In this document: one piece after another, positions 1 to 40,347 of the stretch
Numbering within the stretch: the first letter of the stretch is position 1
Layout of the letters: every line of letters starts with the position of its first letter
Source of the DNA: a virus
DNA length: 40,347 bases
Direction: 5' to 3' (one strand)
Virus record (IMG/VR): IMGVR_UViG_3300033155_001455
Span: 1 to 40,347 of that record
The notes under the pieces: generated by a model
The model's input: the letters and a program-made list of their open reading frames with translations, nothing else
Databases searched by the model: none
What the model was told of the DNA's origin: nothing
Made by a program: the position numbers and the translations under genes

Positions 1-78
1 GGCCTCAAAAGGGTTGCTGGTTTTTTTATTAATTACAATGTACCACCTAAGCCGTACACGTTAGCAAATTCTTTTTAG
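1..78 (+). CDS. C-terminal end of an upstream gene (partial)
   Basis: The first reading frame is open from base 1 to a TAG at 76-78 and encodes 25 residues ending PKPYTLANSF. The composition (GLKRVAGFF, then a Pro/Tyr-rich tail) looks like the end of a real protein rather than noise. It is followed by a promoter for the next gene, as expected at a gene boundary. A second frame is also open to base 66, so the choice of frame is an inference. The function cannot be told from this fragment. Confidence 0.45.
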   Translation, partial: GLKRVAGFFINYNVPPKPYTLANSF

Positions 79-96
79 AAACAGTGGAGAAACTAA

Positions 97-124
97 TTGA
101 CATTGACGATACTGTTAGTATAAT
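97..124 (+). promoter_or_regulatory. sigma-70-like promoter
   Basis: A perfect -35 box TTGACA (97-102) is separated by 16 nt from a perfect -10 box TATAAT (119-124). It would start transcription near 131 and serve the gene that begins at 160. Confidence 0.75.
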
Positions 125-159
125 ATCTTATGTACAACCTATTTTATTATGGAGCTTAC

Positions 160-675
160 ATGAATATTTTTGTTTTAAATCAAGACCCAGTTATTGCAGC
201 TCAACAACACTGTGATAAACACTGTGTTAAAATGGTTTTAGAACTATACCAACAGCTTGGCTCTGCCTTGCGTCGTCATGGTGCTACTGACAGCGTGATG
301 CCAGTTACTCAAAAGGGAACCCCTCTCAAAGGCGGTTATCATAATCACCCGTGTACTCGATGGGTTGGAGACAGCAGAAAAAACTTTGCCTGGGCCTGCG
401 AACATGCCATCGGTCTAGCAGAAGAATACACTTACCGTTACGGCAAAAGACATGCTTGTCATGACGGCATTCTAAAGATGCAAAAGCTTGCACACATGAT
501 TCCTCACGGCAAACTAACGGCATTTGCTCAGGCTATGCCAGACGAATACAGGAATGCTGATGCGGTTACTGCATATAAAAGCTACTACGTACTAGATAAG
601 TATAAGAACATTCAAATGACTTGGACTAAGCGTAAATGTCCAAACTGGTTTAAGGAAAGGGTTGATAATGTCTGA
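160..675 (+). CDS. conserved phage protein of unknown function
   Basis: This 171-residue protein begins MNIFVLNQDPVIAAQQHCDK. An ATG exists 30 bases earlier, but GGAG at 151-154 sits 5 nt before the ATG at 160, and the earlier ATG would lie at the predicted transcription start, so 160 is preferred. The N-terminus, a short beta strand followed by D-P-x-x-A-A-x-x-x-C-D-K-H, recalls a family of small hypothetical proteins common in phages; I cannot assign an activity. It is rich in His, Cys and Lys. There is no signal peptide or membrane segment. The gene overlaps the next by 8 bases, so the two are probably translated together from the promoter at 97-124. Confidence 0.75.
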   Translation: MNIFVLNQDPVIAAQQHCDKHCVKMVLELYQQLGSALRRHGATDSVMPVTQKGTPLKGGYHNHPCTRWVGDSRKNFAWACEHAIGLAEEYTYRYGKRHACHDGILKMQKLAHMIPHGKLTAFAQAMPDEYRNADAVTAYKSYYVLDKYKNIQMTWTKRKCPNWFKERVDNV

Positions 676-853
676 TAAATGTAAAGCTCGATACGTCGTA
701 GAACAAATTGATTGTGATAATGACAATAGAATCACGCCCAATGAAAGAGTTTGGAAAATTCGGGATCTTCAAACTGATCATCTTGGTTTTGCATCTTATA
801 TGACAGAAGAAAGAGCAAAAGTTGCAGCGGAAAGGAAAAATTGGTCGCCGTGA
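668..853 (+). CDS. small hypothetical protein (61 aa)
   Basis: The ATG at 668 lies inside the end of the previous gene and follows a good ribosome site (AAGGAAAGG, 653-661). The protein is 61 residues, soluble, and charged, with no recognisable motif. Its stop codon overlaps the start of the sulfotransferase gene, giving a three-gene translationally coupled string. A TTG six bases earlier is in frame but less likely. Confidence 0.6.
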   Translation: MSDKCKARYVVEQIDCDNDNRITPNERVWKIRDLQTDHLGFASYMTEERAKVAAERKNWSP

Positions 854-1500
854 TATCTCATGAGAAAAATTTTATATTCATACACATTCCTAGATGTGCT
901 GGAAATTCTATAGAAAAAGTATTGGAAAAATGGTCTAAAGAACTTAGATCAGCGTCTGCTTTACAACGTCAAGGTTTTAGGCCTAATTTCTCAGAAAGAC
1001 ATTTTACTTTAAATCAATATGCTGACGAAGTAGATATCTCAAAGTTTTTTTCTTTTGCTATAGTTCGGCATCCTTTAACAAGAATGCGGTCTATATACAA
1101 ATGGGGCATTGAAATTATGCCAAAAATAATTAGAGGAGAATCTGCTAATTTTAAGAATCATCATACTTGGAAAAGTAAAAGTTTTGATGAATGGGTGCAG
1201 TCTGAAGAATGGATGCGGTCAAGACAAGTGATATATAAAAATAAAAAAGGAAAAATAATTCCAGCATTTAATAAAACTCAAAGAGAATGGCTTTGTATTA
1301 ATAATAAAATTCGCATAGATTATTATGGAAAATTTGAAGATTTAAATAATTCTTGGGGTTATATTTGCAACAAATTGAATATTAATGAACCTTTGCCGTT
1401 TATGCACAGCACGTCAAATTCAAACATTGACTGTAGTAAAAAAACCCAGGCAATTATTGAAAACCATTTTAAAGAAGATTATGAAGAATTTAATTATTAA
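850..1500 (+). CDS. sulfotransferase family protein
   Basis: A cytosolic sulfotransferase-like protein of 216 residues, expected to move a sulfuryl group from PAPS to an acceptor. The N-terminal strand-loop-helix FIFIHIPRCAGNSIEKVL is the 5'-phosphosulfate-binding loop of the family, usually F-I-H-I-P-K-x-A-G-x-S. The segment FSFAIVRHPLTRMRSIYKWG is the second PAPS (3'-phosphate) motif, F-x-x-V-R-x-P-x-x-R-x-x-S. I chose GTG 850 because family members typically begin M-I-S-H; a TTG at 841 is also possible, with AAAGGA at 831-836 upstream of both. The gene overlaps the previous one by 4 bases. The acceptor is unknown; a surface glycan or tail component is an inference from the nearby glycosyltransferases. 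Confidence 0.8.
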   Translation: MISHEKNFIFIHIPRCAGNSIEKVLEKWSKELRSASALQRQGFRPNFSERHFTLNQYADEVDISKFFSFAIVRHPLTRMRSIYKWGIEIMPKIIRGESANFKNHHTWKSKSFDEWVQSEEWMRSRQVIYKNKKGKIIPAFNKTQREWLCINNKIRIDYYGKFEDLNNSWGYICNKLNINEPLPFMHSTSNSNIDCSKKTQAIIENHFKEDYEEFNY

Positions 1501-1503
1501 ACA

Positions 1504-1531
1504 TTGACAATCAAGATTTTTAGATTATACT
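1504..1531 (+). promoter_or_regulatory. sigma-70-like promoter for the tRNA genes
   Basis: TTGACA (1504-1509), a 16-nt spacer and TATACT (1526-1531). The ~90-nt leader between it and the first tRNA can fold: TTCCCA (1558-1563) pairs with TGGGAA (1596-1601), enclosing GATCT/AGATC (1575-1579 with 1588-1592). The hairpin has no obvious known identity and may be a processing signal. Confidence 0.7.
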
Positions 1532-1627
1532 TATTACATAGTTAGGAGATCTTGCTGTTCCCACTAAGTGTTCAGATCTTTAAAAGTAGATCGGCTGGGA
1601 ATTATCAGGACGGTAATCAACAAACAT

Positions 1628-1701
1628 GCGGCAGTAGCTTAGTTGGTTAAAGCCCCGTTCTTATAAAGCGGAGATCGCTGGTTCAAGTCCAGCCTGCCGT
1701 A
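1628..1701 (+). tRNA. tRNA-Ile (anticodon UAU)
   Basis: A full cloverleaf can be drawn. The acceptor arm GCGGCAG pairs with CTGCCGT (one G-U), the D arm is GCTT/AAGC, the anticodon stem is CCGTT/AGCGG around loop CTTATAA, and the T arm GCTGG/CCAGC has loop TTCAAGT. The anticodon is TAT, reading AUA, a codon common in this AT-rich phage. Bacteria normally read AUA with a lysidine-modified CAU tRNA, so a UAU isoleucine tRNA is a phage speciality. The 3' CCA is not encoded. Confidence 0.9.
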
Positions 1702-1705
1702 CTTT

Positions 1706-1779
1706 GGCAACGTAGCTCAATTGGTTAGAGTACTGGACTGTCGATCCAGTGGTTGCGGGTTCAAGTCCCGTCGTTGTCG
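1706..1779 (+). tRNA. tRNA-Asp (anticodon GUC)
   Basis: Acceptor GGCAACG pairs with CGTTGTC, and the discriminator is G, as usual for Asp. The anticodon stem CTGGA/TCCAG surrounds loop CTGTCGA (anticodon GTC), and the T arm is GCGGG/CCCGT with loop TTCAAGT. No CCA is encoded. It lies 4 nt after tRNA-Ile in the same transcript. Confidence 0.93.
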
Positions 1780-1790
1780 CTTTAAAACTT

Positions 1791-1862
1791 GGCCTGATAG
1801 TTAAACGGATATAACAAGGGTCTTCTAAACCCTAGTTCGAGGTTCGATTCCTCGTCGGGCTA
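1791..1862 (+). tRNA. tRNA-Arg (anticodon UCU)
   Basis: Acceptor GGCCTGA pairs with TCGGGCT, the D stem is GTTA/TAAC, the anticodon stem AGGGT/ACCCT surrounds loop CTTCTAA (anticodon TCT, reading AGA), and the T stem is CGAGG/CCTCG. AGA is the dominant arginine codon in the neighbouring genes. No CCA is encoded. The 3' end lies 5 nt before the first pseudoknot element. Confidence 0.92.
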
Positions 1863-1867
1863 CTGTA

Positions 1868-1937
1868 CTTCCATCAACAAAGGCAAGTTTTACGGTTCTT
1901 GGCCGAGATGGAAGGGTGAACAAAACCGTCATTTTTT
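1868..1937 (+). promoter_or_regulatory. pseudoknot RNA element, copy A
   Basis: Stem 1: CTTCCATC (1868-1875) with GATGGAAG (1907-1914), perfect 8 bp. Stem 2: ACGGTT (1892-1897) with AACCGT (1924-1929). The 5' arm of stem 2 lies inside stem 1 and its 3' arm outside, an H-type pseudoknot. Loops: AACAAAGGCAAGTTT, then 9 nt between stem 2 and stem 1, then 9 nt (GGTGAACAA). A T-run (1932-1937) follows. It sits between tRNA-Arg and the TnpB-like gene, so it could end the tRNA transcript and/or control the downstream gene. Confidence 0.75.
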
Positions 1938-1956
1938 TAAAAAAGGAAAAACACAA

Positions 1957-3210
1957 ATGATTAAGTTCAAAAGAAATGCCAAATTTTGGGGATTAGATCT
2001 TTCAGAGCTTGAAGAAGATTTTAAAAAAGAACTTGAAACTCAGAGAAGAATTTCTAAGCATGTTAGAAATATGATTAGAAATGGTGAAATTACATGGATT
2101 ACATCAGATAAAGATCTTATACTTGCAGATGGAACCAAGCAAACAAAAGCAAAATTTAAGGATTCTATTTCTTATTTGTTTGACGAAGATGCTTGCAGCG
2201 AATCAATGAAACGCAACTGCGTGATAACTGTCCTTCATAGTTACCGTGGCTACTGGCAAAGAAATAAAGACAGGATTCTTGACATCAAATGTCCTATTGG
2301 ATTTAAGTATAAATCTTTTAGGTTTAACGAGGCCGCGATTAAGGTTGATAAAGAAAATAAAGTTCTTCTTGTTAAAACAATGTATATGCCTACAGGTAAA
2401 TTTAGAAAAGTCCCCTACAAGTATAGTTTAAAGGAAGATCTTATTACAAAAAAAGAGTTTGGCGGCAACATTTCTTTCACGCAAAAATGCTTTGTTGCTG
2501 GAATTAATGTTGAAGTAAATGAATACGTTTCCAATGATATCCTTGCTTTCGATATTAATAAAGATTCTAAATCTTGGATATATTTTAATGACGGAACTGT
2601 AATCACTAAGCCCGAAACCTTGATTAAGTTAGAAAAAGAAATCAAAGAAATTAATCATTCTTTAGACAAAGATAAAAAGGTTCCGATTAAAAAGAGAGAA
2701 TTAAGATCTAAACAACGTAGAAAGCTAAGATTGCAAATTCAAAAAAAGCACCAAAAAGCCAATAGAATTGTTTTTAAAATTTGTAAAGATATTCTGTCAA
2801 CAGTTATTAAAAACAAGCAATTACTTTGCATTGACGGTGTAAGCATTGCGACAGCTGGAACTTTTGGGCAAGATAAAATTATCCCAAATCTGCGAACAAT
2901 GTGTGAAAATCAAGGAGTTCCTTTTTATGTAACTCCTACTACAAATACTTCTAGAAGGTGTGCTCTTTGTGGACACATACATAAAAATAACAGAAAAACT
3001 GCTGACGAATTTCACTGCATTGAATGCGGGCATCAAGACAACGCGCAATTAAACGCAGCGCATAATATTGCCCATACAGGAAAAAGATTCTTAGACGTTG
3101 GAGTTCCTTTTGGGAGTTGGGATCATCGAAATGCGGATAAGTTAGTCGAAGAATATACTGTTGGCGACAAAGCTGAAAACTCAGAAGAAATGGCAATTGA
3201 TTTTGAATAA
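1957..3210 (+). CDS. TnpB/IS605 OrfB-like RuvC-fold protein, probably nuclease-impaired
   Basis: A 417-residue relative of TnpB, the RNA-guided nuclease ancestral to Cas12. The C-terminal half carries RuvC motif I (AFDIN, D199), a zinc finger (C335/C338 and C354/C357, with the typical T-S-R-R-C-x-x-C-G), and RuvC motif III (DNAQLNAAHNIA, D361). The middle motif, normally V-x-E-D-L with a catalytic Glu, reads LCIDG here: the Glu position is Ile292, followed by Asp293. The spacing of the three motifs is normal, so this looks like point loss rather than truncation. The last residues (EEMAIDFE) match the tail of the next gene's SSB-like protein, which is not a TnpB feature. There is no TnpA and no visible IS ends. 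The ATG follows AAAAGGAAAA. An active nuclease using Asp293 cannot be excluded. Confidence 0.75.
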   Translation: MIKFKRNAKFWGLDLSELEEDFKKELETQRRISKHVRNMIRNGEITWITSDKDLILADGTKQTKAKFKDSISYLFDEDACSESMKRNCVITVLHSYRGYWQRNKDRILDIKCPIGFKYKSFRFNEAAIKVDKENKVLLVKTMYMPTGKFRKVPYKYSLKEDLITKKEFGGNISFTQKCFVAGINVEVNEYVSNDILAFDINKDSKSWIYFNDGTVITKPETLIKLEKEIKEINHSLDKDKKVPIKKRELRSKQRRKLRLQIQKKHQKANRIVFKICKDILSTVIKNKQLLCIDGVSIATAGTFGQDKIIPNLRTMCENQGVPFYVTPTTNTSRRCALCGHIHKNNRKTADEFHCIECGHQDNAQLNAAHNIAHTGKRFLDVGVPFGSWDHRNADKLVEEYTVGDKAENSEEMAIDFE

Positions 3211-3221
3211 GGGAATAATGA

Positions 3222-3590
3222 ATGTCTGATACTAATTACATTAAATTGACTGGCGTTATTGGTAATGTTAAAGAGTTTAATGGCAAAACCATGAATGTTG
3301 TTACATTCGGCATTGGTAATACAAGAGTCCGAGGTAAGGACAAGGAATGGTTTAATATCAAAGCGTTTGGCAAACTCGCTGATGACATTATTGCTAATCA
3401 AGTACAGGGAGGAGATACCGCAGAAGTAGAAGGACAACTTTGTTCTGAAAAATGGACTGGCAAAGACGGTCGGACCCGACATGATATTTACATCAGAGCT
3501 GATGCATTCAACCATTTAACCAAAAAGAATTCGTCTAATTTTACTCCGTTAAATGTTGAAAACCCAGAAATGTCGATTGATTTTGAATAA
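3222..3590 (+). CDS. small SSB-like single-stranded DNA-binding protein
   Basis: A 122-residue protein with the layout of a bacterial SSB: an OB-fold-like N-terminal ~100 residues (KLTGVIGNV, a central VTFGIGNTRVRGKDKEWFN strand pair, GGDTAEVEGQL, then a final strand) and a short tail ending PEMSIDFE. SSB tails are acidic and end in hydrophobics, and bind partner proteins. It differs from the larger SSB at 36505, so the phage has two. It starts 11 nt after the TnpB-like gene behind AAGGGA, so both are likely co-transcribed. Its tail and the DNA coding for it recur at the end of that upstream gene. Confidence 0.72.
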   Translation: MSDTNYIKLTGVIGNVKEFNGKTMNVVTFGIGNTRVRGKDKEWFNIKAFGKLADDIIANQVQGGDTAEVEGQLCSEKWTGKDGRTRHDIYIRADAFNHLTKKNSSNFTPLNVENPEMSIDFE

Positions 3591-3606
3591 TGGATTTTGA
3601 ATAATG
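3579..3606 (+). repeat. 14-bp perfect tandem repeat at the SSB-like gene end
   Basis: GATTTTGAATAATG occurs twice back to back (3579-3592 and 3593-3606), spanning the stop codon. The related 15-mer ATTGATTTTGAATAA also ends the upstream TnpB-like gene (3196-3210) and this gene (3576-3590). Confidence 0.9.
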
Positions 3607-3639
3607 CGTACCTTTCTCAACCAAATGATTTTTTTAGTC

Positions 3640-3668
3640 TTGACTTCTATTATTATTAGAGTTATACT
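3640..3668 (+). promoter_or_regulatory. sigma-70-like promoter for dUTPase-GMP reductase genes
   Basis: TTGACT (3640-3645), a 17-nt spacer and TATACT (3663-3668). A transcript starting near 3675 would carry AAAGGAG (3681-3687) before the dUTPase gene. Confidence 0.65.
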
Positions 3669-3713
3669 TGTGTTTCTACTTAAAGGAGTTCTTAGTCACT
3701 AAGAAAAGTAAAA

Positions 3714-4352
3714 ATGGTTTTATGGTGGAATTGTAATAAATGTGGTAAACCCACCGATGAATTTGAATCTACAAATAATCTATGTCCTAAATGTAACAAG
3801 GAAGATAAAGAAATGATGTCTAGTAGTACTGAGGAATTTTGTATTAAAAGCACATGGAGATTGCATGAAAACCGTTTTTTTGAAGATTTGGATCAAAACC
3901 CTGTTCCAATTCTTGTTAAAAAGGTTCATGAAGATGGAAACCTCAGTAAAAAGAGAAATTCCGATATCGCCTGGGATGTAACTTGTGTGTCAGATGATAA
4001 ATGGCATTCTGATGAAGAAGGAACATATTTTGATTTAGAACCTGGAGATCAGTATACATTTAGCACTGGCATTCAGGTTGCTACCCCAGACCGATACGGA
4101 TTCTTGATTAGAGACAGATCTGGCATTGGAGTTATGGGAATTTCTCATACTGCTGGAGTTATCGAAGGAACTTATAGGGGAGAATGGAAGATCCATCTGA
4201 TTAACCATGGACCCCATGTGTACAGATTCCGATCTGGAGATAGAATTGCTCAAGCTGTTTTAACCCCTATTATTCCTGCAACAATTACGCAGGTGGATGA
4301 TTTACCGTCAACTGATCGAGATGATAAAGGTTTTGGTAGTTCTGGGAGGTAG
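3714..4352 (+). CDS. dut: dUTP diphosphatase with N-terminal zinc ribbon
   Basis: Hydrolyses dUTP to dUMP and pyrophosphate, keeping uracil out of DNA and supplying dUMP. The trimeric dUTPase motifs are in order: motif I SDIAWDVTC, motif II RDRSGIG, motif III GVIEGTYRGEWKI, motif IV RSGDRIAQAVL and the C-terminal P-loop-like motif V DKGFGSSGR. The protein has 212 residues, longer than the usual ~150, because an N-terminal zinc ribbon has been added (C7, C10, C24, C27). It is the first gene after the 3640 promoter. A weaker internal start would remove the zinc ribbon, but the intact Cys pattern argues for the long form. Confidence 0.9.
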   Translation: MVLWWNCNKCGKPTDEFESTNNLCPKCNKEDKEMMSSSTEEFCIKSTWRLHENRFFEDLDQNPVPILVKKVHEDGNLSKKRNSDIAWDVTCVSDDKWHSDEEGTYFDLEPGDQYTFSTGIQVATPDRYGFLIRDRSGIGVMGISHTAGVIEGTYRGEWKIHLINHGPHVYRFRSGDRIAQAVLTPIIPATITQVDDLPSTDRDDKGFGSSGR

Positions 4353-4355
4353 TCT

Positions 4356-5486
4356 GTGAAAATCTTAGGATCAAGAAAACTAGACTTTGACGATGTTCTA
4401 ATCAGGCCAAAAAGCTCTGAGGCTGCTAGTAGGGCAGATGTAGATATCTCTAGGAAGTTCAAAGAATTTCCACATTCGCCCAGAACCTTAAGGTGTGTGC
4501 CCATTATTGCTGCAAATATGGATACCACTGGTTCGTTTGCGATGGCTAATGAGTTAACAAAAAGAGGCTGGATTACATGTCTTCATAAACATTACGGCAT
4601 TAATGAATTGGTCGATTATTATGATGAAATTTTTGGTGATTTAGACCCTTGCAAAAAAGCTGAAATCGTAAAAGAGAAGATAAGCCACGTATGGATATCT
4701 ATTGGTATTAGTGATCATGATCTGAATAAGCTTAGGGTTTTTATTAGTCATGCTGGTTTTTGCCCTAACTTATGTGTAGATGTGGCAAATGGGTACACAG
4801 ATCACTTTGTGGACAAAGTTGCCGAAATTCGATCTATTTCTCCAGATTCCATTATTATGGCTGGGAATGTGGCTACTGGAGAACAGGTCGAAAGATTAAT
4901 TCGCCAAGGTAAAGCCGATATTGTCAAGGTTGGTATTGGACCTGGAAGCGTATGCACTACTAGAATCGTAACGGGGGTTGGTTATCCCCAGCTCTCCGCT
5001 ACGATTGAGTGTGCTGATGCTGCCCATGGCTCTCAAAAGGGTTACATTTGTGCGGACGGAGGATGTAAATATAGCGGCGATGTCTGTAAGGCTTTCGGTG
5101 CTGGTGCTGATTTTGTTATGCTTGGTAGTATGTTGTCAGGAACAGAACCTTGTGAAGGAGAATGGGAATATAAAGAAGGCAATTTTGAGAAATCTAGGTT
5201 AAAATATTATGGGATGTCATCTTATACCGCACAAGATAAATATAGTGGAAAATCTACCTATCGACCAAGCGAAGGAAAAGCGGTTTATGTTGACTACAAA
5301 GGGCCAGTTGAATATATTTGTCAACAGTTAGAAGGTGGTATTCGCTCCTGTTGTACTTATATCGGAGCAAAGAAAATAAAGCATATGAACAAATGTACGA
5401 CATTTATAATGGTTAATAGAACACATAATACATTTTATGAAAACAGGGTAAGCCCAGAAGAATCTAGAAATTCTATTAAAGGATAA
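4356..5486 (+). CDS. guaC: GMP reductase
   Basis: Reductively deaminates GMP to IMP with NADPH. The 376-residue TIM barrel has the family start LDFDDVLIRPK, the catalytic-loop motif GIGPGSVCTTR with Cys200, then TGVGYPQLSA and DGGCKYSGDV for phosphate binding, AFGAGADFVMLGSMLSG and YGMSSYTAQDKY. GVGYPQLSA together with the absence of CBS domains favours GMP reductase over IMP dehydrogenase. The GTG start follows GGGAGGTAG and lies 3 nt after the dUTPase stop. The C-terminus extends a little past the barrel. Purine interconversion is uncommon in phages; recycling host GMP toward adenine nucleotides for an AT-rich genome is an inference. Confidence 0.9.
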   Translation: MKILGSRKLDFDDVLIRPKSSEAASRADVDISRKFKEFPHSPRTLRCVPIIAANMDTTGSFAMANELTKRGWITCLHKHYGINELVDYYDEIFGDLDPCKKAEIVKEKISHVWISIGISDHDLNKLRVFISHAGFCPNLCVDVANGYTDHFVDKVAEIRSISPDSIIMAGNVATGEQVERLIRQGKADIVKVGIGPGSVCTTRIVTGVGYPQLSATIECADAAHGSQKGYICADGGCKYSGDVCKAFGAGADFVMLGSMLSGTEPCEGEWEYKEGNFEKSRLKYYGMSSYTAQDKYSGKSTYRPSEGKAVYVDYKGPVEYICQQLEGGIRSCCTYIGAKKIKHMNKCTTFIMVNRTHNTFYENRVSPEESRNSIKG

Positions 5487-5490
5487 AAAC

Positions 5491-6642
5491 ATGGAAGCCG
5501 ATACTAAAAAAGTAAACCTTTTCTGTCTGCCAAATACAAGTGGGTATGGTTGGACAGGTTATCAAATATTAAAGCGATTGATGGCTAATGATTGGGATGT
5601 ATTTTTAGACGTTCCCAAAAGAGGTAGCAGTGCTTTCAGCCTTCAAATGGAAGGCGATATTCAAAATGAATTGATACAAAAAGCTAGAAGAGAAATGATG
5701 TTCCATTATGATGCTGTTAATTTAACAATTTGGCACCAATGGGACTTACATAATAGTATTGGAAAAGGCAGAAATGTTGCTTATACATTTTTTGAAGTAG
5801 ATCATTTATACCCTTATGAAAAACATTCTATGAATTATGTTGATGAACTTTGCGTCACATGTGAATGGGCAAAGGGCGTTTGTGAAAACAACGGCATCAC
5901 CACTAATATTAATATAGTTCCTCTTGGTGTAGATTCTAATTATTTAAATTCTCATGTTTTTAATCCAAAATTTTTAAATCTAGAAGAAGAAAGAAAAAAA
6001 CCCACAATCTTTTTGAATTCTGGAAAATGGGAAGTGCGTAAAGGCCATGATGTTTTATATAAAATATTTAACAAAGCGTTCAATGTGGACGATAATGTAG
6101 AACTATGGATGACTGGCCATAATCCTTATGTTGAAGGCGTATGGGAAACCAAAAGCTGGGAATCCATGTATTTGGATAGTCCAATGGGCAAGGCTGGGAA
6201 GATTAAGATTTTCCCATGGGAAACCACTCATGAAGACCATATTAAAATATTAAACCAATGTGATTGCGGAATATTCCCAAGTAGAGGGGAGGCGTGGAAT
6301 CTTGGAGTTCTTGAATTAATGGGATTAGGAAAAGATGTTATTGTAACAAATTATTCTGGGCATACAGAATTTTGTAATGAATCAAATTCTCATTTAATAG
6401 ATATAGAAAACCTTGAAACTGCATATGACGGTAAATGGTTTAATAATCTATTGACTCCAGGCAATTGGGCAGACATTGGCCTTAATCAAATTGAACAGGC
6501 TGCCGAACTCATGAAAAAAGTCCACCAGAAAAAACAGGAGAATGGATATATTCTAAATGAAGAAGGTGTTAAAACTTCTAAAACATACACATTAGATAAT
6601 ACTTATAAAAAGATGGAAGAAATCCTAATTAAAAACAGCTAG
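5491..6642 (+). CDS. glycosyltransferase, GT-B fold (GT4-like)
   Basis: A 383-residue cytosolic GT-B-type glycosyltransferase that should move a sugar from a nucleotide-sugar donor. The first half has the Gly-rich N-terminal loop (TSGYGWTGYQILKRL) and a middle segment IVPLGVDSNYL that marks the domain boundary. The second half carries FLNSGKWEVRKGHDVL and the donor-binding E-x7-E region, FPSRGEAWNLGVLELMGLGK. A ribosome site (AAAGGA) overlaps the end of the GMP reductase gene. The acceptor cannot be told: phage DNA, virion glycoprotein or host polysaccharide are all possible. Confidence 0.85.
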   Translation: MEADTKKVNLFCLPNTSGYGWTGYQILKRLMANDWDVFLDVPKRGSSAFSLQMEGDIQNELIQKARREMMFHYDAVNLTIWHQWDLHNSIGKGRNVAYTFFEVDHLYPYEKHSMNYVDELCVTCEWAKGVCENNGITTNINIVPLGVDSNYLNSHVFNPKFLNLEEERKKPTIFLNSGKWEVRKGHDVLYKIFNKAFNVDDNVELWMTGHNPYVEGVWETKSWESMYLDSPMGKAGKIKIFPWETTHEDHIKILNQCDCGIFPSRGEAWNLGVLELMGLGKDVIVTNYSGHTEFCNESNSHLIDIENLETAYDGKWFNNLLTPGNWADIGLNQIEQAAELMKKVHQKKQENGYILNEEGVKTSKTYTLDNTYKKMEEILIKNS

Positions 6643-6646
6643 AAAA

Positions 6647-6718
6647 CCTCCATTAACAAAGGTGAGTTTGAGACGGTTCTCAACCGAGATGGAGGCACGC
6701 ACAAAACCGTCATTTTTT
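6647..6718 (+). promoter_or_regulatory. pseudoknot RNA element, copy B
   Basis: Stem 1: CCTCCATT (6647-6654) with GATGGAGG (6688-6695). Stem 2: GACGGTT (6672-6678) with AACCGTC (6705-6711). Loop lengths are 17, 9 and 9 nt; loop 1 holds AACAAAGGTGAGTTT. Then A and six T (6713-6718). It starts 5 nt after the glycosyltransferase stop and ends 50 nt before the CAP-domain gene. Confidence 0.8.
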
Positions 6719-6768
6719 CACCTAGTTATTTACTTTTTTTACATGTTTTACATGGAGGTTCTGAAGAG

Positions 6769-7254
6769 ATGAAGAGTTTACTTTTAACATTGGGTGTTTT
6801 TGTTATTGGGTGCCAACTAATGTCTCCTTCTGTATGGGGCGAGGAAACCACCCAACAAAAAAGATCGAGACTTATTGGAAAACTAAATAATAATTTACTT
6901 AACACGCACAACCGCGAACGCCAACGAAACGGTCGTCGTCCTTTTATTCTAGACAAAAGGCTGACCGCAGCGGCACAAAAACACGCTGATTGGATGGCTA
7001 ATAATAGTAATTTAAGCCACACAGGAAAAAATGGATCAAGCCCGTCTCGACGAGTTGGATCTGGTTTTAACGGAATCGGAGAGAACATCGCATTCGGCCA
7101 ATCTGGTTATAACGAAGTCACAAGAGACTGGATGAATTCCAGTGGACATAGAGCTAATATTCTAGGCGGATATAATACAGTTGGATTTGGAGCTGCCAAA
7201 GCTAAAAACGGAAGAATTTACTGGTGTGCGGTTTTTGGCAATTGCAATTTCTGA
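6769..7254 (+). CDS. secreted CAP/SCP-domain protein, possible lipoprotein
   Basis: A 161-residue exported CAP-superfamily protein. Residues 1-24 form a signal sequence; VIGC at 12-15 fits a lipobox, so Cys15 may be lipidated, or a signal peptidase may cut near WGEE. The CAP domain shows NTHNRERQRNGRRP (H47, E50), KHADWMA (H72), LSHTG (H84), GENIAFG (E105) and DWMNSSGHRANIL (H127), covering the usual metal-binding His/Glu set. Bacterial CAP proteins are usually of unknown activity. GGAGG (6754-6758) precedes the ATG, which follows pseudoknot copy B. A secreted CAP protein in a phage suggests action on the host envelope or in superinfection; this is inference. Confidence 0.85.
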   Translation: MKSLLLTLGVFVIGCQLMSPSVWGEETTQQKRSRLIGKLNNNLLNTHNRERQRNGRRPFILDKRLTAAAQKHADWMANNSNLSHTGKNGSSPSRRVGSGFNGIGENIAFGQSGYNEVTRDWMNSSGHRANILGGYNTVGFGAAKAKNGRIYWCAVFGNCNF

Positions 7255-7269
7255 AAATAATGATACAAT
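7242..7269 (+). promoter_or_regulatory. possible promoter upstream of pseudoknot copy C
   Basis: TTGCAA (7242-7247), a 16-nt spacer and TACAAT (7264-7269), overlapping the end of the CAP gene. Each box has one or two mismatches to consensus. It would give a leader that contains copy C. Confidence 0.4.
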
Positions 7270-7310
7270 CGAGTTTCGATTAAAGAAGACATTCACAAAT
7301 GTCGATAAAA

Positions 7311-7383
7311 CTTCCATTAACAAAGGTGAGTTTGGGACGGTTCTCAACCGAGATGGAGGAGGAGACAAAACCGTCATTTTTTT
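7311..7383 (+). promoter_or_regulatory. pseudoknot RNA element, copy C
   Basis: Stem 1: CTTCCATT (7311-7318) with GATGGAGG (7352-7359), including a T-G wobble where copies A and B have Watson-Crick pairs. Stem 2: GACGGTT (7336-7342) with AACCGTC (7369-7375). Loops are 17, 9 and 9 nt, the last AGGAGACAA; then A and seven T. The downstream sigma-like gene starts 28 nt later. Confidence 0.8.
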
Positions 7384-7411
7384 ACCCGCTTTAAAACCCA
7401 AGGAGAATTGA

Positions 7412-8074
7412 ATGGCAAAAAATAATATTGATATTATTGGAATTCATGATAAAAAAATAAAGCTTCCTCAAAAACCAAACAAAGAATTTGCTTCACTAGA
7501 TGAATACATCACCATTGCTAAAAAATGTATTTCACGCCATGCTAATAAGTTTAGACCAAACCTTGCTAAAGAAATGCTAGGAAATGAAGATGCCGTCTCT
7601 AATATCGCTCATGCTGCAATGATGGCCGACTGGGCATTTAACGGCAAAGGCAATTTACACGGATTTAGAAAAGAAAGAATCCTATTTGCTATCAGGTGTT
7701 ATTTAACAAGAAGTTGTAAAAATAATAAAAGAAATACATTATCACTAAATCGTCTTATAAATTCAGACAAATCTCAATCAACAACTTCTTTTCTAGATCG
7801 TCTTGTTGACAAATCGCCGACTGTTGAAGATACTATGTTTCAGAAAGAAAAAATTGAAAAACTGAAAAATTTAATAAAAGAAGCTAATATTCCAAAAAAT
7901 GCTAAAAAATACATACAAATGCACTTTTTTGAAGGGCAATCAATCGCCTCTATCGCAAAGAAAAATGGCGTAAGCAGACAAGGAATATACACTCTGATAG
8001 ATAGATCCCTTTCAAATATTAGAAAAAGCGGTGTGAATGACGACTTTTTTCGGAGTATAATAAGTAATGACTAA
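7412..8074 (+). CDS. sigma-70-like factor (region 2 and 4)
   Basis: A 220-residue protein with the plan of a small sigma factor. The N-terminal half (about 25-110) is helical and resembles region 2 (EYITIAKKCISRHANKFRP and the WAFNGKGNLHGFRKERILFA segment). The C-terminal helix-turn-helix (about 170-210), QSIASIAKKNGVSRQGIYTL, resembles region 4 and would contact the -35 box. The match to region 2 is weaker than in the factor at 36936. It would direct host RNA polymerase to phage promoters. The ATG follows AAGGAG, just after pseudoknot copy C, which may regulate it. A plain helix-turn-helix regulator is the alternative. Confidence 0.65.
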   Translation: MAKNNIDIIGIHDKKIKLPQKPNKEFASLDEYITIAKKCISRHANKFRPNLAKEMLGNEDAVSNIAHAAMMADWAFNGKGNLHGFRKERILFAIRCYLTRSCKNNKRNTLSLNRLINSDKSQSTTSFLDRLVDKSPTVEDTMFQKEKIEKLKNLIKEANIPKNAKKYIQMHFFEGQSIASIAKKNGVSRQGIYTLIDRSLSNIRKSGVNDDFFRSIISND

Positions 8075-8441
8075 AATACATTTAATTATTATTGGTTTAG
8101 ATTGGCAAACAACGGAATACAATGTTTTAACTAATCAAGAAAATTTAAAAAATAGCGTATTTCTACCGTATGAACTAGAACTGTCAGACGATGAAGATCC
8201 TGAATTTGTAGCAAAAAAGATCTTCTCAGGTATATGCACAATTAGTACTGATTGGATTGATTTAAATATTGTTTCCGCAATCCGAAACGAAGAAACCAAA
8301 GATTTAGAAATTACATATTCTTGCGTTATTCCTAATGACTCAAACATTCCCGAAGAACATAAGTGGTTATCAGTAAATGAACCAGGAATACAGTTTAAAA
8401 ATTTTTCAAATCTAATGAAAAGTATAAGAGGCATTGATTAA
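8067..8441 (+). CDS. hypothetical protein (124 aa)
   Basis: Starts inside the last codons of the sigma-like gene (overlap 8 bases). The 124-residue sequence starts with a hydrophobic strand (KIHLIIIGL) and is otherwise acidic and soluble. I recognise no motif. Co-translation with the sigma-like factor hints at a related job, but nothing in the sequence proves it. Confidence 0.6.
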   Translation: MTKIHLIIIGLDWQTTEYNVLTNQENLKNSVFLPYELELSDDEDPEFVAKKIFSGICTISTDWIDLNIVSAIRNEETKDLEITYSCVIPNDSNIPEEHKWLSVNEPGIQFKNFSNLMKSIRGID

Positions 8442-8442
8442 C

Positions 8443-8910
8443 ATGAATTGGGTCGACAAAATCTTAGGTCATAAAAAACAAACAAAAGAAGAAATAATTA
8501 ATGAATTTGAAGAACAAGTAGCTTATATTGAGAAAAAATATGAATCAAGCTTAATGAAAACTATTAAACCTCAAGGCATTGAAGAAAATCTGCGATGTAT
8601 TGTAGAGTTTGCAGTAGACAATAATAATGAAATATCCTTAAATATTAAATGGAATACAGACGACGATATTACAGCAGTATCTATAGGACAGTTATTATTT
8701 GCTATTAATGAAGGTGAATATAAGGAAACAGCTAAAGATATTTTAATTGGAGTAGCTAAAGATTACCCTCACAAAGAAGACTTTATTATCAAATGTTTTG
8801 AATCTTGGAGATTTAATAAAGACCAAGACCCTTTGATTAAACCGTCTCAAGTATTCGGAATGGGAAAACAACCAGGAGGAGTATTTCAACACGGTTATAA
8901 AAGTCAATAA
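8443..8910 (+). CDS. hypothetical protein (155 aa)
   Basis: The ATG at 8443 lies 1 nt after the previous stop. The protein begins MNWVDKILGHKK, then a charged helix (about 12-45) and a mixed alpha/beta domain; the C-terminus is Gly/Gln-rich (GMGKQPGGVFQHGYKSQ). No recognisable family. A longer reading starting at TTG 8434 is possible but less likely. Confidence 0.6.
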   Translation: MNWVDKILGHKKQTKEEIINEFEEQVAYIEKKYESSLMKTIKPQGIEENLRCIVEFAVDNNNEISLNIKWNTDDDITAVSIGQLLFAINEGEYKETAKDILIGVAKDYPHKEDFIIKCFESWRFNKDQDPLIKPSQVFGMGKQPGGVFQHGYKSQ

Positions 8911-8922
8911 AGGTATAAAACC

Positions 8923-9005
8923 ATGCACCAAAAGAAGATCAAAATAACGTTTTTACTCGACAAATCGGTTGGGAAAAATGGAGAGATCCGTATGGATCAG
9001 ACATA
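8923..9005 (+). other. displaced 5' end of the next gene (apparent frameshift)
   Basis: ATG 8923 has an AAAGG site (8909-8913) at normal distance, but its frame closes after 27 codons at 9006. The other frame, joined to the gene at 9006, is open upstream from 8919 and encodes sensible sequence (IGWEKWRDPYGSD before MDTEWPGAF) without its own start codon. One extra A in the AAAA run at 8930-8933 would join them. Either a base is missing from the assembly, the phage lineage has a real indel, or ribosomes slip by -1 here. Confidence 0.55.
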
Positions 9006-9446
9006 ATGGACACGGAATGGCCTGGAGCATTTGGAACATTTGAAACAGACGAACTCATTAGAAAAGCTGTAAACGGACAATTGCCTAAAGATATAGAAGA
9101 GATTATGGAAGAAGAAGAAGTCTGGAATGATGAGATTGAAGACGAATTAGAAGAATCTCCTATTGATATTAAGCAGGTTAAAATGGGAATTATGGCAACG
9201 CCGATGGGAATTATTCCTATTACAGAACATACAGCTGCTGGACAAGTTTTTAACTTCTGGACTGCCCATACAAATTTTAGAATGACTCAAAATATTCTAA
9301 ATATTGTGGACCAAACAGATGGAATTGAAAGCGTTGATCTTTTTACTCCATATAGATGGAGAATTGCTATCGGGAAAGTCTTTGATAGTTCTACCGTTAA
9401 AAATGATGTAATGAGGAATTTACAAGCAAAACCAATCGTCCCGTAG
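9006..9446 (+). CDS. hypothetical protein, start probably upstream at 8923
   Basis: The annotated-looking ATG at 9006 gives 146 residues starting MDTEWPGAFGTFETDELIRK, with no ribosome site at the usual distance. Coding sequence in the same frame clearly continues about 29 codons upstream, so the true protein is probably about 175 residues, beginning at ATG 8923 after correction of a one-base shift. The middle is acidic (about 30-55), followed by a mixed domain with FNFWTAHTNFRMTQ and TPYRWRIAIGKVF. I do not recognise the family; the look is of a conserved phage early protein. Confidence 0.65.
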   Translation: MDTEWPGAFGTFETDELIRKAVNGQLPKDIEEIMEEEEVWNDEIEDELEESPIDIKQVKMGIMATPMGIIPITEHTAAGQVFNFWTAHTNFRMTQNILNIVDQTDGIESVDLFTPYRWRIAIGKVFDSSTVKNDVMRNLQAKPIVP

Positions 9447-9455
9447 AGAAAAATT

Positions 9456-10082
9456 ATGGAAGCTGCATTATCTTGGATAGGGCAAATATTTGACTTCTTA
9501 TTTAGTCTACTGCCAACTCCAATAATTTGTAGGACAACTCATGAAGGCGTGAAATTTGCGGCTGGAGATCAGGTAAAAGTAATACGTCACGACAACGGAA
9601 TCCTGTGGCCTTATATGGTTAAAAAATGGTTTCCAATTCGTTTTCGCAATTGTGGTATCCACTTTTATTGGCCTTTGACTACGCAATATGAATTAGTGCC
9701 AATTAAAAGACAAACTACGAATCTTGTTGCACAATATCTATGTACAGCGGATAATAAGACTGTAGGAGCATCTGGCATCTTTGTGTACGAGGTTGCAGAT
9801 GTAGAAAAGCTCCTAACAGAATGTTTTGACTATGAGGATACTATTAGAGATATTGCTCTATCATGTATTAAATCAGTTATAGTACAACACGATAAACAAT
9901 ACTTATTAGAAAATAGCGATGCTTTAGACAAAGAATTGACCAAGGTTTTGCGAGAACAATTGAGAAGATTTGGTATAAAAACTGTTCGCTGTACATTAAC
10001 AGATTTTACTCAATGTAAAGTATTAGCTCACTGGGGATTTGACGTTTCGGTAAATAATGGATACACAGAACAAGAAGAATAG
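9456..10082 (+). CDS. SPFH/band-7-like membrane-associated protein
   Basis: A 208-residue protein with an N-terminal hydrophobic segment (about 4-27) that could anchor it in the membrane, followed by a band-7/SPFH-like domain: a strand pair near GVKFAAGDQVKVIRHDNGILW, PIKRQTTNLVAQYLCTADN as the core strands, and a helical part with LREQLRRFGIKTVRCTLTDF. Host SPFH proteins (HflK/C, stomatin) form ring-shaped scaffolds and restrain membrane proteases; in phages similar proteins are rare. The ATG follows AGAGAAAAATT, a weak site. It overlaps the next gene by 26 bases. Assignment rests on motif shape, not a full match. Confidence 0.55.
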   Translation: MEAALSWIGQIFDFLFSLLPTPIICRTTHEGVKFAAGDQVKVIRHDNGILWPYMVKKWFPIRFRNCGIHFYWPLTTQYELVPIKRQTTNLVAQYLCTADNKTVGASGIFVYEVADVEKLLTECFDYEDTIRDIALSCIKSVIVQHDKQYLLENSDALDKELTKVLREQLRRFGIKTVRCTLTDFTQCKVLAHWGFDVSVNNGYTEQEE

Positions 10083-10731
10083 CACAACAATCTTAGAATA
10101 CGCCTGTTACGATGAGGTGCTTACTGAAAATATAAAGTCTAATGTATTTAAAGCAATAGATTTAGGTGTTCATGGAATTTCTGTTCCAGCAGCACATATA
10201 ACAGCTATTGCAGACTTAATACCCGAAGGCATGATTTTATCATGTCCAATAGATTGGCCCGAAGGAAGATCGTCTAACAGTCTTAGAATTCACGCCGCCA
10301 CTAAAGCAATTCATAAAGGAGCCAATGCTTTAGATTTAGTAGCAAATTGTGTGCTGTTTAGAAATGGGCGCGAAGTCGATTTTATGCAAGACATCAACTC
10401 AATTAAGAGTTTAGCAGATGATAAAAATGTTACACTTAGAGTTATGGTTGATCATAGAAAATTGGAGGACGGAAAACAGTTTCGACAAATGGTGGAGTTG
10501 GTAAAGTGTACGGGCGTCGAGTTTATATTTTGCGCCACTGGACAATACATTGACGACATTCATGACAACTTAATACTTTGTAACATGGCGCAAAACGATT
10601 TTGATGTAAACGCAATAGCAAATGCCAGCTTATTTCTGCCTAACCATTTAAAAGCTACTAGAGATACTGGCCTTTTCGGTGCAAGATTTCATAAAATCAA
10701 AGCACTGGAAAACTGTCTTGTTGGTGTATAA
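10057..10731 (+). CDS. DeoC-like class I aldolase homologue, active site altered
   Basis: A 224-residue TIM-barrel protein related to deoxyribose-phosphate aldolase, which splits deoxyribose 5-phosphate into glyceraldehyde 3-phosphate and acetaldehyde. Resemblances: SCPIDWPEGRSSNSLRIHA corresponds to the family G-F-P-x-G segment, GANALDLVANCVLFRNG to E-I-D-M-V-I-N (D93), and FLPNHLKATRDTG to the second Lys motif (K199). The Schiff-base Lys motif F-V-K-T-S-T-G reads FIFCATGQY (156-164), with Phe158 at the Lys position. It is therefore probably not a normal DeoC. The start overlaps the SPFH-like gene by 26 bases. Confidence 0.6.
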   Translation: MDTQNKKNSTTILEYACYDEVLTENIKSNVFKAIDLGVHGISVPAAHITAIADLIPEGMILSCPIDWPEGRSSNSLRIHAATKAIHKGANALDLVANCVLFRNGREVDFMQDINSIKSLADDKNVTLRVMVDHRKLEDGKQFRQMVELVKCTGVEFIFCATGQYIDDIHDNLILCNMAQNDFDVNAIANASLFLPNHLKATRDTGLFGARFHKIKALENCLVGV

Positions 10732-10732
10732 T
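10727..10732 (+). promoter_or_regulatory. possible -10 element for the 10808 gene
   Basis: GGTGTATAATAT with a perfect TATAAT (10727-10732) at the end of the preceding gene, 75 nt before a strongly expressed-looking gene. No good -35 is visible 16-18 nt upstream (ACTGGA). Confidence 0.35.
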
Positions 10733-10807
10733 ATAACTACGAAATAAGGATCTTAAACGAAGGACAAACAGGATATATGTAGGCTACTATTTGGATAAGG
10801 TAGCAAA

Positions 10808-11620
10808 ATGTCGAATTATACACTATTTCCCGATGATGACAAAAAGCAAACAAGCGGGAGCGCAATTACAGCAACTTCGACTGTAGTTGATGGCGGTTCT
10901 TCAATCGCACTCGGAACAGCTGTTCCATCCGACACTGTTCTTACAGCCCAACTTCAACTTGGTGGCCGTTCGGCTTCCTATGGAGCACAGGTTGTCCAAC
11001 GCAGAGACGTGTTTGGTGCATTCCAAGCAGCTGCGGTTACTCTTACTTCTGTTGCAGATGACGGAAACGGTTTCTGTGATTTTGAACTCGTTGGTCACAC
11101 CCTATCCGTAGGCGATGTAATCAATGTAACTGGTTCAACCAGTGGTAATGTTGACGGTGTTCAAAAAGTTACGAGCGTTCCAGATGGTAGCAGTATTGTA
11201 ACAGATCAGCCTTATGTTGCTTCTGGTACAGCTGGTGATTACCAACTCGTTGACGGTCGATTCGCTTCGATGACTGCCGCAACTTGGATCATCAAGGGTT
11301 ACACGATGACCCCAGCTGAAATCTCTGGCACATTCTATGCTTATGGTATTAATCCTGTTAATAAGCGTAGTATCCACAAAGTTGAAGCCATCAGAACCGA
11401 AAGAGTTGCAACAGCAATTCGTGCTGGTTACTGGGACATTTACTCTGGTAGCTGGACAACAGAACCTACAGTTGCTAACGATATTAGTGACGCTGGAACT
11501 GACGAAGCAGCAACTCCGACCAGAGCCATTCCTGGTGAATTGGTCTACCGTGTTGCTGGTCAACCTGACGGTACTAATGGTATTACTCAGGCTGATTACC
11601 CTGCAAAGACTAATGGTTAA
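10808..11620 (+). CDS. probable virion structural protein
   Basis: A 270-residue, Ser/Thr/Gly/Val-rich protein with many predicted beta strands and few charges, no signal peptide and no Lys-rich tract. Repeats of the type S-V-x-D-G-x-G-F-x-D and SGTAGDYQLVDGRF suggest Ig-like or jelly-roll beta domains. Third-position choices are clearly more C/G-rich than in neighbouring genes, as in abundant phage coat, tail or decoration proteins. It has its own -10 element, AAGG ribosome site and a strong terminator after it, forming a one-gene unit. Which virion part it is cannot be told from the sequence. Confidence 0.65.
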   Translation: MSNYTLFPDDDKKQTSGSAITATSTVVDGGSSIALGTAVPSDTVLTAQLQLGGRSASYGAQVVQRRDVFGAFQAAAVTLTSVADDGNGFCDFELVGHTLSVGDVINVTGSTSGNVDGVQKVTSVPDGSSIVTDQPYVASGTAGDYQLVDGRFASMTAATWIIKGYTMTPAEISGTFYAYGINPVNKRSIHKVEAIRTERVATAIRAGYWDIYSGSWTTEPTVANDISDAGTDEAATPTRAIPGELVYRVAGQPDGTNGITQADYPAKTNG

Positions 11621-11651
11621 TTTTTAACCAAAGGTTAATACAGTAGTTTAT

Positions 11652-11691
11652 GAAGCCATCGTTTAGCGATAAGCGGTGGCTTCTTTTTTTT
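11652..11691 (+). terminator. intrinsic terminator after the structural gene
   Basis: GAAGCCATCG (11652-11661) pairs over 10 bp with CGGTGGCTTC (11674-11683), one G-T pair, loop of 12 nt, followed by eight T. Confidence 0.9.
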
Positions 11692-11713
11692 ATCTAAAAG
11701 GAAATGTTAAGAA

Positions 11714-12025
11714 ATGAATAAGGCGACATCCAATCTCACATCCCAAGCTGCAACTGTTTTAATTACTATCGTTATCTCCATGACGGGATTCTGGATGATG
11801 ATCGGCAGAGAATTTGTTACTAGAGAAGAAGCTAGTAAAATAACTGAAACACGACTAGAATTAATCAAAGAGAACATGGAAAATTTTGAACAAGATTCTA
11901 GAGATCTGCAAAGAAGCATTGATGAAAATAATAACTCAATTAATAACCTAAGAATAGAATTAGCAAAATTAGAATCAGCAATGACTAGCTTATCTAATTT
12001 GTTAGAAAGAATAGAAACAAGATGA
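11714..12025 (+). CDS. membrane protein with coiled coil
   Basis: A 103-residue protein: a single hydrophobic segment at about 12-32 (TVLITIVISMTGFWMMI) followed by a charged helix (40-100) with heptad-like spacing of Leu/Ile, typical of a coiled coil. The order short N-terminus, one membrane helix, extended coil is seen in phage spanin- and Rz-like proteins and in inner-membrane tail assembly proteins, but no specific motif confirms any. It begins after the strong terminator and overlaps the next gene (12022) by 4 bases. Confidence 0.6.
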   Translation: MNKATSNLTSQAATVLITIVISMTGFWMMIGREFVTREEASKITETRLELIKENMENFEQDSRDLQRSIDENNNSINNLRIELAKLESAMTSLSNLLERIETR

Positions 12026-12705
12026 AACGCAACCACCTTAAATTCTCTGAAGCAAAAGAATATCTTCGGGAAGGAGATATTTTATTGTTTAGAGGGACTG
12101 GCATAGTCTCCTTTTTTATTAAAAGAGCCTCAGAAGGCAAATACAGCCACGTAGGGGTAGCATCATCGCATGGTCGTGGTGATGATAAAATGTGGGAATG
12201 TGTAGAATTCAGAGAAGGTAAGGGTGGCAGAACAGTAAACCTTGAGCAGTATGTTAGAACACATAACGCAATTATTGATGTATATAGACCAAAAAGCGAA
12301 ATAAAAAAATCTGTTTTTGAAAAACACGGAGATAAGTGGGAATATAAAGAAAATAGATTTGCATTCGACGGAAAATGTGTTACAAATATAATGAGGCGAT
12401 TAACTGGACTGCCATATGGATGGAGGAGGATATGGTGGATGGCAACTAACAAATTGCCATTTTTAAGAATTTTCATGGACATTCAGTCTGTTGCCAGCGA
12501 CAAACCTCAAGATATTGTCTATCCTGTTTGCAGTACTGCTGTAGCATATTCATTTAGTAGATGTGATTACGACTTGGTACACAACAGGGCTTCAAACTGG
12601 ACGGAACCGTCTGATATAGCAAGATCGTCTTTAATTCACTATTTATTTACCCTGGATGCGGATTCAGGGGAATCTTTGCCTTGGGGGATGTGGCCTGATG
12701 AATAA
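12022..12705 (+). CDS. permuted NlpC/P60-like papain-fold protein (YiiX-like)
   Basis: A 227-residue permuted papain-fold protein. In this subgroup the His motif comes first: EGDILLFRGTG (17-27), then YSHVGVA with H43; the Cys motif lies late, VYPVCSTAVAYSF with C170. An acidic residue in CVEF (E61) is a candidate third member. Relatives hydrolyse peptidoglycan peptides or act on lipids or thioesters. Its neighbour, a membrane/coiled-coil protein, overlaps by 4 bases, which would suit an envelope-directed lysis or infection function, but that is inference. A short Trp-rich stretch (GWRRIWWM, 133-140) could touch membranes. Confidence 0.72.
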   Translation: MKRNHLKFSEAKEYLREGDILLFRGTGIVSFFIKRASEGKYSHVGVASSHGRGDDKMWECVEFREGKGGRTVNLEQYVRTHNAIIDVYRPKSEIKKSVFEKHGDKWEYKENRFAFDGKCVTNIMRRLTGLPYGWRRIWWMATNKLPFLRIFMDIQSVASDKPQDIVYPVCSTAVAYSFSRCDYDLVHNRASNWTEPSDIARSSLIHYLFTLDADSGESLPWGMWPDE

Positions 12706-12734
12706 GGTCACACAAGATTAGATAGGACTGGATT

Positions 12735-13169
12735 ATGCTAGGTAAACTACTTTTAGCTATGTCTGTCTGTTGGGCATCTGATCACAACATAGATATGACT
12801 CCTACTACAACAGAAGTTGATATCATTTCTTTTAATCATTTCTATAGTAAAACAGACGGAAGCCTGATTATGGAACAGGTTATACTATGGGAATTCGACC
12901 ACGTTTATATTAATGTTGTTGACTGGGGCATAAAAAAAGATTGTTCCTCAGTATCTAAATTACCAAATGGTAAATATATGATACAGATGCACAAAAAAAG
13001 AAGCGGGGGGGTGGTCAAAACCTATATTGTCTTAGCTGACCAAGTTAGAGAAACACATACTTGGTTTGATCCAGAAAGAGAAGCTAGAGACTGGCAAATT
13101 GGAGATAGAAAGTTGCTTAAAGGAAAAGAAAGAATAAAAGGCGTCTTTAAGCACGACCAATTTCGATAA
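12735..13169 (+). CDS. exported protein of unknown function
   Basis: A 144-residue protein with a short N-terminal signal-like stretch (MLGKLLLAMSVCWASDHN) that could be cleaved after Ala14 or Ser15. The mature part is a mixed beta-rich domain with several Trp (WEFDHVYINVVDWG) and a basic C-terminus. I recognise no family. The gene stands between the papain-fold and tail-fibre genes, so an envelope or virion role is likely but unproven. Confidence 0.6.
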   Translation: MLGKLLLAMSVCWASDHNIDMTPTTTEVDIISFNHFYSKTDGSLIMEQVILWEFDHVYINVVDWGIKKDCSSVSKLPNGKYMIQMHKKRSGGVVKTYIVLADQVRETHTWFDPEREARDWQIGDRKLLKGKERIKGVFKHDQFR

Positions 13170-13173
13170 AATG

Positions 13174-13202
13174 TTGACAAGGGTCGCTTTTCATGATATA
13201 GT
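13174..13202 (+). promoter_or_regulatory. sigma-70-like promoter for the tail-fibre gene
   Basis: TTGACA (13174-13179), 17-nt spacer, TATAGT (13197-13202). It begins 5 nt after the previous stop and would start a ~50-nt leader with AAAGG before ATG 13261. Confidence 0.78.
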
Positions 13203-13260
13203 GTAAAGCAGAGCGAAAACATATCCATATGGATTATTCACACATAAAAGGTTAATAATT

Positions 13261-15333
13261 ATGTCATACTTCTTAAAATATAGTAGTCTTGAGTACGGTT
13301 CTACTAATATACAAGTAACAGAATTCTCAAATTATCAGTCAGCGTTAGATGCCGCTAAAGAAAAAGCAAATCAAGGCTTCGCTACTACTATAGAAACTGG
13401 TACTACTCACATACATGTAGAGAAAGAATCGCAAGACCCGACTCCTCCGCCCACTCCTCCTACAACACAATGCTGCCCAGAAAATGCCTGTAACTTAGGT
13501 ATAGTAGAAGGCGAAAATATCAGTGAAGCAGATTTAGAAAAAAATACGGTAATTTTGGAAAAATTGGCTAGTACTGGTAAGGGAATTTATTTTCCTGCTG
13601 GAACTTATGAATTCAGCCGTTCTGTGAAATGGAGTTCCTCAAATAATATAGTTATTAAAGGAGATGGAAAATCCAGTAAAGTTGTTCAAAAGCATCTGGG
13701 AACTCGCCCTGGTTTATTTAGATTTGATTCTTGCTATAATATTGAGATTTCCAGTCTACAGTTAGTTGGAACAAATGCCCAAGGTTATGTCCCAGAATCA
13801 GCTACTAAAAATGAATATGCTATTGGCTGTTTTAAATCTGATAATATCAAAGTTTCTAACTGCGATATATGGGGCTTTCCCACTGACAAGGCAATTCTTT
13901 TCCGAGATTGCTGGTGCGTAAAAGTCGACAATTGTCTTTTGTATTATAACGTAAGCCGAGGTGAGGACGGATGTGATATTTATGTACAAGAATCCCAAAG
14001 TCCTTATGAAGCCGATGTCACTAGATACATTGAAATAACAAATAATAAGTTATTATCAAATAATCTTGGAGGAATTCTATGTACTAGCCCTAATTCTGGG
14101 TTAATTATCACAGGTAATACGGTAGTAACATGCGACAAAAATCTCGTAGAAATTCAAGACCGAAATCTTATTAATAGAAAAGAAGGTATTGAAATCCACT
14201 ATGCCGTAAGCAATGCTGATGGAAATAATAGAGATATTAATGAGGCTATCTGTGCAAATAATTTAGTAAAAAATTGCAGATGGTCAGGTATATACTGCAA
14301 TAATTCAATATATGGTGATAATAACCCTGGTGGAATTAAAGGTTCTATTACTGGTAATACGATTGTTAATACCTGTGTAGAAACAAAGAAATATCAAATA
14401 GCAAATAAAAGAGCTGGTATTTGTATTCAACAGCACCAACAATTGGTCATAGCCAACAATGTTATTAGAGACGTTGGTCCAGATGCCACAAATGGACAAG
14501 AACATGCTGGAATTATTGTAGAATGCACAACACCCAAAACAAAGAATATTAAATGTTCTGCAATAGTAAATAATAATATTATTACAACTGTAGACGGACA
14601 CGGAATTTTAGTAGGCAATTCTGGGGGTAAGTACAATATAACAAGCAATATCGTCCAAAATTGCACAAAAGCATTTTTATTCGTTAATGGTCTTGCTAAA
14701 GGAGGTTTTCATATTGACGGAAACTCTTTCCTTAACGAAATTGATAATTATGGATACCACAAAATGGTGATCCTCGCAGGAGGCAAGGACGGTAACTTAA
14801 ATTTCACTAATAATCTCATTAGTTCGGAAGAGAAAGTTATCTTTTCCAACTCTGCGATAATGCTACATTGTTCCTTGAATAAAGCAAATATTATTGGAAA
14901 TAAACTGATTGGACCTACTGCTCATACGACAAATATTCGTGGAATGTATTTAGACGTAATTAAGAAAAGTGGCCGCCATTTAGAAATGGTTTTAAAAGAC
15001 AATTACATTGCCAATGCAAAATATGGTATTTATGGAGGAGGAACTCCTGCTGCTTATTGCGGGCCAACGATTATGGAAGGTACAACATGGGAGAATGTAA
15101 CCGTTAAAATTAGCGGAGATTCTAAACCTTATATCTTTGAAGGCGAAAAAACATTTGAAGGAAGATGTACTATTTATTCCGACTCAAATCCAAGTAATGG
15201 AACTTGGTTGCTGGGAGATAGCCGAACAGTAAAAATACCAAAATTAGATCAACCATTTTATTTCGCATGTGTTAAATCAGGAAACGGTTCTTCTAGCAAT
15301 TGGCTAGGTGGATCAAAAATTAGGAACAGATAA
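13261..15333 (+). CDS. tail fibre/tailspike, right-handed beta-helix protein
   Basis: A 690-residue virion protein. The N-terminal ~55 residues form a small mixed domain, then a Pro/Thr linker (PTPPPTPPTTQCCP, ~60-73), then a pectate-lyase-like parallel beta helix: FPAGTYEFSRSV (~117-128) starts it, and many coil turns follow in the pattern N-I-x-I-S/x-N-x-I/V, for example NIEISSLQLVG, YIEITNNKLLSNN and NITSNIVQNC. The end (about 600-690) is a different beta domain. Phage beta helices bind or cut surface polysaccharides. No catalytic residues can be named. It has its own promoter and overlaps the dCMP deaminase start by one base. Confidence 0.8.
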   Translation: MSYFLKYSSLEYGSTNIQVTEFSNYQSALDAAKEKANQGFATTIETGTTHIHVEKESQDPTPPPTPPTTQCCPENACNLGIVEGENISEADLEKNTVILEKLASTGKGIYFPAGTYEFSRSVKWSSSNNIVIKGDGKSSKVVQKHLGTRPGLFRFDSCYNIEISSLQLVGTNAQGYVPESATKNEYAIGCFKSDNIKVSNCDIWGFPTDKAILFRDCWCVKVDNCLLYYNVSRGEDGCDIYVQESQSPYEADVTRYIEITNNKLLSNNLGGILCTSPNSGLIITGNTVVTCDKNLVEIQDRNLINRKEGIEIHYAVSNADGNNRDINEAICANNLVKNCRWSGIYCNNSIYGDNNPGGIKGSITGNTIVNTCVETKKYQIANKRAGICIQQHQQLVIANNVIRDVGPDATNGQEHAGIIVECTTPKTKNIKCSAIVNNNIITTVDGHGILVGNSGGKYNITSNIVQNCTKAFLFVNGLAKGGFHIDGNSFLNEIDNYGYHKMVILAGGKDGNLNFTNNLISSEEKVIFSNSAIMLHCSLNKANIIGNKLIGPTAHTTNIRGMYLDVIKKSGRHLEMVLKDNYIANAKYGIYGGGTPAAYCGPTIMEGTTWENVTVKISGDSKPYIFEGEKTFEGRCTIYSDSNPSNGTWLLGDSRTVKIPKLDQPFYFACVKSGNGSSSNWLGGSKIRNR

Positions 15334-15830
15334 TGCACGAGTATATTGACATACCCGATTGGGACGATTATTTTATGACCCAGGCTATGCTAGTAGCCAC
15401 CAGATCCCAGGACGCACAATGGCAATGCGGCTGTGTTATGGTTAGGGATAGAAAAATATTATCAACAGGTTATAATTCTTTTCCTAGAAATATGCCAGAT
15501 GATATTCTGCCTAATACCAGACCTTTAAAATACGACTGGATGATCCACAGCGAAGCTAACGCTATTTATAATGCTACGGTGCCCCTACATGGGGCTACCT
15601 GCTATGTTAATGGACATCCGTGCCTAGAATGCCTAAAAGCCTGTTATCAAAATGGGGTTATTGATTTTGTTGTAACAAAAGGTAAAGCCACAATGATGGA
15701 AAACTACACCGATCATCAACGAAAAGTGTATTCAGATCTATTGAAATTTGGAAAAATACAAATAAAAGAAATAAAAATTGATACAGGCTCTGTAGATAGG
15801 GCATTAAATATTATTGAAAAATCTAACTAA
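15333..15830 (+). CDS. deoxycytidylate (dCMP) deaminase
   Basis: Converts dCMP to dUMP, feeding thymidylate synthesis. The 165-residue zinc hydrolase has HSEANAI with H72 and E74 (catalytic Glu) and PCLEC with C97 and C100 as the zinc ligands. QWQCGCVMVRDRKILSTGYNSFP is the family N-terminal strand. The His/Cys spacing is that of T4-like dCMP deaminases. The gene starts in the TAATG of the tail-fibre stop. With dUTPase and RNR nearby it belongs to the dNTP-supply set. Confidence 0.9.
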   Translation: MHEYIDIPDWDDYFMTQAMLVATRSQDAQWQCGCVMVRDRKILSTGYNSFPRNMPDDILPNTRPLKYDWMIHSEANAIYNATVPLHGATCYVNGHPCLECLKACYQNGVIDFVVTKGKATMMENYTDHQRKVYSDLLKFGKIQIKEIKIDTGSVDRALNIIEKSN

Positions 15831-15837
15831 ATACCAC

Positions 15838-15866
15838 TTTACAGATTGGCCCCATCGGTGTATAAT
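15838..15866 (+). promoter_or_regulatory. promoter of the 15873-16117 RNA
   Basis: TTTACA (15838-15843), 17-nt spacer, TATAAT (15861-15866). Start of transcription expected near 15873. Confidence 0.8.
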
Positions 15867-15872
15867 ATGAAT

Positions 15873-16117
15873 GAGTTGGGCTTAAAGAACAGTTAGCTAA
15901 AACCTTAATTAGCTACGTTAAGTTAAAGCGGCACAACCCAGCTCAGTTATAGTTTCGTTTGGTGGTGCAATATAGATAAAGCAACCTGCTAGATGTCGGT
16001 TTAAAACTCACTAAACAGTTGAAAACGAACCCTTTGTTAGCCTTTCGAAACACAACCGTGTCGCTTTTAAAAAATAATACCCGCTATGTATATCTGTGTA
16101 TATAGTGGGTTTTTTTT
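15873..16117 (+). ncRNA. candidate structured non-coding RNA (~245 nt), unknown family
   Basis: The 309-nt gap between genes has no ORF of note but has a good promoter at one end and a strong hairpin terminator at the other. The first half folds neatly: TGAGTTGGG (~15871-15879) pairs with CCCAGCTCA, enclosing CTTAA/TTAAG and the hairpin TAGCTAA/TTAGCTA. The second half offers GTTTA/TAAAC and a long-range GTTTCG/CGAAAC pairing. It is not a tRNA, tmRNA, RNase P or cobalamin switch by motif check. It either is a free RNA or a long leader of the small gene at 16140 and the RNR, with the terminator as attenuator. Confidence 0.6.
16079..16117 (+). terminator. intrinsic terminator/attenuator before the RNR gene pair
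   Basis: ACCCGCTATGTATA (16079-16092) pairs with TGTATATAGTGGGT (16097-16110) over 14 positions, three being wobbles, with loop TCTG and a run of T to 16117. Confidence 0.9.
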
Positions 16118-16139
16118 ACCATTTTAGGAGAATTAGGAA

Positions 16140-16445
16140 ATGTCAGAAGAATTAAATTTTGTTAGATTAGCATCAGATGAAAAACCTTATGAAATTGAGA
16201 TTTTAGTAAGAGATTCTGAAGGAAATCCCACGGGCAAAAAGAAGACTTTTAAAACAGACGATCCTCATAAATTGTGGGAATTCTACAATCGGCATCAAGG
16301 CCGACCTAAGCGACGTAAAAAGAAACAAAACGTCGACAATAAGAAACAGCGTTATAACAATCAAAAGAAAGAATCTTTGCCTAGTGATGAACAGGGCCAG
16401 AAGATTCTTCGTGAAATCTATGGTGATGACAAAGAGAAAGAATAG
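16140..16445 (+). CDS. small basic hypothetical protein (101 aa)
   Basis: A 101-residue protein with an N-terminal domain of about 55 residues (strand-rich, starting MSEELNFVRLASDEKPYEIE), followed by a Lys/Arg-rich segment (RPKRRKKKQNVDNKKQR) and a charged C-terminus. The basic tract suggests binding to nucleic acid or to an acidic partner. Ribosome site AGGAGAATTAGG directly before the ATG. It is probably cotranscribed with RNR, 11 nt downstream. Confidence 0.6.
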   Translation: MSEELNFVRLASDEKPYEIEILVRDSEGNPTGKKKTFKTDDPHKLWEFYNRHQGRPKRRKKKQNVDNKKQRYNNQKKESLPSDEQGQKILREIYGDDKEKE

Positions 16446-16456
16446 GGAAATAAACT

Positions 16457-18790
16457 GTGTCAACTTCAACAATTAAAGCTTTGCAAGATTATATTTTTAC
16501 TTCTAAGTATGCACGATGGATCGAAGATAAAAACAGACGAGAGACATGGAATGAGGCTGTGAATCGAGTTAGGGATATGATGCTAACTCAATATGAAGAC
16601 AAGGACGTAGAAGAAGAAATCAACTGGGCCTACGACATGATGCAGAAGAAGCGTATGTTAGGTTCTCAACGAGCACTTCAGTTTGGCGGTAAGCCTGCAT
16701 TTAAAAAGAATGCCAGAATCTACAACTGTGTGGCTTCATATTGTGATAGGCCCAGATTCTTCCAAGAATATTTTTGGCTTCTACTGTGTGGCTGTGGAGC
16801 TGGTTTTTCAGTTCAGAAACATCATGTAGCAAAGCTTCCAGAGTTGAATTTTTCTCCAAAAGAAGTTGTAACACATACTATTCCTGACAGTATTGAAGGT
16901 TGGTCAGACGCGCTTGGAATCTTGCTTACAACTTATCTTGGCGTTGCAACCGATCCAAAGTTTGAGGAATGGCTTAACGTTGAAGTAGAATTTGATTATT
17001 CTGAAATTAGACCAAAAGGCGCTCCTCTTTCTAGTGGAACTGGTAAAGCTCCTGGTCCAGAAGGCCTTAATCAATCCCTGGATAAAATTAGAGATATCTT
17101 AAATCGTTGTACTCATAGTGGTCAAAAAAGACTTCGACCAATCGACGCTTTTGATATTTGTATGCATACTGCTGACGCAGTTTTAAGTGGTGGTGTCAGA
17201 CGGTCTGCAACCATCGCCTTGTTTTCAGCAGACGATATGGAAATGGCTCAATCTAAAACTGGCAGTTGGTGGACAGAAAACCCTCAAAGAAGTAGGGCTA
17301 ATATTTCTGCTTTACTTGTTAGAAATCAAACTACGAAGGAAGAGTTTGAAAAACTAATTGATTGTGTTAAGCAATTTGGAGAACCTGGATTTTACTGGTC
17401 CGATTCTCCAGAAATGGTTCCCAATCCTTGTGTTGAGATCGGCTTCTTTACTTATGATATTGTTGATGAAAAGAAGTTCAACAAATGGAAAGAAAAGCAT
17501 TCAACTGAAGCAATTACCTGTGATCCCGAAAAGATTGGTCTAAAATCTGGATGGCAAGGCTGCAATCTTTCAACTACTAATTGTGCAAATCTAAGAGGTA
17601 GTACGAAAGAAGAGAAAGTAGCATGGTTTATGGACAATGTAAAGGCCGCGACTATTGTAGGAACACTACAGGCTGGCTTTACAAATCTAGAATATCTTGG
17701 AGAGACTTCTGAGAACATCTTCAGACGAGAGGCTCTACTGGGCGTTTCGATGACTGGAATGATGGATAATTATGAAGTTGTTCTAGATCCTGATGTCCAA
17801 CGTGAAGCTGCTTCTCTAGTAAAGAAAGTTAATAAAGATATCGCATCCAAAATCGGAATTAACTTGTTTGCTCGTGGAACATGTTTGAAACCAGAAGGTA
17901 CTGGAAGCCTTATTTTGGGTACTTTGGCTACTGGTATTCACTCACATCACTATGTACGTTATCTTAGAACAGTACAAGCTAACGTAGATGAGAACGTTTA
18001 TCAATACTTTAAGTCTGTAAACCCAACTGCTTGCGAACCATCACTAAATTCTGCTACAAATACCGATGATGTTATCTACTTCCCAATTGAAGTTCCAGAC
18101 GGGGCTAAAACCAAAAATCAATTGCCAGCAGTAGAAATGTTGAAATTGGTTAAAAGCACTCAGCAAAACTGGGTGATGGCAGGAAGAAGAAAAGATAAAT
18201 GTGTTATGCCGTTTATTGAGAATAATGTTTCAAATACGGTAACAGTCACAGAAGAAGAGTGGGACGAGGTAGTTGACTTTATCTATAAGAATAGAAAGTA
18301 TTTTACTGGTATCACATTACTTGGAACCAGTGGTGATAAAGATTATCCTCAAGCTCCTTACTGTTCTGTCTACACTTCTCGACAGATCGCTAAAGAATAT
18401 GGCGAGGCAGCTTTGTGGACTTCTGGCCTTATTGAATTAGCCATTAGAGCATTCAATGGTCAGTTGTATACAGCATGTTTGGCAATTACTAATCCAGACT
18501 ATAATCCGTCAAATGATTTTGATATTAATATGGATAAGTCTGATGATCTAAAAATTGCAGCGGCTAGAAAAGAATTTGTGGAAAAGTCTAGAAGATTTGC
18601 TGATAAGTATTTTGATAGTGATTATCAAAGGCTTACATACTGTTTGAAAGATGTATTTAATTATAAACGATGGTACGATCTTAGAAGAACGTTTGAATCT
18701 GTGGACTATACCTCACTTGTAGAATACGAAGATAATACAACTCCAGAACAAGAAATCTCATGTGCAGGGGGAGCTTGCAGCATTGTCTAG
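16457..18790 (+). CDS. nrdJ: class II ribonucleotide reductase (B12-dependent RTPR)
   Basis: Reduces ribonucleotides to deoxyribonucleotides using adenosylcobalamin and no oxygen. The 777-residue size fits the monomeric triphosphate reductase of the Lactobacillus type. Visible marks: IYNCVASYC with a substrate-site Cys (C91), LLLCGCGAGFSVQKHHV, SGGVRRSATIALFS, the NPCVEIGFF motif (Asn, thiyl-radical Cys and Glu), CNLSTTNCAN, and the C-terminal redox pair CAGGAC (CxxxxC). GTG start behind AGGGAAA. No intein. No class I NrdB follows. As the host or environment must supply B12, the phage's host makes or imports it. Overlaps PhoH. Confidence 0.92.
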   Translation: MSTSTIKALQDYIFTSKYARWIEDKNRRETWNEAVNRVRDMMLTQYEDKDVEEEINWAYDMMQKKRMLGSQRALQFGGKPAFKKNARIYNCVASYCDRPRFFQEYFWLLLCGCGAGFSVQKHHVAKLPELNFSPKEVVTHTIPDSIEGWSDALGILLTTYLGVATDPKFEEWLNVEVEFDYSEIRPKGAPLSSGTGKAPGPEGLNQSLDKIRDILNRCTHSGQKRLRPIDAFDICMHTADAVLSGGVRRSATIALFSADDMEMAQSKTGSWWTENPQRSRANISALLVRNQTTKEEFEKLIDCVKQFGEPGFYWSDSPEMVPNPCVEIGFFTYDIVDEKKFNKWKEKHSTEAITCDPEKIGLKSGWQGCNLSTTNCANLRGSTKEEKVAWFMDNVKAATIVGTLQAGFTNLEYLGETSENIFRREALLGVSMTGMMDNYEVVLDPDVQREAASLVKKVNKDIASKIGINLFARGTCLKPEGTGSLILGTLATGIHSHHYVRYLRTVQANVDENVYQYFKSVNPTACEPSLNSATNTDDVIYFPIEVPDGAKTKNQLPAVEMLKLVKSTQQNWVMAGRRKDKCVMPFIENNVSNTVTVTEEEWDEVVDFIYKNRKYFTGITLLGTSGDKDYPQAPYCSVYTSRQIAKEYGEAALWTSGLIELAIRAFNGQLYTACLAITNPDYNPSNDFDINMDKSDDLKIAAARKEFVEKSRRFADKYFDSDYQRLTYCLKDVFNYKRWYDLRRTFESVDYTSLVEYEDNTTPEQEISCAGGACSIV

Positions 18791-19478
18791 AAAAACTGAA
18801 AAACAACCAAAGCACCGTTCGCCTTCTGCTAAAACTCCTGGGCAAAGGCATTATATCAAAGAAATTCTTGCAAAGGACATTGTAATTTGTCAAGGTCCAG
18901 CAGGAACAGGCAAAACTCACTTGGCAGTTGGTATGGCTGTTAGTAGTTTAAGAAAAGGTGAGGTTCAGCGAATTATTATCGCTAGACCTGTTGTAGAGGC
19001 TGGTGAACAGATTGGGTTTTTACCAGGGGAATTAGAGAAGAAAATGAACCCGTTTGTTCGCCCTTGTCTAGATGAATTATCCGAATATGCTTCTAATAGT
19101 GAAATTGTTGCATGGCAGAATGAGGGCATTTTAGAAATTGCCCCCATTGGGTTTATGAGGGGCAGAACTTTTAAAGATTCCTTTATTGTCTGCGACGAAT
19201 GTCAGAATCTGGATTTCAACCAAATGGAAATGTTGCTGACTAGATTTGGAATGCAGTCGAAAATGGTTTTAACGGGTGATGCCTCTCAGTCTGACCTATT
19301 AAAGAATAATCAGGGTGCATTTGCCTATGCTTGTGCTTTATTCGAGAATGATGATGAAATCTCAGTAGTACACTTGGACAATAAGGACAATCAGAGAAAT
19401 CCTTTGGTTGGTAAAATTATAGATAAATGGAAAAGCAACCTTTACAAGTTCAAGGAAACTGGTAAAATAAATGAGTGA
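18783..19478 (+). CDS. phoH: PhoH-like ATPase
   Basis: A PhoH-family P-loop protein, 232 residues from the TTG at 18783; a GTG at 18762 is also in frame, but GGGGGAG at 18766-18772 sits at normal distance only from TTG. Walker A is CQGPAGTGKTHLAVG, followed by the family block IIARPVVEAGEQIGFLPG, the Walker B/DE motif FIVCDECQNL and FLTGDASQ-like VLTGDASQSDL. PhoH proteins are frequent in phages and have weak ATPase/helicase activity; the exact job is unknown. Overlaps RNR by 8 bases and the tiny gene at 19471 by 8. Confidence 0.88.
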   Translation: MSRKTEKQPKHRSPSAKTPGQRHYIKEILAKDIVICQGPAGTGKTHLAVGMAVSSLRKGEVQRIIIARPVVEAGEQIGFLPGELEKKMNPFVRPCLDELSEYASNSEIVAWQNEGILEIAPIGFMRGRTFKDSFIVCDECQNLDFNQMEMLLTRFGMQSKMVLTGDASQSDLLKNNQGAFAYACALFENDDEISVVHLDNKDNQRNPLVGKIIDKWKSNLYKFKETGKINE

Positions 19479-19578
19479 AATCTTGGAAGCCTGTTTCCAG
19501 ATACTATTTAATATACTGGTTCTCTTGTTCATGTTTTTTATTGCTAGTTTAATAAAAAGTTTATTAATACTGGTATAA
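19471..19578 (+). CDS. tiny single-span membrane protein (35 aa)
   Basis: ATG 19471 overlaps the end of phoH by 8 bases and gives 35 residues: MSEILEACFQ, then a long hydrophobic stretch (about 11-35, rich in Leu, Ile, Phe). It looks like a single membrane helix. A weak AAGGAAA lies 12 nt upstream. Such small membrane peptides are common in phages but nothing more specific can be said; chance is possible. Confidence 0.45.
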   Translation: MSEILEACFQILFNILVLLFMFFIASLIKSLLILV

Positions 19579-19634
19579 AAGGAAAAGGAATGTAACAGCT
19601 AAAGTAATCGTGTTAGGATTGCCTAGAGGAAATA

Positions 19635-20369
19635 ATGCATCCATATCAAAAAGGTTATAGTGTTTTACCACAGCTGGAGAAGCTGGATCAGTCTCCATTT
19701 GTTCGTGATGAAAATTACGAGCATTATATAGCAGAAAAGAAAAAGGCTTGTGAGAATCAACAGGTCTATCTATCAAACAATACTTTTCTTTTAAGTCGTG
19801 TTTTAACTCGCCTTCAAGATATTGTAAAAGAACATGCGGACTGGGTAAAAAAGCCTTATACCTTTTCCAATATAGCAATGCAATTGCAGGAAGATATTGC
19901 TGTACATTCGGCATTTAATGGTAGGGATTGCCTTGAGGCTACTCATATCTGTTTCCCTTCTAGTTGGAGACCAGAAGAAAAAATAGGTAAACCTCTTAGT
20001 GAGATACATGCTTCGATCCCTGGAATCAATTTAGACAATAGTTACAAAGTAGCGGAGCTTGCCAGTAAACAAGGGCCATTTCAAAGATTTGTCTGGTCGC
20101 CGATTTTTGAAGATAAGATTAATTTCCATCCAGATCTGCCAAAAGCCGAATTTAATCCAAAGAAACCTTTTATAAAAGTTAAGGTAGAAAAACAAATAAC
20201 TTATCCCCTACCCGAATTAGGGTGTTTTTTGTTTATTTTACGGCAATATATAGTCGACCCCATTCTTCCAGATTTATACAAGTCCTGTATGGGAATGACT
20301 GACGAGCAAAAGAAATACAAAGGCATTAAGGACAATTTTTTAGAATATTTAGGAAAGCTGTATGCGTAA
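19635..20369 (+). CDS. DUF3445-like heme-dependent oxidative N-demethylase homologue
   Basis: A 244-residue protein resembling the DUF3445 family (heme-dependent oxidative N-demethylase). The central ICFPSSWRPEEKIGKPLSE (about 107-125), followed by IHASIPG, matches the family L-P-S-x-W-x-x-x-x-K-x-G-x-x-x-x-x-I-H-A-x-V-P-G block, and VEKQITYPLPELGCFLFI matches the family R-x-E-R-Q-T-L-x-R-L-P-x-T-G-A-V-L-F-T-I block. A family role in phages is not known to me. Size is a little below the ~300 residues of bacterial members. Ribosome site AGAGGAAAT. Its stop overlaps the HNH gene. Confidence 0.62.
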   Translation: MHPYQKGYSVLPQLEKLDQSPFVRDENYEHYIAEKKKACENQQVYLSNNTFLLSRVLTRLQDIVKEHADWVKKPYTFSNIAMQLQEDIAVHSAFNGRDCLEATHICFPSSWRPEEKIGKPLSEIHASIPGINLDNSYKVAELASKQGPFQRFVWSPIFEDKINFHPDLPKAEFNPKKPFIKVKVEKQITYPLPELGCFLFILRQYIVDPILPDLYKSCMGMTDEQKKYKGIKDNFLEYLGKLYA

Positions 20370-20928
20370 GCATCGACGATGTTTGGTGTTAAATGCGGAC
20401 TATTCTGCTATAGGAATTATTTCTTGGCAAGATGCTATGATTCTGCATTACAAAAATAGCATAAGTGTGGTAGAATATTATAAAGAAGATTATATACTTC
20501 TGGCTGACGGAAGCCACCATCCAGTTCCCGCCGTAGTAACACTGAAAAAATACGTTCCTTCAGCTAAAAAGAATGTGGCATTCTCAAAAAAGAATGTTTT
20601 TATTAGAGACAGGTTGACATGTCAGTATTGTGGTGTTAAATTTAATATAGAAGAATTGACATTCGATCACGTTATACCTAAATGTAAATGGAGATATAAA
20701 GGTTCTCCAACAAAATGGGAAAATATTGTTACATCTTGCTACCCATGTAATCATAAAAAAGCAGATAAACCTTTGAGTGATACGGATTTGGTCCTACTTA
20801 AACAACCAGTAAAACCAAACCCAAGAAGTTACGTACTAGGACTTGCACCTTGGCAAATGTTACAGGCAGAATGGTTGCCTTATATTCCTAAGCATTATAA
20901 ATTGATGATGGGCGTTAGAAATGATTAA
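20362..20928 (+). CDS. HNH endonuclease
   Basis: A 188-residue HNH nuclease. The zinc-binding nuclease core lies at about 85-135: CQYCG, then DHVIPKCKW with the metal-binding Asp-His, ENIVTSCYPCNHKKAD with Asn and the second Cys pair plus the final His. The N-terminal part (VLNADYSAIGIISWQDAMIL) matches the common bacterial/phage HNH architecture that starts with L-V-L-N-x-x-Y. Freestanding homing or packaging-related nuclease are both possible. It overlaps the genes on both sides by 8 bases, arguing that it is fixed in the operon rather than a recent invader. Confidence 0.88.
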   Translation: MRKHRRCLVLNADYSAIGIISWQDAMILHYKNSISVVEYYKEDYILLADGSHHPVPAVVTLKKYVPSAKKNVAFSKKNVFIRDRLTCQYCGVKFNIEELTFDHVIPKCKWRYKGSPTKWENIVTSCYPCNHKKADKPLSDTDLVLLKQPVKPNPRSYVLGLAPWQMLQAEWLPYIPKHYKLMMGVRND

Positions 20929-21121
20929 TAGAAAAGTGTGTCAATCTCCTATAACTTGTCACGATTGTGGATTATTAGAAGACGAATATATTGAATATTT
21001 TGATGGCAATGGATGGTGCTGTTTTTGTGCGTATACGAATGGTCATATAGAAAAAGAAGATTTTTGGGACGATCAAGCTCAAAATAAAGAATTACATAAT
21101 TACTTCCGCAAACAAAAGTGA
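20921..21121 (+). CDS. small zinc-finger protein (66 aa)
   Basis: A 66-residue protein with two Cys pairs (C14-x2-C17 and C33-x2-C36) likely to bind one zinc, surrounded by acidic residues (EDEYIEYFDGNGW). It starts within the HNH gene and its last 6 codons contain the 5' arm and first loop of pseudoknot copy D. No family recognised. Confidence 0.65.
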   Translation: MINRKVCQSPITCHDCGLLEDEYIEYFDGNGWCCFCAYTNGHIEKEDFWDDQAQNKELHNYFRKQK

Positions 21122-21174
21122 GTTTTTGGCGGTTCTCAACTGATGCGGATGTAACTCCAAAACCGTCATTTTTT
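21103..21174 (+). promoter_or_regulatory. pseudoknot RNA element, copy D
   Basis: Stem 1: TCCGCA (21105-21110) with TGCGGA (21144-21149): base pairs are kept though the sequence differs from all other copies (CCATC-type). Stem 2: GGCGGTT (21128-21134) with AACCGTC (21161-21167), with a G-T wobble. Loops 17 and 9 nt, with AACAAAAGTGAGTTT in loop 1; the last loop is 9-11 nt depending on how stem 1 is ended. A and six T follow. The 5' part lies inside the preceding coding region. Downstream gene starts 37 nt later. Confidence 0.72.
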
Positions 21175-21211
21175 ACCCTTATTTTTAACTTAAAAAACGG
21201 TGTATAATCAA

Positions 21212-21541
21212 ATGCCAACCTATGAATACTTGTGTGATCCAGAAGACGGTGGCTGTGGAGAAGTCTTCAGCATTACCTGTTTAATTTCAGAGAAATCTGA
21301 AAAAGAACCAAAGTCGTGCCCACATTGTAAGAAGAAAAAAACTTTTTACCAACTATTTGGTTATGGAGCTTTCCATATGCCGAATACCTTGGGGTCTTGG
21401 GCTGATAAACAGGCATCTAGTATGAGCGAAGATGAAAAAGCAGAAATTCATTCTAAGCATTACGAGTATCGGCAAAGCGATGGTAAACCATCCTGGGTTC
21501 AAGTAGGAGATAGAATCGTACATAGAAGTGAATTAGAATAA
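21212..21541 (+). CDS. FmdB-like zinc-ribbon protein
   Basis: A 109-residue protein beginning MPTYEYLCD, the standard start of FmdB-family zinc ribbons; Cys8 and Cys15, then a CPHC knuckle at 36-39 form the ribbon. The remaining part (about 50-109) is polar and unstructured-looking. In phages this family is widespread but uncharacterised. No Shine-Dalgarno is visible; a perfect TATAAT (21203-21208) ends 3 nt before the ATG, inside the upstream DNA, which makes its expression odd. The next gene is 14 nt away. Confidence 0.75.
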   Translation: MPTYEYLCDPEDGGCGEVFSITCLISEKSEKEPKSCPHCKKKKTFYQLFGYGAFHMPNTLGSWADKQASSMSEDEKAEIHSKHYEYRQSDGKPSWVQVGDRIVHRSELE

Positions 21542-21555
21542 GGAAAATTATTCAA

Positions 21556-21777
21556 ATGGTACATGTAAGTAAAAGTCCTATTGAGGACACAAAAATTAAT
21601 GAAAATGCGCCTCATCAGGCAATAATTACAGTGACTTGTAATATACATGAAAAAGAAATTTCTGGAAAAGTCGTACATTTTCCTGTTGAAAGTTCCAGTA
21701 AAATGTTTACTTTTATTGGGAATAATTTTGAAGAAGCCAAAAAACAAGCACAAGATTTTTTAGATAGGATTTATTAA
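21556..21777 (+). CDS. small hypothetical protein (73 aa)
   Basis: 73 residues, soluble, with alternating strands and a C-terminal helix ending AQDFLDRIY. No motif recognised. AAGGAAA upstream; its stop overlaps the next start (TAATG). Confidence 0.6.
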   Translation: MVHVSKSPIEDTKINENAPHQAIITVTCNIHEKEISGKVVHFPVESSSKMFTFIGNNFEEAKKQAQDFLDRIY

Positions 21778-22265
21778 TGAAAAAACAATTACAAGAAAAT
21801 CAGTCTGTTAGGGTTAGAGATGTAGATAATGCAATTTTTCATCCTAATAATGTGGTAGAAGAAGAAAATATCGTATCAGCTGAGAAACACTTGGGAAAAG
21901 CTCCTAATAGAAACGTAACGGTTTACACTGTTTTTGGTAAACATGATTATCTCGACGGTCATGATTTCCCTATTTTGGGCGATGAGTCTGATGATGTTTT
22001 AGCAGAAGATCGAGATTTGGCATTTGCCAAAGAAGTAAGTGTCGATGGTAGAAATTCTCATTACTATATTCGGCGAGCTTCAAACGGCAGATTGTTCAAT
22101 CCTAATGGCATGGATGAAGGACGCCACAATAAATTCCTACATCACTCAGGAAAAAGAGAGTTTGAATATCATGAAGTGAATCAACGGGTATTTAATTTTT
22201 ACAAGGATTTTCTAAAATCAAAGAATCCAGCGCATCTACGTAACGCTGAAAGAGAGGCTTTTTAA
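21777..22265 (+). CDS. hypothetical protein (162 aa)
   Basis: A 162-residue, His-, Asn- and Asp-rich soluble protein; the central HDYLDGHDFPILGDESDD and a later SHYYIRRASNGRLFNP segment are its most striking parts. It starts in the TAATG of its neighbour and ends 1 nt before the next gene. No family or role recognised; possibly a structural or host-takeover protein. Confidence 0.58.
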   Translation: MKKQLQENQSVRVRDVDNAIFHPNNVVEEENIVSAEKHLGKAPNRNVTVYTVFGKHDYLDGHDFPILGDESDDVLAEDRDLAFAKEVSVDGRNSHYYIRRASNGRLFNPNGMDEGRHNKFLHHSGKREFEYHEVNQRVFNFYKDFLKSKNPAHLRNAEREAF

Positions 22266-22266
22266 A

Positions 22267-22884
22267 ATGGCTAATACAGGAAGATTAACAAATGTTGAAA
22301 AAATGGCAATTCAAGGTGGACTTAGCCGAGGAGATTCTGTAAAAAGTATTGCGGAAGCTATTGATAGATCTCCAAAAACTGTTAAAAGATATATAGACGG
22401 AGAGCTGAACGAAATTCATGAAACTGTAGTTAACGCTCAAATTGAACGTGCCGAAAGTACTGAAACTCCAACCGATTATGCCCCAGTGACAGAATCAGAA
22501 GTAGAACCAGTGCCCGAAGAAGAAACCATCAGAACTGAAGATGTCGCAAAGCGAGAGATTGTCGTTGCAACTTTTAAGCAGCTCCGCAATGCGGGATTAA
22601 CTGAGCATGATGCTAATAAGATTATCCATTCTGCTCTAGTACATGCAGCTCAGAACGGCGCTGTTTTTAAAACCGAATCTAAGCTTTATGCAGCATGTAT
22701 TAATAGAATGAGCGCTGGTCATTTTATTCAAAAGCAAACTGAAGCTGGCAATGAAGGCGTAGCCATCATGTCACAGGCAGCGTCTCAGAGAATGGATGAA
22801 GCCAAGAAGTCGTATAACACAGAAGGCGTTTCTCGTGCAGCTCGCGGGAATGTTTACAATCCTTCAAGAGACGAGTATATGTAA
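22267..22884 (+). CDS. helix-turn-helix protein, possible regulator
   Basis: 205 residues. An N-terminal homeodomain-like helix-turn-helix lies at about 7-45: LSRGDSVKSIAEAIDRSPKTVKRYIDGEL resembles the DNA-binding part of resolvase/transposase-type regulators. A Pro/Glu linker (about 55-85) leads to a helical domain (about 88-160) and a disordered tail. The ATG is 1 nt after the previous stop, and its end overlaps the next ATG. It could regulate the replication genes that follow; the target is unknown. Confidence 0.65.
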   Translation: MANTGRLTNVEKMAIQGGLSRGDSVKSIAEAIDRSPKTVKRYIDGELNEIHETVVNAQIERAESTETPTDYAPVTESEVEPVPEEETIRTEDVAKREIVVATFKQLRNAGLTEHDANKIIHSALVHAAQNGAVFKTESKLYAACINRMSAGHFIQKQTEAGNEGVAIMSQAASQRMDEAKKSYNTEGVSRAARGNVYNPSRDEYM

Positions 22885-23324
22885 TGAATAATCTAAGTCC
22901 AGAGTTTTTGGCGATTATAAAACAGTGTGGCTATAAGTTCACCACATGGTGGGCTGAAAGTTCCAGAAAAGATATGAACCATGCTTTGGACGCTCAAAAT
23001 GAATTTGCTAAGATTATTCAACCTATAGTAAAATCTGAGGCTTTAAAAGATTTCACTTATTATTCGGATGATATATTATCTTTATTTCCACACTTTATCG
23101 AACAAAAAACATTTTCTGCTGCTATCAAACTAACCTATCTTAATGACGGGCGACTAGATGTAGTAGAAGAGATGATTTCAGAATTGATAGAGCAAATAAA
23201 GATTAGTCTTGATGATTGTGATACATTAGGGTACTCAGATTTTATTATAGTTCCAAATAAAACGGCTTTTTATCGTAACGAGATGGAACTATTGGTACAT
23301 ATTTTATTGGTTCAGAATGCCTAA
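22884..23324 (+). CDS. hypothetical protein (146 aa)
   Basis: 146 residues, mainly helical, acidic and soluble, with Trp-rich TTWWAESSRKD near residue 20. No motif is recognised. Coupled to both neighbours (TAATG upstream, 8-base overlap downstream), just ahead of the recombinase. Confidence 0.58.
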   Translation: MNNLSPEFLAIIKQCGYKFTTWWAESSRKDMNHALDAQNEFAKIIQPIVKSEALKDFTYYSDDILSLFPHFIEQKTFSAAIKLTYLNDGRLDVVEEMISELIEQIKISLDDCDTLGYSDFIIVPNKTAFYRNEMELLVHILLVQNA

Positions 23325-23802
23325 AGAAAGAAGCGAAAAATCTAAATATCCGTCAAGATATTCTCCTGGTGGATGGGTTACTCCTGCTCAATACATCATT
23401 GAGTTAGTTTGTGAACAAAATGCGAGGTTTCATAATAAAGACCTCCCTATGAAATTCTGGAATCTAGATGAATGGGCCAGCTTTTTTAAAGCTCAATTAA
23501 GAGCAACCCACAGACTTTTAAAGAAATATGACGAAAAGGTCATCATAAAAGTTATTAAGCAGAAGAAAATAAGAACATTGATTCCTAAGTGGATTATTAA
23601 AGTTCTTGATCAGGAACAAAAAGAATACGACGCTAAAGTTGCGTTAGCAGAAAAGGAAAAGAAAGAGCGACAACCTGTTAAAGAGCGTATAATAGAAGTA
23701 CCCAAGCGAAGAACAGCTCGTCTTGGTGGTTCTGCTCTTGATAAACTTTTGGCTCTTGACATTGAGGAAAAAGAAAATGGCGAAGACAAAGAAGAAGACT
23801 GA
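23317..23802 (+). CDS. basic hypothetical protein next to the recombinase
   Basis: 161 residues: a small N-terminal domain with aromatic-rich GGWVTPAQYIIELV and FWNLDEWASFFKAQL, then a Lys-rich helix (about 75-130) and an acidic C-terminal tail. This layout, basic region then acidic tail, and its overlap (26 bases) with the recombinase gene suggest a DNA- or recombinase-binding accessory factor, but there is no recognisable UvsY- or helicase-loader motif. Confidence 0.55.
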   Translation: MPKERSEKSKYPSRYSPGGWVTPAQYIIELVCEQNARFHNKDLPMKFWNLDEWASFFKAQLRATHRLLKKYDEKVIIKVIKQKKIRTLIPKWIIKVLDQEQKEYDAKVALAEKEKKERQPVKERIIEVPKRRTARLGGSALDKLLALDIEEKENGEDKEED

Positions 23803-24841
23803 AAGTATTAGCTCGTTAGACGAGAAATTTGCACAACAGTTTGGTGATGGTGTTATCGTAACTGGCAATTATATCGTCAATGAGCCTCAAGTTGTTGTTC
23901 CAATCAGTCCTATGATTGATGCGATGTTGGGAGGAGGAATCCCCTTTGGTTCCTTTGTTATCCCAACTGGTGCTCCTAAAGTTGGTAAAACAAGCATGGC
24001 CCTTCAAATGGCCGCCAATGCTCTAGATATCCCTACTACATGGGATAATCCCAGAAGACTTCATTTCTTTAATATTGAAGGAAGACTTAATAAGCGGGAT
24101 CTGCTTGGTATCCACAATATGAAAAAGCACCTTGAAGATGGAAGAGTTCAAATCTATACCTCAAGTCCAGGTAAGATTCTGACGGCAGAAAATTACTTAG
24201 AAATGGGTGAAGCTTATATTAACGAAGAGCCTGGATCAATTTTTATCTTTGATTCTTTTTCTCAGCTTTGTAGTAAAAAGGGAAGAGAAAAGGATTGGGA
24301 TGATAAAGAGTACAGAGATAATGTTCCTAAGTTTTTATCTCTTTTTTGCAAAAGAATTTCAAACGTAATACCGATTAATAAATCTATAGTCGTTGGAATT
24401 ACTCACCAGATTGCAAACACTGGATTTGGATTTTCTTCCTGGGCTGAGGCTTCTGGAAACAAGGTCCAATATCAAGTGGACGTTAAACTAAAGGCTTGGT
24501 CTGAAGACTGGAAAGAAGGATCTGATGGCAATCAAGTTAAGGTTGGTAAAAAGGTTAATTGGGAATGTTTCTGTGCTCCATTGCTAAATGGTCCTTGTGA
24601 AACAACCTGCCAGTCAATGTTTAGGTTTGGGTATGGTCTTGACGCAGCAATGGAATTAATTGATGTTGCTTTAGACCTTGGTATTATTTCAAAGGGTGGA
24701 GCATGGTTTACTCTTCCAAATGGAGAGAAACTTCAAGGAAAAGATAAAGTTAGAAACTATTTTATCGAAAACCCTGAGCTTATGGATGAAATTAACACTA
24801 AATTCAGAGACATGATGGGTCTATCAGATGCAAGTGTATGA
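23777..24841 (+). CDS. RecA/UvsX-like recombinase
   Basis: A 354-residue strand-exchange ATPase of the phage UvsX/RecA type, coating single-stranded DNA for repair and recombination-primed replication. Walker A is PTGAPKVGKTSMAL, Walker B is SIFIFDSFSQLC, and the segment VVGITHQIANTG-like strands follow (L1/L2 region with SSWAEASGNKVQYQVDV). The ATG at 23777 is taken because the upstream in-frame extension lies within the neighbouring gene and has no ribosome site; GAGGAAAAAGAAA precedes. Overlaps both neighbours. Confidence 0.85.
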   Translation: MAKTKKKTESISSLDEKFAQQFGDGVIVTGNYIVNEPQVVVPISPMIDAMLGGGIPFGSFVIPTGAPKVGKTSMALQMAANALDIPTTWDNPRRLHFFNIEGRLNKRDLLGIHNMKKHLEDGRVQIYTSSPGKILTAENYLEMGEAYINEEPGSIFIFDSFSQLCSKKGREKDWDDKEYRDNVPKFLSLFCKRISNVIPINKSIVVGITHQIANTGFGFSSWAEASGNKVQYQVDVKLKAWSEDWKEGSDGNQVKVGKKVNWECFCAPLLNGPCETTCQSMFRFGYGLDAAMELIDVALDLGIISKGGAWFTLPNGEKLQGKDKVRNYFIENPELMDEINTKFRDMMGLSDASV

Positions 24842-25223
24842 TTTAGATGGTTATGAATCAAAGTGGAATATGGGGGGTAAAGAAGTTCATGCCGATACTC
24901 GCCCACGTTCCTCTCTTCATAAGGCTGCTAGAGAAGTTTTAAGATCTAGATTTCCAACATTGCAAATGCTTGAAGAAGTAAGGGTAAAAGTTCGTAAAGG
25001 TAAAACTTTATATATTGACTTTTACTTCCCTTTGCGTAAACTAGCTGTAGAGGTTCACGGTCAACAACATTACTCTTTCAACTCAATGTTTCATAATACC
25101 ACACAGGATTTTATGAGGCAGTGTAAGAATGACAGAGATAAGGCTGAGTGGTGTGAGATCAATGGAATCGAATTGATTGTTTTCAAGTACGATGAAGAAG
25201 AAGATTGGACGGATCAGATATGA
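24828..25223 (+). CDS. Vsr/DUF559-like PD-(D/E)XK endonuclease
   Basis: A 131-residue nuclease-fold protein. YIDFYFPLRKLAVEVHGQQHY (about 65-84) is the core PD-(D/E)XK strand pair, with the active-site Asp of IDF and Glu of VEVHG, as in DUF559 and Vsr families. A later strand ELIVFKYDEE closes the sheet. It overlaps the recombinase by 14 bases. A DNA repair or resolvase-like cut is likely; mismatch specificity is only a possibility. Confidence 0.8.
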   Translation: MQVYDLDGYESKWNMGGKEVHADTRPRSSLHKAAREVLRSRFPTLQMLEEVRVKVRKGKTLYIDFYFPLRKLAVEVHGQQHYSFNSMFHNTTQDFMRQCKNDRDKAEWCEINGIELIVFKYDEEEDWTDQI

Positions 25224-25717
25224 GCGTATTTAAGCAAAAATTGGCCGACAGAAATAAATTATTAGATGAATATGAAAATAAGATTGGTTTACCAGTTAAT
25301 GTTCCTCCAGGCGACGAGAATGAGCTTCAGGAATACCTGTCGATGGATCGTCAAACTGTAGAAGCAATGAGCCCAGATCGGGCTATAGCTATCTCTGTTA
25401 GACTTTCTCAGTATTCATTTTATCTACAGAGATGTCTCAATAGAGATAAAGCCATTAAAACATGGGCAGATTCGGAATTGAATTCGATTATTGCCACGCA
25501 TTTTAATGATTATGATAAATATACAAAGTATGAGATGAGAGCCTCTTTAATTTGTAAAGAAAACTCAGCAGCTAAAGAGCTTCAATCTATTATGATTTAT
25601 GCTAGTCAGAGAATCGAGAGATTGAATGATCTGTCTGGCGGAATCAAGAATTTATCTTATGTAATTTCTTTAGTATTTAAAAATAAAATAGGTGATTCAA
25701 ATGAGCGAAGATCGTAA
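25220..25717 (+). CDS. hypothetical protein (165 aa)
   Basis: 165 residues from ATG 25220 (ATGA overlap with the previous stop), largely helical, with many Leu/Arg and SMDRQTVEAMSPDRAI. No recognised motif. It lies between nuclease and helicase genes, so a replication/recombination accessory role is plausible. A start 15 bases earlier is possible. Confidence 0.6.
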   Translation: MSVFKQKLADRNKLLDEYENKIGLPVNVPPGDENELQEYLSMDRQTVEAMSPDRAIAISVRLSQYSFYLQRCLNRDKAIKTWADSELNSIIATHFNDYDKYTKYEMRASLICKENSAAKELQSIMIYASQRIERLNDLSGGIKNLSYVISLVFKNKIGDSNERRS

Positions 25718-26336
25718 TATTATTAGCCAATTGCAATCGCTTTCTCCAGAAGAACTGGCTAAACTTGGCGATATCATCAACAGTATCACCAATGATCAAG
25801 ATGAAAGCGAAGTCGAAGTACCAACAGAAAGAGATACAAGTCGAAAAGAAAACATAAATTCAGTTGACAATAGCTCTGAAGAGGTTATAATTGACCATGG
25901 TCCTGGTCGTTCTCAACCTAGACAAAGAATTGTTATGCCTGACGAAGTTGAGCAACAAACAGAAGCACGTTCTAGAGGAAGAGGCAGAACTGCTCCTCGG
26001 CGTAATGCTAATGTTGAAACAACTCCCAAGCAAGGTAGAGGAAGAAGATTGGCAAGAACAGAGTCTGTTAGGCTTGATGGAAACAACAAGTTTGATAAAA
26101 TGAGAGAACGTAATTCTCATAAGGCAGACTCAAAGATTGATCAGGCACTTTGGAGAGGCCGAGAAGTTTCAGAAAGACCAGAAGAATTTAAGTTTGCGGA
26201 AGTTCAATGTGAGTCCTGTCAACTGTATTTTGACGTAAACCCATCTTTGGTTTATGTCGATCCAGACTCAGGAAGAGCCAAATGGACTTGTAACGATTGC
26301 GCTGGAAGAGGAACCCACGGTTCACAGGAGTCATAA
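25701..26336 (+). CDS. Arg/Gly-rich protein with C-terminal zinc knuckle
   Basis: 211 residues from ATG 25701, overlapping the previous gene by 17 bases. After an acidic N-terminal third it has an Arg/Gly-rich, probably disordered stretch (about 95-135; RSRGRGRTAPRR and QGRGRRLART) typical of nucleic-acid-binding linkers, then a zinc knuckle near the end (CESCQLYF and WTCNDCAGRG, four Cys). Adjacent to the DnaB-like helicase (TAAATG junction), it may bind DNA, RNA or the helicase. Family not recognised. Confidence 0.62.
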   Translation: MSEDRNIISQLQSLSPEELAKLGDIINSITNDQDESEVEVPTERDTSRKENINSVDNSSEEVIIDHGPGRSQPRQRIVMPDEVEQQTEARSRGRGRTAPRRNANVETTPKQGRGRRLARTESVRLDGNNKFDKMRERNSHKADSKIDQALWRGREVSERPEEFKFAEVQCESCQLYFDVNPSLVYVDPDSGRAKWTCNDCAGRGTHGSQES

Positions 26337-27791
26337 ATGTCAGTAGTTCAAGATGTTGCTGCGGAAAGAGCTGTATTGGCAGGTATTTGCCAACATGGCG
26401 GTGATTTATTTTTGGATATTACAGATTTGGTAAAGGTTAATACATTTGCAGTCGATTCTAATAAGGTCATCTTTAAATGTCTTGAACACATATGCAAAGA
26501 AGATGGTGCAGTTGTAGACCTGCCCTCTATTCTTTCTGCTGCAAAAGAACTGCAACTAGACCATATTTTAGAACGAAAAGAAGAAGCAAAGCATTTAAGC
26601 AGTATTCTAGCACTTAGAACAGTTCCTCAAAATGTTCGTAGATTTGCTGGTAAACTAAGACGACTAGAAATTGCTAGACTTATTCATGACCAGGGTGCTC
26701 TTCTTCAAGAGAAGATGTCTGAGATTGATGGAACAGAAGCTGTGTCTGAATTATTAGGCATTGCGGAAAATACAATCTTCGACTTTACTTCAATGTTCGA
26801 CGGTGAGAGCGAATTAAAGCCTACTCAAGTCGGCGATGGGATTGAAGAGTATGTTAAATATCTTGAAGACAACCCATGTCAACAAATCGGTGTTAGTACA
26901 GGGTTCCCTCAGTTTGACGAATCAATTGGTGGTGGTCTTAATCCTGGTGTAGCTATGATTGGAGCCAGACCCAAAGTTGGTAAAACAACGTTATCAATTA
27001 ATGTTGCGTACAATATCGCAAAATCTGGTGTTCCAGTTCTCTACGTTGACACAGAAATGATCGAAAAGGGTAGGTATCGAGACATCTCCGATAAATTATT
27101 GGCCTCTATTAGTGGCCAAGATATCAAAGACATTAAAACTGGAGCATTTTCTGATTCTCCTGCTGCTAGGGCTAATGTTCACGATGCAGCCGAACAAATA
27201 GCGAAGTCTCCTCTTTATCGTATTGATATTGCTGGAAAGCCATTTGAAGATCAGCTTTATGTTATTCGTAGATGGGTACAGTCTACTGTAGGCTTAAACC
27301 CAGATGGCACCGCAAAGGAATGTGTCATTATTTACGATTACCTAAAAATGATGGATATGGAGGGTGTTAACGATGCAGTCCGAGAATTCCAGATGCTTGG
27401 AATGATGATGACCGCATTACAAAATTTTGGAACACGGTACGCAGTACCAATTCTAGCTTTTACGCAGTTGAATAGAGATGGTATTGACAATGAAACGTCG
27501 GCAGTTGTATCTGGTTCTGATAGATTAACATGGTTTTGCACAAGCTTCTCCATCTTAAAGCATAAGTCAGAAGAAGAAATTGCTGAGGATGGGCCAGAAC
27601 TAGGTAATAGAAAGATGGTGACTGTTTTGTCACGTTATGGTCCTGGTCACGATTTTGGAGAGTATGTGAATGCTCAAATGAATAAATATAAGGCTCAACT
27701 TATTGAGATTGACCCCGCTTTACTAAATAACATTGGCGATAACTTTGTGGTGGTAGAAGATGATAACGATGACCAAATCCCGTTCGAATAA
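26337..27791 (+). CDS. DnaB-like replicative helicase
   Basis: A 484-residue hexameric 5'-3' replicative helicase. The N-terminal ~110 residues match the DnaB N-terminal domain. The RecA-like core has IGGGLNPGVAMIGARPKVGKTTLS (Walker A at 209-217), the Glu of VDTEMI, a Walker B-like CVIIYDYLKM (~330-340) and AFTQLNRDG with the Gln/Asn motif. The last residues (DNDDQIPFE) are acidic with a hydrophobic tip, like an SSB tail or the C-tail of T7 gp4. AGGAG precedes ATG. It overlaps the primase gene by 32 bases. Confidence 0.9.
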   Translation: MSVVQDVAAERAVLAGICQHGGDLFLDITDLVKVNTFAVDSNKVIFKCLEHICKEDGAVVDLPSILSAAKELQLDHILERKEEAKHLSSILALRTVPQNVRRFAGKLRRLEIARLIHDQGALLQEKMSEIDGTEAVSELLGIAENTIFDFTSMFDGESELKPTQVGDGIEEYVKYLEDNPCQQIGVSTGFPQFDESIGGGLNPGVAMIGARPKVGKTTLSINVAYNIAKSGVPVLYVDTEMIEKGRYRDISDKLLASISGQDIKDIKTGAFSDSPAARANVHDAAEQIAKSPLYRIDIAGKPFEDQLYVIRRWVQSTVGLNPDGTAKECVIIYDYLKMMDMEGVNDAVREFQMLGMMMTALQNFGTRYAVPILAFTQLNRDGIDNETSAVVSGSDRLTWFCTSFSILKHKSEEEIAEDGPELGNRKMVTVLSRYGPGHDFGEYVNAQMNKYKAQLIEIDPALLNNIGDNFVVVEDDNDDQIPFE

Positions 27792-28959
27792 AAGAGTTCA
27801 TAACCAAGGCCTGCTCCAAGTGTTGGATAAAGCAGCAGGCGAAAAATTAGAAGATCTTTTAGAATACCTTGGTTTAAAAGAATCTATGCGTAGAACTTCT
27901 AGGTATTACGTTGGGGCTTGTCCTGTCCATGGAGGAGGAGGAAAAAGCGCTTTTAATATTTTCCATACTGGAGATCAAATCATAGGTAATTGGAGATGTT
28001 TTTCTCATGGTTGCCATGAGCATTTCCATCCAACATTAATTGGTTTTATTAGAGGTTATTTATCAAGAACGAAGTATGGTTGGGGCGATAAAAAAGATGT
28101 AGAAAAAGAATGCCCTTTTCCAGAAGCTGTGAAATTTTTACAAGCTTTTACTGGTAATACTGATAATTTTTCAGATATTGAAATTGATTTTGCTGCCATC
28201 GAAAGACAAAAATTTAGCAGTCAAATGAAAAATATCTATGCTAGGGACGAACCAAAGAAAAGCTTAAACCTACCAAGAGAAACTGTTACTAAAGGATTAA
28301 GCATTCCCTCTGAATACTTTATAAGCCGAGGTTTTTCTTCTGAAATTTTAGAAAAATATGATGTCGGGTTATGTACAACCCCTGGCAAAGAAATGTCTAT
28401 GAGGGCAGTCGCTCCTATTTATGATGATAACCATGAAATGGTAATAGGCTGTACTGGTAGATCTATTTGGGACGCTTGTCCTTTGTGTGAAACTTACCAC
28501 AATCCCTCTCACTCCTGCCCAGACACAAGGTCTAAATGGAAGTTCTGTAAATGGAAGCATAATCACGGGTTTAAAGGCGAGGACTATTTATATAATTATT
28601 GGTTTGCAAAAGACCGTATCGCCGAAGAAGGATATGCTATAATTGTTGAAAGTCCTGGTAATGTTTGGAGATTAGAAGAAGCTGGTTTTCATACTTCCTT
28701 AGCTACATTTGGTGCGCATTTAACGGACGGCCAAAGACATATCTTAGATAGATCTGGTGCTTTATCATTAATTGTGTTGACAGACCCCGATGAAGCGGGT
28801 AGAATAGCTGCAAAGGGTATTCGTAAGTCCTGTGGAAATAGTTATAAAATCTACGAACCAAAAATTGGCCAAGGCGATATTGCTGATAATGAAGTGGAAG
28901 TAATTAAAGCAAAATTATCTCCAGTTATTAAACAAGTAAAGAAAGATTTAGGGATATGA
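27760..28959 (+). CDS. DNA primase (DnaG-type, zinc-binding plus TOPRIM)
   Basis: A 399-residue DnaG-like primase that makes RNA primers. The N-terminal zinc domain has CPVH at 54-57 and WRCFSHGCHEH with C80 and C85. The TOPRIM part shows IIVESPGNVWRLEEAG (catalytic Glu) at about 293, then LIVLTDPDEAGRIAAKG with the D-x-D pair near 345. Between them lies an insertion with an additional cysteine group (CPLCETYH, HSCP, about 243-254), perhaps an extra zinc ribbon. Shorter than E. coli DnaG, lacking a clear helicase-binding C-terminal domain. A second ATG at 27769 is possible. Confidence 0.85.
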   Translation: MITMTKSRSNKRVHNQGLLQVLDKAAGEKLEDLLEYLGLKESMRRTSRYYVGACPVHGGGGKSAFNIFHTGDQIIGNWRCFSHGCHEHFHPTLIGFIRGYLSRTKYGWGDKKDVEKECPFPEAVKFLQAFTGNTDNFSDIEIDFAAIERQKFSSQMKNIYARDEPKKSLNLPRETVTKGLSIPSEYFISRGFSSEILEKYDVGLCTTPGKEMSMRAVAPIYDDNHEMVIGCTGRSIWDACPLCETYHNPSHSCPDTRSKWKFCKWKHNHGFKGEDYLYNYWFAKDRIAEEGYAIIVESPGNVWRLEEAGFHTSLATFGAHLTDGQRHILDRSGALSLIVLTDPDEAGRIAAKGIRKSCGNSYKIYEPKIGQGDIADNEVEVIKAKLSPVIKQVKKDLGI

Positions 28960-29756
28960 GTCAAAAAATTCTAGCACTTTGTGGAAGAAAACAGTCAGGT
29001 AAAAACACATCTTTTAATTTTTTACTTGGTATTGAAATGCTAAAACTCGCTGTTGTCCGAGAAAAAATCGAAGTTAGAACAGATGGAAGACTTTGGATCA
29101 GTGATATCTTCGGAGACGATGCTTATGAAGGCATTTTTGACGTTGATAGAAATAACAATACCGTGAGAGAATTTTGTGCAGAATTTGTTTGGCCTTTTAT
29201 TAAAAGCTATAGCTTTGCCGACTGCCTGAAACGAGATGTGTGCATTAACCTCTTGGGATTAACTCATGATCAATGTTACGGCACTGATCAGAACAAGAAT
29301 GAAGCAACCCATTTAAAATGGGAAGATATGCCTAAAAGTGTTGAAGGTCAAAAAACAGAAGGAGCTATGACTGCAAGAGAAGTTATGCAGTTTGTAGGAA
29401 CTGAGTTCTTTCGTAAGATTTATGAGCCTGTCTGGGCCGAAGGAACTCTAAATAGAATTACGGAACATGGCAGCCAAATGGCTGTGATTACAGACTGTAG
29501 ATTTCCCAATGAAGTTGAAGCAGTCAAAAAAAGAGGAGGAAAAGTAATTAGGTTGACTCGTGGTCAACATTCCAGCGATGCTCATGCAAGTGAGTTGGCC
29601 TTGGATAAGGAAAATTACGATTGGAATAACTTTGATGCTATTATTGATAATGCTGAAATGAGTATTTCCGATCAAAACCAAGCCTTGTATCAAATACTCC
29701 ACCAATGGGAGTGGATGGATGCTATACAGGTTCCAGAAAACATAGAGGTAAAATGA
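28956..29756 (+). CDS. deoxynucleoside monophosphate kinase
   Basis: A 266-residue P-loop kinase of the T4 gene 1 type, phosphorylating dNMPs to dNDPs. The P-loop GRKQSGKNT occupies 10-18. The central REVMQFVGTEFFRKIYEPVW segment and VITDCRFPNEVEAVKKRGG with the LID-like Arg residues match the family. Overlaps both neighbours with ATGA. It complements RNR, dUTPase and dCMP deaminase in precursor supply. Substrate range, including modified nucleotides, cannot be read from sequence. Confidence 0.85.
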   Translation: MSQKILALCGRKQSGKNTSFNFLLGIEMLKLAVVREKIEVRTDGRLWISDIFGDDAYEGIFDVDRNNNTVREFCAEFVWPFIKSYSFADCLKRDVCINLLGLTHDQCYGTDQNKNEATHLKWEDMPKSVEGQKTEGAMTAREVMQFVGTEFFRKIYEPVWAEGTLNRITEHGSQMAVITDCRFPNEVEAVKKRGGKVIRLTRGQHSSDAHASELALDKENYDWNNFDAIIDNAEMSISDQNQALYQILHQWEWMDAIQVPENIEVK

Positions 29757-30808
29757 TTATTACATATCTTCGTAGTAGCTCTTACGGCTCCCACGAGATG
29801 TGTCCGATGAAATATTTTCTTGAATATAATTTAGGTTGGAAAGGGCCGAGCAATATTAAAGCCGAGAAAGGCACTATTGTTCATAAGGTTCTAGAGATTC
29901 TTGGTGAAATTAAGTTACAGCAACAGCTTGGTGCGGACACTTTTGAAGACGATGTTGTGGGCACGGTAGACGTTTCCGATTATGATGTAGATGATCTAAT
30001 TGGTAAATGTTATGACTACTATGTCCATTACTCTATTCATAAATGGAAGCCGATAGACAGGAAGCACTGTTTTCAATGGACGTACAAGGCTCTTGAATAT
30101 CGAGACGGAGAGTTTGATCCTAGAAACTCTGAGATGGTTAAAGCCGAACAGGCTTTTGATTTCGAAGTAAATAAACCTTGGGCAATGTATGAGTACGAAC
30201 TTCCTAATGGAGATACTGTAGAAGGATTCTTGGCCTTAAAAGGTACGATAGATCAAATTAGTAAAATTGATGACGAGACATACCAAATCTTAGATTGGAA
30301 AACTGGAAGAAGATTAAATTGGGCAACTGGAGAGGAAAAGGATTATGCGGCATTAAACAAAGACCCGCAATTAATGCTTTACTACTACGCTGCTCAACAT
30401 CTCTATCCAGACATTGAAAATATTCAGATTGTAATTTATTTTATAAACGATGGTGGTCCTTTTACTATCTGTTTTTCCAGAAGTGATATTCCAAAAATCG
30501 AGAATATGTTAAAGGAAAAATTTGAAGATATTAAAAACAGTGAAATGCCAGCGTTAAATAAGTCTTGGAAATGTACTAAATTTTGTCATTATGGAACAAC
30601 GACTTTTGAAGATACTCATATCAAACCGATTATTGAGCGTAGAGAGGGAGAAGTGACCCCAAAAGGTCAATGTATGACTAAGTGTGAACAAACCAAATAT
30701 TGTTTACAGAATAGATCCATGAATTCTGTTATAAAAAATATGTCTGCTAAAGGACATGATATTAATAAATATGATGCTCCAGGTGAAGTAAAGGAAGAAA
30801 CCAAATGA
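29753..30808 (+). CDS. RecB/Cas4-like PD-(D/E)XK nuclease
   Basis: A 351-residue nuclease of the RecB/Cas4 family. ATG 29753 (ATGA overlap) begins MIITYLRSSSYGSHEMCPMKYFLEY, with the first Cys (C17). GTIVHKVLEIL supplies the His motif, GTIDQI (Asp) and QILDWKTGR supply the D-x-K active site. Three C-terminal Cys (C-x2-C then C-x3-C-x5-C, about 285-325) with the N-terminal one could bind a 4Fe-4S cluster. Acts as a 5'-3' exonuclease or end-processing enzyme; no cas genes are nearby, so CRISPR adaptation is not suggested. Confidence 0.82.
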   Translation: MIITYLRSSSYGSHEMCPMKYFLEYNLGWKGPSNIKAEKGTIVHKVLEILGEIKLQQQLGADTFEDDVVGTVDVSDYDVDDLIGKCYDYYVHYSIHKWKPIDRKHCFQWTYKALEYRDGEFDPRNSEMVKAEQAFDFEVNKPWAMYEYELPNGDTVEGFLALKGTIDQISKIDDETYQILDWKTGRRLNWATGEEKDYAALNKDPQLMLYYYAAQHLYPDIENIQIVIYFINDGGPFTICFSRSDIPKIENMLKEKFEDIKNSEMPALNKSWKCTKFCHYGTTTFEDTHIKPIIERREGEVTPKGQCMTKCEQTKYCLQNRSMNSVIKNMSAKGHDINKYDAPGEVKEETK

Positions 30809-31314
30809 TTATCGAAAAAAAAGATTGCAATTTTTGGGACGAAGTTTATAATGAAAACGGTAATGCTGAAGAGCCTTATGATGCAATCGTGTGTGATATC
30901 ACTAAAAGTGTTAGAGGAAATGGAATGCTGGTGATGGAAACAGGTATTGAGCAAGAGTTCAAAGAAAGATTTGAAGGATTGTGTGAAACCTGGGGACATA
31001 GACTTGTAACAGGTTTAAATGCCGATGGAGTTATGTGCAATCCAACTTTTCTTAAAAGAAAAAATCAGCCAGAGGAACTTGAAGGAAATGTTGATTTAAC
31101 ATTTATTACAGCATTTCCAACTAGAGAAGAATTTAAAAATACTCCAGATAAAGAAACCATTTCTTTGTCTTGCGAAGTAATGAAAAAACTTGTAGATACG
31201 ATGGGTTGGGACAGAGTTTTAATGTCTGCTCCATCTAATATTGATTGGGAAGAAATTAAGCCTATTTTTGTAAAACATTTTGATACTAGATTTACGGTGG
31301 TTATTAATGAGTAA
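30805..31314 (+). CDS. hypothetical protein (169 aa)
   Basis: 169 residues, alpha/beta, acidic, starting MIIEKKDCNFWDEVYNENG; no recognised motif. ATGA overlap with the nuclease and an 8-base overlap with the polymerase gene place it firmly in the replication operon. A role with the polymerase is inference only. Confidence 0.6.
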   Translation: MIIEKKDCNFWDEVYNENGNAEEPYDAIVCDITKSVRGNGMLVMETGIEQEFKERFEGLCETWGHRLVTGLNADGVMCNPTFLKRKNQPEELEGNVDLTFITAFPTREEFKNTPDKETISLSCEVMKKLVDTMGWDRVLMSAPSNIDWEEIKPIFVKHFDTRFTVVINE

Positions 31315-33196
31315 ATATTTTCCGTTACACGTTCATTCTCACTACAGCCTACTCGACGGTCTTAGCAAACCAGAAGATATCTCTTCTCGTTGTGAAGAAA
31401 TAGGTTCTGAAGGTTCTGCTCTGACAGACCATGGTTCTATGAGTGGGCACATTCAGTTTCTATCACAGATGAATAGGTCTGGTAAAAAGCCTCTTTTAGG
31501 ATGTGAGTTTTACATCTGTAAAGAAAATGCCGATGTGAAGAATGATCGTAACAGGAAATTGGCTCATTTGTGCGTAATTGCTCGCAATGATCAAGGATGG
31601 AGAGATTTAGTACAAATGGTCTCTATGGCTAACCAAAAGGATCATTTCTATCATAAACCACGCCTAAGTTTAAAACAAATAGAACCATTTGCACAAAAAG
31701 GAAACTTAATGGCTTTTAGTGGTCATTTAGGATCTAATATGGCCAACGTTCTATTTGATGAAGATGGTGAGATTTCCAATCACTGGAAAACAGAAGGCAC
31801 CCGTTTAGCAAGATGGTTTAGTGATACATTTGGTAAAGATAATTTCTTTTTAGAAGTTCAGTTAATGGATTGTGTGCTAAACCCAACTCAAAAGATTGTT
31901 GCTGATTGTATTCGAGAAATTAGTAAAGATACTGGAATTCCATGCGTTGCTACTCCTGATGCTCATTATGCTCGCAAAGAAGACGCACAAGACCAAAGAA
32001 TTCTACTATGTTCTAATATGAAAACCACTATCCAACAGGCTAATAGGCCTGAATTTGGACTTGGAACATTTTTCAAATCTAATCAATACCATATTCCATC
32101 ATATGAGGAGATGCGTCAATGGCATACGGCAGAGGAACTGGACAACACAAATCTTTTTGCAGCCAGGGTAGAGGAATACAAAAACATTCTACGTCCACCA
32201 ATGCTTCCAAATTTCCCCTGTCCAGACGGGATGAATCCAGAGGAGTATTTACGTCATTTGTGTCGAGAAGGTTGGAGGCAGAAGATTCAAAACGTAGTAC
32301 CCAAAGAGAAGCATCCAGAATATGTTCAGAGAATCGAGAAAGAGATGGCGGTTCTGCAAGGAGCAGGGCTATCTAGTTATTTCTTAATTGTTGCAGATAT
32401 TATAGATTTCGTGCGAAAAAGCGGATGGTTGCCTGGACCTGGACGAGGTTCCGCTGCTGGTTGTCTAGTATCTTATCTTTTGGGTATTACTTCAATTGAT
32501 CCTATGCCTTTTGACTTAATTTTTGAAAGATTTTATAATGCTGGTCGTAACACGGGAGGCAGAGTATCTATGCCAGATGTAGATATGGATGTTCCCAAAT
32601 ATGCTCGCGAACACGTTATTCAGTATATGAGAGATACGTATGGAGAGCAGAATGTCGGCCAAATGATTACATTTACGACCATGAAGGGACGTGGGGCAAT
32701 TAAGGATGTTTTGCGTGCTTATGGCGGAATTCCTTTTGAAGAAATGAATAAAATCACTAAAAATATTATTGAAGAACAAAAGATTGCGGATGAATTACAG
32801 AAGATGAAAGAGGATCAGGGAGAATCTTCAATCATTAAATGGTGTTTGGAAAATACTCCTGATAAACTTTCTGAATGGTGTAGAATTGAAGATAGCGGAA
32901 AATTAACAGGCCCATTAGCACCTAGATTTGAACAAGCCATTAGATTAGAAGGTACTAAAACAGTTCAATCTAAACATGCTGCTGGGGTTGTTATTGCTCC
33001 AGAACCATTGGCGAATATGTGTCCCATGGTTTTAGATACAGAAAGCGGAAGACAAATAGCTGGTTTAGAAATGGAAGACTTGGAAAACGTCGGCGGAATT
33101 AAATTTGACGTTTTAGGAATTACTGCTCTAGATAAAGCTATGGGTGTTCAACAAGATTTATGCTTAGGAGAAATAAATGAAATTTCAAGAGCTTGA
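31307..33196 (+). CDS. DNA polymerase III alpha subunit, N-terminal half (split gene)
   Basis: The 629-residue front half of a bacterial-type replicative polymerase. It carries a PHP domain: HVHSHYSLLDG (H8, H10, H12), LTDHGSMSG and PDAHYARKEDA; then the palm GPGRGSAAGCLVSYLLGI, MPDVDMDVP with two catalytic Asp, and KFDVLGITALDKAM with the third. The chain ends soon after (CLGEINEISRA): the last residues read out of phase over the ribosome site and start of the next gene, as expected if the frame was cut by inserted DNA. The rest of the enzyme is at 34656. No intein motif is visible. Confidence 0.9.
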   Translation: MSKYFPLHVHSHYSLLDGLSKPEDISSRCEEIGSEGSALTDHGSMSGHIQFLSQMNRSGKKPLLGCEFYICKENADVKNDRNRKLAHLCVIARNDQGWRDLVQMVSMANQKDHFYHKPRLSLKQIEPFAQKGNLMAFSGHLGSNMANVLFDEDGEISNHWKTEGTRLARWFSDTFGKDNFFLEVQLMDCVLNPTQKIVADCIREISKDTGIPCVATPDAHYARKEDAQDQRILLCSNMKTTIQQANRPEFGLGTFFKSNQYHIPSYEEMRQWHTAEELDNTNLFAARVEEYKNILRPPMLPNFPCPDGMNPEEYLRHLCREGWRQKIQNVVPKEKHPEYVQRIEKEMAVLQGAGLSSYFLIVADIIDFVRKSGWLPGPGRGSAAGCLVSYLLGITSIDPMPFDLIFERFYNAGRNTGGRVSMPDVDMDVPKYAREHVIQYMRDTYGEQNVGQMITFTTMKGRGAIKDVLRAYGGIPFEEMNKITKNIIEEQKIADELQKMKEDQGESSIIKWCLENTPDKLSEWCRIEDSGKLTGPLAPRFEQAIRLEGTKTVQSKHAAGVVIAPEPLANMCPMVLDTESGRQIAGLEMEDLENVGGIKFDVLGITALDKAMGVQQDLCLGEINEISRA

Positions 33197-33845
33197 TATA
33201 AACGACGAATTCTATGTCGTTGACTGGAAAAATCTAATATTAAACGATGTTAAAGAGGATACTGTTTTTACAAAGCTGAAAAAGCGTAATAAAAGCTGTT
33301 GTTCACCTGGATATAATTGCTCATGGGTTACGACAAAGCAAAATTTCACTATGATGGATGAATCAACTGAAGTAATTTTGGTAGAAGAAGATCCAGAGCC
33401 TGAACCTGAATCCGAACCTTTAAAATTAAAGAAAGAAATTATAATGAATTACGACACATCTGCTGGCGACCTTGAATTAGGTGGCATTTTTTATTACGAA
33501 AACAACGGATTATCTGAGTACGTAGTAACAAAAAAAAGACAGGGGTTGTTTGTAGTAGCACAAAATACAAATGATCCTAAAGATAGATTGTCACTTGATT
33601 GGAGTACGAAAGTAATATCAGGAGATTCTGAATCTCACATTGGTGAAATGTTGCCAAACGAACCATCAGTGAATATACTTACTGAAGAAACACTTGAACC
33701 TGAAGAAAAAGATGAAGAATATTTTTTAGGCGTTTTTAAGGATGTGCAAGAAGAAATTAAAGAAATGGTTGCTGGAAAAATCCAAGCTGAAGAAGCTGAA
33801 GAAGCTGAAGAAGCTGAAACCGAGGAAGAAAAAGAAGAAGAATAA
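33177..33845 (+). CDS. tandem beta-domain protein with acidic tail, inserted in the polymerase locus
   Basis: 222 residues. Two related domains follow each other: residues 1-70 (DINDEFYVVDW... KLKKRNKSCC) and 89-153 (LELGGIFYYEN... VTKKRQGLFV), each a strand-rich unit with a similar order of motifs. They are joined by a Glu/Pro linker (EDPEPEPESEPL) and end in a highly acidic tail with E-A repeats and E-E-E-K. Ribosome site TTAGGAG precedes ATG and overlaps the polymerase end by 20 bases. It may be a clamp or DNA mimic by charge, but I recognise no family. The tail's codons form a 9-bp DNA repeat. Confidence 0.62.
   Translation: MKFQELDINDEFYVVDWKNLILNDVKEDTVFTKLKKRNKSCCSPGYNCSWVTTKQNFTMMDESTEVILVEEDPEPEPESEPLKLKKEIIMNYDTSAGDLELGGIFYYENNGLSEYVVTKKRQGLFVVAQNTNDPKDRLSLDWSTKVISGDSESHIGEMLPNEPSVNILTEETLEPEEKDEEYFLGVFKDVQEEIKEMVAGKIQAEEAEEAEEAETEEEKEEE
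33784..33819 (+). repeat. 9-bp tandem repeat coding Ala-Glu-Glu
   Basis: AAGCTGAAG repeated four times, the last unit differing in one base, coding the E-A-E tail of the preceding gene. Such arrays change length easily. Confidence 0.85.
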
Positions 33846-33864
33846 ATTTAATAAGGAATATATT

Positions 33865-34581
33865 GTGAAGAACTTTGTTTGTGTATACGATTTTGAAACT
33901 GATGGAAGTAATCCTAAAAAATGCGAGCCAGTACAAATTGCGGCTTGCATGATCAATCCAATTACTTTAGAGATTGTTGACAATTCAGAATTTTGTTCTT
34001 GGATGAGGCCTCAAGGTATAGATGAAAAAGATTATTTTGAAAAACATTGTGATACCATTCGTTGGCACGCCAAGAACTACACAGAGAATTATGACGACTT
34101 AACTCAGGAAGATCGCGATAAAGCTGATCAAGGCATTTACCAAACATGGTTGGATGCTCCTGAACAAAAGCAAGTCTGGGATGATTTCACAAATTACCTT
34201 TTAATTTATAATAAGAACCAGTCTCGTAGAAGCCGATTTACCGCACCTATTCGAGCAGGCATTAATATTAGACGCTTCGATAACGTGATTGCAGATCGGC
34301 TTTGCGAGCGGTTCGGATATATTACTAAAGAAGAAGAGCAAAAAATCTTTAATCCAAGAGATTGTATTGATATTATGGAAATGGCTTTCTACTGGTTTGA
34401 AAATCTGCCAGAGCCTAAATCATACAGTATGGACGAATTGAGAAAATTCTTTGGTATGTCTGGTCATGGCGCTCATGATGCTTTAAACGATGTTCGAGAT
34501 GAAGCACTGGTAATCCAAAAATTCTTGAGATTGCATAGACGAACATCTTCTAAAGTAAAATTCAAAAATGCTATGGCATAA
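33865..34581 (+). CDS. DnaQ-like 3'-5' exonuclease (DEDDh)
   Basis: A 238-residue proofreading-type exonuclease starting at GTG 33865 after AAGGA. VYDFETDG gives Asp-x-Glu (motif I), GINIRRFDNVIADRL provides motif II's Asp, and GHGAHDALNDV gives the His-x4-Asp of motif III (DEDDh). It is longer than E. coli epsilon and lacks a visible clamp-binding QxxLxxF. Placed between the two polymerase halves, it probably edits for that polymerase. An in-frame Lys-rich extension upstream (to 33742) is a shadow of the acidic tail of the previous gene. Confidence 0.87.
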   Translation: MKNFVCVYDFETDGSNPKKCEPVQIAACMINPITLEIVDNSEFCSWMRPQGIDEKDYFEKHCDTIRWHAKNYTENYDDLTQEDRDKADQGIYQTWLDAPEQKQVWDDFTNYLLIYNKNQSRRSRFTAPIRAGINIRRFDNVIADRLCERFGYITKEEEQKIFNPRDCIDIMEMAFYWFENLPEPKSYSMDELRKFFGMSGHGAHDALNDVRDEALVIQKFLRLHRRTSSKVKFKNAMA

Positions 34582-34582
34582 T

Positions 34583-34612
34583 TTGAAAAATAGAGTATAA
34601 TAGAAGTATACC
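34583..34612 (+). promoter_or_regulatory. possible promoter for the second polymerase half
   Basis: TTGAAA (34583-34588), 18-nt spacer, TATACC (34607-34612). A better -10 (TATAAT, 34596-34601) has no matching -35. The 74-nt AT-rich gap is the only break in the 31307-36359 gene run. Confidence 0.38.
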
Positions 34613-34655
34613 TTTTATTTTATTTGGTTATTTTTTGTTGTAGGACTTTTGTAAT

Positions 34656-36359
34656 ATGATCGAGATTAAGAATGGTTATGCATATTTTGAGTGTGGCTGC
34701 AAATTTGAAGTTGAGGAAGAAGGGCCGCCAGTCAAGCTAAAGTGGGATTTTGATCTTCCTCTTAATTGCCAAAGAACTTGGGATTTAATTGGTGAAGGTA
34801 ATACCAAAGGCGTATTCCAACTAGAAACACGATTCGGCCAACAATACGCTAAAAAGCTCAAACCAGAAAATATTGAGCAGCTTGCAGCTCTATCTGCAAT
34901 CCTAAGACCTGGATGTATCCAATCTATTCGTGACGGTAAGAATATTGCCGAGCATTACATGGATAGAAAAAACGGTCTAGAAGAAGTTACAATCTCACAT
35001 CCTGCTCTAGAACCTATTCTTTCGCCAACCTTTGGTGAAATGATTTACCAGGAGCAGGCAATGAGAATTGCCCAGGATATTGCTGGCTTTGATCTCCAAC
35101 AAGCTGATGTACTTCGTAAAGCTATTGGTAAGAAAAAGGCCGACATTATGGCCAAGCTTGAAAATGAGTTTCTTGAAGGGTGTGAAAAACAAGGAATTCT
35201 AAATAAAGAAGAAGCCCAAGAGCTGTGGGATCAGATCGAAAAATCACAACGATATTCTTTTAATAAAAGCCACTCAGTATCTTATGCAATGAATGGTTAT
35301 TTATCTGCTTATGCAAAAGCACATTTTCCAGCATCATTCTTTACTTCATATCTATGGTATGCCAAAGATAAGCAGAAGAAGTTTGATGAAATCAAATTAC
35401 TAGTTGCTAATGCTAGAGTCATGGGTATTAATATCTACCCCCCAGATTTTAGATACGCCAATGAACATTTTAAACGTATCTCGAATTCTGTACCAGGACA
35501 ACCAACATATAATCCTTATGATGACAAAATTTATTTCGGTCTTTCTAATATTAAAGGAATCGGGAAAAGCGCTGTCGTAAAAGTTGCTAATGCAATTTAT
35601 CTTGCAGAAACAGCAATTAATCGCCCTCGCAAAGATTGGTCATGGACCGATTTTCTTGTATATTTTTCGCAAGATGTAGGTAGCACTGTAGTAGCTGGTA
35701 TGATTGAAGCAGGAGCTTTAGACTATTTAAAAACAGCAAGAACGCAAATGTTATTTGATTATGAACAATATTCCAAATTAACAAATAAAGAACATGCGTG
35801 GATTAAGCAGAATATAAAAAATGCCAGTTCGCTAAAACAAATATTGGAAGAATCATTAAAACGACATGATAACCCTGATAAAAAAGTAAAGGGTCCGTGT
35901 GCTAATAAAAACAGAATACAGAAAATGAAAGACATTTTAAGCTTAGTTGTAAATCCGCCTTATGCTTTAAGGGATGCTCCCGATTGGATTGCTAGGGTAG
36001 AAGAAGCCAGACTCGGAATTTCCATTACTGCTTCAATTCTAGATGGTTGCAAAAATGCGGATCAAGCAAATTGCACTATTTTAGAATTTCAGAAACATAA
36101 GGAAAAAACTAGCGGAATTTTTATTGCTTGTCAAATCGACGAAATAAAAACCCATATTACTAGAAACAATGAACAGGAAATGGCTTTTGTTACTGTTAGT
36201 GACGGCGAATGCTCTATGGATTGCGTAATATTTCCAAATGACTGGGATGAAATTCGCAGTAAAGGAATTTGTGTTGCGGAAAATACTGTTCTTGTTAGTG
36301 GAGATAGATCAAGAAATAGCGATAGTTTGATTGTTAAAAAAATGTGGCAATTGACTTGA
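34656..36359 (+). CDS. DNA polymerase III alpha subunit, C-terminal half (split gene)
   Basis: The 567-residue rear half. The extra N-terminal ~33 residues contain a Cys-x-Cys (YFECGCKF) not seen in normal DnaE, then LPLNCQRTWDLI aligns with DnaE's I-P-L-D-D-x-x-x-x-x-L, continuing GVFQLET, LRPGCIQ, FGEMIYQEQAMRIAQDIAGF, KAIGKKKADIMA, SFNKSHSVSYAM (fingers), helix-hairpin-helix IKGIGKSAVVKVANA and an OB fold (about 485-565). Together with the first half the length (~1196) is that of a full alpha chain. Overlaps the SSB promoter at its stop. Confidence 0.9.
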   Translation: MIEIKNGYAYFECGCKFEVEEEGPPVKLKWDFDLPLNCQRTWDLIGEGNTKGVFQLETRFGQQYAKKLKPENIEQLAALSAILRPGCIQSIRDGKNIAEHYMDRKNGLEEVTISHPALEPILSPTFGEMIYQEQAMRIAQDIAGFDLQQADVLRKAIGKKKADIMAKLENEFLEGCEKQGILNKEEAQELWDQIEKSQRYSFNKSHSVSYAMNGYLSAYAKAHFPASFFTSYLWYAKDKQKKFDEIKLLVANARVMGINIYPPDFRYANEHFKRISNSVPGQPTYNPYDDKIYFGLSNIKGIGKSAVVKVANAIYLAETAINRPRKDWSWTDFLVYFSQDVGSTVVAGMIEAGALDYLKTARTQMLFDYEQYSKLTNKEHAWIKQNIKNASSLKQILEESLKRHDNPDKKVKGPCANKNRIQKMKDILSLVVNPPYALRDAPDWIARVEEARLGISITASILDGCKNADQANCTILEFQKHKEKTSGIFIACQIDEIKTHITRNNEQEMAFVTVSDGECSMDCVIFPNDWDEIRSKGICVAENTVLVSGDRSRNSDSLIVKKMWQLT

Positions 36360-36383
36360 CATATTCAGTTTTTAGAGTATATT
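36356..36383 (+). promoter_or_regulatory. sigma-70-like promoter for the SSB-sigma operon
   Basis: TTGACA (36356-36361), 16-nt spacer, TATATT (36378-36383). The expected start (~36390) lies only a few bases before pseudoknot copy E, so the element would form the first structure of the ssb transcript. The -10 could also be TATGAT (36383-36388), with a long spacer. Confidence 0.68.
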
Positions 36384-36394
36384 ATGATAAACTA

Positions 36395-36466
36395 CTTCTA
36401 TCAAAAAAAGTAAGTTTCAGACGGTTCTTATCTAAGATGGAAGAGAAGACAAAACCGTCATTTTTT
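36395..36466 (+). promoter_or_regulatory. pseudoknot RNA element, copy E
   Basis: Stem 1: CTTCTATC (36395-36402) with GATGGAAG (36436-36443), one U-G pair. Stem 2: GACGGTT (36420-36426) with AACCGTC (36453-36459). Loops 17, 9 and 9 nt, with AAAAAAAGTAAGTTT in loop 1. A and six T follow. The SSB gene starts 38 nt later. Like T4 gene 32, this SSB mRNA would carry a pseudoknot in its leader. Confidence 0.8.
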
Positions 36467-36504
36467 ATTTTTTAATTTTTGTTTTTTATTTTGGAGGAAA
36501 AGGT

Positions 36505-36936
36505 ATGAACATTGTAGTTCTAAAAGGCAATCTCACCCGCGATCCTGAAGTTCGGCAAATCAATGCTGGTGGACGAGAAACGCAAGTCGCTAATTTTACG
36601 ATTGCGGTAAATCGTCATTTTAAGCGTGCTGATGGAACTCGCGATAAGGAAACTACTTATGTAGATTGTGAAGCATGGGATACGGGCGCTAATACTCTAG
36701 GGCAATATTTCCATCGCGGAGATCCTATTTTAGTGCAAGGAGCATTGAAGCTCGACACTTGGGAGACTGATGGACAGAAGCGTTCTAAGTTGAAAGTTAG
36801 AGTAAATAACTTTGAGCGACTTTATCGTGCTCCCGAATCTGAAGATTCCGAATCTAATTTTCGTGATCAAAAATCAACACAGGCAGCGCCAGTTACGGCG
36901 GATTCAGGGGCTGCTGGAGAAGACATCCCATTTTAA
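36505..36936 (+). CDS. ssb: single-stranded DNA-binding protein
   Basis: A 143-residue bacterial-type SSB: OB fold in residues 1-108 (MNIVVLKGNLTRDPEVRQ, NFTIAVNRHF, YVDCEAWDTGANTLGQYFHRGDPILVQG, LKVRVNNF), a polar linker and the acidic tip GEDIPF that recruits partners. GGAGGAAAAGG lies 5 nt before ATG. It coats lagging-strand and recombination intermediates. Its leader holds pseudoknot copy E and its stop overlaps the sigma-like gene (TAATG). Confidence 0.93.
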   Translation: MNIVVLKGNLTRDPEVRQINAGGRETQVANFTIAVNRHFKRADGTRDKETTYVDCEAWDTGANTLGQYFHRGDPILVQGALKLDTWETDGQKRSKLKVRVNNFERLYRAPESEDSESNFRDQKSTQAAPVTADSGAAGEDIPF

Positions 36937-37451
36937 TGGGTGGTGATCTAACTAATGCTGCAACAGAACAACTAGACTCCATCATGGAAAATAATATGGG
37001 GCTAGTTGTTTTAGTTGCAAAATCTTTTAATCCACAGAATGAAGAACAGTTGGATGAGTTTGTTCAACTGGGGCGTATTGGTATGTGGAAAGCTATTAAA
37101 AAATACGATCCGTCTCGTGCTAAACTTTCTACTTTAATTTGGCTTTATGTGCGGTGGGAAATTTTAAGGCATCTTAAAAAAAATAATAAAAAAGAAATAC
37201 AAATGGACGAAAATTTGTATTTAGAGGATAATCTAATTATAGATTCTTATTTTTGGGAATATTTACCTGAACAGTTAACATACAACGAAAAATCTGTTAT
37301 TAACTTAAGATTGCAGGGGCATACGTTTTTTGAAATAGGAAAAGAACTTGGGTATTCTAGAGGTTGGGCTAACAACACATTTAAAACGGCTATAAGCAAG
37401 ATTAAAAATGGAAATGAAAAAAAGAAAAAAGAGAATACTCATAGTAAATGA
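36936..37451 (+). CDS. sigma-70 family factor (region 2 and 4)
   Basis: A 171-residue two-domain sigma factor. Region 2: NMGLVVLVAKSFNP, then EFVQLGRIGMWKAIKKYDPS and FSTLIWLY-like KLSTLIWLYVRWEILRHLKK, with the -10-melting region. Region 4: LTYNEKSVINLRLQGHTFFEIGKELGYSRGWANNTFKTAISKI, a helix-turn-helix. No regions 1.1 or 3. It would reprogramme host RNA polymerase to a set of phage promoters. Start overlaps the SSB stop; the Lys-rich end (NEKKKKENTHSK) overlaps the next gene by 44 bases. Confidence 0.82.
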   Translation: MGGDLTNAATEQLDSIMENNMGLVVLVAKSFNPQNEEQLDEFVQLGRIGMWKAIKKYDPSRAKLSTLIWLYVRWEILRHLKKNNKKEIQMDENLYLEDNLIIDSYFWEYLPEQLTYNEKSVINLRLQGHTFFEIGKELGYSRGWANNTFKTAISKIKNGNEKKKKENTHSK

Positions 37452-39165
37452 GGCCCATTTTCTATATACTGGATTTGCTAAATATGGAAAAGAAATTCTT
37501 AAAAGACTAGCTGCTACTGGAAAATATGAGTTAGCAGAACTAGGTTGTTATGGAGAAATGGCTGACGCAAGACTTCCAGTAAATGAATTAAAATGGAAAT
37601 ATTATGGAAATATGCCCGATACCTCCATGATAAAAAAGTCGCAATTAGCAGCGCCTAATAACAGACTAACTACAGCAGAACAGAAAAAACTGGAGGAGCA
37701 AAAAAAGCAAAAAGATATATATGATACTACAGCAGATGCCCCTTTTGGCAGATGGAGATTTGAACGTGTTTGTTTAGACTTTAAGCCAGATTTTGTTATT
37801 GATGTAAGAGATCCCTGGATGATAAAAGCCGTGGTAAATTCTCAACTGCGTGATTTTTTTCATCTTGTATTAATGCCAACTGTTGATTCTGCACCACAAA
37901 AACCAGAGTTTATATATGATTTTGAATCAGCTGATGGAATCTTAGTCTATACTGAATATGGAAAAAGAGTTCTTGAAGAACAGTCTGAAAAAATTAAAGT
38001 TTTTTCTTCAGCTCCTCCAGGCGTTGATATTAATCAGTTTAAGCCTTTACAGAAGGACAAATGTAGGGAACACTTTGGTCTTGATAAAGAAATGATCATT
38101 TTTGGTACTATTATGCGTAACCAAATGAGAAAACTCTATCCAGATCTTTTCGAAGCATTTAAAAAATACCTAGACCTGTGTTACGAAAACGGTAACGCAG
38201 AAATAGCAAAAAGAAGTTATTTACATATTCATTGTGGTTATCCCGACTCAGGTTGGGACATACCACAATTTATTAGAGATATGGGTATTAGTAATAATGT
38301 GTTGATGACACAGGTTTGTTCAAAATGTAAGAATCCGACAATGGGGCTTTTTAGTAATTTCCCCATATGTAAGTGCGGATCTATGTGTAGTTTTCCTTCT
38401 ACAAGCATGGCAACAAGTGATGCTAATCTAGCACGTATTATAAATACGTATGATGCGTATATTCAATATTCTGTTTGCGAAGGATTTGGAATGCCTCAAG
38501 TAGAAGCTGCTGCCTGTGGAATTCCAGTTATGACTCCTAATTATTCTGCTATGGAAGATATTTTAAATTATTCCAAAGGAATTGAAATACCTATTAAAAC
38601 AATGTTTTGGGACAACGGGACTCATGCAAAAAGATTGATTCCTGATAATGAAGTTTTCGGAAAAAATCTTTATGACTTTGCATTACTTCCACAGTCTGCA
38701 AAAAGGCATCTGGGTATATCTTCTAGAATAGCAACTGAAAAACATTGGAATTGGGATAATACAGCTAAAGTATGGGAAGATTATATTGATAATGCGGAAT
38801 TAACTGGCCTTCAAGGAAAATGGGAAGAGACTCCTCCAAAAACTTTTTCAAAAATTCCAGAAACTGTTCCTGATAATTTATCCGATTCTGAGTTTTGCAA
38901 ATGGGTTATTGTAAATATTGCGCAAAAGCCAGAGCTTTTAAATACATATTTTGAAAAAATAATGACTTTACGAATTATGTATCGACATCGCATCACCGAC
39001 AGATCTGCCTTTTCAAGGCAAATGTTTATTGATCTATGCACAGCCATACATAGAAACTCTATTGATTGTGAATCAGGAAGAGTAAATCCAAATTCATTGT
39101 TACAGCAAGATTACATAGATTATGCTAATAAGTTATATGATCATGTACAGAAAGTTAATAATTAA
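37408..39165 (+). CDS. glycosyltransferase with inserted zinc ribbon
   Basis: A 585-residue GT-B-type glycosyltransferase (GT4-like). N-terminal domain starts RILIVNEAHFLYTGFAKYG; domain boundary near PPGVDINQFKPL (about 206-217); donor domain with YDAYIQYSVCEGFGMPQVEA (E-x7-E). At about 304-330 a zinc-ribbon-like insert (CSKCKN, then CKCGSMC) interrupts the donor domain, unusual for this family. The last ~110 residues form an additional helical region. Start at ATG 37408 or 37414. Acceptor unknown. Confidence 0.83.
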   Translation: MEMKKRKKRILIVNEAHFLYTGFAKYGKEILKRLAATGKYELAELGCYGEMADARLPVNELKWKYYGNMPDTSMIKKSQLAAPNNRLTTAEQKKLEEQKKQKDIYDTTADAPFGRWRFERVCLDFKPDFVIDVRDPWMIKAVVNSQLRDFFHLVLMPTVDSAPQKPEFIYDFESADGILVYTEYGKRVLEEQSEKIKVFSSAPPGVDINQFKPLQKDKCREHFGLDKEMIIFGTIMRNQMRKLYPDLFEAFKKYLDLCYENGNAEIAKRSYLHIHCGYPDSGWDIPQFIRDMGISNNVLMTQVCSKCKNPTMGLFSNFPICKCGSMCSFPSTSMATSDANLARIINTYDAYIQYSVCEGFGMPQVEAAACGIPVMTPNYSAMEDILNYSKGIEIPIKTMFWDNGTHAKRLIPDNEVFGKNLYDFALLPQSAKRHLGISSRIATEKHWNWDNTAKVWEDYIDNAELTGLQGKWEETPPKTFSKIPETVPDNLSDSEFCKWVIVNIAQKPELLNTYFEKIMTLRIMYRHRITDRSAFSRQMFIDLCTAIHRNSIDCESGRVNPNSLLQQDYIDYANKLYDHVQKVNN

Positions 39166-40325
39166 TGAAAAATATACTTTTTTGCGGTCCTTATAGACAA
39201 AAAGACGGTTGGGGCAATGCTTCTAAGGAATATCTTAGGGCTTTAAAGCTAACTGGTTATAATATAGCTGCTAGACCATTATATACAAACAGGGATATGT
39301 TTTATAATGACGACATCTCTTCTTTTGAAGATTCTAAAGAATTTTCAGGTTTGGAAAATAAAAACTATGATAGTTATGATATAATCATTCAACACTGTCT
39401 TCCTCATATGACTAAGCATTATGGAGGTGTTAAAAATATATCACTACTTCATTTGGAAAATACAATTAAGCACACCGAATTATATTATCCCCTTAGCTTA
39501 ATGGATGAGATATGGGTATCGACAGAATTTGAAAAAAGAATGCTAGAAGAAAGTGATATTAAACAATCTATATCTGTAATTAAGCTGCCTTGTAATATTG
39601 AAAAATATGGCCACAAAACAAATATAGAATTTGGAGAACAGTTCAAGGTTTTAGAAAGCACTTATAATTTTTATTTTATTGGAGAATCTATTTGGAGAAA
39701 AAATCTAGACGATTTAATCAAAGCATTCCATGGAGAATTTAATCCAAGTGAGAATGTTTCTTTAGTTATAAAAACACATCATTTTGGTAAATCAGAACAA
39801 CAAACCTTAAGTATAATTAAAGAAAAAATAGCTAATATAAAAAAAGAAATAAAGATGTATTACTACCAGAATATGCCTTATAAAAAAGAATTAATAATAC
39901 CTGAACACATGCCTCAAAAAAAACTTTACGAACTACATTCAGTTTTGGATTGTCTTGTTGTTCCATCTAGGGGAGAGGGTTTTTGTATTCCAGCTTTTGA
40001 CGCTATTATGCACGGATCAAAAGTTATAGCCAATGAGAATGCTGGATCATCACAATTTTTAAATGAACATAATTCTAAACCAATTAAAAGCTATAAAACC
40101 CCAATGATTTCTCCAGAAGAATATGTACCTCTCCATAATTTTTATAATAATAGAAATTACTGGCACCAAATAAGCGTCTGTGATTTAAAAGAAAAAATGA
40201 GAGAAGCATATGAAGAAAATAAAGATAAGGACGAATCAGAAGAAATAAAAAAACATTCTCGTGAAAATATTTTACCTCTTTATTCATACGAAAACGTAGC
40301 CAAAGAAATGTTGGAAGTATTATGA
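39165..40325 (+). CDS. glycosyltransferase, GT-B fold (GT4-like)
   Basis: 386 residues. The N-terminal loop KNILFCGPYRQKDGWGNASK and the domain hinge IKLPCNIEKYG lead to the donor-binding region CLVVPSRGEGFCIPAFDAIMHG (E-x7-D) near 265-290. Similar in layout to the enzymes at 5491 and 37408 but divergent; three distinct paralogous or independently gained glycosyltransferases are present. Overlaps the previous gene's stop by one base (TAATG) and the next ATG by four. Confidence 0.85.
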   Translation: MKNILFCGPYRQKDGWGNASKEYLRALKLTGYNIAARPLYTNRDMFYNDDISSFEDSKEFSGLENKNYDSYDIIIQHCLPHMTKHYGGVKNISLLHLENTIKHTELYYPLSLMDEIWVSTEFEKRMLEESDIKQSISVIKLPCNIEKYGHKTNIEFGEQFKVLESTYNFYFIGESIWRKNLDDLIKAFHGEFNPSENVSLVIKTHHFGKSEQQTLSIIKEKIANIKKEIKMYYYQNMPYKKELIIPEHMPQKKLYELHSVLDCLVVPSRGEGFCIPAFDAIMHGSKVIANENAGSSQFLNEHNSKPIKSYKTPMISPEEYVPLHNFYNNRNYWHQISVCDLKEKMREAYEENKDKDESEEIKKHSRENILPLYSYENVAKEMLEVL

Positions 40326-40347
40326 AAAATTATGTAGATCAGGTGAT
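40322..40347 (+). CDS. start of a downstream gene (partial)
   Basis: ATG 40322 overlaps the glycosyltransferase stop (ATGA) and reads MKNYVDQV to the window end. Too short to identify, but the coupling fits the pattern of the whole operon. Confidence 0.5.

Follow-up and report, generated by a model that had tools for sequence, protein, structure and literature searches.

The window analyzed here comprises 40,347 nucleotides of viral DNA (IMG/VR record IMGVR_UViG_3300033155_001455). Three tRNA genes (tRNA-Ile, tRNA-Asp, and tRNA-Arg; 1628–1863, + strand) are followed directly by a short structured element, copy A (1868–1929, +), and, 27 nt past copy A, by a gene for a 417-aa TnpB/Cas12f-like protein (1957–3210, +). 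Only 4 nt separate tRNA-Arg (1791–1863) from the first stem of the element. Four additional copies, all on the + strand, lie far from tnpB. Copy B (6647–6710) starts 4 nt past the stop codon of the open reading frame (ORF) at 5491–6642, copy C (7311–7374) lies between a CAP-domain ORF ending at 7254 and a sigma-like ORF (7412–8074), and copy D (21103–21166) holds in its loop 1 the stop codon of the ORF at 20921–21121. Copy E (36395–36458) occupies the leader of the SSB gene (36505–36936, +), whose transcript would open with it. A consensus match places a putative sigma-70-type promoter at 36356–36385 (+), with TTGACA at 36356–36361 and either TATTAT at 36380–36385 (18-nt spacing) or TATATT at 36378–36383 (16 nt), so that transcription of copy E is predicted to start near stem 1. 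The SSB gene is one copy context of several. A T run follows each of the five window copies, at 1932–1938 in the case of copy A.

The five copies, which the sequence-only reading of this DNA had reported as an H-type pseudoknot maintained by pairing rather than by sequence, are confirmed in place, and compensatory changes occur in both helices. In an unfiltered search of the window with a covariance model built with copies A–E among others, these copies scored 66–74 bits, with the next match at 13 bits (E 0.34). In copy A stem 1 pairs 1868–1875 with 1907–1914 and stem 2 pairs 1892–1897 with 1924–1929, leaving loop 1 at 1876–1891, loop 2 at 1898–1906, and loop 3 at 1915–1923. Stem 2 comprises 7 bp in copies B–E and 6 bp in copy A, and loops 2 and 3 each measure 9 nt in register when copy D is written with an 8-bp stem 1. 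The loop lengths had been described as constant, and near-constant they are, except that loop 1 of copy A, previously counted as 15 nt, is 16 nt long with a 6-bp stem 2. In register, stem 1 reads CTTCCATC, CCTCCATT, CTTCCATT, CTTCCGCA (copy D), and CTTCTATC, each with its partner, seven of the eight pairs being formed in copy D. Stem 1 of copy D had been thought to be replaced altogether with pairing retained; pairing is indeed retained, but the outer part of the stem persists and it is three consecutive inner pairs that are swapped. Nested folding of copies A–E shows no unusual stability (z −0.8 to −1.9), as expected for an element that is a pseudoknot.

Altogether 21 copies were collected, including the five of the window, three from overlapping contigs of the same phage, and the rest from five contigs of related phages. 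A DnaB scan for relatives kept the best 80 of 440; five of 79 DnaB loci (L059, L065, L067, L090, and L093) were absent from the searches with covariance model R3 and with the TnpB profile. Homologous copies with covariation, whose absence from related phages would by the earlier reading's own criterion have counted against it, are found. Both helices of the pseudoknot covary. In the 20-copy alignment (A7), which leaves out copy N1, 97.1% of stem cells are paired, and two-sided compensatory change occurs in 12 of 14 base pairs (66 such cells), a level reached by 0 of 500 shuffles; copy F stands in this alignment one position off in stem 2, uncorrected, which counts against the structure. An 11-copy alignment gives 95.8% of cells paired and two-sided change in 6 of 15 pairs (0/500 shuffles). 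Whole stems have been replaced among copies. Model R2, built without the G051 contig and without the stem-2 pairs, recovered five copies in G051 (E 8e-8 to 3e-11), and a 7-bp stem 2 is formed as well in M1–M3, which were found solely via this model. Descriptor scans returned 3 matches in 1.01 Mb of related phages vs. 0 in reversed sequence, and 2 vs. 0 in 56 further stretches, which had been picked by loop-like letters, are not a neutral sample, and were the source of L193/G051. From this pairing evidence in the sequences the RNA family is well supported. The phages carrying it probably infect planctomycete hosts.

The margins of the family are less sharp. Copy N1 of contig G042 is, alone among the 21, no more than a probable member; its loop 2 is 10 nt, stem 1 forms 7 of 8 pairs, and it is weaker than the other copies, the R2 and R3 searches of G042 having returned no matches and thereby missed it. 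In G004 the 5′ half of a copy persists in decayed form (L056, near 5737; R3 34.7 bits) and was left out of the 21. Weak R3 matches in G008, G038, G050, G062, and G063 (14–21 bits, E 0.002–0.048) were treated as chance and rejected as copies, and a Lachnospiraceae match to the RNA pattern was likewise judged to be chance, stem 1 being absent. The view that the element belongs to no known riboswitch class is borne out by Rfam, where none of 4227 families matched at gathering score; within the window, Rfam matches at that score are the three tRNAs only. Apart from tRNAs, a permissive Rfam scan of the copy A, B, C, and E regions yielded only hits below threshold, to unrelated families. In a named-phage collection the copy E region found no matching record, and the M1–M2 region matched 538 records, the best 8 of the 538 covering tRNA stretches. 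No description of this pseudoknot RNA was found in the literature searched, whose coverage mostly excludes subscription journals. PreQ1, fluoride, and SAM-II riboswitches are pseudoknots with terminators, and the present element resembles them in its pseudoknot, its loop conservation, and the terminator-like tail of some copies; it differs in its mixed gene contexts, in the location of several copies between tRNAs, and in a tail that is not general.

Most copies have a conserved single-stranded core, in which loop 1 carries AAA..NN.AGTT, stem 2 and loop 2 meet at TTCT, and loop 3 and stem 2 meet at CAAAA. The terminator-like tail, taken by the earlier reading as a defining trait, does not generalize in this way. 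A T run (at least 5 T within 14 nt past stem 2) follows every window copy, yet only 9 of the 21 overall have one, vs. 2% in background, a difference whose significance is overstated by the relatedness of the copies; because the run is confined to those nine, a terminator is not core to the family. What the copies do share is placement. All 21 are sense to the flanking genes, and 18 lie at an RNA boundary, i.e., a predicted transcription start, the end of a tRNA, or on or just past a stop codon. Seven are situated 1–5 nt from a tRNA. Promoter-like sites scoring 11–12 of 12 directly precede E, X1, X2, and K2, and the best score at the other 17 copies is 8 of 12 or lower. X1 runs straight into a tRNA gene, K2 leads to thyX, M1 and M3 adjoin tRNAs, and X2 and K1 are followed downstream by a separate hairpin and T run. 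Tandem copies occur in G005 (J2-H) and G051 (M4-M5), with J and an H remnant in G004. A mobile-DNA repeat of the MITE or REP-like kind is not favored, given that 21/21 copies follow the direction of flanking genes and that pairing includes G-U.

TnpB relatives bind a pseudoknotted omega-RNA, and the active TnpB/Cas12f nuclease uses three catalytic RuvC acids, D-E-D. The best Foldseek and VIA-align matches of the window protein, as predicted in three dimensions (pLDDT 77.3, pTM 0.60), are TnpB and Cas12f, including the ISFba1 TnpB-reRNA complex (Foldseek E 1.6e-14) and a TnpB-omegaRNA complex (VIA-align Z 17.8, rmsd 6.1, 337 aligned), and the protein as modeled thus has a TnpB-family fold. All five homologs from the RNA-bearing phages score above cut-off for Pfam PF07282, and Cas12f1-like_TNB is matched in the C-terminal region; NCBIfam TnpB models remain below cut-off in 4/4 proteins scanned. 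Among the named-phage TnpB matches listed, all 13 for the window protein and each of the best 8 of 15 for the G051 protein cover the C-terminal region only. Two peptide patterns gave no confirmed TnpB in the genome contigs. In the window protein the RuvC-III D is replaced by Q (Q364), and the RuvC-II E is, by eye, read as D (D293). Across the five proteins the RuvC-III acid is missing in every case (Q in four, H in one), where the solved Cas12f/TnpB proteins shown have D; the RuvC-II E is read as D in 5/5 and the RuvC-I D is retained, both by eye. On these residues the TnpB homolog is predicted to be nuclease-dead.

The TnpB profile matched five of 79 records (G002, G004, G005, G051, and G042), which represent three diverged lineages, and in all five an RNA copy lies 27–91 nt upstream of tnpB. 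Copies are also found 3′ of the gene in G005 and G051 (22 nt downstream in G051), and in G004 and G005 the tnpB stop codon falls inside J1/J2; no copy was found 3′ of tnpB in the window, nor by descriptor in G042. The RNA–tnpB cassette adjoins tRNAs in G002, G004, G005, and G051, and in G042 lies between recA and the next gene; the pair therefore stays together in a different locus. N1 had been listed before the TnpB of G042 was known. Ascertainment is otherwise biased, as G002, G004, and G051 entered via RNA patterns and G005 via TnpB. Among 74 DnaB-derived records a single one carries the association (Fisher p 0.027), and with the other, biased records added p becomes 2.8e-7. The G013 contig carries two strong copies and has no TnpB profile match in its 65.7-kb fragment. 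Linkage to a nuclease-dead TnpB homolog, which was invisible to the earlier reader, is the strongest clue to a partner.

From this linkage we tentatively propose, at somewhat less than even confidence, that the co-encoded nuclease-dead TnpB uses members of the undescribed ~60-nt H-type pseudoknot family as RNA partner or binding site. Each copy would become, begin, or end an RNA: a promoter at stem 1 may drive its synthesis (4/21), maturation of an adjacent tRNA may free it (7/21), or a terminator may leave it as the 3′ terminus of an mRNA. The dead TnpB would recognize the conserved loops, with the stems free to drift, and the complex may tune read-through, stability, or translation at RNA ends, with tRNAs, ssb, thyX, the sigma-like gene, and tnpB itself as putative targets. 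Such a protein–RNA regulon would act mainly in cis, free trans-acting copies being conceivable, and would operate with an RNA in which a guide is not recognizable. It is possible, if rather doubtful, that a domesticated dead TnpB lost guide-directed DNA targeting and became a pseudoknot binder, the RNA spreading over phage transcripts, from the tRNA operons, ssb, and thyX to the sigma-like and tnpB leaders, as a guide-free regulon.

Guide RNAs of TnpB and TldR come from the 3′ part of their genes. The present proteins share with TldR the TnpB fold, a RuvC predicted to be inactive, and carriage by phage, and in G004 and G005 the RNA overlaps the gene 3′ end. TldRs are TnpB-like nuclease-dead repressors that act with a guide RNA (PMC13418256). 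The present RNA differs in being an H-type pseudoknot of ~60 nt, dispersed in as many as 8 copies that sit for the most part where transcripts end, with copies both up- and downstream of the gene and no guide recognized 3′ of the RNA; also, unlike TldR, no flagellin occurs among the neighbors scanned. The 3′ flanks of the window phage's 8 copies match G002/G003 at 10–12 nt vs. 8–13 nt for 60 random sites, and these flanks therefore give no sign of an extended 3′ guide directed at the two contigs. To TnpB/Cas12f with omega-RNA or guide RNA the likeness extends to the fold and C-terminal region, with the difference that the RuvC-III acid is lost here.

It is unlikely, given the uneven tail, that the element is a conditional intrinsic terminator or attenuator, in which stem 2 and the T run would stop transcription, the pseudoknot would sense a ligand or protein to permit read-through, and TnpB would be incidental. 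The excess of T runs over background among these related copies is in its favor, as is the position of A, C, and E, with little or no promoter room between T run and gene; because of that scant room, termination there could not be absolute. Likewise, a competing hairpin between the stem-2 5′ strand and loop 2 is paired in 87.3% (11 copies), 78.7% (15), and 75.0% (20) of cells, above most shuffles (reached by 0/500 with 15 copies and 5/500 with 20) and above slid versions (17–42%). Its two-sided changes are, however, not in excess (134/500 shuffles reach them with 15 copies, 344/500 with 20 and 2 pairs), and the hairpin is not favored as an antiterminator switch. Against attenuation, too, stand the 12 of 21 copies without a T run, the separate hairpin and T run of X2 and K1, the tRNAs into which X1, M1, and M3 run, and the lack of an evident pathway common to the downstream genes. 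Placement at predicted starts, tRNA ends, and stop codons irrespective of gene would suit an RNA-end element that shields 5′/3′ ends from nucleases or guides transcript or tRNA-precursor processing without a dedicated protein, but this is quite improbable, as a mere structural block needs neither strongly conserved loop letters nor linkage to TnpB.

Two phage precedents bear on the remaining readings. The putRNA of HK022 is a nascent phage RNA of ~70 nt with two stem-loops, putL lying just past PL (PMC9378689). An antiterminator of this kind, in which nascent RNA binds RNA polymerase and renders it resistant to later terminators, would fit an RNA of similar size that in E, X1, X2, and K2 begins directly past a promoter-like site, as putL does past PL; it is nonetheless improbable, as such a site is absent at 17/21 copies, many copies sit where a gene ends or lie between tRNAs, and the helices cross and covary where putRNA has two stem-loops. 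The second precedent, pseudo-ToxI of PhiTE, relates to ToxI, a type III antitoxin RNA of 36-nt tandem repeats (PMC3475682). That multi-copy pseudoknots, tandem in G005 and G051, might as a decoy soak up a host RNase toxin or other defense protein has this multi-copy phage RNA as a parallel, and is very improbable: the unit is ~60 nt rather than the 36 nt of ToxI, units are mostly single and dispersed, Rfam antitoxin families are unmatched, and conservation across diverged phages suggests a phage-internal role. The subset of neighbors scanned gave no toxin family.

A structured RNA that covaries this strongly and matches nothing in Rfam is already new. If the dead TnpB is its partner, as tentatively proposed, domesticated RNA-guided nucleases would be seen to have taken a second path alongside guide-directed repression, namely the recognition of pseudoknots embedded in transcripts. 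To our knowledge, little is known of how phages with probable planctomycete hosts control their genes, and a small RNA and a small protein, both directly testable, offer a way into the question.

The pseudoknot RNA has a single layout in the five copies of the window (A to E), which when read and aligned run 5' to 3' through stem 1, loop 1, stem 2, loop 2, the stem 1 partner, loop 3, the stem 2 partner and a T run. In these copies stem 1 has 8 bp (copy D pairs 7 of the 8), stem 2 has 6-7 bp, loops 2 and 3 have 9 nt each, and the T run comprises at least six residues. All five had been proposed by the sequence-only reading and were recovered by the final model, with no other match above 13 bits in unfiltered scoring of the window. 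The stem 1 sequence varies among copies, with CTTCCATC at one extreme and GTATTACA, CTGAATTA and CTCTCACC also found, and the invariant letters sit in loop 1 and at the stem 2/loop 2 and loop 3/stem 2 junctions. An Rfam scan returned tRNAs only, with no family match for the pseudoknot copies, and the RNA fits the definition of no known family among those tested here.

At its two ends the 40-kb virus record overlaps other contigs, G002 (44.9 kb) at one with 99.96% identity and G003 (85.1 kb) at the other with 99.98%; G001 (18.6 kb) is contained within it. G002 contributes three copies (X1, X2, and X3), bringing those known in the window's phage to eight; a search of G003 with the RNA models gave no copy besides E. 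Among related phages, G004 shares a tRNA-TnpB segment with the window's phage (86%) and carries two copies (F and J1) and a decayed one, while G005 carries three (G, H, and J2). The decayed copy, near position 5737 of locus L056 in G004, lies between TnpB and the next gene and retains the 5' half of copy H with the stem 1 partner lost; its G005 counterpart is intact. From a DnaB profile scan, the best 80 of 440 relatives were kept as loci, one being the window's own phage, and a structure descriptor applied to the other 79 (1.01 Mb) gave three matches (K1 and K2 in G013, N1 in G042) vs. none in reversed sequence. G051 entered the sample through an RNA pattern scan; the descriptor gave two copies there and model R2, built without G051, gave five (M1 to M5). 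The total is 21 copies: eight in the window's phage, two in G004, three in G005, two in G013, five in G051 and one in G042. The last of these, N1, was missed by search models R2 and R3 and is the weakest of the 21, a probable pseudoknot copy.

Paired cells make up 95.8, 97.1, and 97.1% of alignments of 11, 15, and 20 copies, in which 6 of 15, 12 of 14, and 12 of 14 pairs, respectively, show two-sided changes. None of 500 shuffles equaled either value in any of the three alignments, a comparison in which kinship among rows can beat shuffles even without structure. In the 20-copy alignment 33-52% of cells pair once the partner is slid by 1-3 columns. For K1, K2, M4, and M5 pairing is partly built in, since the descriptor required both stems; X1 to X3, F, G, and H, found by patterns with no stem 1 requirement, provide a freer test, and M1 to M3, found by a model lacking the stem 2 pairs, still form a 7-bp stem 2.

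All 21 copies lie in the transcription direction of neighboring genes. Four (E, X1, X2, and K2) have a sigma-70-type site with a score of 11-12 out of 12 whose end lies 6-13 nt upstream of stem 1; the background rate of such scores is 2.2% when positions following stop codons are taken (p ~0.001 for 4/21) and 0.28% anywhere. The TTGACA box overlaps the preceding gene's stop codon in E (window 36356-36361) and X2 (L018 9840-9845, in G002) and directly follows it in X1 (L018 5366-5371), a compact gene-boundary design. By eye, an inverted repeat, TATCTATA/TATAGATA, perhaps an operator, spans the X2 promoter, and X2 is followed immediately (L018 9934-9975) by another very small unit that carries a T run and is either pseudoknot-like or a plain hairpin (CGAG..GGGTT CTCG..AACCC). 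A tRNA end lies 1-5 nt away in seven copies, with A, F, G, M1, and M2 after a tRNA (F judged by sequence) and X1, M1, and M3 before one; M1 takes up the space that separates tRNA-Met from tRNA-Arg. Stop codons occur 4-6 nt upstream of the start of B, X3, K1, M4, and N1 and inside D, J1, and J2. A promoter site, tRNA end or stop codon thus accounts for 18 of the 21; the exceptions are C and H, 56 and 23 nt past a stop, and M5, the second of a tandem. The terminator-like tail, initially taken as part of the RNA's definition, does not hold as such: a T run follows 9 of 21 copies vs. a background of ~2%, which makes it a frequent add-on and not a defining trait.

The window ORF at 1957-3210 encodes a TnpB/Cas12f homolog, and a profile built from four homologs matches 5 of 79 records. 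In all five a copy ends upstream of the TnpB gene start, at 27, 31, 31, 49, or 91 nt; whole copies occur on both sides of tnpB in G005 and G051, and the tnpB stop codon is contained in a copy in G004 and G005. Identity to the window protein is 77, 77, 44, and 30% in the remaining four, so the linkage extends over three lineages that have diverged and over two locus types, a tRNA cluster and a site after recA. The sample is biased: RNA patterns brought in three of the five records and TnpB one, which leaves G042 alone unbiased, and G042 is the one record behind the association among the 74 records (Fisher p 0.027). By our own arithmetic (3 matches, ~160 nt, 2 Mb of strands), the chance of a descriptor match so near upstream of the single G042 tnpB is ~2 in 10,000. 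The G013 fragment contains the RNA and gave no match to the TnpB profile. By eye, similar GCCTGATNCAGTAG motifs and further hairpins flank both sides of the G042 cassette (L125 3374-3450 and 4676-4800); these differ from the pseudoknot and are perhaps other structured RNA or mobile-cassette ends.

In an alignment of the five proteins, the site that reads NADFNA or NADYNA in solved relatives is NAQLNA, DAQLNG or SHINAA, and all five have D at the RuvC-II position, which was assigned by eye. The best matches of the window protein's predicted model (pLDDT 77) are TnpB and Cas12f complexes. Judged from sequence, the RNA-linked homolog seems to have lost nuclease activity. Domesticated dead TnpBs with a guide RNA, termed TldR, are known in phages (PMC13418256). 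No guide was recognized here when the 3' flanks of eight copies were compared with G002 and G003.

The hosts are likely planctomycetes. G013 encodes a pseudopilin-like protein (L080 16467-17540; PF07596, 1.2e-42) with DUF1559, a domain typical of planctomycetes and a hallmark of them, and a G002 protein weakly matches a planctomycete cytochrome C (5.2e-5). The window's phage carries two SSB genes, at 3222-3590 (PF00436, 5.3e-9) directly after the TnpB-like gene and at 36505-36936 (PF00436, 1.6e-26) directly after copy E. DNA polymerase III alpha is encoded in two pieces, ORF 31280-33196 and ORF 34656-36359, separated by further ORFs, and the corresponding gap in G013 holds thyX and a DUF1559 protein. 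A ribonucleotide-reductase-like ORF (16457-18790) has weak Pfam matches just under cut-off and 57% identity in G013; sulfotransferase, CAP-domain and beta-helix proteins are encoded at 841-1500, 6769-7254, and 13261-15333.

Conserved loops, drifting stems and a traveling gene of an RNA-binding family, its nuclease seemingly lost, are most simply read as a protein-RNA pair. Rivals to this reading are an attenuator, an element stabilizing RNA ends, an antiterminator like put of HK022, and a ToxI-like decoy. As a protein-RNA pair, with copies at transcript starts, at transcript ends and between tRNAs, the TnpB-like protein could act on those transcripts, putative targets being ssb (E), thyX (K2), tRNAs and the sigma-like gene after C; free copies might also serve as trans-acting RNAs. 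By itself the protein represents a variant of an established type; what is apparently new is the RNA family and its seemingly guide-free pairing with a predicted nuclease-dead TnpB.
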